Notes under the pieces: model-generated | Told to the model about the DNA's origin: nothing | What the model saw: only the letters and a program-made list of their open reading frames with translations | The model's database searches: none | In this document: positions 1 through 64,000 of the stretch, in pieces | Position numbering within the stretch: the first letter of the stretch is position 1 | Layout: each line of letters starts with the position of its first letter | From: Odiellus spinosus | Taxonomy: Eukaryota; Arthropoda; Arachnida; Opiliones; Phalangiidae | Length of the DNA stretch: 64,000 nt | Direction: 5' to 3' | NCBI GenBank assembly: GCA_963920705.1 | Contig: CAWUCO010000219.1 | Span: forward strand, 806,001 to 870,000 | Translations under genes and position numbers: made by a program

Positions 1-19
1 CTATACATGGGAAATTTTT

Positions 20-821
20 GGATCTATTCTTGGGGAATTTTTGGATCTATACTTGGGAAATTTTTCGATCTATACTTGGGAAATTTTTCGATCTATACTT
101 GGGAAATTTTTGGATGTATATTTGGGAAATTTGTGGATCTATACTTGGGAAATTTTTCGATCTATACTTGGGAAATTTTTGGATCTATACTTGGGAAATT
201 TTTGGATCTATACTTGGGAAATTTTTCGTACTATACTTGGGAAATTTTTCGATCTATACTTGGGAATTTTTTGGATCTATACTTGGGAAATTTTTGGATC
301 TATACTTGGGAAATTTTTGGATATATACTTGGGAAATTTTTCGATCTATACTTGGGAAATTTTAGGATCTATACTTGGGAAATTTTTGGATCTATACTTG
401 GGAAATTTTTGGATCTCTACTTGGGAAATTTTTAATCTCTATTTGGGAAATTTTTGAATCTCTACTTGGGAAATTTTTGAATCTCTAATTGGGAAATTTT
501 TGAATCTCTACTTGGGAAATTTTTGAATCGCTACATGGGAAATTTTTGAATCTCTACTTGGGAAATTTTTGATTCTCTACTTGGGAAATTTTTGAATCTC
601 TACTTAGGAAATTTTAATCTCTACTTGGGAAATTTTTGGATCTATACTTGGGAAATTTTGGGATCTATACTTGGGAAATTTTTGGATCTATACTTGGGAA
701 ATTTTTGGATGTATACTTGTGAAATTTTTGGATCTATACTTGGGAAATTTTTGGATCTATTCATGGGAAATTTTTGGATCTATACTTGGGAAATTTTTCG
801 TACTATACATGGGAAATTTTT
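20..821 (+). repeat. Domain A copy 1 (802 bp, 35 monomers)
   Basis: Full unit from GGATCTATTCTTGGGG to the end of the CGTACTATACATGGG monomer. Its three 22-bp monomers begin at 434, 594 and 616 and explain why the unit is 802 rather than 805 bp. Copy 3 is almost the same, with one visible private change (GGGATATTTTT near 1316 in copy 3). Confidence 0.92.
411..637 (+). repeat. Run of ten CTCTAC-type monomers
   Basis: Ten consecutive monomers carry CTCTAC or CGCTAC instead of CTATAC, mostly with GAATCT at the start (GAATCGCTACATGGG and GATTCTCTAC are single variants). The run includes three 22-bp monomers. It recurs intact at 983-1209 and 1785-2011. Elsewhere I see CTCTAC only as doublets from about 32.46 kb onward. 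Either this is a young local amplification or the doublets in domain E are its remnants. Confidence 0.9.
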
Positions 822-1393
822 GGATCTATTCTTGGGGAATTTTTGGATCTATACTTGGGAAATTTTTGGATCTATACTTGGGAAATTTTTGGATATATAC
901 TTGGGAAATTTTTCGATCTATACTTGGGAAATTTTAGGATCTATACTTGGGAAATTTTTGGATCTATACTTGGGAAATTTTTGGATCTCTACTTGGGAAA
1001 TTTTTAATCTCTATTTGGGAAATTTTTGAATCTCTACTTGGGAAATTTTTGAATCTCTAATTGGGAAATTTTTGAATCTCTACTTGGGAAATTTTTGAAT
1101 CGCTACATGGGAAATTTTTGAATCTCTACTTGGGAAATTTTTGATTCTCTACTTGGGAAATTTTTGAATCTCTACTTAGGAAATTTTAATCTCTACTTGG
1201 GAAATTTTTGGATCTATACTTGGGAAATTTTGGGATCTATACTTGGGAAATTTTTGGATCTATACTTGGGAAATTTTTGGATGTATACTTGTGAAATTTT
1301 TGGATCTATACTTGGGATATTTTTGGATCTATTCATGGGAAATTTTTGGATCTATACTTGGGAAATTTTTCGTACTATACATGGGAAATTTTT
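822..1393 (+). repeat. Domain A copy 2, shortened by exactly ten monomers (572 bp)
   Basis: The first two monomers and everything from the third-last G-type monomer before GGATATATAC onward match copies 1 and 3. The ten monomers equivalent to 66-295 of copy 1 are absent. The missing 230 bp is 10 x 23, so register is kept. This is the expected product of unequal exchange or replication slippage between misaligned monomers. Confidence 0.9.
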
Positions 1394-2195
1394 GGATCTA
1401 TTCTTGGGGAATTTTTGGATCTATACTTGGGAAATTTTTCGATCTATACTTGGGAAATTTTTCGATCTATACTTGGGAAATTTTTGGATGTATATTTGGG
1501 AAATTTGTGGATCTATACTTGGGAAATTTTTCGATCTATACTTGGGAAATTTTTGGATCTATACTTGGGAAATTTTTGGATCTATACTTGGGAAATTTTT
1601 CGTACTATACTTGGGAAATTTTTCGATCTATACTTGGGAATTTTTTGGATCTATACTTGGGAAATTTTTGGATCTATACTTGGGAAATTTTTGGATATAT
1701 ACTTGGGAAATTTTTCGATCTATACTTGGGAAATTTTAGGATCTATACTTGGGAAATTTTTGGATCTATACTTGGGAAATTTTTGGATCTCTACTTGGGA
1801 AATTTTTAATCTCTATTTGGGAAATTTTTGAATCTCTACTTGGGAAATTTTTGAATCTCTAATTGGGAAATTTTTGAATCTCTACTTGGGAAATTTTTGA
1901 ATCGCTACATGGGAAATTTTTGAATCTCTACTTGGGAAATTTTTGATTCTCTACTTGGGAAATTTTTGAATCTCTACTTAGGAAATTTTAATCTCTACTT
2001 GGGAAATTTTTGGATCTATACTTGGGAAATTTTGGGATCTATACTTGGGAAATTTTTGGATCTATACTTGGGAAATTTTTGGATGTATACTTGTGAAATT
2101 TTTGGATCTATACTTGGGAAATTTTTGGATCTATTCATGGGAAATTTTTGGATCTATACTTGGGAAATTTTTCGTACTATACATGGGAAATTTTT
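1394..2195 (+). repeat. Domain A copy 3 (802 bp, 35 monomers)
   Basis: Full-length copy with the same variant order as copy 1, including the paired CGATCT monomers, GGATGTATATTTGGG and the CTCTAC run at 1785-2011. Near identity to copy 1, 1.4 kb away, implies recent homogenisation. Confidence 0.91.
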
Positions 2196-2402
2196 GGATC
2201 TATTCTTGGGGAATTTTTGGATCTATACTTGGGAAATTTTTCGATCTATACTTGGGAAATTTTTCGATCTATACTTGGGAAATTTTTGGATGTATATTTG
2301 GGAAATTTGTGGATCTATACTTGGGAAATTTTTCGATCTATACTTGGGAAATTTTTCGATCTATACTTGGGAAATTTTTGGATCTATACTTGGGAAATTT
2401 TA
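2196..2402 (+). repeat. Domain A copy 4, partial; border with domain B
   Basis: The first seven monomers (GGATCTATTCTTGGGG, G, C, C, GGATGTATATTTGGG, G, C) match copy 1. The eighth, at 2357, is C-type instead of G-type. The AAATTTTA monomer that follows leads straight into the first CTAGGG monomer of the window at 2403. This is the left border of the B-type array. Confidence 0.8.
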
Positions 2403-4790
2403 GGATCTATACTAGGGAAATTTTTCGATCTATACTTGGAAAATTTTTCGATCTATGCTTGGGAAATTTTTGGATCTATACTTGGGAAATTTTTGAATCT
2501 ATACTTGGGAAATTTTTGGATCTATACTTGGGAAATTTTTGGATCTATACTTGGGAAATTTTTGGATCTATACTTGGGAAATTTTTGTATCTATTCTTGG
2601 GAAATTTTTGGATCTATACTTGGGAAATTTTTGGATCTATACTTGGGAAATTTTTGGATCTATACTTGGAAAATTTTTCGATCTATACTAGGGAAATTTT
2701 TCGATCTATGCTTGGGAAAATTTTGGATCTATTCATGGGAAATTTTTGGATCTATACTTGGGAAATTTTTTGTACTATACATGGGAAATTTTTGGATCTA
2801 TTCTTGGGAAATTTTTGAATCTATACTTGGTAAATTTTTGAATCTATACTTGGGAAATTTTTGGATCTATACTTGGGAAATTTTTCGATCTATACTTGGG
2901 AAATTTTTCGATCTATACTTGGGAAATTTTTTGATCTATACTTGGGAAATTTTGGATCTATACTTGGGAAATTTTTCGATCTATACTTGGAAAATTTTTC
3001 GATCTATGCTTGGGAAATTTTTGGATCTATACTTGGGAAATTTTTGGATTTATACTTGGGAAATTTTTGGATCTATACTTGGGAAATTTTTGGATCTATA
3101 CTAGGGAAATTTTTCGATCTATACTAGGGAAATTTTTGGATCTATACTTGGAAAATTTTTGAATCTATACTTGGGAAATTTTTGGATCTATACTTGGGAA
3201 ATTTTTCGATCTATACTTGGGAAATTTTTCGATCTATACTTGGGAAATTTTTGGATCTATACTTGGGAAATTTTTGGATCTATACTAGGGAAATTTTTCG
3301 ATCTATACTTGGAAAATTTTTCGATCTATGCTTGGGAAATTTTTGGATCTATACTTGGGAAATTTTTGGATTTATACTTGGGAAATTTTTGGATCTATAC
3401 TTGGGAAATTTTTGGATCTATACTAGGGAAATTTTTCGATCTATACTAGGGAAATTTTTCGATCTATACTTGGGAAATTTTTGGATGTATACTTGGGAAA
3501 TTTGTGGATCTATACTTGGGAAATTTTTGGATCTATACTTGGGAAATTTTTGGATCTATACTTGGGAAATTTTTCGATCTATACTTGGGAAATTTTTGGA
3601 TCTATACTTGGGAAATTTTTGGATCTATACTAGGGAAATTTTTCGATCTATACTTGGAAAATTTTTCGATCTATGCTTGGGAAATTTTTGGATCTATACT
3701 TGGGAAATTTTTGGATCTATACTTGGGAAATTTTTGGATCTATACTTGGGAAATTTTTGGATCTATACTTGGGAAATTTTTGGATCTATACTTGGGAAAT
3801 TTTTGTATCTATTCTTGGGAAATTTTTGGATCTATACTTGGGAAATTTTTGGATCTATACTTGGGAAATTTTTGGATCTATACTTGGAAAATTTTTCGAT
3901 CTATACTAGGGAAATTTTTCGATCTATGCTTGGGAAATTTTTAGATCTATTCATGGGAAATTTTTGGATCTATACTTGGGAAATTTTTCATCTATACTTG
4001 GGAAATTTTTCGATCTATACTAGGGAAATTTTTCGATCTATGCTTGGGAAATTTTTGGATCTATTCATGGGAAATTTTTGGATCTATACTTGGGAAATTT
4101 TGGATCTATACTTGGGAAATTTTTCGATCTATACTTGGAAAATTTTTCGATCTATGCTTGGGAAATTTTTGGATCTATACTAGGGAAATTTTTCGATCTA
4201 TACTAGGGAAATTTTTGGATCTATACTAGGGAAATTTTTCGATCTATACTAGGGAAATTTTTCGATCTATACTTGGGAAATTTTTGGATGTATACTTGGG
4301 AAATTTGTGGATCTATACTTGGGAAATTTTTCGATCTATACTTGGGAAATTTTTGGATCTATACTTGGGAAATTTTTCGATCTATACTTGGGAAATTTTT
4401 GGATCTATACTTGGGAAATTTTTGGATCTATACTAGGGAAATTTTTCGATCTATACTTGGAAAATTTTTCGATCTATGCTTGGGAAATTTTTGGATGTAT
4501 ACTTGGGAAATTTTTCGATCTATACTTGGGAAATTTTTCTATCTATACTTGGGAAATTTTTGGATCTATACTTGGAAAATTTTTGAATCTATACTTGGGA
4601 AATTTTTGGATCTATACTTGGGAAATTTTTCGATCTATACTTGGGAAATTTTTCGATCTATACTTGGGAAATTTTTTGATCTATACTTCGGAAATTTTGG
4701 ATCTATACTTGGGAAATTTTTCGATCTATTCTTGGAAAATTTTTCGATCTATGCTTGGGAAATTTTTGGATCTATACTTGGGAAATTTTT
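2403..4790 (+). repeat. Mixed transition zone between domains A and B
   Basis: No constant period over this stretch. It mixes domain-A-like members (GGATCTATTCATGGG near 2730, 3950 and 4065; GTACTATACATGGG near 2772) with the first CTAGGG, CTTGGAAAA, CGATCTATGC and GGATTTATAC monomers typical of B. A GTATCTATTCTTGGG marker occurs at 2587 and 3805 (offset 1,218). GGATTTATAC also appears near 3048 and 3368. An irregular zone fits an array border where homogenisation is weaker. No gene seen. Confidence 0.75.
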
Positions 4791-6420
4791 GGATTTATAC
4801 TTGGGAAATTTTTGGATCTATACTTGGGAAATTTTTGGATCTATACTAGGGAAATTTTTCGATCTATACTAGGGAAATTTTTCGATCTATACTTGGGAAA
4901 TTTTTGGATGTATACTTGGGAAATTTTTCGATCTATACTTGGGAAATTTTTGGATCTATACTTGGGAAATTTTTGGATCTATACTAGGGAAATTTTTCGA
5001 TCTATACTTGGAAAATTTTTCGATCTATGCTTGGGAAATTTTTGGATGTATACTTGGGAAATTTTTCGATCTATACTTGGGAAATTTTTCGATCTATACT
5101 TGGGAAATTTTTGGATCTATACTTGGAAAATTTTTGAATCTATACTTGGGAAATTTTTGGATCTATACTTGGGAAATTTTTCGATCTATACTTGGGAAAT
5201 TTTTCGATCTATACTTGGGAAATTTTTTGATCTATACTTGGGAAATTTTGGATCTATACTTGGGAAATTTTTCGATCTATACTTGGAAAATTTTTCGATC
5301 TATGCTTGGGAAATTTTTGGATCTATACTTGGGAAATTTTTGGATTTATACTTGGGAAATTTTTGGATCTATACTTGGGAAATTTTTGGATCTATACTAG
5401 GGAAATTTTTCGATCTATACTAGGGAAATTTTTCGATCTATACTTGGGAAATTTTTGGATGTATACTTGGGAAATTTTTGGATGTATACTTGGGAAATTT
5501 GTGGATCTATACTTGGGAAATTTTTCGATCTATACTTGGGAAATTTTTGGATCTATACTTGGGAAATTTTTCGATCTATACTTGGGAAATTTTTGGATCT
5601 ATACTTGGGAAATTTTTGGATCTATACTAGGGAAATTTTTCGATCTATACTTGGAAAATTTTTCGATCTATGCTTGGGAAATTTTTGGATCTATACTTGG
5701 GAAATTTTTGGATCTATACTTGGGAAATTTTTGGATCTATACTTGGGAAATTTTTCGATCTATACTTGGGAAATTTTTTGATCTATACTTGGGAAATTTT
5801 GGATCTATACTTGGGAAATTTTTCGATCTATACTTGGAAAATTTTTCGATCTATGCTTGGGAAATTTTTGGATCTATACTTGGGAAATTTTTGGATTTAT
5901 ACTTGGGAAATTTTTGGATCTATACTTGGGAAATTTTTGGATCTATACTAGGGAAATTTTTCGATCTATACTAGGGAAATTTTTCGATCTATACTTGGGA
6001 AATTTTTGGATGTATACTTGGGAAATTTTTGGATGTATACTTGGGAAATTTGTGGATCTATACTTGGGAAATTTTTCGATCTATACTTGGGAAATTTTTG
6101 GATCTATACTTGGGAAATTTTTCGATCTATACTTGGGAAATTTTTGGATCTATACTTGGGAAATTTTTGGATCTATACTAGGGAAATTTTTCGATCTATA
6201 CTTGGAAAATTTTTCGATCTATGCTTGGGAAATTTTTGGATCTATACTTGGGAAATTTTTCGATCTATACTTGGGAAATTTTTCGATCTATACTTGGGAA
6301 ATTTTTTGATCTATACTTGGGAAATTTTGGATCTATACTTGGGAAATTTTTCGATCTATTCTTGGAAAATTTTTCGATCTATGCTTGGGAAATTTTTGGA
6401 TCTATACTTGGGAAATTTTT
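4791..6420 (+). repeat. A-B-B' trimer 1 of the 551-bp repeat
   Basis: Unit A at 4791-5341, B at 5342-5892, B' at 5893-6420 (528 bp). Both B units here carry two GGATGTATAC monomers in a row (from about 5457 and 6008), the second followed by AAATTTGTGG; later B units carry one. The B' unit ends with CTATTCTTGGAAAA (near 6357), a marker seen just before each of the first four A units. Confidence 0.85.
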
Positions 6421-8096
6421 GGATTTATACTTGGGAAATTTTTGGATCTATACTTGGGAAATTTTTGGATCTATACTAGGGAAATTTTTCGATCTATACT
6501 AGGGAAATTTTTCGATCTATACTTGGGAAATTTTTGGATGTATACTTGGGAAATTTTTCGATCTATACTTGGGAAATTTTTGGATCTATACTTGGGAAAT
6601 TTTTGGATCTATACTAGGGAAATTTTTCGATCTATACTTGGAAAATTTTTCGATCTATGCTTGGGAAATTTTTGGATGTATACTTGGGAAATTTTTCGAT
6701 CTATACTTGGGAAATTTTTCGATCTATACTTGGGAAATTTTTGGATCTATACTTGGAAAATTTTTGAATCTATACTTGGGAAATTTTTGGATCTATACTT
6801 GGGAAATTTTTCGATCTATACTTGGGAAATTTTTCGATCTATACTTGGGAAATTTTTTGATCTATACTTGGGAAATTTTGGATCTATACTTGGGAAATTT
6901 TTCGATCTATACTTGGAAAATTTTTCGATCTATGCTTGGGAAATTTTTGGATCTATACTTGGGAAATTTTTGGATTTATACTTGGGAAATTTTTGGATCT
7001 ATACTTGGGAAATTTTTGGATCTATACTAGGGAAATTTTTCGATCTATACTAGGGAAATTTTTCGATCTATACTTGGGAAATTTTTGGATGTATACTTGG
7101 GAAATTTGTGGATCTATACTTGGGAAATTTTTCGATCTATACTTGGGAAATTTTTGGATCTATACTTGGGAAATTTTTCGATCTATACTTGGGAAATTTT
7201 TGGATCTATACTTGGGAAATTTTTGGATCTATACTAGGGAAATTTTTCGATCTATACTTGGAAAATTTTTCGATCTATGCTTGGGAAATTTTTGGATCTA
7301 TACTTGGGAAATTTTTGGATCTATACTTGGGAAATTTTTGGATCTATACTTGGGAAATTTTTCGATCTATACTTGGGAAATTTTTCGATCTATACTTGGG
7401 AAATTTTTTGATCTATACTTGGGAAATTTTGGATCTATACTTGGGAAATTTTTCGATCTATACTTGGAAAATTTTTCGATCTATGCTTGGGAAATTTTTG
7501 GATCTATACTTGGGAAATTTTTGGATTTATACTTGGGAAATTTTTGGATCTATACTTGGGAAATTTTTGGATCTATACTAGGGAAATTTTTCGATCTATA
7601 CTAGGGAAATTTTTCGATCTATACTTGGGAAATTTTTGGATGTATACTTGGGAAATTTGTGGATCTATACTTGGGAAATTTTTCGATCTATACTTGGGAA
7701 ATTTTTGGATCTATACTTGGGAAATTTTTCGATCTATACTTGGGAAATTTTTGGATCTATACTTGGGAAATTTTTGGATCTATACTTGGGAAATTTTTGG
7801 ATCTATACTAGGGAAATTTTTCGATCTATACTTGGAAAATTTTTCGATCTATGCTTGGGAAATTTTTGGATCTATACTTGGGAAATTTTTGGATCTATAC
7901 TTGGGAAATTTTTGGATCTATACTTGGGAAATTTTTCGATCTATACTTGGGAAATTTTTCGATCTATACTTGGGAAATTTTTTGATCTATACTTGGGAAA
8001 TTTTGGATCTATACTTGGGAAATTTTTCGATCTATTCTTGGAAAATTTTTCGATCTATGCTTGGGAAATTTTTGGATCTATACTTGGGAAATTTTT
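6421..8096 (+). repeat. A-B-B' trimer 2 of the 551-bp repeat
   Basis: Unit A at 6421-6971, B at 6972-7522, B' at 7523-8096. The B' unit is 574 bp, one monomer longer than usual, from an extra G-type monomer near 7770. It ends with the CTATTCTTGGAAAA marker near 8034. Confidence 0.85.
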
Positions 8097-9198
8097 GGAT
8101 TTATACTTGGGAAATTTTTGGATCTATACTTGGGAAATTTTTGGATCTATACTAGGGAAATTTTTCGATCTATACTAGGGAAATTTTTCGATCTATACTT
8201 GGGAAATTTTTGGATGTATACTTGGGAAATTTTTCGATCTATACTTGGGAAATTTTTGGATCTATACTTGGGAAATTTTCGGATCTATACTAGGGAAATT
8301 TTTCGATCTATACTTGGAAAATTTTTCGATCTATGCTTGGGAAATTTTTGGATGTATACTTGGGAAATTTTTCGATCTATACTTGGGAAATTTTTCGATC
8401 TATACTTGGGAAATTTTTGGATCTATACTTGGAAAATTTTTGAATCTATACTTGGGAAATTTTTGGATCTATACTTGGGAAATTTTTCGATCTATACTTG
8501 GGAAATTTTTCGATCTATACTTGGGAAATTTTTTGATCTATACTTGGGAAATTTTGGATCTATACTTGGGAAATTTTTCGATCTATACTTGGAAAATTTT
8601 TCGATCTATGCTTGGGAAATTTTTGGATCTATACTTGGGAAATTTTTGGATTTATACTTGGGAAATTTTTTGATCTATACTTGGGAAATTTTTGGATCTA
8701 TACTAGGGAAATTTTTCGATCTATACTAGGGAAATTTTTCGATCTATACTTGGGAAATTTTTGGATGTATACTTGGGAAATTTGTGGATCTATACTTGGG
8801 AAATTTTTCGATCTATACTTGGGAAATTTTTGGATCTATACTTGGGAAATTTTTCGATCTATACTTGGGAAATTTTTGGATCTATACTTGGGAAATTTTT
8901 GGATCTATACTAGGGAAATTTTTCGATCTATACTTGGAAAATTTTTCGATCTATGCTTGGGAAATTTTTGGATCTATACTTGGGAAATTTTTGGATCTAT
9001 ACTTGGGAAATTTTTGGATCTATACTTGGGAAATTTTTCAATCTATACTTGGGAAATTTTTCGATCTATACTTGGGAAATTTTTTGATCTATACTTGGGA
9101 AATTTTGGATCTATACTTGGGAAATTTTTCGATCTATACTTGGAAAATTTTTCGATCTATGCTTGGGAAATTTTTGGATCTATACTTGGGAAATTTTT
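8097..9198 (+). repeat. A-B dimer carrying private variants (copy 1 of an 1,859-bp-offset duplication)
   Basis: Unit A at 8097-8647 contains AAATTTTCGGATCT near 8276. Unit B at 8648-9198 contains a TGATCT monomer right after GGATTTATAC (near 8670) and a CAATCT monomer at 9039. The same three rare changes recur 1,859 bp downstream in 9956-11057 and not together elsewhere in domain B, so the two dimers share a recent common source. Confidence 0.88.
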
Positions 9199-9404
9199 GG
9201 ATTTATACTTGGAAAATTTTTCGATCTATGCTTGGGAAATTTTTCGATCTATACTTGGGAAATTTTTCGATCTATACTTGGGAAATTTTTTGATCTATAC
9301 TTGGGAAATTTTGGATCTATACTTGGGAAATTTTTCGATCTATACTTGGAAAATTTTTCGATCTATGCTTGGGAAATTTTTGGATCTATACTTGGGAAAT
9401 TTTT
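9199..9404 (+). repeat. 206-bp remnant of a 551-bp unit
   Basis: Nine monomers (9 x 23 minus 1) lie between two GGATTTATAC markers. The GGATTTATAC monomer runs straight into a GGAAAA tail and then CGATCTATGC, so the junction lies inside a monomer near 9211. A 345-bp (15-monomer) internal deletion of a normal unit would give this. Confidence 0.85.
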
Positions 9405-9955
9405 GGATTTATACTTGGGAAATTTTTGGATCTATACTTGGGAAATTTTTGGATCTATACTAGGGAAATTTTTCGATCTATACTAGGGAAATTTTTCGAT
9501 CTATACTTGGGAAATTTTTGGATGTATACTTGGGAAATTTGTGGATCTATACTTGGGAAATTTTTCGATCTATACTTGGGAAATTTTTGGATCTATACTT
9601 GGGAAATTTTTCGATCTATACTTGGGAAATTTTTGGATCTATACTTGGGAAATTTTTGGATCTATACTAGGGAAATTTTTCGATCTATACTTGGAAAATT
9701 TTTCGATCTATGCTTGGGAAATTTTTGGATCTATACTTGGGAAATTTTTGGATCTATACTTGGGAAATTTTTGGATCTATACTTGGGAAATTTTTCGATC
9801 TATACTTGGGAAATTTTTCGATCTATACTTGGGAAATTTTTTGATCTATACTTGGGAAATTTTGGATCTATACTTGGGAAATTTTTCGATCTATTCTTGG
9901 AAAATTTTTCGATCTATGCTTGGGAAATTTTTGGATCTATACTTGGGAAATTTTT

Positions 9956-11057
9956 GGATTTATACTTGGGAAATTTTTGGATCTATACTTGGGAAATTTT
10001 TGGATCTATACTAGGGAAATTTTTCGATCTATACTAGGGAAATTTTTCGATCTATACTTGGGAAATTTTTGGATGTATACTTGGGAAATTTTTCGATCTA
10101 TACTTGGGAAATTTTTGGATCTATACTTGGGAAATTTTCGGATCTATACTAGGGAAATTTTTCGATCTATACTTGGAAAATTTTTCGATCTATGCTTGGG
10201 AAATTTTTGGATGTATACTTGGGAAATTTTTCGATCTATACTTGGGAAATTTTTCGATCTATACTTGGGAAATTTTTGGATCTATACTTGGAAAATTTTT
10301 GAATCTATACTTGGGAAATTTTTGGATCTATACTTGGGAAATTTTTCGATCTATACTTGGGAAATTTTTCGATCTATACTTGGGAAATTTTTTGATCTAT
10401 ACTTGGGAAATTTTGGATCTATACTTGGGAAATTTTTCGATCTATACTTGGAAAATTTTTCGATCTATGCTTGGGAAATTTTTGGATCTATACTTGGGAA
10501 ATTTTTGGATTTATACTTGGGAAATTTTTTGATCTATACTTGGGAAATTTTTGGATCTATACTAGGGAAATTTTTCGATCTATACTAGGGAAATTTTTCG
10601 ATCTATACTTGGGAAATTTTTGGATGTATACTTGGGAAATTTGTGGATCTATACTTGGGAAATTTTTCGATCTATACTTGGGAAATTTTTGGATCTATAC
10701 TTGGGAAATTTTTCGATCTATACTTGGGAAATTTTTGGATCTATACTTGGGAAATTTTTGGATCTATACTAGGTAAATTTTTCGATCTATACTTGGAAAA
10801 TTTTTCGATCTATGCTTGGGAAATTTTTGGATCTATACTTGGGAAATTTTTGGATCTATACTTGGGAAATTTTTGGATCTATACTTGGGAAATTTTTCAA
10901 TCTATACTTGGGAAATTTTTCGATCTATACTTGGGAAATTTTTTGATCTATACTTGGGAAATTTTGGATCTATACTTGGGAAATTTTTCGATCTATACTT
11001 GGAAAATTTTTCGATCTATGCTTGGGAAATTTTTGGATCTATACTTGGGAAATTTTT
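9956..11057 (+). repeat. A-B dimer, copy 2 of the 1,859-bp-offset duplication
   Basis: Repeats the private variants of 8097-9198: AAATTTTCGGATCT near 10135, TGATCT after GGATTTATAC near 10529, and CAATCT at 10898. A private AGGTAAAT monomer near 10770 distinguishes it. It is followed directly by another A unit at 11058 with no B', breaking the trimer order. Confidence 0.87.
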
Positions 11058-11904
11058 GGATTTATACTTGGGAAATTTTTGGATCTATACTTGGGAAATT
11101 TTTGGATCTATACTAGGGAAATTTTTCGATCTATACTAGGGAAATTTTTCGATCTATACTTGGGAAATTTTTGGATGTATACTTGGGAAATTTTTCGATC
11201 TATACTTGGGAAATTTTTGGATCTATACTTGGGAAATTTTTGGATCTATACTAGGGAAATTTTTCGATCTATACTTGGAAAATTTTTCGATCTATGCTTG
11301 GGAAATTTTTGGATGTATACTTGGGAAATTTTTCGATCTATACTTGGGAAATTTTTCGATCTATACTTGGGAAATTTTTGGATCTATACTTGGAAAATTT
11401 TTGAATCTATACTTGGGAAATTTTTGGATCTATACTTGGGAAATTTTTCGATCTATACTTGGGAAATTTTTCGATCTATACTTGGGAAATTTTTTGATCT
11501 ATACTTGGGAAATTTTGGATCTATACTTGGGAAATTTTTCGATCTATACTTGGAAAATTTTTCGATCTATGCTTGGGAAATTTTTGGATCTATACTTGGG
11601 AAATTTTTGGATCTATACTAGGGAAATTTTTCGATCTATACTTGGAAAATTTTTCGATCTATGCTTGGGAAATTTTTGGATCTATACTTGGGAAATTTTT
11701 GGATCTATACTTGGGAAATTTTTGGATCTATACTTGAGAAATTTTTGGATCTATACTTGGGAAATTTTTGTATCTATTCTTGGGAAATTTTTGGATCTAT
11801 ACTTGGGAAATTTTTTGATCTATACTTGGGAAATTTTGGATCTATACTTGGGAAATTTTGGATCTATACTTGGGAAATTTTTCGATCTATACTTGGAAAA
11901 TTTT
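10745..11904 (+). repeat. Block duplicated at 15675-16834 (offset 4,930 bp)
   Basis: About 1.16 kb spanning the end of domain B and the start of domain C recurs 4,930 bp downstream. It includes CAATCT (10898 / 15828), GGATTTATAC (11058 / 15988), the A-type unit, the GAGAAATTTTT monomer (near 11735 / 16665), GTATCTATTCTTGGG and two successive 22-bp monomers. The copies part at about 11904 / 16834, where G-type replaces C-type. Confidence 0.85.
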
Positions 11905-12474
11905 TGGATCTATACTTGGGAAATTTTTGGATTTATACTTGGGAAATTTTTGGATCTATACTTGGGAAATTTTTGGATCTATACTTGGGAAATTTTTCGA
12001 TCTATACTTGGAAAATTTTTCGATCTATACTAGGGAAATTTTTCGATCTATACTTGGGAAATTTTTGGATCTATACTTGGGAAATTTTTGGATCTATACT
12101 TGGGAAATTTTTCGATCTATACTTGGGAAATTTTTGGATCTATTCTTGGGAAATTTTGGATCTATACTTGGGAAATTTTTGGATCTATACTTGGGAAATT
12201 TTTGGATCTATACTTGGGAAATTTTTGGATCTATACTTGGGAAATTTTTGGATCTATACTTGGGAAATTTTTTGTACTATACATGGGAAATTTTTGGATC
12301 TATTCTTGGTAAATTTTTCGATCAATACTTGGGAAATTTTTCGATCTATACTTGGAAAATTTTTGAATCTATACTTGGGAAATTTTTGGATCTATACTTG
12401 GGAAATTTTTCGATCTATACTTGGGAAATTTTTTGATCTATACTTGGGAAATTTTGGATCTATACTAGGGAAAT
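11905..12474 (+). repeat. Irregular domain C segment with the first GTACTATACATGGG cassette
   Basis: Satellite monomers only. Contains 22-bp monomers near 12155 and 12445, and the cassette GTACTATACATGGG (12274), then GGATCTATTCTTGGTAAAT and CGATCAATAC. Here the GAATCT member found between these in later cassettes is absent, so this copy is one monomer shorter. No other content. Confidence 0.75.
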
Positions 12475-15400
12475 TTTTCGATCTATACTTGGAAAATTTT
12501 TCGATCTATGCTTGGGAAATTTTTGGATCTATACTTGGGAAATTTTTGGATTTATACTTGGGAAATTTTTGGATCTATACTTGGGAAATTTTTGGATCTA
12601 TACTTGGGAAATTTTTGGATCTATACTTGGGAAATTTTTCGATCTATACTTGGGAAATTTTTGGATCTATAGTTGGAAAATTTTTGGATCTATACTTGGG
12701 AAATTTTTGGATCTATACTTGGAAAATTTTTCGATCTATACTAGGGAAATTTTTGGATCTATACTTGGGAAATTTTTGGATCTATACTTGGGAAATTTTT
12801 CGATCTATACTTGGAAAATTTTTCGATCTATACTAGGGAAATTTTTCGATCTATACTTGGGAAATTTTTGGATCTATACTTGGGAAATTTTTGGATCTAT
12901 ACTTGGGAAATTTTTCGATCTATACTTGGGAAATTTTTGGATCTATTCTTGGGAAATTTTGGATCTATACTTGGGAAATTTTTGGATCTATACTTGGGAA
13001 ATTTTTCGATCTATACTTGGGAAATTTTTGGATCTATACTAGGGAAATTTTTCGATCTATACTTGGAAAATTTTTCGATCTATGCTTGGGAAATTTTTGG
13101 ATCTATACTTGGGAAATTTTTGGATCTATACTTGGGAAATTTTTGGATCTATACTTGGGAAATTTTTCAATCTATACTTGGGAAATTTTTCGATCTATAC
13201 TTGGGAAATTTTTTGATCTATACTTGGGAAATTTTGGATCTATACTTGGGAAATTTTTCGATCTATACTTGGAAAATTTTTCGATCTATGCTTGGGAAAT
13301 TTTTGGATCTATACTTGGGAAATTTTTGGATTTATACTTGGGAAATTTTTGGATCTATACTTGGGAAATTTTTGGATCTATACTAGGGAAATTTTTCGAT
13401 CTATACTAGGGAAATTTTTCGATCTATACTTGGGAAATTTTTGGATGTATACTTGGGAAATTTTTCGATCTATACTTGGGAAATTTTTGGATCTATACTT
13501 GGGAAATTTTTGGATCTATACTAGGGAAATTTTTCGATCTATACTTGGAAAATTTTTCGATCTATGCTTGGGAAATTTTTGGATGTATACTTGGGAAATT
13601 TTTCGATCTATACTTGGGAAATTTTTCGATCTATACTTGGGAAATTTTTGGATCTATACTTGGAAAATTTTTGAATCTATACTTGGGAAATTTTTGGATC
13701 TATACTTGGGAAATTTTTCGATCTATACTTGGGAAATTTTTCGATCTATACTTGGGAAATTTTTTGATCTATACTTGGGAAATTTTGGATCTATACTTGG
13801 GAAATTTTTCGATCTATACTTGGAAAATTTTTCGATCTATGCTTGGGAAATTTTTGGATCTATACTTGGGAAATTTTTGGATCTATTCTTGGGAAATTTT
13901 GGATCTATACTTGGGAAATTTTTGGATCTATACTTGGGAAATTTTTCGATCTATACTTGGGAAATTTTTGGATCTATACTAGGGAAATTTTTCGATCTAT
14001 ACTTGGAAAATTTTTCGATCTATGCTTGGGAAATTTTTGGATCTATACTTGGGAAATTTTTGGATCTATACTTGGGAAATTTTTGGATCTATACTTGGGA
14101 AATTTTTCAATCTATACTTGGGAAATTTTTCGATCTATACTTGGGAAATTTTTTGATCTATACTTGGGAAATTTTGGATCTATACTTGGGAAATTTTTCG
14201 ATCTATACTTGGAAAATTTTTCGATCTATGCTTGGGAAATTTTTGGATCTATACTTGGGAAATTTTTGGATTTATACTTGGGAAATTTTTGGATCTATAC
14301 TTGGGAAATTTTTGGATCTATACTTGGGAAATTTTTGGATCTATACTTGGGAAATTTTTCGATCTATACTTGGGAAATTTTTGGATCTATAGTTGGAAAA
14401 TTTTTGGATCTATACTTGGGAAATTTTTGGATCTATACTTGGAAAATTTTTCGATCTATACTAGGGAAATTTTTGGATCTATACTTGGGAAATTTTTGGA
14501 TCTATACTTGGGAAATTTTTCGATCTATACTTGGAAAATTTTTCGATCTATACTAGGGAAATTTTTCGATCTATACTTGGGAAATTTTTGGATCTATACT
14601 TGGGAAATTTTTGGATCTATACTTGGGAAATTTTTCGATCTATACTTGGGAAATTTTTGGATCTATTCTTGGGAAATTTTGGATCTATACTTGGGAAATT
14701 TTTGGATCTATACTTGGGAAATTTTTCGATCTATACTTGGGAAATTTTTGGATCTATACTAGGGAAATTTTTCGATCTATACTTGGAAAATTTTTCGATC
14801 TATGCTTGGGAAATTTTTGGATCTATACTTGGGAAATTTTTGGATCTATACTTGGGAAATTTTTGGATCTATACTTGGGAAATTTTTCAATCTATACTTG
14901 GGAAATTTTTCGATCTATACTTGGGAAATTTTTTGATCTATACTTGGGAAATTTTGGATCTATACTTGGGAAATTTTTCGATCTATACTTGGAAAATTTT
15001 TCGATCTATGCTTGGGAAATTTTTGGATCTATACTTGGGAAATTTTTGGATTTATACTTGGGAAATTTTTGGATCTATACTTGGGAAATTTTTGGATCTA
15101 TACTAGGGAAATTTTTCGATCTATACTAGGGAAATTTTTCGATCTATACTTGGGAAATTTTTGGATGTATACTTGGGAAATTTTTCGATCTATACTTGGG
15201 AAATTTTTGGATCTATACTTGGGAAATTTTTGGATCTATACTAGGGAAATTTTTCGATCTATACTTGGAAAATTTTTCGATCTATGCTTGGGAAATTTTT
15301 GGATGTATACTTGGGAAATTTTTCGATCTATACTTGGGAAATTTTTCGATCTATACTTGGGAAATTTTTGGATCTATACTTGGAAAATTTTTGAATCTAT

Positions 15401-16040
15401 ACTTGGGAAATTTTTGGATCTATACTTGGGAAATTTTTCGATCTATACTTGGGAAATTTTTCGATCTATACTTGGGAAATTTTTTGATCTATACTTGGGA
15501 AATTTTGGATCTATACTTGGGAAATTTTTCGATCTATACTTGGAAAATTTTTCGATCTATGCTTGGGAAATTTTTGGATCTATACTTGGGAAATTTTTGG
15601 ATCTATTCTTGGGAAATTTTGGATCTATACTTGGGAAATTTTTGGATCTATACTTGGGAAATTTTTCGATCTATACTTGGGAAATTTTTGGATCTATACT
15701 AGGGAAATTTTTCGATCTATACTTGGAAAATTTTTCGATCTATGCTTGGGAAATTTTTGGATCTATACTTGGGAAATTTTTGGATCTATACTTGGGAAAT
15801 TTTTGGATCTATACTTGGGAAATTTTTCAATCTATACTTGGGAAATTTTTCGATCTATACTTGGGAAATTTTTTGATCTATACTTGGGAAATTTTGGATC
15901 TATACTTGGGAAATTTTTCGATCTATACTTGGAAAATTTTTCGATCTATGCTTGGGAAATTTTTGGATCTATACTTGGGAAATTTTTGGATTTATACTTG
16001 GGAAATTTTTGGATCTATACTTGGGAAATTTTTGGATCTA
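12475..16040 (+). repeat. Tandem duplication of a 1,720-bp unit (75 monomers)
   Basis: 12475-14320 matches 14195-16040 at a constant offset of 1,720 bp, so the unit is present twice plus about 125 bp of a third. Matching landmarks include GGATTTATAC at 12548 / 14268 and 13328 / 15048, CAATCT at 13168 / 14888 and 14108 / 15828, and CTATAGTTGGAAAA near 12668 / 14388. Inside the unit, GGATTTATAC spacing alternates 780 and 940 bp. The second copy ends where CTTGGG gives way to CTAGGG near 16043. I noted no difference between the copies by eye. Confidence 0.92.
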
Positions 16041-16506
16041 TACTAGGGAAATTTTTCGATCTATACTAGGGAAATTTTTCGATCTATACTTGGGAAATTT
16101 TTGGATGTATACTTGGGAAATTTTTCGATCTATACTTGGGAAATTTTTGGATCTATACTTGGGAAATTTTTGGATCTATACTAGGGAAATTTTTCGATCT
16201 ATACTTGGAAAATTTTTCGATCTATGCTTGGGAAATTTTTGGATGTATACTTGGGAAATTTTTCGATCTATACTTGGGAAATTTTTCGATCTATACTTGG
16301 GAAATTTTTGGATCTATACTTGGAAAATTTTTGAATCTATACTTGGGAAATTTTTGGATCTATACTTGGGAAATTTTTCGATCTATACTTGGGAAATTTT
16401 TCGATCTATACTTGGGAAATTTTTTGATCTATACTTGGGAAATTTTGGATCTATACTTGGGAAATTTTTCGATCTATACTTGGAAAATTTTTCGATCTAT
16501 GCTTGG

Positions 16507-18860
16507 GAAATTTTTGGATCTATACTTGGGAAATTTTTGGATCTATACTAGGGAAATTTTTCGATCTATACTTGGAAAATTTTTCGATCTATGCTTGGGA
16601 AATTTTTGGATCTATACTTGGGAAATTTTTGGATCTATACTTGGGAAATTTTTGGATCTATACTTGAGAAATTTTTGGATCTATACTTGGGAAATTTTTG
16701 TATCTATTCTTGGGAAATTTTTGGATCTATACTTGGGAAATTTTTTGATCTATACTTGGGAAATTTTGGATCTATACTTGGGAAATTTTGGATCTATACT
16801 TGGGAAATTTTTCGATCTATACTTGGAAAATTTTTCGATCTATGCTTGGGAAATTTTTGGATCTATACTTGGGAAATTTTTGGATTTATACTTGGGAAAT
16901 TTTTGGAACTATACTTGGGAAATTTTTGGATCTATACTTGGGAAATTTTTCGATCTATACTTGGAAAATTTTTCGATCTATACTAGGGAAATTTTTCGAT
17001 CTATACTTGGGAAATTTTTGGATCTATACTTGGGAAATTTTTGGATCTATACTTGGGAAATTTTTCGATCTATACTTGGGAAATTTTTGGATCTATTCTT
17101 GGGAAATTTTGGATCTATACTTGGGAAATTTTTGGATCTATACTTGGGAAATTTTTGGATCTATACTTGGAAAATTTTTCGATCTATACTAGGGAAATTT
17201 TTCGATCTATACTTGGGAAATTTTTGGATCTATACTTGGGAAATTTTTGGATCTATACTTGGGAAATTTTTGGATCTATACTTGGGAAATTTTTTGTACT
17301 ATACATGGGAAATTTTTGGATCTATTCTTGGGAAATTTTTGAATCTATACTTGGTAAATTTTTCGATCAATACTTGGGAAATTTTTCGATCTATACTTGG
17401 AAAATTTTTGAATCTATACTTGGGAAATTTTTGGATCTATACTTGGGAAATTTTTCGATCTATACTTGGGAAATTTTTTGATCTATACTTGGGAAATTTT
17501 GGATCTATACTAGGGAAATTTTTCGATCTATACTTGGAAAATTTTTCGATCTATGCTTGGGAAATTTTTGGATCTATACTTGGGAAATTTTTGGATTTAT
17601 ACTTGGGAAATTTTTGGATCTATACTTGGGAAATTTTTGGATCTATACTTGGGAAATTTTTGGATCTATACTTGGGAAATTTTTGGATCTATACTTGGGA
17701 AATTTTTGGATCGATTCTTGGGAAATTTTTGGATCTATAGTTGGAAAATTTTTGGATCTATACTTGGGAAATTTTTGGATCTATACTTGGAAAATTTTTC
17801 GATCTATACTAGGGAAATTTTTCGATCTATACTTGGGAAATTTTTCGATCTATACTTGGGAAATTTTTGGATCTATACTTGGAAAATTTTTCGATCTATA
17901 CTAGGGAAATTTTTCGATCTATACTTGGGAAATTTTTGGATCTATACTTGTGAAATTTTTGGATCTATACTTGGGAAATTTTTTGTACTATACATGGGAA
18001 ATTTTTGGATCTATTCTTGGGAAATTTTTGAATCTATACTTGGTAAATTTTTCGATCAATACTTGGGAATTTTTTCGATCTATACTTGGAAAATTTTTCG
18101 ATCTATACTAGGGAAATTTTTCGATCTATACTTGGGAAATTTTTGGATCTATACTTGGGAAATTTTTGGATCTATACTTGGGAAATTTTTGGATCTATAC
18201 TTGGAAAATTTTTCGATCTATACTAGGGAAATTTTTCGATCTATACTTGGGAAATTTTTGGATCTATACTTGGGAAATTTTTGGATCTATACTTGGGAAA
18301 TTTTTGGATCTATACTTGGGACATTTTTGGATCTATACTTGGGAAATTTTTCGATCTATTCTTGGGAAATTTTTGGATCTATACTTGGGAAATTTTGGAT
18401 CTATACTTGGGAAATTTTCGATCTATACTTGGTAAATTTTTCGATCTATGCTTGGGAAATTTTTGGATCTATACTTGGGAAATTTTTGGATGTATACTTG
18501 TGAAATTTTTGGATCTATACTTGGGAAATTTTTGGATCTATACTTGGGAAATTTTTCGTACTATACTTGGGAAATTTTTGGATCTATTCTTGGGAAATTT
18601 TTGGATCTATACTTGGGAAATTTTTGGATCTATACTTGGCAAATTTTTCGATCTATACTTGGGAAATTTTTCGATCTATACTTGGAAAATTTTTCGATCT
18701 ATACTTGGGAAATTTTTCGATCTATACTTGGGTAATTTTTCGATCTATACTTGGAAAATTTTTGGATCTATACTAGGGAAATTTTTGGATCTATACTTGG
18801 GAAATTTTTGGATCTATACTTGGGAAATTTTTCGTACTATATTTGGGAAATTTTTCGATC
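16507..18860 (+). repeat. Superunit copy 1 of the 4.5-kb-spaced block
   Basis: Matches 20978-23561 at offset 4,471 bp up to about 18230, then 4,701 bp after a ten-monomer length difference. Landmarks: GAGAAATTTTT near 16665, cassettes GTACTATACATGGG at 17296 and 17985, GGATCGATTC at 17708, GGATGTATACTTGTG at 18488, and a GGGACATTTTT monomer near 18320. The match ends near 18860, where a CTAGGG monomer replaces the GGGAATTTTTT form. Confidence 0.87.
17708..17753 (+). other. Linked marker pair GGATCGATTC + CTATAGTT
   Basis: A monomer with GGATCGATTCTTGGG is followed at once by one with GGATCTATAGTT. The first carries ATCGAT, the palindromic ClaI recognition site. The pair recurs at 22179, 23901, 26862, 28219, 28976, 33845, 40404, 41691, 41806, 42290 and further on in domain E. 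CTATAG occurs without its partner near 12668 and 14388. The pair moves as one unit across domains C, D and E. Confidence 0.88.
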
Positions 18861-19780
18861 TATACTAGGGAAATTTTTCGATCTATACTTGGAAAATTTT
18901 TCGATCTATGCTTGGGAAATTTTTGGATGTATACTTGGGAAATTTTTCGATCTATACTTGGGAAATTTTTCGATCTATACTTGGGAAATTTTTGGATCTA
19001 TACTTGGAAAATTTTTGAATCTATACTTGGGAAATTTTTGGATCTATACTTGGGAAATTTTTCGATCTATACTTGGGAAATTTTTCGATCTATACTTGGG
19101 AAATTTTTTGATCTATACTTGGGAAATTTTGGATCTATACTTGGGAAATTTTTCGATCTATACTTGGAAAATTTTTCGATCTATGCTTGGGAAATTTTTG
19201 GATCTATACTTGGGAAATTTTTGGATCTATACTAGGGAAATTTTTCGATCTATACTTGGAAAATTTTTCGATCTATGCTTGGGAAATTTTTGGATCTATA
19301 CTTGGGAAATTTTTGGATCTATACTTGGGAAATTTTTGGATCTATACTTGAGAAATTTTTGGATCTATACTTGGGAAATTTTTGTATCTATTCTTGGGAA
19401 ATTTTTGGATCTATACTTGGGAAATTTTTTGATCTATACTTGGGAAATTTTGGATCTATACTTGGGAAATTTTGGATCTATACTTGGGAAATTTTTCGAT
19501 CTATACTTGGAAAATTTTTCGATCTATGCTTGGGAAATTTTTGGATCTATACTTGGGAAATTTTTGGATTTATACTTGGGAAATTTTTGGATCTATACTT
19601 GGGAAATTTTTGGATCTATACTTGGGAAATTTTTCGATCTATACTTGGAAAATTTTTCGATCTATACTAGGGAAATTTTTCGATCTATACTTGGGAAATT
19701 TTTGGATCTATACTTGGGAAATTTTTGGATCTATACTTGGGAAATTTTTCGATCTATACTTGGGAAATTTTTGGATCTAT
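18860..19780 (+). repeat. Block duplicated from 16176-17096 (offset 2,684 bp)
   Basis: Recurrence of the A-type unit plus the GAGAAATTTTT / GTATCTATTC block. It begins with CTAGGG and CTTGGAAAA monomers and ends where a GAATCT monomer replaces CTATTCTTGGG. Its junction with the end of the superunit at 18860 is a sharp switch in variant order. Confidence 0.78.
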
Positions 19781-20545
19781 ACTTGGAAAATTTTTGAATC
19801 TATACTTGGGAAATTTTTGGATCTATACTTGGGAAATTTTTCAATCTATACTTGTGAAATTTTTCGATCTATACTTGGGAAATTTTTTGATCTATACTTG
19901 GGAAATTTTGGATCTATACTTGGGAAATTTTTCGATCTATACTTGGAAAATTTTTCGATCTATGCTTGGGAAATTTTTGGATCTATACTTGGGAAATTTT
20001 TGGATCTATACTAGGGAAATTTTTCGATCTATACTTGGAAAATTTTTCGATCTATGCTTGGGAAATTTTTGGATCTATACTTGGGAAATTTTTGGATCTA
20101 TACTTGGGAAATTTTTGGATCTATACTTGAGAAATTTTTGGATCTATACTTGGGAAATTTTTGTATCTATTCTTGGGAAATTTTTGGATCTATACTTGGG
20201 AAATTTTTTGATCTATACTTGGGAAATTTTGGATCTATACTTGGGAAATTTTGGATCTATACTTGGGAAATTTTTCGATCTATACTTGGAAAATTTTTCG
20301 ATCTATGCTTGGGAAATTTTTGGATCTATACTAGGGAAATTTTTGGATTTATACTTGGGAAATTTTTGGATCTATACTTGGGAAATTTTTGGATCTATAC
20401 TTGGGAAATTTTTCGATCTATACTTGGAAAATTTTTCGATCTATACTAGGGAAATTTTTCGATCTATACTTGGGAAATTTTTGGATCTATACTTGGGAAA
20501 TTTTTGGATCTATACTTGGGAAATTTTTCGATCTATACTTGGGAA
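18985..20545 (+). repeat. 779-bp (34-monomer) tandem duplication
   Basis: GAATCT at 19017 and 19796, and the GAGAAATTTTT / GTATCTATTC block from 19275 and from 20054, are each 779 bp apart (34 x 23 minus 3). The second copy carries CAATCT at 19842 and a CTTGTG monomer just after it, where the first has CGATCT and CTTGGG. The CAATCT may have been acquired by exchange with a domain B/C unit. Confidence 0.82.
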
Positions 20546-21990
20546 ATTTTTGGATCTATTCTTGGGAAATTTTGGATCTATACTTGGGAAATTTTTGGAT
20601 CTATACTTGGGAAATTTTTGGATCTATACTTGGAAAATTTTTCGATCTATACTAGGGAAATTTTTCGATCTATACTTGGGAAATTTTTGGATCTATACTT
20701 GGGAAATTTTTGGATCTATACTTGGGAAATTTTTGGATCTATACTTGGGAAATTTTTTGTACTATACATGGGAAATTTTTGGATCTATTCTTGGGAAATT
20801 TTTGAATCTATACTTGGTAAATTTTTCGATCAATACTTGGGAAATTTTTCGATCTATACTTGGAAAATTTTTGAATCTATACTTGGGAAATTTTTGGATC
20901 TATACTTGGGAAATTTTTCGATCTATACTTGGGAAATTTTTTGATCTATACTTGGGAAATTTTGGATCTATACTAGGGAAATTTTTGGATCTATACTTGG
21001 GAAATTTTTGGATCTATACTAGGGAAATTTTTCGATCTATACTTGGAAAATTTTTCGATCTATGCTTGGGAAATTTTTGGATCTATACTTGGGAAATTTT
21101 TGGATCTATACTTGGGAAATTTTTGGATCTATACTTGAGAAATTTTTGGATCTATACTTGGGAAATTTTTGTATCTATTCTTGGGAAATTTTTGGATCTA
21201 TACTTGGGAAATTTTTTGATCTATACTTGGGAAATTTTGGATCTATACTTGGGAAATTTTGGATCTATACTTGGGAAATTTTTCGATCTATACTTGGAAA
21301 ATTTTTCGATCTATGCTTGGGAAATTTTTGGATCTATACTTGGGAAATTTTTGGATTTATACTTGGGAAATTTTTGGATCTATACTTGGGAAATTTTTGG
21401 ATCTATACTTGGGAAATTTTTCGATCTATACTTGGAAAATTTTTCGATCTATACTAGGGAAATTTTTCGATCTATACTTGGGAAATTTTTGGATCTATAC
21501 TTGGGAAATTTTTGGATCTATACTTGGGAAATTTTTCGATCTATACTTGGGAAATTTTTGGATCTATTCTTGGGAAATTTTGGATCTATACTTGGGAAAT
21601 TTTTGGATCTATACTTGGGAAATTTTTGGATCTATACTTGGAAAATTTTTCGATCTATACTAGGGAAATTTTTCGATCTATACTTGGGAAATTTTTGGAT
21701 CTATACTTGGGAAATTTTTGGATCTATACTTGGGAAATTTTTGGATCTATACTTGGGAAATTTTTTGTACTATACATGGGAAATTTTTGGATCTATTCTT
21801 GGGAAATTTTTGAATCTATACTTGGTAAATTTTTCGATCAATACTTGGGAAATTTTTCGATCTATACTTGGAAAATTTTTGAATCTATACTTGGGAAATT
21901 TTTGGATCTATACTTGGGAAATTTTTCGATCTATACTTGGGAAATTTTTTGATCTATACTTGGGAAATTTTGGATCTATACTAGGGAAAT
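19978..21990 (+). repeat. Tandem pair of a 1,008-bp (44-monomer) unit
   Basis: 19978-20985 and 20986 to about 21990 match at a constant 1,008 bp. Landmarks: GAGAAATTTTT block, two adjacent 22-bp monomers, CTATTCTTGGG, and cassette GTACTATACATGGG at 20759 / 21767. One visible difference is CTAGGG near 20333 against CTTGGG near 21341. The pair sits inside the 4.5-kb superunit and makes an 828-codon open frame (19725-22211), with no sign that this is coding. Confidence 0.9.
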
Positions 21991-23561
21991 TTTTCGATCT
22001 ATACTTGGAAAATTTTTCGATCTATGCTTGGGAAATTTTTGGATCTATACTTGGGAAATTTTTGGATTTATACTTGGGAAATTTTTGGATCTATACTTGG
22101 GAAATTTTTGGATCTATACTTGGGAAATTTTTGGATCTATACTTGGGAAATTTTTGGATCTATACTTGGGAAATTTTTGGATCGATTCTTGGGAAATTTT
22201 TGGATCTATAGTTGGAAAATTTTTGGATCTATACTTGGGAAATTTTTGGATCTATACTTGGAAAATTTTTCGATCTATACTAGGGAAATTTTTCGATCTA
22301 TACTTGGGAAATTTTTCGATCTATACTTGGGAAATTTTTGGATCTATACTTGGAAAATTTTTCGATCTATACTAGGGAAATTTTTCGATCTATACTTGGG
22401 AAATTTTTCGATCTATACTTGTGAAATTTTTGGATCTATACTTGGGAAATTTTTTGTACTATACATGGGAAATTTTTGGATCTATTCTTGGGAAATTTTT
22501 GAATCTATACTTGGTAAATTTTTCGATCAATACTTGGGAATTTTTTCGATCTATACTTGGAAAATTTTTCGATCTATACTAGGGAAATTTTTCGATCTAT
22601 ACTTGGGAAATTTTTGGATCTATACTTGGGAAATTTTTGGATCTATACTTGGGAAATTTTTGGATCTATACTTGGAAAATTTTTCGATCTATACTAGGGA
22701 AATTTTTCGATCTATACTTGGGAAATTTTTGGATCTATACTTGGAAAATTTTTCGATCTATACTAGGGAAATTTTTCGATCTATACTTGGGAAATTTTTG
22801 GATCTATACTTGGGAAATTTTTGGATCTATTCTTGGGAAATTTTTGGATCTATACTTGGGAAATTTTTGGATCTATACTTGGGAAATTTTTGGATCTATA
22901 CTTGGAAAATTTTTCGATCTATACTAGGGAAATTTTTCGATCTATACTTGGGAAATTTTTCGATCTATACTTGGGAAATTTTTGGATCTATACTTGGGAA
23001 ATTTTTGGATCTATACTTGGGACATTTTTGGATCTATACTTGGGAAATTTTTCGATCTATTCTTGGGAAATTTTTGGATCTATACTTGGGAAATTTTGGA
23101 TCTATACTTGGGAAATTTTCGATCTATACTTGGTAAATTTTTCGATCTATGCTTGGGAAATTTTTGGATCTATACTTGGGAAATTTTTGGATGTATACTT
23201 GTGAAATTTTTGGATCTATACTTGGGAAATTTTTGGATCTATACTTGGGAAATTTTTCGTACTATACTTGGGAAATTTTTGGATCTATTCTTGGGAAATT
23301 TTTGGATCTATACTTGGGAAATTTTTGGATCTATACTTGGCAAATTTTTCGATCTATACTTGGGAAATTTTTCGATCTATACTTGGAAAATTTTTCGATC
23401 TATACTTGGGAAATTTTTCGATCTATACTTGGGTAATTTTTCGATCTATACTTGGAAAATTTTTGGATCTATACTTGGGAAATTTTTGGATCTATACTTG
23501 GGAAATTTTTGGATCTATACTTGGGAAATTTTTCGTACTATATTTGGGAAATTTTTCGATC
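20978..23561 (+). repeat. Superunit copy 2 of the 4.5-kb-spaced block, with a ten-monomer insertion
   Basis: Second copy of 16507-18860. Cassettes at 21767 and 22456, GGATCGATTC at 22179, GGATGTATACTTGTG at 23189. Between about 22700 and 22960 it holds ten extra monomers (230 bp) rich in CTAGGG and CTTGGAAAA members, one of them GGATCTATTCTTGGG. The extra block could be a local duplication of the neighbouring G / CTTGGAAAA / CTAGGG motif. Confidence 0.86.
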
Positions 23562-24760
23562 TATACTTGGGAATTTTTTGGATCTATACTTGGGAAATTT
23601 TTGGATCTATACTTGGAAAATTTTTCGATCTATACTAGGGAAATTTTTCGATCTATACTTGGGAAATTTTTGGATCTATACTTGGGAAATTTTTGGATCT
23701 ATACTTGGGAAATTTTTCGATCTATACTTGGGAAATCTTTTGATCTATACTTGGGAAATTTTGGATCTATACTTGGGAAATTTTTCGATCTATACTTGGA
23801 AAATTTTTCGATCTATGCTTGGGAAATTTTTGGATCTATACTTGGGAAATTTTTGGATCTATACTTGGGAAATTTTTGGATCTATACTTGGGAAATTTTT
23901 GGATCGATTCTTGGGAAATTTTTGGATCTATAGTTGGGAAATTTTTGGATCTATACTTGGAAAATTTTTCGATCTATACTTGGAAAATTTTTCGATCTAT
24001 ACTAGGGAAATTTTTCGATCTATACTTGGGAAATTTTTGAATCTATACTTGGGAAATTTTTGGATCTATACTTGGGAAATTTTTGGATCTATACTTGGAA
24101 AATTTTTCGATCTATACTAGGGAAATTTTTCGATCTATACTTGGGAAATTTTTGGATCTATACTTGGGAAATTTTTGGATCTATACTTGGGAAATTTTTG
24201 GATCTATACTTGGGACATTTTTGGATCTATACTTGGGAAATTTTTCGATCTATTCTTGGGAAATTTTTGGATCTATACTTGGGAAATTTTGGATCTATAC
24301 TTGGGAAATTTTTCGATCTATACTTGGAAAATTTTTCGATCTATGCTTGGGAAATTTTTGGATCTATACTTGGGAAATTTTTGGATGTATACTTGTGAAA
24401 TTTTTGGATCTATACTTGGGAAATTTTTGGATCTATACTTGGGAAATTTTTCGTACTATACTTGGGAAATTTTTGGATCTATTCTTGGGAAATTTTTGGA
24501 TCTATACTTGGGAAATTTTTGGATCTATACTTGGCAAATTTTTCGATCTATACTTGGGAAATTTTTCGATCTATACTTGGAAAATTTTTCGATCTATACT
24601 AGGGAAATTTTTCGATCTATACTTGGGTAATTTTTTGATCTATACTTGGAAAATTTTTGGATCTATACTTGGGAAATTTTTGGATCTATACTTGGGAAAT
24701 TTTTGGATCTATACTTGGGAAATTTTTCGTACTATATTTGGGAAATTTTTCGATCTATAC
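22960..24760 (+). repeat. About 1,194-bp-offset duplication
   Basis: GGATGTATACTTGTG at 23189 recurs at 24383. The preceding GGGACATTTTT monomer and CTATTCTTGGG recur at 1,193 bp; the 1-bp change is a 22-bp against a 23-bp monomer (GGGAAATTTTCGATC in the first copy). The unique variant GGGAAATCTTTTGATCT lies between the two copies at 23735. Confidence 0.75.
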
Positions 24761-24978
24761 TTGGGAATTTTTTGGATCTATACTTGGGAAATTTTTGGAT
24801 CTATACTTAAAAATTTTTCGATCTATACTAGGGAAATTTTTCGATCTATACTTGGGAAATTTTTGGATCTATACTTGGGAAATTTTGGATCTATACTTGG
24901 GAAATTTTTCGATCTATACTTGGAAAATTTTTCGATCTATGCTTGGGAAATTTTTGGATCTATACTTGGGAAATTTTT

Positions 24979-25806
24979 GGATGTATACTTGTGAAATTTT
25001 TGGATCTATACTTGGGAAATTTTTGGATCTATACTTGGGAAATTTTTCGTACTATACTTGGGAAATTTTTGGATCTATTCTTGGGAAATTTTTGGATCTA
25101 TACTTGGGAAATTTTTGAATCTATACTTGGCAAATTTTTCGATCTATACTTGGGAAATTTTTCGATCTATACTTGGAAAATTTTTCGATCTATACTTGGG
25201 AAATTTTTCGATCTATACTTGGGTAATTTTTCGATCTATACTTGGAAAATTTTTGGATCTATACTTGGGAAATTTTTGGATCTATACTTGGGAAATTTTT
25301 CGTACTATATTTGGGAAATTTTTCGATCTATACTTGGGAATTTTTTGGATCTATACTTGGGAAATTTTTGGATCTATACTTGGGAAATTTTTGGATGTAT
25401 ACTTGTGAAATTTTTGGATCTATACTTGGGAAATTTTTGGATCTATACTAGGGAAATTTTTCGTACTATACTTGGGAAATTTTTGGATCTATTCTTGGGA
25501 AATTTTTGGATCTATACTTGGGAAATTTTTGGATCTATACTTGGCAAATTTTTCGATCTATACTTGGGAAATTTTTCGATCTATACTTGGAAAATTTTTC
25601 GATCTATACTTGGGAAATTTTTCGATCTATACTTGGGTAATTTTTCGATCTATACTTGGAAAATTTTTGGATCTATACTTGGGAAATTTTTGGATCTATA
25701 CTTGGGAAATTTTTCGTACTATATTTGGGAAATTTTTCGATCTATACTTGGGAATTTTTTGGATCTATACTTGGGAAATTTTTGGATCTATACTTGGAAA
25801 ATTTTT
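24979..25806 (+). repeat. 414-bp (18-monomer) tandem duplication
   Basis: GGATGTATACTTGTG at 24979 and 25393, each followed by CGTACTATAC, CTATTCTTGGG, a CTTGGCAAAT monomer, GGGTAATTTTT and GGGAATTTTTT. Exactly 18 x 23 bp, with no odd-length monomers. Copies differ at single bases, for example GAATCT against GGATCT before the CTTGGCAAAT member, and CTAGGG near 25450. Confidence 0.85.
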
Positions 25807-25844
25807 CGATCTATACTAGGGAAATTTTTCGATCTATACTTGGG

Positions 25845-27241
25845 AAATTTTTGGATCTATACTTGGGAAATTTTTGTATCTATTCTTGGGAAATTTTTGG
25901 ATCTATACTTGGGAAATTTTTTGATCTATACTTGGGAAATTTTGGATCTATACTTGGGAAATTTTTCGATCTATACTTGGAAAATTTTTCGATCTATTCT
26001 TGGGAAATTTTTGGATCTATACTTGGGAAATTTTTGGATTTATACTTGGGAAATTTTTGGATCTATACTTGGGAAATTTTTGGATCTATACTTGGGAAAT
26101 TTTTCGATCTATACTTGGAAAATTTTTCGATCTATACTAGGGAAATTTTTCGATCTATACTTGGGAAATTTTTGGATCTATACTTGGGAAATTTTTGGAT
26201 CTATACTTGGGAAATTTTTCGATCTATACTTGGGAAATTTTTGGATCTATTCTTGGGAAATTTTGGATCTATACTTGGGAAATTTTTGGATCTATACTTG
26301 GGAAATTTTTGGATCTATACTTGGAAAATTTTTCGATCTATACTAGGGAAATTTTTCGATCTATACTTGGGAAATTTTTGGATCTATACTTGGGAAATTT
26401 TTGGATCTATACTTGGGAAATTTTTGGATCTATACTTGGGAAATTTTTTGTACTATACATGGGAAATTTTTGGATCTATTCTTGGGAAATTTTTGAATCT
26501 ATACTTGGTAAATTTTTCGATCAATACTTGGGAAATTTTTCGATCTATACTTGGAAAATTTTTGAATCTATACTTGGGAAATTTTTGGATCTATACTTGG
26601 GAAATTTTTCGATCTATACTTGGGAAATTTTTTGATCTATACTTGGGAAATTTTGGATCTATACTAGGGAAATTTTTCGATCTATACTTGGAAAATTTTT
26701 CGATCTATGCTTGGGAAATTTTTGGATCTATACTTGGGAAATTTTTGGATTTATACTTGGGAAATTTTTGGATCTATACTTGGGAAATTTTTGGATCTAT
26801 ACTTGGGAAATTTTTGGATCTATACTTGGGAAATTTTTGGATCTATACTTGGGAAATTTTTGGATCGATTCTTGGGAAATTTTTGGATCTATAGTTGGAA
26901 AATTTTTGGATCTATACTTGGGAAATTTTTGGATCTATACTTGGAAAATTTTTCGATCTATACTAGGGAAATTTTTCGATCTATACTTGGGAAATTTTTC
27001 GATCTATACTTGGGAAATTTTTGGATCTATACTTGGAAAATTTTTCGATCTATACTAGGGAAATTTTTCGATCTATACTTGGGAAATTTTTGGATCTATA
27101 CTTGGGAAATTTTTGGATCTATACTTGGGAAATTTTTTGTACTATACATGGGAAATTTTTGGATCTATTCTTGGGAAATTTTTGAATCTATACTTGGTAA
27201 ATTTTTCGATCAATACTTGGGAATTTTTTCGATCTATACTT
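25845..27241 (+). repeat. Superunit copy 3 (partial) of the 4.5-kb-spaced block
   Basis: Matches 21150-22558 at offset 4,683 bp (4,705 before one missing 22-bp monomer). Cassettes at 26450 and 27139 match those at 21767 and 22456; GGATCGATTC is at 26862. A CTATTCTTGGG near 25990 replaces CTATGCTTGGG of the other copy. The match ends when the cassette leads into CTTGGTAAAT and GGATGTATAC at about 27241. Confidence 0.86.
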
Positions 27242-28075
27242 GGTAAATTTTTGGATGTATACTTGGGAAATTTTTCGATCTATACTTGGGAAATTTTTGG
27301 ATGTATACTTGGGAAATTTTTCGATCTATACTTGGGAAATTTTTCGTACTATATTTGGGAAATTTTTCGATCTATACTTGGGAATTTTTTGGATCTATAC
27401 TTGGGAAATTTTTGGATCTATACTTGGAAAATTTTTCGATCTATACTAGGGAAATTTTTGGATCTATACTTGGGAAATTTTTGGATCTATACTTGGGAAA
27501 TTTTTCGATCTATACTTGGGAAATTTTTGGATCTATACTTGGGAAATTTTTTGTACTATACATGGGAAATTTTTGGATCTATTCTTGGGAAATTTTTGAA
27601 TCTATACTTGGTAAATTTTTCGATCAATACTTGGGAATTTTTTCGATCTATACTTGGTAAATTTTTGGATGTATACTTGGGAAATTTTTGGATCTATACT
27701 TGGGAAATTTTTGGATTTATACTTGGGAAATTTTTGGATCTATACTTGGGAAATTTTTGGATCTATACTTGGGAAATTTTTGGATCTATACTTGGGAAAT
27801 TTTTGGATCTATACTTGGAAAATTTTTCGATCTATACTAGGGAAATTTTTGGATCTATACTTGGGAAATTTTTGGATCTATACTTGGGAAATTTTTCGAT
27901 CTATACTTGGGAAATTTTTGGATCTATACTTGGGAAATTTTTTGTACTATACATGGGAAATTTTTGGATCTATTCTTGGGAAATTTTTGAATCTATACTT
28001 GGTAAATTTTTCGATCAATACTTGGGAATTTTTTCGATCTATACTTGGTAAATTTTTGGATGTATACTTGGGAAA
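27139..28075 (+). repeat. GTACTATACATGGG cassette repeated three times at 414 and 391 bp
   Basis: Cassette starts at 27139, 27553 and 27944 (18 and 17 monomers apart). Each reads GTACTATACATGGG, CTATTCTTGGG, GAATCTATACTTGGTAAAT, CGATCAATACTTGGG, a GAATTTTTTCG monomer, CTTGGTAAAT, then GGATGTATAC. The first cycle also contains CGTACTATATTTGGG; the second contains GGATTTATAC. The same cassette head is at 12274, 17296, 17985, 20759, 21767, 22456 and 26450. Confidence 0.87.
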
Positions 28076-28299
28076 TTTTTGGATCTATACTTGGGAAATT
28101 TTTGGATTTATACTTGGGAAATTTTTGGATCTATACTTGGGAAATTTTTGGATCTATACTTGGGAAATTTTTGGATCTATACTTGGGAAATTTTTGGATC
28201 TATACTTGGGAAATTTTTGGATCGATTCTTGGGAAATTTTTGGATCTATAGTTGGGAAATTTTTGGATCTATACTTGTGAAATTTTTGGATCTATACTT

Positions 28300-29400
28300 G
28301 GAAAATTTTTCGATCTATACTAGTGAAATTTTTCGATCTATACTAGGGAAATTTTTGGATCTATACTTGGGAAATTTTTGGATCTATACTTGGGAAATTT
28401 TTCGATCTATACTTGGAAAATTTTTGAATCTATACTTGGGAAATTTTTTGATCTATACTTGGGATATTTTTCGATCTATACTTGGGAAATCTTTTGATCT
28501 ATACTTGGGAAATTTTGGATCTATACTTGGGAAATTTTTCGATCTATACTTGGAAAATTTTTCGATCTATGCTTGGGAAATTTTTGGATCTATACTTGGG
28601 AAATTTTTGGATTTATACTTGGGAAATTTTTGGATCTATTCTTGGGAAATTTTTGGATCTATACTTGGGAAATTTTTCGATCTATACTTGGGAAATCTTT
28701 TGATCTATACTTGGGAAATTTTGGATCTATACTTGGGAAATTTTTCGATCTATACTTGGAAAATTTTTCGATCTATGCTTGGGAAATTTTTGGATCTATA
28801 CTTGGGAAATTTTTCGATCTATACTTGGGAAATCTTTTGATCTATACTTGGGAAATTTTTCGATCTATACTTGGAAAATTTTTCGATCTATGCTTGGGAA
28901 ATTTTTGGATCTATACTTGGGAAATTTTTGGATCTATACTTGGGAAATTTTTGGATCTATACTTGGGAAATTTTTGGATCGATTCTTGGGAAATTTTTGG
29001 ATCTATAGTTGGGAAATTTTTGGATCTATACTTGGGAAATTTTTCGATCTATACTTGGAAAATTTTTCGATCTATACTAGGGAAATTTTTCGATCTATAC
29101 TTGGGAAATTTTTCGATCTATACTAGGGAAATTTTTCGATCTATACTTGGGAAATTTTTCGATCTATACTTGGGAAATTTTTCGATCTATACTTGGGAAA
29201 TTTTTGGATCTATACTTGGGAAATTTTTGGATCTATACTTGGAAAATTTTTCGATCTATACTAGGGAAATTTTTGGATCTATACTTGGGAAATTTTTGGA
29301 TCTATACTTGGGAAATTTTTGGATCTATACTTGGGAAATTTTTGGATCTATACTTGGAAAATTTTTCGATCTATACTAGGGAAATTTTTCGATTTATACT
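28300..29400 (+). repeat. AAATCTTTTGATCT-bearing segment
   Basis: A rare monomer with C inside the T-tract (GGGAAATCTTTTGATCT) occurs at about 28489, 28695 and 28832, and once at 23735. The first two are 206 bp apart (nine monomers minus 1), showing a small tandem duplication. GGATCGATTC with its CTATAG partner is at 28219 and 28976. Satellite only; no gene. Confidence 0.75.
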
Positions 29401-32200
29401 TGGGAAATTTTTCGATCTATGCTTGGGAAATTTTTGGATCTATACTTGGGAAATTTTTGGATGTATACTTGTGAAATTTTTGGATCTATACTTGGGAAAT
29501 TTTTGGATCTATACTTGGGAAATTTTTCGATCTATACTTGGAAAATTTTTCGATCTATACTTGGGAAATTTTTCGATCTATACTTGGGTAATTTTTCGAT
29601 CTATACTTGGGTAATTTTTCGATCTATACTTGGAAAATTTTTGGATCTATACTTGGGAAATTTTTGGATCTATACTTGGGAAATTTTTGGATCTATACTT
29701 GGGAAATTTTTCGTACTATATTTGGGAAATTTTTCGATCTATACTTGGGAATTTTTTGGATCTATACTTGGGAAATTTTTGGATCTATACTTGGAAAATT
29801 TTTCGATCTATACTAGGGAAATTTTTCGATCTATACTTGGGAAATTTTTGGATCTATACTTGGGAAATTTTTGGATCTATACTTGGGAAATTTTTCGATC
29901 TATACTTGGGAAATTTTTGGATCTATTCTTGGGAAATTTTTGGATCTATACTTGGGAAATTTTTGGATCTATACTAGGGAAATTTTTCGATCTATACTTG
30001 GGAAATTTTTCGATCTATACTTGGGAAATTTTTGGATCTATACTTGGGAAATTTTTGGATCTATACTTGGGAAATTTTTCGATCTATACTTGGGAAATTT
30101 TTGGATCTATTCTTGGGAAATTTTGGATCTATACTTGGAAAATTTTTCGATCTATACTAGGGAAATTTTTCGATCTATACTTGGGAAATTTTTGGATCTA
30201 TACTTGGGAAATTTTTGGATCTATACTTGGGAAATTTTTGGATCTATACTTGGGAAATTTTTGGATCTATTCTTGGGAAATTTTTGGATCTATACTTGGG
30301 AAATTTTTGGATCTATACTTGGGAAATTTTTGGATCTATACTTGGAAAATTTTTCGATCTATACTAGGGAAATTTTTCGATCTATACTAGGGAAATTTTT
30401 CGATCTATACTTGGGAAATTTTTCGATCTATACTTGGGAAATTTTTCGATCTATACTTGGGAAATTTTTGGATCTATACTTGGGAAATTTTTGGATCTAT
30501 ACTTGGAAAATTTTTCGATCTATACTAGGGAAATTTTTCGATCTATACTTGGGAAATTTTTGGATCTATACTTGGGAAATTTTTGGATCTATACTTGGGA
30601 AATTTTTGGATCTATACTTGGGAAATTTTTGGATCTATACTTGGGAAATTTTTGGATCTATACTTGGAAAATTTTTCGATCTATACTAGGGAAATTTTTC
30701 GATTTATACTTGGGAAATTTTTCGATCTATACTTGGGAAATTTTTGGATCTATACTTGGGAAATTTTTGGATCTATACTTTGGAAATTTTTCGATCTATA
30801 CTTGGGAAATTTTTCGATCTATACTTGGGAAATTTTTGGATCTATACTTGGGAAATTTTGGATCTATACTTGGGAAAATTTTCGATCTATACTTGGGAAA
30901 TTTTTGGATCTATACTTGGGAAATTTTTGGATCTATACTTGGGAAATTTTTCGATCTATACTTGGGAAATTTTTGGATCTATTCTTGGGAAATTTTGGAT
31001 CTATACTTGGAAAATTTTTCGATCTATACTAGGGAAATTTTTCGATCTATACTTGGGAAATTTTTGGATCTATACTTGGGAAATTTTTGGATCTATACTT
31101 GGGAAATTTTTGGATCTATACTTGGGAAATATTTGGATCTATTCTTGGGAAATTTTTGGATCTATACTTGGGAAATTTTTGGATCTATACTTGGGAAATT
31201 TTTGGATCTATACTTGGAAAATTTTTCGATCTATACTAGGGAAATTTTTCGATCTATACTTGGGAAATTTTTCGATCTATACTTGGGAAATTTTTGGATC
31301 TATACTTGGGAAATTTTTGGATCTATACTTGGGAAATTTTTGGATCTATACTTGGGAAATTTTTGGATCTATACTTGGGAAATTTTTGGATCTATACTTG
31401 AGAAATTTTTGGATCTATTCTTGGGAAATTTTTGGATCTATACTTGGGAAAGTTTTGGATCTATACTTGGGAAATTTTTGGATCTATACTTGGAAAATTT
31501 TTCGATCTATACTAGGGAAATTTTTCGATCTATACTTGGGAAATTTTTCGATCTATACTTGGGAAATTTTTCGATCTATACTTGGGAAATTTTTGGATCT
31601 ATACTTGGGAAATTTTTGGATCTATACTTGGAAAATTTTTCGATCTATACTAGGGAAATTTTTCGATCTATACTTGGGAAATTTTTGGATCTATACTTGG
31701 GAAATTTTTGGATCTATACTTGGGAAATTTTTGGATCTATACTTGGGAAATTTTTGGATCTATTCTTGGGAAATTTTTGGATCAATACTTGGGAAATTTT
31801 TGGATCTATACTTGGGAAATTTTTGGATCTATACTTGGAAAATTTTTCGATCTATACTAGGGAAATTTTTCGATTTATACTTGGGAAATTTTTCGATCTA
31901 TACTTGGGAAATTTTTGGATCTATAATTGAGAAATTTTTGGATCTATACTTTGGAAATTTTTCGATCTATACTTGGGAAATTTTTCGATCTATACTTGGG
32001 AAATTTTTGGATCTATACTTGGGAAATTTTGGATCTATACTTGGGAAAATTTTCGATCTATACTTGGAAAATTTTTCGATCTATACTTGGGAAATTTTTG
32101 GATCTATACTTGGGAAATTTTGGATCTATACATGGGAAATTTTTCGATCTATACTTGGAAAATTTTTCGATCTATGCTTGGGAAATTTTTGGATCTATAC
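29400..32200 (+). repeat. Domain D: mosaic with an 872-bp offset
   Basis: 30040-30430 matches 30912-31300 at offset 872 bp (38 monomers minus 2), anchored by CTATTCTTGGG followed by a 22-bp monomer at 30103 / 30975. Long G-type runs alternate with CTTGGAAAA-CTAGGG pairs roughly every 7-12 monomers. CTATACTTTGGAAAT near 30775 and 31944 is 1,169 bp apart. No single period covers the whole segment. Confidence 0.72.
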
Positions 32201-33643
32201 TTGGGAAATTTTTGGATGTATACTTGTGAAATTTTTGGATCTATACTTGGGAAATTTTTGGATCTATACTTGGGAAATTTTTGGATCTATTCATGGGAAA
32301 TTTTTGGATTTATACTTGGGAAATTTTTCTTACTATACTTGGGAAATTTTTCGATCTATACTTGGAAAATTTTTGGATCTATACTTGGGAAATTTTTCGA
32401 TCTATACTTGGGAAATTTTTCGATCTATACTTGGGAAATTTTTCGATCTATACTTGGGAAATTTTTGAATCTCTACTTGGGAAATTTTTGAATCTCTACT
32501 TGGGAAATTTTTGGACTATACTTGGGAAATTTTTGTATCTATGCTTGGGAAATTTTTGAATCTATACTTGGGAAATTTTTGGATCTATACTTGGGAAATT
32601 TTTGGATCTATACTTGGGAAATTTTTGGATCTATACTTGGGAAATTTTTGGATGTATACTTGGAAAATTTTTGGATCTATACTTGGGAAATTTTTGAATC
32701 TATACTTGGGAAATTTTTGGATCTATACTTGGGAAATTTTTGGATCTATACTTGGGAAATCTTTGGATCTATTCTTGGGAAATTTTTGGATCTATACTTG
32801 GGAAATTTTTGGATCTATACTTGGGAAATTTTTGGATCTATACTTGGAAAATTTTTCGATCTATACTAGGGAAATTTTTCGATCTATACTTGGGAAATTT
32901 TTCGATCTATACTTGGGAAATTTTTGGATCTATACTTGGGAAATTTTTGGATCTATACTTGGGAAATTTTTGGATCTATACTTGGGAAATTTTTGGATCT
33001 ATACTTGGGAAATTTTTGGATCTAAACTTGGGAAATTTTTGGATCTATACTTGAGAAATTTTTGGATCTATTCTTGGGAAATTTTTGGATCTATACTTGG
33101 GAAAGTTTTGGATCTATACTTGGGAAATTTTTGGATCTATACTTGGAAAATTTTTCGATCTATACTAGGGAAATTTTTCGATCTATACTTGGGAAATTTT
33201 TCGATCTATACTTGGGAAATTTTTCGATCTATACTTGGGAAATTTTTGGATCTATACTTGGGAAATTTTTGGATCTATACTTGGAAAATTTTTCGATCTA
33301 TACTAGGGAAATTTTTCGATCTATACTTGGGAAATTTTTGGATCTATACTTGGGAAATTTTTGGATCTATACTTGGGAAATTTTTGGATCTATACTTGGG
33401 AAATTTTTGGATCTATTCTTAGGAAATTTTTGGATCAATACTTGGGAAATTTTTGGATCTATACTTGGGAAATTTTTGGATCTATACTTGGAAAATTTTT
33501 CGATCTATACTAGGGAAATTTTTCGATTTATACTTGGGAAATTTTTCGATCTATACTTGGGAAATTTTTGGATCTATACTTGGGAAATTTTTGGATCTAT
33601 ACTTTGGAAATTTTTCGATCTATACTTGGGAAATTTTGGATCT
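31127..33643 (+). repeat. 1,653-bp-offset duplication crossing the D/E border
   Basis: 31127-31990 matches about 32757-33643 at 1,653 bp, with one monomer fewer at the left edge (1,630 there). Shared rare members are GAGAAATTTTT (31400 / 33053), GGGAAAGTTTTGG (31446 / 33099), CGATTTATAC (31871 / 33524) and CTATACTTTGGAAAT. A stretch of the first E-type monomers (32.2-32.75 kb) lies between the copies, so E-type and D-type blocks are interleaved here. Confidence 0.8.
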
Positions 33644-34234
33644 ATACTAGGGAAATTTTTCGATCTATACTTGGAAAATTTTTCGATCTATGCTTGGGAA
33701 ATTTTTGGATCTATACTTGGGAAATTTTTGGATTTATACTTGGGAAATTTTTGGATCTATACTTGGGAAATTTTTGGATCTATACTTGGGAAATTTTTGG
33801 ATCTATACTTGGGAAATTTTTGGATCTATACTTGGGAAATTTTTGGATCGATTCTTGGGAAATTTTTGGATCTATAGTTGGAAAATTTTTGGATCTATAC
33901 TTGGGAAATTTTTGGATCTATACTTGGAAAATTTTTCGATCTATACTAGGGAAATTTTTCGATCTATACTTGGGAAATTTTTCGATCTATACTTGGGAAA
34001 TTTTTGGATCTATACTTGGAAAATTTTTCGATCTATACTAGGGAAATTTTTCGATCTATACTTGGGAAATTTTTGGATCTATACTTGGGAAATTTTGGAT
34101 CTATACTTGGAAAATTTTTCGATCTATGCTTGGGAAATTTTTGGATCTATACTTGGGAAATTTTTGGATGTATACTTGTGAAATTTTTGGATCTATACTT
34201 GGGAAATTTTTGGATCTATACTTGGGAAATTTTT

Positions 34235-36795
34235 GGATTTATACTTGGGAAATTTTTCTTACTATACTTGGGAAATTTTTCGATCTATACTTGGGAAATT
34301 TTTCGATCTATACTTGGAAAATTTTTCGATCTATACTTGGGAAATTTTTCGATCTATACTTGGGAAATTTTTCGATCTATACTTGGGAAATTTTTCGATC
34401 TATACTTGGGAAATTTTTGAATCTCTACTTGGGAAATTTTTGAATCTCTACTTGGGAAATTTTTGGACTATACTTGGGAAATTTTTGTATCTATGCTTGG
34501 GAAATTTTTGAATCTATACTTGGGAAATTTTTGGATCTATACTTGGGAAATTTTTGGATCTATACTTGGGAAATTTTTGGATCTATACTTGGGAAATTTT
34601 TGGATGTATACTTGGAAAATTTTTGGATCTATACTTGGGAAATTTTTGAATCTATACTTGGGAAATTTTTGGATCTATACTTGGGAAATTTTTGGATGTA
34701 TACTGGGAAATTTTTGGATCTATACTTGGGAAATTTTTCGATCTATACTTGGGAAATTTTTGGATCTATACTTGGGAAATTTTGGATCTATACTTGGGAA
34801 ATTTTTCGATCTATGCTTGGGAAATTTTTGAATCTATACTTGGGAAATTTTTGGATTTATACTTGGAAAATTTTTGGATGTATACTTGGGAAATTTTTGG
34901 ATCTATACTTGGGAAATTTTTCGATCTATACTTGGGAAATTTTTGGATCTATACTTGGGAAATTTTTGGACCTATACTTGGGAAATTTTTGAATCTATAT
35001 CTGGGAAATTTTTGGATCTATACTTGGGAAATTTTGGATCTATACTTGGGAAATTTTTCGATCTATACTTGGAAAATTTTTCGATCTATGCTTGGGAAAT
35101 TTTTGGATCTATACTTGGGAAATTTTTGGATGTATACTTGTGAAATTTTTGGATCTATACTTGGGAAATTTTTGGATCTATACTTGGGAAATTTTTGGAT
35201 CTATTCATGGGAAATTTTTGGATTTATACTTGGGAAATTTTTCTTACTATACTTGGGAAATTTTTCGATCTATACTTGGGAAATTTTTCGATCTATACTT
35301 GGAAAATTTTTGGATCTATACTTGGGAAATTTTTCGATCTATACTTGGGAAATTTTTCGATCTATACTTGGGAAATTTTTCGATCTATACTTGGGAAATT
35401 TTTGAATCTCTACTTGGGAAATTTTTGAATCTCTACTTGGGAAATTTTTGGACTATACTTGGGAAATTTTTGTATCTATGCTTGGGAAATTTTTGAATCT
35501 ATACTTGGGAAATTTTTGGATCTATACTTGGGAAATTTTTGGATCTATACTTGGGAAATTTTTGGATGTATACTTGGAAAATTTTTGGATCTATACTTGG
35601 GAAATTTTTGAATCTATACTTGGGAAATTTTTGGATCTATACTTGGGAAATTTTTGGATGTATACTTGGGAAATTTTTGGATCTATACTTGGGAAATTTT
35701 TCGATCTATACTTGGGAAATTTTTGGATCTATACTTGGGAAATTTTGGATCTATACTTGGGAAATTTTTGGATCTATGCTTGGGAAATTTTTGGATCTAT
35801 ACTTGGGAAATTTTTGGATGTATACTTGTGAAATTTTTGGATCTATACTTGGGAAATTTTTGGATCTATACTTGGGAAATTTTTGGATCTATTCATGGGA
35901 AATTTTTGGATTTATACTTGGGAAATTTTTCTTACTATACTTGGGAAATTTTTCGATCTATACTTGGGAAATTTTTCGATCTATACTTGGAAAATTTTTG
36001 GATCTATACTTGGGAAATTTTTCGATCTATACTTGGGAAATTTTTCGATCTATACTTGGGAAATTTTTGAATCTCTACTTGGGAAATTTTTGAATCTCTA
36101 CTTGGGAAATTTTTGGACTATACTTGGGAAATTTTTGTATCTATGCTTGGGAAATTTTTGAATCTATACTTGGGAAATTTTTGGATCTATACTTGGGAAA
36201 TTTTTGGATCTATACTTGGGAAATTTTTGGATGTATACTTGGAAAATTTTTGGATCTATACTTGGGAAATTTTTGAATCTATACTTGGGAAATTTTTGAA
36301 TCTATACTTGGGAAATTTTTGGATCTATACTTGGGAAATTTTTGGATGTATACTTGGGAAATTTTTGGATCTATACTTGGGAAATTTTTCGATCTATACT
36401 TGGGAAATTTTTGGATCTTTACTTGGAAAATTTTTCGATCTATACTAGGGAAATTTTTGGATCTATACTTGGGAAATTTTTGGATCTATACTTGGGAAAT
36501 TTTTGGATCTATAATTGGGAAATTTTTGGATCTATACTTGGGAAATTTTTGGATCTATACTTGGGAAATTTTTCGATCTATACTTGGGAAATTTTTGGAT
36601 CTATACTTGGGAAATTTTGTATCTATATTTGGGAAATTTTTCGATCTATACTTGGAAAATTTTTCGATCTATGCTTGGGAAATTTTTGGATCTATACTTG
36701 GGAAATTTTTGGATGTATACTTGTGAAATTTTTGGATCTATACTTGGGAAATTTTTGGATCTATACTTGGGAAATTTTTGGATCTATACTTGGGA
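34235..36795 (+). repeat. Domain E 3.4-kb superunit, copy 1
   Basis: Matches 37629-40212 at offset 3,394 bp, with one-monomer excursions (3,417) near 36.1 and 36.7 kb. Contains three GGACTATAC modules spaced 985 and 665 bp. A GGATGTATACTGGG 22-bp monomer near 34692 recurs at 38086. A GAATCTATATCTGGG monomer near 34995 recurs near 38390. Confidence 0.86.
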
Positions 36796-37628
36796 AATTT
36801 TTGGATGTATACTTGGAAAATTTTTGGATCTATACTTGGGAAATTTTTGAATCTATACTTGGGAAATTTTTGGATCTATACTTGGGAAATTTTTGGATGT
36901 ATACTTGGGAAATTTTTGGATCTATACTTGGGAAATTTTTCGATCTATACTTGGGAAATTTTTGGATCTATACTTGGGAAATTTTGGATCTATACTTGGG
37001 AAATTTTTCGATCTATGCTTGGGAAATTTTTGAATCTATACTTGGGAAATTTTTGGATTTATACTTGGAAAATTTTTGGATGTATACTTGGGAAATTTTT
37101 GGATATATACTTGGGAAATTTTTCGATCTATACTTGGGAAATTTTTGGATCTATACTTGGGAAATTTTTGGACCTATACTTGGGAAATTTTTGAATCTAT
37201 ATCTGGGAAATTTTTGGATCTATACTTGGGAAATTTTGGATCTATACTTGGGAAATTTTTCGATCTATACTTGGAAAATTTTTCGATCTATGCTTGGGAA
37301 ATTTTTGGATCTATACTTGGGAAATTTTTGGATGTATACTTGTGAAATTTTTGGATCTATACTTGGGAAATTTTTGGATCTATACATGGGAAATTTTTGG
37401 ATCTATTCATGGGAAATTTTTGGATATATACTTGGGAAATTTTTCTTACTATACTTGGGAAATTTTTCGATCTATACTTGGAAAATTTTTCGATCTATGC
37501 TTGGGAAATTTTTGGATCTATACTTGGGAAATTTTTGGATGTATACTTGTGAAATTTTTGGATCTATACTTGGGAAATTTTTGGATCTATACTTGGGAAA
37601 TTTTTGGATCTATTCATGGGAAATTTTT
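36796..37628 (+). repeat. Spacer between the two 3.4-kb superunit copies
   Basis: Satellite monomers related to 51424-52164 and 56588-57328: GGATGTATAC with CTTGGAAAA, GGATATATAC, GGACCTATAC, GAATCTATATCTGGG near 37200, and two GGATCTATTCATGGG modules near 37403 and 37606. No gene or foreign DNA. Confidence 0.75.
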
Positions 37629-40212
37629 GGATTTATACTTGGGAAATTTTTCTTACTATACTTGGGAAATTTTTCGATCTATACTTGGGAAATTTTTCGA
37701 TCTATACTTGGAAAATTTTTCGATCTATACTTGGGAAATTTTTCGATCTATACTTGGGAAATTTTTCGATCTATACTTGGGAAATTTTTCGATCTATACT
37801 TGGGAAATTTTTGAATCTCTACTTGGGAAATTTTTGAATCTCTACTTGGGAAATTTTTGGACTATACTTGGGAAATTTTTGTATCTATGCTTGGGAAATT
37901 TTTGAATCTATACTTGGGAAATTTTTGGATCTATACTTGGGAAATTTTTGGATCTATACTTGGGAAATTTTTGGATCTATACTTGGGAAATTTTTGGATG
38001 TATACTTGGAAAATTTTTGGATCTATACTTGGGAAATTTTTGAATCTATACTTGGGAAATTTTTGGATCTATACTTGGGAAATTTTTGGATGTATACTGG
38101 GAAATTTTTGGATCTATACTTGGGAAATTTTTCGATCTATACTTGGGAAAGTTTTGGATCTATACTTGGGAAATTTTGGATCTATACTTGGGAAATTTTT
38201 CGATCTATGCTTGGGAAATTTTTGAATCTATACTTGGGAAATTTTTGGATTTATACTTGGAAAATTTTTGGATGTATACTTGGGAAATTTTTGGATCTAT
38301 ACTTGGGAAATTTTTCGATCTATACTTGGGAAATTTTTGGATCTATACTTGGGAAATTTTTGGACCTATACTTGGGAAATTTTTGAATCTATATCTGGGA
38401 AATTTTTGGATCTATACTTGGGAAATTTTGGATCTATACTTGGGAAATTTTTCGATCTATACTTGGAAAATTTTTCGATCTATGCTTGGGAAATTTTTGG
38501 ATCTATACTTGGGAAATTTTTGGATGTATACTTGTGAAATTTTTGGATCTATACTTGGGAAATTTTTGGATCTATACTTGGGAAATTTTTGGATCTATTC
38601 ATGGGAAATTTTTGGATTTATACTTGGGAAATTTTTCTTACTATACTTGGGAAATTTTTCGATCTATACTTGGGAAATTTTTCGATCTATACTTGGAAAA
38701 TTTTTGGATCTATACTTGGGAAATTTTTCGATCTATACTTGGGAAATTTTTCGATCTATACTTGGGAAATTTTTCGATCTATACTTGGGAAATTTTTGAA
38801 TCTCTACTTGGGAAATTTTTGAATCTCTACTTGGGAAATTTTTGGACTATACTTGGGAAATTTTTGTATCTATGCTTGGGAAATTTTTGAATCTATACTT
38901 GGGAAATTTTTGGATCTATACTTGGGAAATTTTTGGATCTATACTTGGGAAATTTTTGGATGTATACTTGGAAAATTTTTGGATCTATACTGTGGAAATT
39001 TTTGAATCTATACTTGGGAAATTTTTGGATCTATACTTGGGAAATTTTTGGATGTATACTTGGGAAATTTTTGGATCTATACTTGGGAAATTTTTCGATC
39101 TATACTTGGGAAATTTTTGGATCTATACTTGGGAAATTTTGGATCTATACTTGGGAAATTTTTCGATCTATGCTTGGGAAATTTTTGGATCTATACTTGG
39201 GAAATTTTTGGATGTATACTTGTGAAATTTTTGGATCTATACTTGGGAAATTTTTGGATCTATACTTGGGAAATTTTTGGATCTATTCATGGGAAATTTT
39301 TGGATTTATACTTGGGAAATTTTTCTTACTATACTTGGGAAATTTTTCGATCTATACTTGGGAAATTTTTCGATCTATACTTGGAAAATTTTTGGATCTA
39401 TACTTGGGAAATTTTTCGATCTATACTTGGGAAATTTTTCGATCTATACTTGGGAAATTTTTCGATCTATACTTGGGAAATTTTTGAATCTCTACTTGGG
39501 AAATTTTTGAATCTCTACTTGGGAAATTTTTGGACTATACTTGGGAAATTTTTGTATCTATGCTTGGGAAATTTTTGAATCTATACTTGGGAAATTTTTG
39601 GATCTATACTTGGGAAATTTTTGGATCTATACTTGGGAAATTTTTGGATGTATACTTGGAAAATTTTTGGATCTATACTGTGGAAATTTTTGAATCTATA
39701 CTTGGGAAATTTTTGGATCTATACTTGGGAAATTTTTGGATGTATACTTGGGAAATTTTTGGATCTATACTTGGGAAATTTTTCGATCTATACTTGGGAA
39801 ATTTTTGGATCTTTACTTGGAAAATTTTTCGATCTATACTAGGGAAATTTTTGGATCTATACTTGGGAAATTTTTGGATCTATACTTGGGAAATTTTTGG
39901 ATCTATACTTGGGAAATTTTTGGATCTATACTTGGGAAATTTTTGGATCTATACTTGGGAAATTTTTCGATCTATACTTGGGAAATTTTTCGATCTATAC
40001 TTGGGAAATTTTTGGATCTATACTTGGGAAATTTTGTATCTATACTTGGGAAATTTTTCGATCTATACTTGGAAAATTTTTCGATCTATGCTTGGGAAAT
40101 TTTTGGATCTATACTTGGGAAATTTTTGGATGTATACTTGTGAAATTTTTGGATCTATACTTGGGAAATTTTTGGATCTATACTTGGGAAATTTTTGGAT
40201 CTATACTTGGGA
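37629..40212 (+). repeat. Domain E 3.4-kb superunit, copy 2
   Basis: Second copy, with GGACTATAC modules at 37860, 38845 and 39533 (985 and 688 bp). Private changes include CTATACTGTGGAAAT near 38990 and 39677, which sit at equivalent places 688 bp apart inside the copy. The 688-bp step was therefore duplicated after this change arose. Confidence 0.86.
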
Positions 40213-41259
40213 AATTTTTGGATCTATTCATGGGAAATTTTTGGATATATACTTGGGAAATTTTTCTTACTATACTTGGGAAATTTTTCGATCTATACTT
40301 GGGAAATTTTTGGATTTATACTTGGGAAATTTTTGGATCTATACTTGGGAAATTTTTGGATCTATACTTGGGAAATTTTTGGATCTATACTTGCGAAATT
40401 TTTGGATCGATTCTTGGAAAATTTTTGGATCTATAGTTGGGAAATTTTTGGATCTATACTTGGGAAATTTTTGGATCTTTACTTGGAAAATTTTTCGATC
40501 TATACTAGGGAAATTTTTGGATCTATACTTGGGAAATTTTTGGATCTATACTTGGGAAATTTTTGGATCTATACTTGGGAAATTTTTGGATCTATACTTG
40601 GGAAATTTTTGGATCTATACTTGGGAAATTTTTCGATCTATACTTGGGAAATTTTTGGATCTATACTTGGGAAATTTTGTATCTATACTTGGGAAATTTT
40701 TCGATCTATACTTGGAAAATTTTTCGATCTATGCTTGGGAAATTTTTGGATCTATACTTGGGAAATTTTTGGATGTATACTTGTGAAATTTTTGGATCTA
40801 TACTTGGGAAATTTTTGGATCTATACTTGGGAAATTTTTCGTACTATACTTGGGAAATTTTTGGATCTATTCTTGGGAAATTTTTGGATCTATACTTGGG
40901 AAATTTTTTGATCTATACTTGGCAAATTTTTCGTACTATACTTGGGAAATTTTTCGATCTATACTTGGGAAATTTTTCGATCTATACTTGGAAAATTTTT
41001 CGATCTATACTTGGGAAATTTTTCGATCTATACTTGGGAAATTTTTCGATCTATACTTGGAAAATTTTTGGATCTATACTTGGGAAATTTTGGATCTATA
41101 CTTGGGAAATTTTTCGATCTATACTTGGAAAATTTTTCGATCTATGCTTGGGAAATTTTTGGATCTATACTTGGGAAATTTTTGGATTTATACTTGGGAA
41201 ATTTTTGGATCTATACTTGGGAAATTTTTGGATCTATACTTGGGAAATTTTTGGATCTA

Positions 41260-42364
41260 TACTTGGGAAATTTTTGGATCTATACTTGGAAAATTTTTCG
41301 ATCTATACTAGGGAAAATTTTTCGATCTATACTAGGGAAATTTTTCGATCTATACTTGGGAAATTTTTCGATCTATACTTGGGAAAATTTTGGATCTATA
41401 CTTGGGAAATTTTTGGATCTATACTTGGAAAATTTTTCGATCTATACTAGGGAAATTTTTCGATCTATACTTGGGAAATTTTTGGATCTATACTTGGGAA
41501 ATTTTTGGATCTATTCATGGGAAATTTTTGGATATATACTTGGGAAATTTTTCTTACTATACTTGGGAAATTTTTCGATCTATACTTGGGAAATTTTTGG
41601 ATCTATACTTGGGAAATTTTTGGATCTATACTTGGGAAATTTTTGGATCTATACTTGGGAAATTTTTGGATCTATACTTGCGAAATTTTTGGATCGATTC
41701 TTGGGAAATTTTTGGATCTATAGTTAGGAAATTTTTGGATCTATACTTGGGAAATTTTTGGATCTATACTTGGGAAATTTTTGGATCTATACTTGGGAAA
41801 TTTTTGGATCGATTCTTGGGAAATTTTTGGATCTATAGTTGGGAAATTTTTGGATCTATACTTGGGAAATTTTTGGATCTATACTTGGAAAATTTTTCGA
41901 TCTATACTAGGGAAAATTTTTCGATCTATACTAGGGAAATTTTTCGATCTATACTTGGGAAATTTTTCGATCTATACTTGGGAAAATTTTGGATCTATAC
42001 TTGGGAAATTTTTGGATCTATACTTGGAAAATTTTTCGATCTATACTAGGGAAATTTTTCGATCTATACTTGGGAAATTTTTGGATCTATACTTGGGAAA
42101 TTTTTGGATCTATTCATGGGAAATTTTTGGATATATACTTGGGAAATTTTTCTTACTATACTTGGGAAATTTTTCGATCTATACTTGGGAAATTTTTGGA
42201 TCTATACTTGGGAAATTTTTGGATCTATACTTGGGAAATTTTTGGATCTATACTTGGGAAATTTTTGGATCTATACTTGCGAAATTTTTGGATCGATTCT
42301 TGGGAAATTTTTGGATCTATAGTTGGGAAATTTTTGGATCTATACTTGGGAAATTTTTGGATCT
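41260..42364 (+). repeat. 599-bp-offset duplication with a 24-bp monomer
   Basis: 41260-41765 matches 41859-42364 at 599 bp (26 x 23 plus 1). The extra base comes from GGGAAAATTTTTCG, a 24-bp monomer with A4T5, at 41311 and 41910. Also shared: GGATCTATTCATGGG, GGATATATAC, CTTACTATAC, CTTGCGAAAT and GGATCGATTC (41691 / 42290). A second GGATCGATTC pair at 41806 lies between them. Confidence 0.84.
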
Positions 42365-45300
42365 TTACTTGGAAAATTTTTCGATCTATACTAGGGAAAT
42401 TTTTCGATCTATACTTGGGAAATTTTTCGATCTATACTTGGGAAATTTTTGGATCTATACTTGGGAAATTTTTGGATCTATACTTGGGAAATTTTTGGAT
42501 CTATACTTGGGAAATTTTTGGATCTATACTTGGGAAATTTTGGATCTATACTTGGGAAATTTTTCGATCTATACTTGGAAAATTTTTCGATCTATGCTTG
42601 GGAAATTTTTGGATCTATACTTGGGAAATTTTTGGATTTATACTTGGGAAATTTTTGGATCTATACTTGGGAAATTTTTGGATCTTTACTTGGAAAATTT
42701 TTCGATCTATACTAGGGAAATTTTTCGATCTATACTTGGGAAATTTTTCGATCTATACTAGGGAAATTTTTCGATCTATACTTGGGAAATTTTTGGATCT
42801 ATACTTGGGAAATTTTTGGATCTATACTTGGGAAATTTTTGGATCTATACTTGGGAAATTTTGGATCTATACTTGGGAAATTTTTCGATCTATACTTGGA
42901 AAATTTTTCGATCTATGCTTGGGAAATTTTTGGATCTATACTTGGGAAATTTTTGGATTTATACTTGGGAAATTTTTGGATCTATACTTGGGAAATTTTT
43001 GGATCTATACTTGGGAAATTTTTGGATCTATACTTGGGAAATTTTTGGATCTATACTTGGGAAATTTTTGGGCCGATTCTTGGGAAATTTTTGGATCTAT
43101 AGTTGGGAAATTTTTGGATCTATACTTGGGAAATTTTTGGATCTATACTTGGGAAATTTTTCGATCTATACTAGGGAAATTTTTCGATCTATACTTGGGA
43201 AATTTTTCGATCTATACTTGGGAAATTTTTGGATCTATACTTGGGAAAATTTTGGATCTATACTTGGGAAATTTTTGGATCTATACTTGGAAAATTTTTC
43301 GATCTATACTAGGGAAATTTTTCGATCTATACTTGGGAAATTTTTGGATCTATTCTTGGGAAATTTTTGGATCTATACTTGGGAAATTTTGGATCTATAC
43401 TTGGGAAATTTTTCGATCTATACTTGGAAAATTTTTCGATCTATGCTTGGGAAATTTTTGGATCTATACTTGGGAAATTTTTGGATGTATACTTGTGAAA
43501 TTTTTGGATCTATACTTGGGAAATTTTTGGATCTATACTTGGGAAATTTTTCGTACTATACTTGGAAAATTTTTGGATCTATTCTTGGGAAATTTTTGGA
43601 TCTATACTTGGGAAATTTTTCGTACTATACTTGGCAAATTTTTCGTACTATACTTGGGAAATTTTTCGATCTATACTTGGAAAATTTTTCGATCTATACT
43701 TGGAAAATTTTTCGATCTATACTTGGGAAATTTTTCGATCTATACTTGGGTAATTTTTCGATCTATACTTGGAAAATTTTTGGATCTATACTTGGGAAAT
43801 TTTTGGATCTATACTTGGGAAATTTTTGGATCTATACTTGGGAAATTTTTGGATCTATACTTGGAAAATTTTTCGATCTATACTAGGGAAATTTTTCGAT
43901 CTATACTTGGGAAATTTTTGGATCTATACTTGGGAAATTTTTGGATCTATACTTGGGAAATTTTTGGATCTATACTTGGGAAATTTTTGGATCTATACTT
44001 GGGAAATTTTTCGATCTATACTTGGGAAATTTTTGGATCTATTCTTGGGAAATTTTTGGATCTAAACTAGGGAAATTTTTCGATCTATACTTGGGAAATT
44101 TTTCGATCTATACTTGGGAAATTTTTGGATCTATACTTGGGAAATTTTTGGATCTATACTTGGGAAATTTTTGGATCTATACTTGGGAAATTTTTGGATC
44201 GATTCTTGGGAAATTTTTGGATCTATAGTTGGGAAATTTTTGGATCTATACTTGGGAAATTTTTGGATCTATACTTGGAAAATTTTTCGATCTATACTAG
44301 GGAAATTTTTCGATCTATACTTGGGAAATTTTTGGATCTATACTTGGGAAATTTTTGGATCTATACTTGGGAAATTTTTCGATCTATACTTGGGAAATTT
44401 TTGGATCTATTCTTGGGAAATTTTGGATCTATACTTGGAAAATTTTTCGATCTATACTAGGGAAATTTTTCGATCTATACTTGGGAAATTTTTGGATCTA
44501 TACTTGGGAAATTTTGTATCTATACTTGGGAAATTTTTCGATCTATACTTGGAAATTTTTTCGATCTATGCTTGGGAAATTTTTGGATCTATACTTGGGA
44601 AATTTTTGGATGTATACTTGGGAAATTTTTGGATCTATACTTGGGAAAGTTTTGGATCTATACTTGGGAAATTTTTGGATCTATACTTGGAAAATTTTTC
44701 GATCTATACTAGGGAAATTTTTCGATCTATACTTGGGAAATTTTTCGATCTATACTTGGGAAATTTTTGGATCTATACTTGGGAAATTTTTGGATCTATA
44801 CTTGGGAAATTTTTGGATCTATACTTGGGAAATTTTTGGATCTATTCTTGGGAAATTTTTGGATCAATACTTGGGAAATTTTTGGATCTATACTTGTGAA
44901 ATTTTGGGATCTATACTTGGGAAATTTTTGGATCTATACTTGGGAAATTTTTGGATCTATTCATGGGAAATTTTTGGATTTATACTTGGGAAATTTTTCT
45001 TACTATACTTGGGAAATTTTTCGATCTATACTTGGGAAATTTTTCGATCTATACTTGGAAAATTTTTGGATCTATACTTGGGAAATTTTTCGATCTATAC
45101 TTGGGAAATTTTTCGATCTATACTTGGGAAATTTTTCGATCTATACTTGGGAAATTTTTGAATCTCTACTTGGGAAATTTTTGAATCTCTACTTGGGAAA
45201 TTTTTGGACTATACTTGGGAAATTTTTGTATCTATGCTTGGGAAATTTTTGAATCTATACTTGGGAAATTTTTGGATCTATACTTGGGAAATTTTTGGAT

Positions 45301-45600
45301 CTATACTTGGGAAATTTTTGGATGTATACTTGGAAAATTTTTGGATCTATACTTGGGAAATTTTTGAATCTATACTTGGGAAATTTTTGGATCTATACTT
45401 GGGAAATTTTTGGATGTATACTTGGAAAATTTTTGGATCTATACTTGGGAAATTTTTCGATCTATACTTGGGAAATTTTTGGATCTATACTTGGGAAATT
45501 TTGGATCTATACTTGGGAAATTTTTCGATCTATGCTTGGGAAATTTTTGGATCTATACTTGGGAAATTTTTGGATGTATACTTGTGAAATTTTTGGATCT
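42060..45600 (+). repeat. Domain E 3.7-kb superunit, copy 1
   Basis: Matches 45756-49270. Offset is 3,696 bp to about 44.0 kb, 3,604 bp (four monomers fewer in copy 2) to about 44.4 kb, and 3,673 bp by about 44.9 kb. Unique landmark GGGCCGATTC at 43070 recurs at 46766. Also contains CTTGGCAAAT near 43633, GGGTAATTTTT, GGATCTAAACTAGGG near 44060, and a GGACTATAC module at 45207. Confidence 0.9.
43070..43092 (+). other. Rare GGGCCGATTC monomer, diagnostic of three superunit copies
   Basis: A monomer beginning GGGCCGATTCTTGGG appears only here, at 46766 and at 59274, as far as I can see. It replaces the ATCGAT-bearing monomer and keeps the following CTATAG partner. Offsets 3,696 and 16,204 agree with the superunit offsets, so it dates the three copies to a common ancestor after this change. 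Confidence 0.9.
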
Positions 45601-45755
45601 ATACTTGGGAAATTTTTGGATCTATACTTGGGAAATTTTTGGATCTATTCATGGGAAATTTTTGGATTTATACTTGGGAAATTTTTCTTACTATACTTGG
45701 GAAATTTTTCGATCTATACTTGGGAAATTTTTCGATCTATACTTGGAAAATTTTT

Positions 45756-48700
45756 GGATCTATACTTGGGAAATTTTTGGATCTATACTTGGGAAATTTT
45801 TGGATCTATTCATGGGAAATTTTTGGATATATACTTGGGAAATTTTTCTTACTATACTTGGGAAATTTTTCGATCTATACTTGGGAAATTTTTGGATCTA
45901 TACTTGGGAAATTTTTGGATCTATACTTGGGAAATTTTTGGATCTATACTTGGGAAATTTTTGGATCTATACTTGCGAAATTTTTGGATCGATTCTTGGG
46001 AAATTTTTGGATCTATAGTTGGGAAATTTTTGGATCTATACTTGGGAAATTTTTGGATCTTTACTTGGAAAATTTTTCGATCTATACTAGGGAAATTTTT
46101 CGATCTATACTTGGGAAATTTTTCGATCTATACTTGGGAAATTTTTGGATCTATACTTGGGAAATTTTTGGATCTATACTTGGGAAATTTTTGGATCTAT
46201 ACTTGGGAAATTTTTGGATCTATACTTGGGAAATTTTGGATCTATACTTGGGAAATTTTTCGATCTATACTTGGAAAATTTTTCGATCTATGCTTGGGAA
46301 ATTTTTGGATCTATACTTGGGAAATTTTTGGATTTATACTTGGGAAATTTTTGGATCTATACTTGGGAAATTTTTGGATCTTTACTTGGAAAATTTTTCG
46401 ATCTATACTAGGGAAATTTTTCGATCTATACTTGGGAAATTTTTCGATCTATACTAGGGAAATTTTTCGATCTATACTTGGGAAATTTTTGGATCTATAC
46501 TTGGGAAATTTTTGGATCTATACTTGGGAAATTTTTGGATCTATACTTGGGAAATTTTGGATCTATACTTGGGAAATTTTTCGATCTATACTTGGAAAAT
46601 TTTTCGATCTATGCTTGGGAAATTTTTGGATCTATACTTGGGAAATTTTTGGATTTATACTTGGGAAATTTTTGGATCTATACTTGGGAAATTTTTGGAT
46701 CTATACTTGGGAAATTTTTGGATCTATACTTGGGAAATTTTTGGATCTATACTTGGGAAATTTTTGGGCCGATTCTTGGGAAATTTTTGGATCTATAGTT
46801 GGGAAATTTTTGGATCTATACTTGGGAAATTTTTGGATCTATACTTGGGAAATTTTTCGATCTATACTAGGGAAATTTTTCGATCTATACTTGGGAAATT
46901 TTTCGATCTATACTTGGGAAATTTTTGGATCTATACTTGGGAAAATTTTGGATCTATACTTGGGAAATTTTTGGATCTATACTTGGAAAATTTTTCGATC
47001 TATACTAGGGAAATTTTTCGATCTATACTTGGGAAATTTTTGGATCTATTCTTGGGAAATTTTTGGATCTATACTTGGGAAATTTTGGATCTATACTTGG
47101 GAAATTTTTCGATCTATACTTGGAAAATTTTTCGATCTATGCTTGGGAAATTTTTGGATCTATACTTGGGAAATTTTTGGATGTATACTTGTGAAATTTT
47201 TGGATCTATACTTGGGAAATTTTTGGATCTATACTTGGGAAATTTTTCGTACTATACTTGGAAAATTTTTGGATCTATTCTTGGGAAATTTTTGGATCTA
47301 TACTTGGGAAATTTTTCGTACTATACTTGGCAAATTTTTCGTACTATACTTGGGAAATTTTTCGATCTATACTTGGAAAATTTTTCGATCTATACTTGGA
47401 AAATTTTTCGATCTATACTTGGGAAATTTTTCGATCTATACTTGGGTAATTTTTCGATCTATACTTGGAAAATTTTTGGATCTATACTTGGGAAATTTTT
47501 GGATCTATACTTGGGAAATTTTTGGATCTATACTTGGGAAATTTTTGGATCTATACTTGGGAAATTTTTGGATCTATACTTGGGAAATTTTTGGATCTAT
47601 ACTTGGGAAATTTTTCGATCTATACTTGGGAAATTTTTGGATCTATTCTTGGGAAATTTTTGGATCTAAACTAGGGAAATTTTTCGATCTATACTTGGGA
47701 AATTTTTCGATCTATACTTGGGAAATTTTTGGATCTATACTTGGGAAATTTTTGGATCTATACTTGGGAAATTTTTGGATCTATACTTGGGAAATTTTTG
47801 GATCGATTCTTGGGAAATTTTTGGATCTATAGTTGGGAAATTTTTGGATCTATACTTGGGAAATTTTTGGATCTATACTTGGAAAATTTTTCGATCTATA
47901 CTAGGGAAATTTTTCGATCTATACTTGGGAAATTTTTGGATCTATACTTGGGAAATTTTTGGATCTATACTTGGGAAATTTTTCGATCTATACTTGAGAA
48001 ATTTTTGGATCTATTCTTGGGAAATTTTGGATCTATACTTGGAAAATTTTTCGATCTATACTAGGGAAATTTTTCGATCTATACTTGGGAAATTTTTGGA
48101 TCTATACTTGGGAAATTTTGTATCTATACTTGGGAAATTTTTCGATCTATACTTGGAAAATTTTTCGATCTATGCTTGGGAAATTTTTGGATCTATACTT
48201 GGGAAATTTTTGGATGTATACTTGGGAAATTTTTGGATCTATACTTGGGAAAGTTTTGGATCTATACTTGGGAAATTTTTGGATCTATACTTGGAAAATT
48301 TTTCGATCTATACTAGGGAAATTTTTCGATCTATACTTGGGAAATTTTTCGATCTATACTTGGGAAATTTTTCGATCTATACTTGGGAAATTTTTGGATC
48401 TATACTTGGGAAATTTTTGGATCTATACTTGGGAAATTTTTGGATCTATTCTTGGGAAATTTTTGGATCAATACTTGGGAAATTTTTGGATCTATACTTG
48501 GGAAATTTTGGGATCTATACTTGGGAAATTTTTGGATCTATACTTGGGAAATTTTTGGATGTATACTTGTGAAATTTTTGGATCTATACTTGGGAAATTT
48601 TTGGATCTATACTTGGGAAATTTTTGGATCTATTCATGGGAAATTTTTGGATTTATACTTGGGAAATTTTTCTTACTATACTTGGGAAATTTTTCGATCT

Positions 48701-49270
48701 ATACTTGGGAAATTTTTCGATCTATACTTGGAAAATTTTTGGATCTATACTTGGGAAATTTTTCGATCTATACTTGGGAAATTTTTCGATCTATACTTGG
48801 GAAATTTTTCGATCTATACTTGGGAAATTTTTGAATCTCTACTTGGGAAATTTTTGAATCTCTACTTGGGAAATTTTTGGACTATACTTGGGAAATTTTT
48901 GTATCTATGCTTGGGAAATTTTTGAATCTATACTTGGGAAATTTTTGGATCTATACTTGGGAAATTTTTGGATCTATACTTGGGAAATTTTTGGATGTAT
49001 ACTTGGAAAATTTTTGGATCTATACTTGGGAAATTTTTGAATCTATACTTGGGAAATTTTTGGATCTATACTTGGGAAATTTTTGGATGTATACTTGGGA
49101 AATTTTTGGATCTATACTTGGGAAATTTTTCGATCTATACTTGGGAAATTTTTGGATCTATACTTGGGAAATTTTGGATCTATACTTGGGAAATTTTTCG
49201 ATCTATGCTTGGGAAATTTTTGGATCTATACTTGGGAAATTTTTGGATGTATACTTGTGAAATTTTTGGA
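45756..49270 (+). repeat. Domain E 3.7-kb superunit, copy 2
   Basis: Adjacent copy in the same order: GGATCTATTCATGGG module near 45802, GGGCCGATTC at 46766, CTTGGCAAAT near 47329, GGATCTAAACTAGGG near 47664, GGACTATAC module at 48880. Four monomers are missing near 47.55 kb and three are gained by about 48.6 kb. Most of this copy reads through as one 845-codon frame (45295-47832) because it lacks stop-forming variants in that frame. Confidence 0.9.
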
Positions 49271-49679
49271 TCTATACTTGGGAAATTTTTGGATCTATAC
49301 TTGGGAAATTTTTGGATCTATTCATGGGAAATTTTTGGATTTATACTTGGGAAATTTTTCTTACTATACTTGGGAAATTTTTCGATCTATACTTGGGAAA
49401 TTTTTCGATCTATACTTGGAAAATTTTTGGATCTATACTTGGGAAATTTTTCGATCTATACTTGGGAAATTTTTCGATCTATACTTGGGAAATTTTTCGA
49501 TCTATACTTGGGAAATTTTTGAATCTCTACTTGGGAAATTTTTGAATCTCTACTTGGGAAATTTTTGGACTATACTTGGGAAATTTTTGTATCTATGCTT
49601 GGGAAATTTTTGAATCTATACTTGGGAAATTTTTGGATCTATACTTGGGAAATTTTTGGATGTATACTTGGAAAATTTT

Positions 49680-51395
49680 TGGATCTATACTTGGGAAATT
49701 TTTGAATCTATACTTGGGAAATTTTTGGATCTATACTTGGGAAATTTTTTGATGTATACTTGGGAAATTTTTGGATCTATACTTGGGAAATTTTTCGATC
49801 TATACTTGGGAAATTTTTGGATCTTTACTTGGAAAATTTTTCGATCTATACTAGGGAAATTTTTGGATCTATACTTGGGAAATTTTTGGATCTATACTTG
49901 GGAAATTTTTGGATCTATACTTGGGAAATTTTTGGATCTATACTTGGGAAATTTTTGGATCTATACTTGGGAAATTTTTCGATCTATACTTGGGAAATTT
50001 TTGGATCTATACTTGGGAAATTTTGTATCTATACTTGGGAAATTTTTCGATCTATACTTGGAAAATTTTTCGATCTATGCTTGGGAAATTTTTGGATCTA
50101 TACTTGGGAAATTTTTGGATGTATACTTGTGAAATTTTTGGATCTATACTTGGGAAATTTTTGGATCTATACTTGGGAAATTTTTGGATCTATACTTGGG
50201 AAATTTTTGGATGTATACTTGGAAAATTTTTGGATCTATACTTGGGAAATTTTTGAATCTATACTTGGGAAATTTTTGGATCTATACTTGGGAAATTTTT
50301 GGATGTATACTTGGGAAATTTTTGGATCTATACTTGGGAAATTTTTCGATCTATACTTGGGAAATTTTGGATCTATACTTGGGAAATTTTTCGATCTATG
50401 CTTGGGAAATTTTTGGATCTATACTTGGGAAATTTTTGGATGTATACTTGTGAAATTTTTGGATCTATACTTGGGAAATTTTTGGATCTATACTTGGGAA
50501 ATTTTTGGATCTATTCATGGGAAATTTTTGGATTTATACTTGGGAAATTTTTCTTACTATACTTGGGAAATTTTTCGATCTATACTTGGGAAATTTTTCG
50601 ATCTATACTTGGAAAATTTTTGGATCTATACTTGGGAAATTTTTCGATCTATACTTGGGAAATTTTTCGATCTATACTTGGGAAATTTTTCGATCTATAC
50701 TTGGGAAATTTTTGAATCTCTACTTGGGAAATTTTTGAATCTCTACTTGGGAAATTTTTGGACTATACTTGGGAAATTTTTGTATCTATGCTTGGGAAAT
50801 TTTTGAATCTATACTTGGGAAATTTTTGGATCTATACTTGGGAAATTTTTGGATCTATACTTGGGAAATTTTTGGATGTATACTTGGAAAATTTTTGGAT
50901 CTATACTTGGGAAATTTTTGAATCTATACTTGGGAAATTTTTGGATCTATACTTGGGAAATTTTTGGATGTATACTTGGGAAATTTTTGGATCTATACTT
51001 GGGAAATTTTTCGATCTATACTTGGGAAATTTTTGGATCTTTACTTGGAAAATTTTTCGATCTATACTAGGGAAATTTTTGGATCTATACTTGGGAAATT
51101 TTTGGATCTATACTTGGGAAATTTTTGGATCTATACTTGGGAAATTTTTGGATCTATACTTGGGAAATTTTTCGATCTATACTTGGTAAATTTTTAGATC
51201 TATACTTGGGAAATTTTTGGATCTATACTTGGGAAATTTTGTATCTATACTTGGGAAATTTTTCGATCTATACTTGGAAAATTTTTCGATCTATGCTTGG
51301 GAAATTTTTGGATCTATACTTGGGAAATTTTTGGATGTATACTTGTGAAATTTTTGGATCTATACTTGGGAAATTTTTGGATCTATACTTGGGAA
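49680..51395 (+). repeat. 3,098-bp-offset duplication, copy 1
   Basis: Matches 52778-54493 at a constant 3,098 bp for about 1.7 kb. Landmarks: GGATCTTTAC followed by CTTGGAAAA and CTAGGG, a 22-bp GTATCTATAC monomer, CTTACTATAC, paired GAATCTCTAC, GGACTATAC at 50761 / 53859, and GTATCTATAC at 51241 / 54339. A private CTTGGTAAATTTTTAGATCT pair near 51186 marks copy 1. Confidence 0.88.
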
Positions 51396-51423
51396 ATTTT
51401 GGATCTATACTTGGGACATTTTT

Positions 51424-52164
51424 GGATGTATACTTGGAAAATTTTTGGATCTATACTTGGGAAATTTTTGAATCTATACTTGGGAAATTTTTGGATCTAT
51501 ACTTGGGAAATTTTTGGATGTATACTTGGGAAATTTTTGGATCTATACTTGGGAAATTTTTCGATCTATACTTGGGAAATTTTTGGATCTATACTTGGGA
51601 AATTTTGGATCTATACTTGGGAAATTTTTCGATCTATGCTTGGGAAATTTTTGAATCTATACTTGGGAAATTTTTGGATTTATACTTGGAAAATTTTTGG
51701 ATGTATACTTGGGAAATTTTTGGATATATACTTGGGAAATTTTTCGATCTATACTTGGGAAATTTTTGGATCTATACTTGGGAAATTTTTGGACCTATAC
51801 TTGGGAAATTTTTGAATCTATATCTGGGAAATTTTTGGATCTATACTTGGGAAATTTTTCGATCTATACTTGGAAAATTTTTCGATCTATGCTTGGGAAA
51901 TTTTTGGATCTATACTTGGGAAATTTTTGGATGTATACTTGTGAAATTTTTGGATCTATACTTGGGAAATTTTTGGATCTATACATGGGAAATTTTTGGA
52001 TCTATTCATGGGAAATTTTTGGATATATACTTGGGAAATTTTTCTTACTATACTTGGGAAATTTTTCGATCTATACTTGGGAAATTTTTGGATCTATACT
52101 TGGGAAATTTTTGGATCTATACTTGGGAAATTTTTGGATCTATACTTGGGAAATTTTTGGATCT
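51424..52164 (+). repeat. Block duplicated at 56588-57328 (offset 5,164 bp)
   Basis: 741 bp beginning at GGATGTATAC with CTTGGAAAA and running through GGATTTATAC, GGATATATAC, GGACCTATAC, GAATCTATATCTGGG (51823 / 56987), two CATGGG monomers in succession and CTTACTATAC. A related version is the spacer at 36.8-37.6 kb. Confidence 0.82.
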
Positions 52165-52283
52165 ATGCTTGGGAAATTTTTGGATCTATACTTGGGAAAT
52201 TTTTGGATGTATACTTGTGAAATTTTTGGATCTATACTTGGGAAATTTTTGGATCTATACTTGGGAAATTTTTCGTACTATAC

Positions 52284-52770
52284 TTGGGAAATTTTTGGAT
52301 CTATTCTTGGGAAATTTTTGGATCTATACTTGGGAAATTTTTTGATCTATACTTGGCAAATTTTTCGTACTATACTTGGGAAATTTTTCGATCTATACTT
52401 GGGAAATTTTTCGATCTATACTTGGAAAATTTTTCGATCTATACTTGGGAAATTTTTCGATCTATACTTGGGAAATTTTTCGATCTATACTTGGAAAATT
52501 TTTGGATCTATACTTGGGAAATTTTGGATCTATACTTGGGAAATTTTTCGATCTATACTTGGAAAATTTTTCGATCTATGCTTGGGAAATTTTTGGATCT
52601 ATACTTGGGAAATTTTTGGATTTATACTTGGGAAATTTTTGGATCTATACTTGGGAAATTTTTGGATCTATACTTGGGAAATTTTTGGATCTATACTTGG
52701 GAAATTTTTGGATCTATACTTGGGAAATTTTTGGATCGATTCTTGGGAAATTTTTGGATCTATAGTTGGG
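52284..52770 (+). repeat. CTTGGCAAAT segment shared with 40850-41290 and 57792-58280
   Basis: Offsets of 11,434 and 5,508 bp. Shares CGTACTATAC, CTATTCTTGGG, a TTTTTTGATCT monomer leading to CTTGGCAAAT, a second CGTACTATAC, a 22-bp monomer, CGATCTATGC, GGATTTATAC and a GGATCGATTC / CTATAG pair at the end. Confidence 0.8.
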
Positions 52771-52777
52771 AAATTTT

Positions 52778-54493
52778 TGGATCTATACTTGGGAAATTTT
52801 TGAATCTATACTTGGGAAATTTTTGGATCTATACTTGGGAAATTTTTGGATGTATACTTGGGAAATTTTTGGATCTATACTTGGGAAATTTTTCGATCTA
52901 TACTTGGGAAATTTTTGGATCTTTACTTGGAAAATTTTTCGATCTATACTAGGGAAATTTTTGGATCTATACTTGGGAAATTTTTGGATCTATACTTGGG
53001 AAATTTTTGGATCTATACTTGGGAAATTTTTGGATCTATACTTGGGAAATTTTTGGATCTATACTTGGGAAATTTTTCGATCTATACTTGGGAAATTTTT
53101 GGATCTATACTTGGGAAATTTTGTATCTATACTTGGGAAATTTTTCGATCTATACTTGGAAAATTTTTCGATCTATGCTTGGGAAATTTTTGGATCTATA
53201 CTTGGGAAATTTTTGGATGTATACTTGTGAAATTTTTGGATCTATACTTGGGAAATTTTTGGATCTATACTTGGGAAATTTTTGGATCTATACTTGGGAA
53301 ATTTTTGGATGTATACTTGGAAAATTTTTGGATCTATACTTGGGAAATTTTTGAATCTATACTTGGGAAATTTTTGGATCTATACTTGGGAAATTTTTGG
53401 ATGTATACTTGGGAAATTTTTGGATCTATACTTGGGAAATTTTTCGATCTATACTTGGGAAATTTTGGATCTATACTTGGGAAATTTTTCGATCTATGCT
53501 TGGGAAATTTTTGGATCTATACTTGGGAAATTTTTGGATGTATACTTGTGAAATTTTTGGATCTATACTTGGGAAATTTTTGGATCTATACTTGGGAAAT
53601 TTTTGGATCTATTCATGGGAAATTTTTGGATTTATACTTGGGAAATTTTTCTTACTATACTTGGGAAATTTTTCGATCTATACTTGGGAAATTTTTCGAT
53701 CTATACTTGGAAAATTTTTGGATCTATACTTGGGAAATTTTTCGATCTATACTTGGGAAATTTTTCGATCTATACTTGGGAAATTTTTCGATCTATACTT
53801 GGGAAATTTTTGAATCTCTACTTGGGAAATTTTTGAATCTCTACTTGGGAAATTTTTGGACTATACTTGGGAAATTTTTGTATCTATGCTTGGGAAATTT
53901 TTGAATCTATACTTGGGAAATTTTTGGATCTATACTTGGGAAATTTTTGGATCTATACTTGGGAAATTTTTGGATGTATACTTGGAAAATTTTTGGATCT
54001 ATACTTGGGAAATTTTTGAATCTATACTTGGGAAATTTTTGGATCTATACTTGGGAAATTTTTGGATGTATACTTGGGAAATTTTTGGATCTATACTTGG
54101 GAAATTTTTCGATCTATACTTGGGAAATTTTTGGATCTTTACTTGGAAAATTTTTCGATCTATACTAGGGAAATTTTTGGATCTATACTTGGGAAATTTT
54201 TGGATCTATACTTGGGAAATTTTTGGATCTATACTTGGGAAATTTTTGGATCTATACTTGGGAAATTTTTGGATCTATACTTGGGAAATTTTTCGATCTA
54301 TACTTGGGAAATTTTTGGATCTATACTTGGGAAATTTTGTATCTATACTTGGGAAATTTTTCGATCTATACTTGGAAAATTTTTCGATCTATGCTTGGGA
54401 AATTTTTGGATCTATACTTGGGAAATTTTTGGATGTATACTTGTGAAATTTTTGGATCTATACTTGGGAAATTTTTGGATCTATACTTGGGAA
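52778..54493 (+). repeat. 3,098-bp-offset duplication, copy 2
   Basis: Second copy of 49680-51395. Its right part (about 53730-54500) recurs again at about 55818-56588 with offset 2,088 bp, giving GTATCTATAC at 51241, 54339 and 56427. This segment therefore exists in at least three near-identical versions within 7 kb. Confidence 0.87.
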
Positions 54494-54842
54494 ATTTTTG
54501 GATCTATACTTGGGAAATTTATGGATGTATACTTGGAAAATTTTTGGATCTATACTTGGGAAATTTTTGAATCTATACTTGGGAAATTTTGTATCTATAC
54601 TTGGGAAATTTTTCGATCTATACTTGGAAAATTTTTCGATCTATGCTTGGGAAATTTTTGGATCTATACTTGGGAAATTTTTGGATGTATACTTGTGAAA
54701 TTTTTGGATCTATACTTGGGAAATTTTTGGATCTATACTTGGGAAATTTTTGGATCTATACTTGGGAAATTTTTGGATGTATACTTGGAAAATTTTTGGA
54801 TCTATACTTGGGAAATTTTTGAATCTATACTTGGGAAATTTT
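54339..54842 (+). repeat. 252-bp (11-monomer) tandem pair
   Basis: GTATCTATAC at 54339 and 54591 begins two direct copies of 252 bp (11 x 23 minus 1). Each holds C-type, CGATCTATGC, GGATGTATACTTGTG, GGATGTATAC with CTTGGAAAA, and GAATCT. The first has a private AAATTTATGGATG near 54520. This is the smallest clear recent duplication in domain E. Confidence 0.86.
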
Positions 54843-55199
54843 TGGATCTATACTTGGGAAATTTTTGGATGTATACTTGGGAAATTTTTGGATCTATACT
54901 TGGGAAATTTTTCGATCTATACTTGGGAAATTTTGGATCTATACTTGGGAAATTTTTCGATCTATGCTTGGGAAATTTTTGGATCTATACTTGGGAAATT
55001 TTTGGATGTATACTTGTGAAATTTTTGGATCTATACTTGGGAAATTTTTGGATCTATACTTGGGAAATTTTTGGATCTATTCATGGGAAATTTTTGGATT
55101 TATACTTGGGAAATTTTTCTTACTATACTTGGGAAATTTTTCGATCTATACTTGGGAAATTTTTCGATCTATACTTGGGAAATTTTTCGATCTATACTT

Positions 55200-55820
55200 G
55201 GGAAATTTTTGGATCTATGCTTGGGAAATTTTTGGATCTATACTTGGGAAATTTTTGGATGTATACTTGTGAAATTTTTGGATCTATACTTGGGAAGTTT
55301 TTGGATCTATACTAGGGAAATTTTTGGATCTATTCATGGGAAATTTTTCGATCTATGCTTGGGAAATTTTTCGATCTATACTTGGGAAATTTTTGGATTT
55401 ATACTTGGGAAATTTTTCGTACTATACTTGGGAAATTTTTCGATCTATACTTGGGAAATTTTTGGATCTATACTTGGGAAATTTTTGGATGTATACTTGT
55501 GACATTTTTGGATCTATACTTGGGAAATTTTTCGATCTATACTTGGGAAATTTTTCGATCTATACTTGGAAAATTTTTCGATCTATACCTGGAAATTTTT
55601 CGATCTATACTTGGGAAATTTTTCGATCTATACTTGGGAAATTTTTCGATCTATACTTGGGAAATTTTTCGATCTATACTTGGGAAATTTTTCGATCAAT
55701 ACTTGGGAAATTTTTGGATGCATACTTGGGAAATTTTTGGATATATACTTGGGAAATTTTTCGATCTATACTTGGAAAATTTTTCGATCTATGCTTGGGA
55801 AATTTTTGGATCTATACTTG
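55200..55820 (+). repeat. Irregular, variant-rich stretch
   Basis: Contains several changes I did not see elsewhere: GGGAAGTTTTTGG near 55295, GGATGTATACTTGTGACAT near 55490, a 22-bp CTATACCTGGAAAT monomer near 55583, and GGATGCATAC near 55717. Also GGATCTATTCATGGG, GGATATATAC and CGATCAATAC. It does not line up well with neighbouring superunits. No non-satellite sequence. Confidence 0.72.
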
Positions 55821-57119
55821 GGAAATTTTTCGATCTATACTTGGGAAATTTTTCGATCTATACTTGGGAAATTTTTCGATCTATACTTGGGAAATTTTTG
55901 AATCTCTACTTGGGAAATTTTTGAATCTCTACTTGGGAAATTTTTGGACTATACTTGGGAAATTTTTGTATCTATGCTTGGGAAATTTTTGAATCTATAC
56001 TTGGGAAATTTTTGGATCTATACTTGGGAAATTTTTGGATCTATACTTGGGAAATTTTTGGATGTATACTTGGAAAATTTTTGGATCTATACTTGGGAAA
56101 TTTTTGAATCTATACTTGGGAAATTTTTGGATCTATACTTGGGAAATTTTTGGATGTATACTTGGGAAATTTTTGGATCTATACTTGGGAAATTTTTCGA
56201 TCTATACTTGGGAAATTTTTGGATCTTTACTTGGAAAATTTTTCGATCTATACTAGGGAAATTTTTGGATCTATACTTGGGAAATTTTTGGATCTATACT
56301 TGGGAAATTTTTGGATCTATACTTGGGAAATTTTTGGATCTATACTTGGGAAATTTTTGGATCTATACTTGGGAAATTTTTCGATCTATACTTGGGAAAT
56401 TTTTGGATCTATACTTAGGAAATTTTGTATCTATACTTGGGAAATTTTTCGATCTATACTTGGAAAATTTTTCGATCTATGCTTGGGAAATTTTTGGATC
56501 TATACTTGGGAAATTTTTGGATGTATACTTGTGAAATTTTTGGATCTATACTTGGGAAATTTTTGGATCTATACTTGGGAAATTTTTGGATGTATACTTG
56601 GAAAATTTTTGGATCTATACTTGGGAAATTTTTGAATCTATACTTGGGAAATTTTTGGATCTATACTTGGGAAATTTTTGGATGTATACTTGGGAAATTT
56701 TTGGATCTATACTTGGGAAATTTTTCGATCTATACTTGGGAAATTTTTGGATCTATACTTGGGAAATTTTGGATCTATACTTGGGAAATTTTTCGATCTA
56801 TGCTTGGGAAATTTTTGAATCTATACTTGGGAAATTTTTGGATTTATACTTGGAAAATTTTTGGATGTATACTTGGGAAATTTTTGGATATATACTTGGG
56901 AAATTTTTCGATCTATACTTGGGAAATTTTTGGATCTATACTTGGGAAATTTTTGGACCTATACTTGGGAAATTTTTGAATCTATATCTGGGAAATTTTT
57001 GGATCTATACTTGGGAAATTTTTCGATCTATACTTGGAAAATTTTTCGATCTATGCTTGGGAAATTTTTGGATCTATACTTGGGAAATTTTTGGATGTAT
57101 ACTTGTGAAATTTTTGGAT

Positions 57120-60100
57120 CTATACTTGGGAAATTTTTGGATCTATACATGGGAAATTTTTGGATCTATTCATGGGAAATTTTTGGATATATACTTGGGA
57201 AATTTTTCTTACTATACTTGGGAAATTTTTCGATCTATACTTGGGAAATTTTTGGATCTATACTTGGGAAATTTTTGGATCTATACTTGGGAAATTTTTG
57301 GATCTATACTTGGGAAATTTTTGGATCTATACTTGCGAAATTTTTGGATCGATTCTTGGAAAATTTTTGGATCTATAGTTGGGAAATTTTTGGATCTATA
57401 CTTGGGAAATTTTTGGATCTTTACTTGGAAAATTTTTCGATCTATACTAGGGAAATTTTTGGATCTATACTTGGGAAATTTTTGGATCTATACTTGGGAA
57501 ATTTTTGGATCTATACTTGGGAAATTTTTGGATCTATACTTGGGAAATTTTTGGATCTATACTTGGGAAATTTTTCGATCTATACTTGGGAAATTTTTGG
57601 ATCTATACTTGGGAAATTTTGTATCTATATTTGGGAAATTTTTCGATCTATACTTGGAAAATTTTTCGATCTATGCTTGGGAAATTTTTGGATCTATACT
57701 TGGGAAATTTTTGGATGTATACTTGTGAAATTTTTGGATCTATACTTGGGAAATTTTTGGATCTATACTTGGGAAATTTTTCGTACTATACTTGGGAAAT
57801 TTTTGGATCTATTCTTGGGAAATTTTTGGATCTATACTTGGGAAATTTTTTGATCTAAACTTGGCAAATTTTTCGTACTATACTTGGGAAATTTTTCGAT
57901 CTATACTTGGGAAATTTTTCGATCTATACTTGGAAAATTTTTCGATCTATACTTGGGAAATTTTTCGATCTATACTTGGGAAATTTTTCGATCTATACTT
58001 GGAAAATTTTTGGATCTATACTTGGGAAATTTTGGATCTATACTTGGGAAATTTTTCGATCTATACTTGGAAAATTTTTCGATCTATGCTTGGGAAATTT
58101 TTGGATCTATACTTGGGAAATTTTTGGATTTATACTTGGGAAATTTTTGGATCTATACTTGGGAAATTTTTGGATCTATACTTGGGAAATTTTTGGATCT
58201 ATACTTGGGAAATTTTTGGATCTATACTTGGGAAATTTTTGGATCGATTCTTGGGAAATTTTTGGATCTATAGTTGGGAAATTTTTGGATCTATACTTGG
58301 GAAATTTTTGGATCTATACTTGGAAAATTTTTCGATCTATACTAGGGAAATTTTTCGATCTATACTTGGGAAATTTTTCGATCTATACTTGGGAAATTTT
58401 TGGATCTATACTTGGGAAAATTTTGGATCTATACTTGGGAAATTTTTGGATCTATACTTGGAAAATTTTTCGATCTATACTAGGGAAATTTTTCGATCTA
58501 TACTTGGGAAATTTTTGGATCTATACTTGGGAAATTTTTGGATCTATTCATGGGAAATTTTTGGATATATACTTGGGAAATTTTTCTTACTATACTTGGG
58601 AAATTTTTCGATCTATACTTGGGAAATTTTTGGATCTATACTTGGGAAATTTTTGGATCTATACTTTGGAAATTTTTGGATCTATACTTGGGAAATTTTT
58701 GGATCTATACTTGCGAAATTTTTGGATCGATTCTTGGGAAATTTTTGGATCTATAGTTGGGAAATTTTTGGATCTATACTTGGGAAATTTTTGGATCTTT
58801 ACTTGGAAAATTTTTCGATCTATACTAGGGAAATTTTTCGATCTATACTTGGGAAATTTTTCGATCTATACTTGGGAAATTTTTGGATCTATACTTGGGA
58901 AATTTTGGATCTATACTTGGGAAATTTTTGGATCTATACTTGGAAAATTTTTCGATCTATACTAGGGAAATTTTTCGATCTATACTTGGGAAATTTTTGG
59001 ATCTATACTTGGGAAATTTTTGGATCTATACTTGGGAAATTTTTGGATCTATACTTGGGAAATTTTGGATCTATACTTGGGAAATTTTTCGATCTATACT
59101 TGGAAAATTTTTCGATCTATGCTTGGGAAATTTTTGGATCTATACTTGGGAAATTTTTGGATTTATACTTGGGAAATTTTTGGATCTATACTTGGGAAAT
59201 TTTTGGATCTATACTTGGGAAATTTTTGGATCTATACTTGGGAAATTTTTGGATCTATACTTGGGAAATTTTTGGGCCGATTCTTGGGAAATTTTTGGAT
59301 CTATAGTTGGGAAATTTTTGGATCTATACTTGGGAAATTTTTGGATCTATACTTGGAAAATTTTTCGATCTATACTAGGGAAATTTTTCGATCTATACTT
59401 GGGAAATTTTTCGATCTATACTTGGGAAATTTTTGGATCTATACTTGGGAAAATTTTGGATCTATACTTGGGAAATTTTTGGATCTATACTTGGAAAATT
59501 TTTCGATCTATACTAGGGAAATTTTTCGATCTATACTTGGGAAATTTTTGGATCTATTCTTGGGAAATTTTTGGATCTATACTTGGGAAATTTTAGGATC
59601 TATACTTGGGACATTTTTGGATCTATACTTGGGAAATTTTTCGATCTATACTTGGGAAATTTTTGGATCTATACTTGGGAAATTTTGGATCTATACTTGG
59701 GAAATTTTTCGATCTATACTTGGGAAATTTTTGGATCTATACTTGGGAAATTTTTGGATCTATACTTGGGAAATTTTTCGATCTATACTTGGGAAATTTT
59801 TGGATCTATTCTTGGGAAATTTTTGGATCTAAACTAGGGAAATTTTTCGATCTATACTTGGGAAATTTTTGGATCTATACTTGGGAAATTTTTGGATGTA
59901 TACTTGTGAAATTTTTGGATCTATACTTGGGAAATTTTTGGATCTATACTTGGGAAATTTTTCGTACTATACTTGGGAAATTTTTGGATCTATTCTTGGG
60001 AAATTTTTGGATCTATACTTGGGAAATTTTTCGTACTATACTTGGCAAATTTTTCGTACTATACTTGGGAAATTTTTCGATCTATACTTGGAAAATTTTT

Positions 60101-61500
60101 CGATCTATACTTGGAAAATTTTTCGATCTATACTTGGGAAATTTTTCGATCTATACTTGGGTAATTTTTCGATCTATACTTGGAAAATTTTTGGATCTAT
60201 ACTTGGGAAATTTTTGGATCTATACTTGGGAAATTTTTGGATCTATACTTGGGAAATTTTTGGATCTATACTTGGAAAATTTTTCGATCTATACTAGGGA
60301 AATTTTTGGATCTATACTTGGGAAATTTTTGGATCTATACTTGGGAAATTTTTGGATCTATACTTGGGAAATTTTTGGATCTATACTTGGGAAATTTTTC
60401 GATCTATACTTGGGAAATTTTTGGATCTATTCTTGGGAAATTTTTGGATCTAAACTAGGGAAATTTTTCGATCTATACTTGGGAAATTTTTCGATCTATA
60501 CTTGGGAAATTTTTGGATCTATACTTGGGAAATTTTTGGATCTATACTTGGGAAATTTTTGGATCTATACTTGGGAAATTTTTGGATCGATTCTTGGGAA
60601 ATTTTTGGATCTATAGTTGGGAAATTTTTGGATCTATACTTGGGAAATTTTTGGATCTATACTTGGAAAATTTTTCGATCTATACTAGGGAAATTTTTCG
60701 ATCTATACTTGGGAAATTTTTGGATCTATACTTGGGAAATTTTTGGATCTATACTTGGTAAATTTTTCGATCTATACTTGAGAAATTTTTGGATCTATTC
60801 TTGGGAAATTTTGGATCTATACTTGGAAAATTTTTCGATCTATACTAGGGAAATTTTTCGATCTATACTTGGGAAATTTTTGGATCTATACTTGGGAAAT
60901 TTTTGGATCTATTCTTGGGAAATTTTTGGATCTATACTTGGGAAATTTTTGGATCTATACTTGGGAAATTTTTGGATCTATACTTGGAAAATTTTTCGAT
61001 CTATACTAGGGAAATTTTTCGATCTATACTTGGGAAATTTTTCGATCTATACTTGGGAAATTTTTGGATCTATACTTGGGAAATTTTTGGATCTATACTT
61101 GGGAAATTTTTGGATCTATACTTGGGAAATTTTTGGATCTATACTTGGGAAATTTTTGGATCTATACTTGGGAAATTTTTGGATCTATTCTTGGGAAATT
61201 TTTGGATCTATACTTGGGAAAGTTTTGGATCTATACTTGGGAAATTTTTGGATCTATACTTGGAAAATTTTTCGATCTATACTAGGGAAATTTTTCGATC
61301 TATACTTGGGAAATTTTTCGATCTATACTTGGGAAATTTTTGGATCTATACTTGGGAAATTTTTGGATCTATACTTGGGAAATTTTTGGATCTATACTTG
61401 GGAAATTTTTGGATCTATTCTTGGGAAATTTTTGGATCAATACTTGGGAAATTTTTGGATCTATACTTGGGAAATTTTGGGATCTATACTTGGAAAATTT
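57120..61500 (+). repeat. Third, rearranged copy of the 40.2-44.4 kb superunit
   Basis: 40180-41290 recurs at 57120-58230 (offset 16,942). 41860-42440 recurs at 58294-58874 (16,434). 42700-43500 recurs at 58904-59704 (16,204), including GGGCCGATTC at 59274. 43560-43800 recurs at 59970-60210 (16,411), and 44.1-44.4 kb at 60.5-60.8 kb (16,388). Changes between the offsets fall close to whole numbers of monomers. It resembles the first copy as a series of blocks separated by small indels. Confidence 0.83.
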
Positions 61501-61749
61501 TTCGATCTATACTAGGGAAATTTTTCGATTTATACTTGGGAAATTTTTCGATCTATACTTGGGAAATTTTTGGATCTATACTTGGTAAATTTTTGGATCT
61601 ATACTTTGGAAATTTTTCGATCTATACTTGGGAAATTTTTCGATCTATACTTGGGAAATTTTTGGATCTATACTTAGGAAATTTTGGATCTATACTTGGG
61701 AAAATTTTCGATCTATACTTGGAAAATTTTTCGATCTATACTTGGGAAA

Positions 61750-63493
61750 TTTTTGGATCTATACTTGGGAAATTTTGGATCTATACTTGGGAAATTTTTC
61801 GATCTATACTTGGAAAATTTTTCGATCTATGCTTGGGAAATTTTTGGATCTATACTTGGGAAATTTTTGGATGTATACTTGTGAAATTTTTGGATCTATA
61901 CTTGGGAAATTTTTGGATCTATACTTGGGAAATTTTTGGATCTATTCATGGGAAATTTTTGGATTTATACTTGGGAAATTTTTCTTACTATACTTGGGAA
62001 ATTTTTCGATCTATACTTGGGAAATTTTTCGATCTATACTTGGAAAATTTTTGGATCTATACTTGGGAAATTTTTCGATCTATACTTGGGAAATTTTTCG
62101 ATCTATACTTGGGAAATTTTTCGATCTATACTTGGGAAATTTTTGAATCTCTACTTGGGAAATTTTTGAATCTCTACTTGGGAAATTTTTGGACTATACT
62201 TGGGAAATTTTTGGATCTATGCTTGGGAAATTTTTGAATCTATACTTGGGAAATTTTTGGATCTATACTTGGGAAATTTTTGGATCTATACTTGGGAAAT
62301 TTTTGGATCTATACTTGGGAAATTTTTGGATGTATACTTGGAAAATTTTTGGATCTATACTTGGGAAATTTTTGAATCTATACCTGGGAAATTTTTGGAT
62401 CTATACTTGGGAAATTTTTGGATGTATACTTGGGAAATTTTTGGATCTATACTTGGGAAATTTTTCGATCTATACTTGGGAAATTTTTGGATCTATACTT
62501 GGGAAATTTTTGAATCTATACTTGGGAAATTTTTGAATCTATACTTGGGAAATTTTTGGACCTATACTTGGGAAATTTTTGAATCTATACTTGGGAAATT
62601 TTTCGATCTATACTTGGGAAATTTTTGGATCTATACTTGGGAAATTTTGGATCTATACTTGGGAAATTTTTCGATCTATACTTGGAAAATTTTGCGATCT
62701 ATGCTTGGGAAATTTTTGGATCTATACTTGGGAAATTTTTGGATGTATACTTGTGAAATTTTTGGATCTATACTTGGGAAATTTTTGGATCTATACTTGG
62801 GAAATTTTTGGATCTATTCATGGGAAATTTTTGGATTTATACTTGGGAAATTTTTCTTACTATACTTGGGAAATTTTTCGATCTATACTTGGGAAATTTT
62901 TCGATCTATACTTGGAAAATTTTTGGATCTATACTTGGGAAATTTTTCGATCTATACTTGGGAAATTTTTCGATCTATACTTGGGAAATTTTTCGATCTA
63001 TACTTGGGAAATTTTTGAATCTCTACTTGGGAAATTTTTGAATCTCTACTTGGGAAATTTTTGGACTATACTAGTAAAATTTTTGGATCTATGCTTGGGA
63101 AATTTTTGAATCTATACTTGGGAAATTTTTGGATCTATACTTGGGAAATTTTTGGATCTATACTTGGGAAATTTTTGGATCTATACTTGGGAAATTTTTG
63201 GATGTATACTTGGAAAATTTTTGGATCTATACTTGGGAAGTTTTTGAATCTATACTTGGGAAATTTTTGGATCTATACTTGGGAAATTTTTGGATGTATA
63301 CTTGGGAAATTTTTGGATCTATACTTGGGAAATTTTTGGATCTATACTTGGGAAATTTTTCGATCTATACTTGGGAAATTTTTGAATCTATACTTGGGAA
63401 ATTTTTGAATCTATACTTGGGAAATTTTTGGACCTATACTTGGGAAATTTTTGAATCTATACTTGGGAAATTTTTCGATCTATACTTGGGAAT
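61750..63493 (+). repeat. 872-bp (38-monomer) tandem pair
   Basis: 61750-62621 and 62622-63493 match at a constant 872 bp: the 22-bp monomer at 61777 / 62649, GGATGTATACTTGTG, GGATCTATTCATGGG, CTTACTATAC, paired GAATCTCTAC, GGACTATAC at 62192 / 63064 and GGACCTATAC near 62558 / 63430. Copy 2 has CTAGTAAAAT where copy 1 has CTTGGGAAAT near 62200 / 63072. Confidence 0.88.
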
Positions 63494-64000
63494 TTTTTCG
63501 ATCTATACTTGGGAAATTTTTGGATCTATACTTGGGAAATTTTTGGATCCATACTTAGGAAATATTTGGATCTATACTTGGGAAATTTTTTATCTATACT
63601 TGGGAAATTTTGGATCTATACTTGGGAAATTTTTCGATCTATACTTGGAAAATTTTGGATCTATACTTGGAAAATTTTTCGATCTATACTAGGGAAATTT
63701 TTGGATGTATACTTGTGAAATTTTTAGATCTATACTTGGGAAATTTTTGGATCTATACTTGGGAAATTTTGGATCTATACTTGGGAAATTTTTCGATCTA
63801 TACTTGGAAAATTTTTCGATCTATGCTTGTGAAATTTTTGGATCTACACTTGGGAAATTTTTCGATCTATACTTGGGAAATTTTTGGATCTATACTTGGA
63901 AAATTTTTGGATCTATACTTGGAAAATTTTTGGATCTATACTTGGGAAATTTTTGGATCTATACTTGGGAAATTTTTGGATCTATACTTGGGAAATTTTG
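63494..64000 (+). repeat. Degenerate satellite tail of the window
   Basis: Still the same monomer, but with a high density of changes not seen or rare elsewhere: GGATCCATAC at 63545, CTTAGGAAATATTTGG, a 22-bp TTTTTTATCTATAC monomer near 63584, GGAAAATTTTGGATCT near 63650, TTTTTAGATCT near 63722 and GGATCTACAC near 63840. It ends mid-array. This may be the approach to an array edge or just a less homogenised segment. Confidence 0.7.

What the first reader, a model, noticed from the sequence alone, without database searches (positions are those of the whole stretch)
1..64000. Three nested levels of tandem order in one 64-kb satellite
Seen directly: 23-bp monomers form higher-order repeats of 802, 551, 1,720, 1,008, 779, 688, 985 and 872 bp, and these sit inside superunits recurring at 3.1-4.7 kb. 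Multi-level hierarchy is well known for human alpha satellite (171-bp monomers). Here it is built on a far shorter unit, with five distinct families side by side. Whether this satellite is already described I cannot tell.
Basis: partly seen in the sequence, partly recalled or inferred. Interest (0 to 1): 0.7.

Follow-up and report, generated by a model that had tools for sequence, protein, structure and literature searches.

The report
Harvestman 23-bp satellite, patchwork of duplications
This is a long block of a 23-base repeat in the genome of the harvestman Odiellus spinosus; its layered larger patterns are real, but they look like ordinary leftovers of repeated copying of neighbouring stretches rather than a special design.

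Summary
The window is unbroken 23-bp satellite from an unplaced 1.868-Mb scaffold of the harvestman Odiellus spinosus, identified by an exact scaffold length. It splits into 2,789 monomers of 133 kinds. Blocks of monomers recur far beyond permuted and Markov controls, so the multi-level order is real. It is not canonical higher-order repeat (HOR) structure: all 16 tandem rows found have 1.92-2.15 copies. The copies are mostly 99-100% identical, against 92.5% for random in-phase blocks. Only the 551-bp phrase forms a longer, diverged series. 985 bp is not tandem, and one of five tested superunits (3,696 bp) has a full adjacent copy at score 0.9. "Five families" depends on the cut-off. A neutral model of random in-register duplication and deletion reproduces every statistic compared at one mutation setting. 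The family has about 1.09 million monomers, 25 Mb or 5.6% of the assembly, and was seen on 7 of 16 chromosome scaffolds. It is probably pericentromeric or centromeric heterochromatin; that is untested. I rate it a new member of a known kind. My searches of the paper library showed no earlier Opiliones satellite.

The parts
1..64000 (+). 23-bp satellite array, consensus CTATACTTGGGAAATTTTTGGAT, one orientation, no insertion
1..2337 (+). 802-bp unit alternating with a 572-bp form; composite 1,374 bp (1-848 = 1,375-2,222 at 100%). Belongs to a phrase found 10 times in the genome, all in C216:779,032-808,223
4290..16680 (+). Domain of the diverged 551-bp (24-monomer) phrase: 18 copies at score >=0.5, 5 at >=0.7
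12392..16542 (+). 1,720-bp tandem duplication (12,392-14,111 and 14,112-15,831, 99.9%), itself a composite of 940 + 780 bp; 940-bp tandem duplication 14,640-16,519 (100%)
16520..22734 (+). Block 16,520-18,263 recurs 4,471 bp on at 20,991-22,734 (99.9%); as a full superunit the second copy is only 0.58
18952..21998 (+). Tandem duplications of 779 bp (99.6%) and 1,008 bp (99.8%)
34101..40223 (+). Partial superunit duplication, shift about 3.4 kb (34,239-36,049 and 37,633-39,443, 99.8%)
38480..39855 (+). 688-bp tandem duplication (99.3%); the same phrase occurs 14 times over 32-63 kb
42064..49432 (+). The one full superunit tandem duplication, 3,696 bp; each copy carries the same 321-bp duplication (that inner one is below the Markov maximum)
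49685..54572 (+). Block 49,685-51,473 recurs 3,098 bp on at 52,783-54,572 (99.7%); not a full tandem unit
61736..63479 (+). 872-bp tandem duplication (99.1%)

Best explanation
A heterochromatic satellite of the harvestman Odiellus spinosus, built on a 23-bp monomer, whose nested periodicities are the history of repeated in-register tandem duplications and deletions of blocks from a few monomers up to about 200 monomers (4.6 kb). Each event doubles a neighbouring block, later events double blocks that already contain duplications, and deletions and point mutations erode the rest, leaving a patchwork of mostly two-copy repeats with no dominating unit. Shown: the patchwork, its register, the high identity of the copies, the local restriction of one phrase, the abundance and the scaffold positions. 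Inferred: that the copying process is unequal exchange or a similar recombination (break-induced replication, gene conversion), that it is neutral, and that the array lies in pericentromeric or centromeric heterochromatin.
For: All 16 tandem rows have 1.92-2.15 copies, and 13 of 14 compared pairs are 99.0-100% identical against a mean of 92.5% (maximum 94.3%) for 40 random in-phase pairs. Phase is kept over 64 kb: 6 of 2,789 monomers are neither 22 nor 23 bp. Composite units add up: 802 + 572 = 1,374 and 940 + 780 = 1,720. A 159-bp phrase from the window occurs 10 times in the genome, all within 29 kb, as local copying predicts. A duplication/deletion/mutation simulation at 0.6 mutations per event (10 replicates) spans every observed value: distinct monomers 143 (107-184) against 133; homozygosity 0.10 (0.03-0.26) against 0.144; windows with a copy 0.43 (0.26-0.55) against 0.52; tandem rows 12.9 (8-17) against 12; rows with >=2.5 copies 0.2 (0-1) against 0. 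Smith's unequal-crossover model predicts such periodicity without selection (passage of PMC8122249). For heterochromatin: about 1.09 million monomers, megabase arrays on several chromosome scaffolds, and centromeric heteropycnotic blocks in other Phalangiidae (passages of PMC5904373).
Against: Other simulation settings fit less well: 0.4 gives too few distinct monomers (69-111), 0.8 too low homozygosity (0.04-0.12); single runs with blocks up to 80 monomers or with 70% short slippage gave fewer copied windows (0.14, 0.30, 0.10). The model was tuned to the window, so the fit shows sufficiency, not that it happened. By a strict ungapped test only the two 321-bp rows, of 16 tandem rows, lie whole inside a larger duplication. 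Copying is not only local: a 400-bp query finds 99%-identical matches 150-370 kb away on C216 and 95% matches on C21. No Hi-C, CENP-A or FISH data could be examined.
Confidence: 0.75

Rival explanations
1. True higher-order repeat arrays like human alpha satellite: units of 551-1,720 bp amplified as units, perhaps with a centromere function.
For: Copies within pairs are 99-100% identical while random blocks are 92.5%. The 551-bp unit has 18 recognisable copies and the 688-bp phrase 14.
Against: No tandem row exceeds 2.15 copies. Window-wide only two offsets exceed the Markov maximum, and weakly. 985 is not tandem and most superunits are partial.
Confidence: 0.1
2. Assembly artefact: the hierarchy comes from collapsed or misjoined HiFi contigs in a repetitive region.
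For: C216 and C21 are exact multiples of 1,000 bp (1,868,000 and 355,000), as expected if the scaffolder broke them inside satellite (inference; the methods name YaHS). Coverage and reads could not be examined.
Against: Most duplications are below 5 kb, within the 12-20 kb fragments sequenced. Similar structure appears in 8 of 8 further 10-kb loci of C216, C21 and C16 (7-55% of windows copied, Markov 0%). Reported QV is 60.6.
Confidence: 0.07
3. Amplification by rolling-circle excision and reinsertion rather than exchange in place.
For: Would explain near-identical matches 150-370 kb apart and on another scaffold.
Against: A rolling circle should leave runs of many identical tandem copies; none was seen. 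The 10 copies of one phrase are confined to 29 kb.
Confidence: 0.08

Closest known systems
Ruminant (bovine 1.715 / cervid) satellite I
   Same: A short subrepeat (31 bp) organised into much longer repeat units, centromeric (passages of PMC7288315 and PMC2760882).
   Different: There the long unit is fixed (0.8-1 kb in deer) and is itself the satellite monomer; here no long unit dominates. No sequence comparison was made.
Bovine 1.706 satellite (23-bp prototype, 'patchwork' 2,350-bp units)
   Same: Recalled from memory: also derived from a 23-bp prototype, with segments of different variants. My library search did not return the original paper.
   Different: Recalled: a fixed 2,350-bp unit. 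Mammal; no homology is suggested and none was tested.
Human alpha-satellite cascading and local-nested HORs
   Same: Sub-blocks repeated inside larger units, and variant copies of different length (passages of PMC11157248 and PMC10053651).
   Different: 171-bp monomers and HOR arrays of many copies; here 23 bp and about two copies per unit.
Human satellites 2 and 3
   Same: Large heterochromatic arrays derived from a very short unit (CATTC), split into subfamilies localised to chromosomes (passages of PMC4022460).
   Different: 5-bp ancestor; unrelated sequence (no comparison made).

Membership tests
Satellite DNA | Long head-to-tail array of one unit, in many copies in the genome | tested here: met
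   Unbroken over 64 kb; 1,086,654 monomer matches at <=3 mismatches against 3 for the reversed pattern
Canonical higher-order repeat | Copies of the multimer far more alike than monomers within it | tested here: met
   13 of 14 compared pairs at 99.0-100% (985 bp: 97.3%), random in-phase blocks 92.5%
Canonical higher-order repeat | The multimer is repeated many times in tandem | tested here: not met
   16 of 16 tandem rows have 1.92-2.15 copies; 551 bp is the only longer series, 18 copies at >=0.5 but 5 at >=0.7
Nested (cascading / local-nested) HOR | Tandem sub-blocks inside a larger unit that is itself repeated | tested here: inconclusive
   802+572=1,374 and 940+780=1,720; but under a strict ungapped test only 2 of 16 rows (321 bp, score 29, below the Markov maximum) are nested whole
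Centromeric satellite | Found at the centromere of most chromosomes | tested here: inconclusive
   Arrays seen on 7 of 16 chromosome scaffolds; match lists are capped, so the other 9 are not excluded. Centromere positions of this species are not known to me
Centromeric satellite | Bound by CENP-A / CENH3 | not testable with these tools
   No ChIP data
CENP-B-box satellite | 17-bp CENP-B box | tested here: not met
   0 strict matches on either strand of the window (motif recalled, later seen in PMC7288315)
Ruminant satellite I type | Fixed kilobase unit made of short subrepeats | tested here: not met
   No dominating long offset

The most novel reading that the evidence does not exclude
The 23-bp family is the functional, CENP-A-bearing centromere DNA of most harvestman chromosomes, and duplication turns its phrases over so fast that each array carries a private barcode (one window phrase is confined to 29 kb of the genome), which would make it a minisatellite-length centromere in a monocentric arachnid.
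Probability: 0.3. Interest if true: 0.5.

Novelty: new member of a known kind. Interest (0 to 1): 0.3.

Why it matters
If the family is centromeric, it gives a first sequence handle on harvestman centromeres, a group where my paper searches showed chromosome-level cytology but no satellite sequence. It is also a clean test case: a short monomer makes each duplication readable as a string of variants, so satellite turnover can be fitted to a model and its rates compared between haplotypes or individuals. As a structure it is ordinary: nested periodicities of this kind are expected from unequal exchange.

Tried and rejected
Rejected: a regular HOR reading, five fixed families, and a CENP-B box. 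No RNA family reaches its gathering score in the window. No peak at 7 or 8 monomers (a nucleosome) is among the 25 best window-wide offsets. The guess that the host was a hemipteran (from COX1, in my own reasoning) was dropped when the scaffold lengths matched Odiellus spinosus. A search for the bovine 1.706 satellite gave no useful paper on its 23-bp unit. Not done: Repbase or Dfam comparison (not available), read coverage, other species.

Full report
IDENTITY. The window is C216:806,001-870,000 of a 443,074,358-bp, 286-contig assembly. Contig C1 has 35,433,943 bases, exactly the longest scaffold reported for Odiellus spinosus qqOdiSpin1.1, and the other chromosome lengths and the 16,074-bp mitochondrion agree with its table (PMC11503004, parts 1 and 2 of 4 read). 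The paper gives 443,687,896 bp in 310 scaffolds, so the held copy lacks about 0.6 Mb and 24 sequences; I cannot say why. The paper assigns 82.91% of the assembly to chromosomes; C216 is not among its 16 chromosome scaffolds.

THE ARRAY. The window is one array of a 23-bp unit. 133 monomer sequences occur; the commonest makes up 925 of 2,789. Variation is concentrated at a few positions, above all G/C at position 20 of the consensus as written (1,774 G, 945 C). Lengths other than 22 and 23 bp are found in 6 monomers, so the register holds throughout.

HIGHER LEVELS. I coded monomers by exact sequence and looked for recurring strings. In one search, 21% of 30-monomer windows matched another place at >=90%, against 0% in one permuted and one Markov control. 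In one search, with shorter windows and both directions, the figure is 50.5% against 0% in 3 Markov controls. In one search all 16 tandem rows have 1.92-2.15 copies; 12 exceed the Markov maximum of 42. Gapped alignment (capped at 120 rows, lowest 42, Markov tops 39-42) adds one full superunit, 42,064-45,759 against 45,760-49,432. End-to-end copies of 13 claimed units were counted. Base-level identity of 14 pairs is 99.0-100% for 13 and 97.3% for 985 bp; 40 random in-phase block pairs average 92.5%, maximum 94.3%.

THREE LEVELS. Composite units show at two places: 802 and 572 alternate (spacings 802, 572, 802) to give 1,374; 940 and 780 alternate to give 1,720, which is itself duplicated. A third case, 321 bp inside 3,696 bp, rests on an inner repeat that scores 29, below the Markov maximum. 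In a strict ungapped test only those two 321-bp rows of the 16 are nested whole. So 'three levels' is right in places and not a rule of the array.

FAMILIES. Clustering of 64 bins by shared rare three-monomer words gives 12, 8 or 3 groups at three cut-offs, with interleaved membership. Two broad domains, roughly 4-28 kb and 31-63 kb, share little.

BEYOND THE WINDOW. Eight further 10-kb loci (four on C216, two on C21, two on C16) show the same kind of patchwork, 7-55% of windows copied, Markov 0%. A 159-bp phrase of the window occurs 10 times in the genome, all at C216:779,032-808,223. Yet a 400-bp query finds 99% matches at C216:434, 642-644 and 655 kb, and 95% on C21, so spread is not only local. 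A monomer pattern allowing three mismatches has 752,408 forward and 334,246 reverse matches, reversed-pattern control 1 and 2, about 25 Mb or 5.6% of the assembly; the same pattern hits 2,625 times in the window for 2,789 monomers. A sister form ending in GTGGAT is commoner (21,106 exact dimers).

CHROMOSOMES. Arrays or matches were listed on chromosomes 2 (C2:27.09-27.9 Mb), 8 (C8:0.27-3.04 Mb and the scaffold start), 9 (C11 from 3.2 kb), 10 (C12 start and 3.0 Mb), 13 (C15 start), 14 (C16 start, to 0.38 Mb, and at 0.87 and 3.0 Mb) and 16 (C18 near 2.25 Mb, five listed matches). One single monomer was listed on chromosome 1. On five scaffolds (C8, C11, C12, C15, C16) the array lies at or close to the scaffold start; of these C11, C12 and C15 end in TTAGG telomere repeats and C8 and C16 do not. 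That fits arrays near a centromeric or broken scaffold end, but does not prove it.

MODEL. A simulation with equal tandem duplication and deletion of log-uniform blocks of 1-200 monomers and infinite-allele mutation, 8,000 events, was run 10 times at each of three mutation settings. At 0.6 mutations per event all five compared values lie within the simulated range. At 0.4 distinct monomers are too few, at 0.8 homozygosity is too low. Six exploratory single runs show that smaller blocks or dominant slippage give too few copied windows. The setting was tuned to these data, so this shows that no special mechanism is needed, not that it is the true history.

LITERATURE. 'Satellite DNA' with 'Opiliones' gave 3 papers, none on a harvestman satellite by title and abstract start; harvestmen with centromere and heterochromatin gave 8, cytology and reviews by title; a wider search gave 955, of which 20 were listed, none naming Odiellus or Phalangium. 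These do not prove absence. Passages only were seen of PMC5904373, PMC6115934, PMC12747268, PMC5615363, PMC11157248, PMC10053651, PMC7288315, PMC2760882, PMC4053949, PMC8122249 and PMC4022460. PMC4053949 takes the most abundant tandem repeat of a genome as the centromere candidate; I did not rank the tandem repeats of this genome.

VERDICT. It is a new satellite of a known kind, with structure expected from ordinary duplication and deletion. Its main value is as a candidate centromeric or pericentromeric satellite in a little-studied order.

Noticed in passing
L009 (C216:1-4000): A different satellite with a 194-bp period and a strong 9-mer of 1,746 bp (95% identity at that offset), closer to a canonical HOR than the window.
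   Followed up: partly
C216:240,727-250,334 (L039, L014): LTR retrotransposon inside the 23-bp array with two 380-bp LTR copies, both 100% identical to the query; gag zinc knuckle and aspartyl protease matches; related LTRs elsewhere in the genome (40 of 94 candidates scored). Suggests a recent insertion.
   Followed up: partly
C2:27.09-27.9 Mb: Satellite runs on the + strand at 27.09-27.51 Mb and on the - strand at 27.76-27.90 Mb, with non-satellite sequence sampled at 27.64 Mb: two opposed arrays.
   Followed up: no
ends of C1-C8 and C11-C18 (L075-L082, L085-L092): 12 of 16 chromosome scaffolds end in TTAGG telomere repeats; C14 and the small scaffold C10 begin with CCTAA.
   Followed up: no
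L082, L087, L071, L072: Other short tandem repeats at scaffold ends: 18 bp (C8 end), 14 bp (C13 end), 22 bp (C17 start), 14 bp (C18 start).
   Followed up: no
C17 (chromosome 15), L028-L034: Several COX1-like copies with stop codons, probably mitochondrial DNA in the nucleus, some repeated.
   Followed up: no
L022, L044 (C216:1.5 and 1.8 Mb): Stretches of the sister 23-bp form (GGAAAATTTGT) within the same scaffold; L044 shows a 1,497-bp offset at 87%.
   Followed up: no
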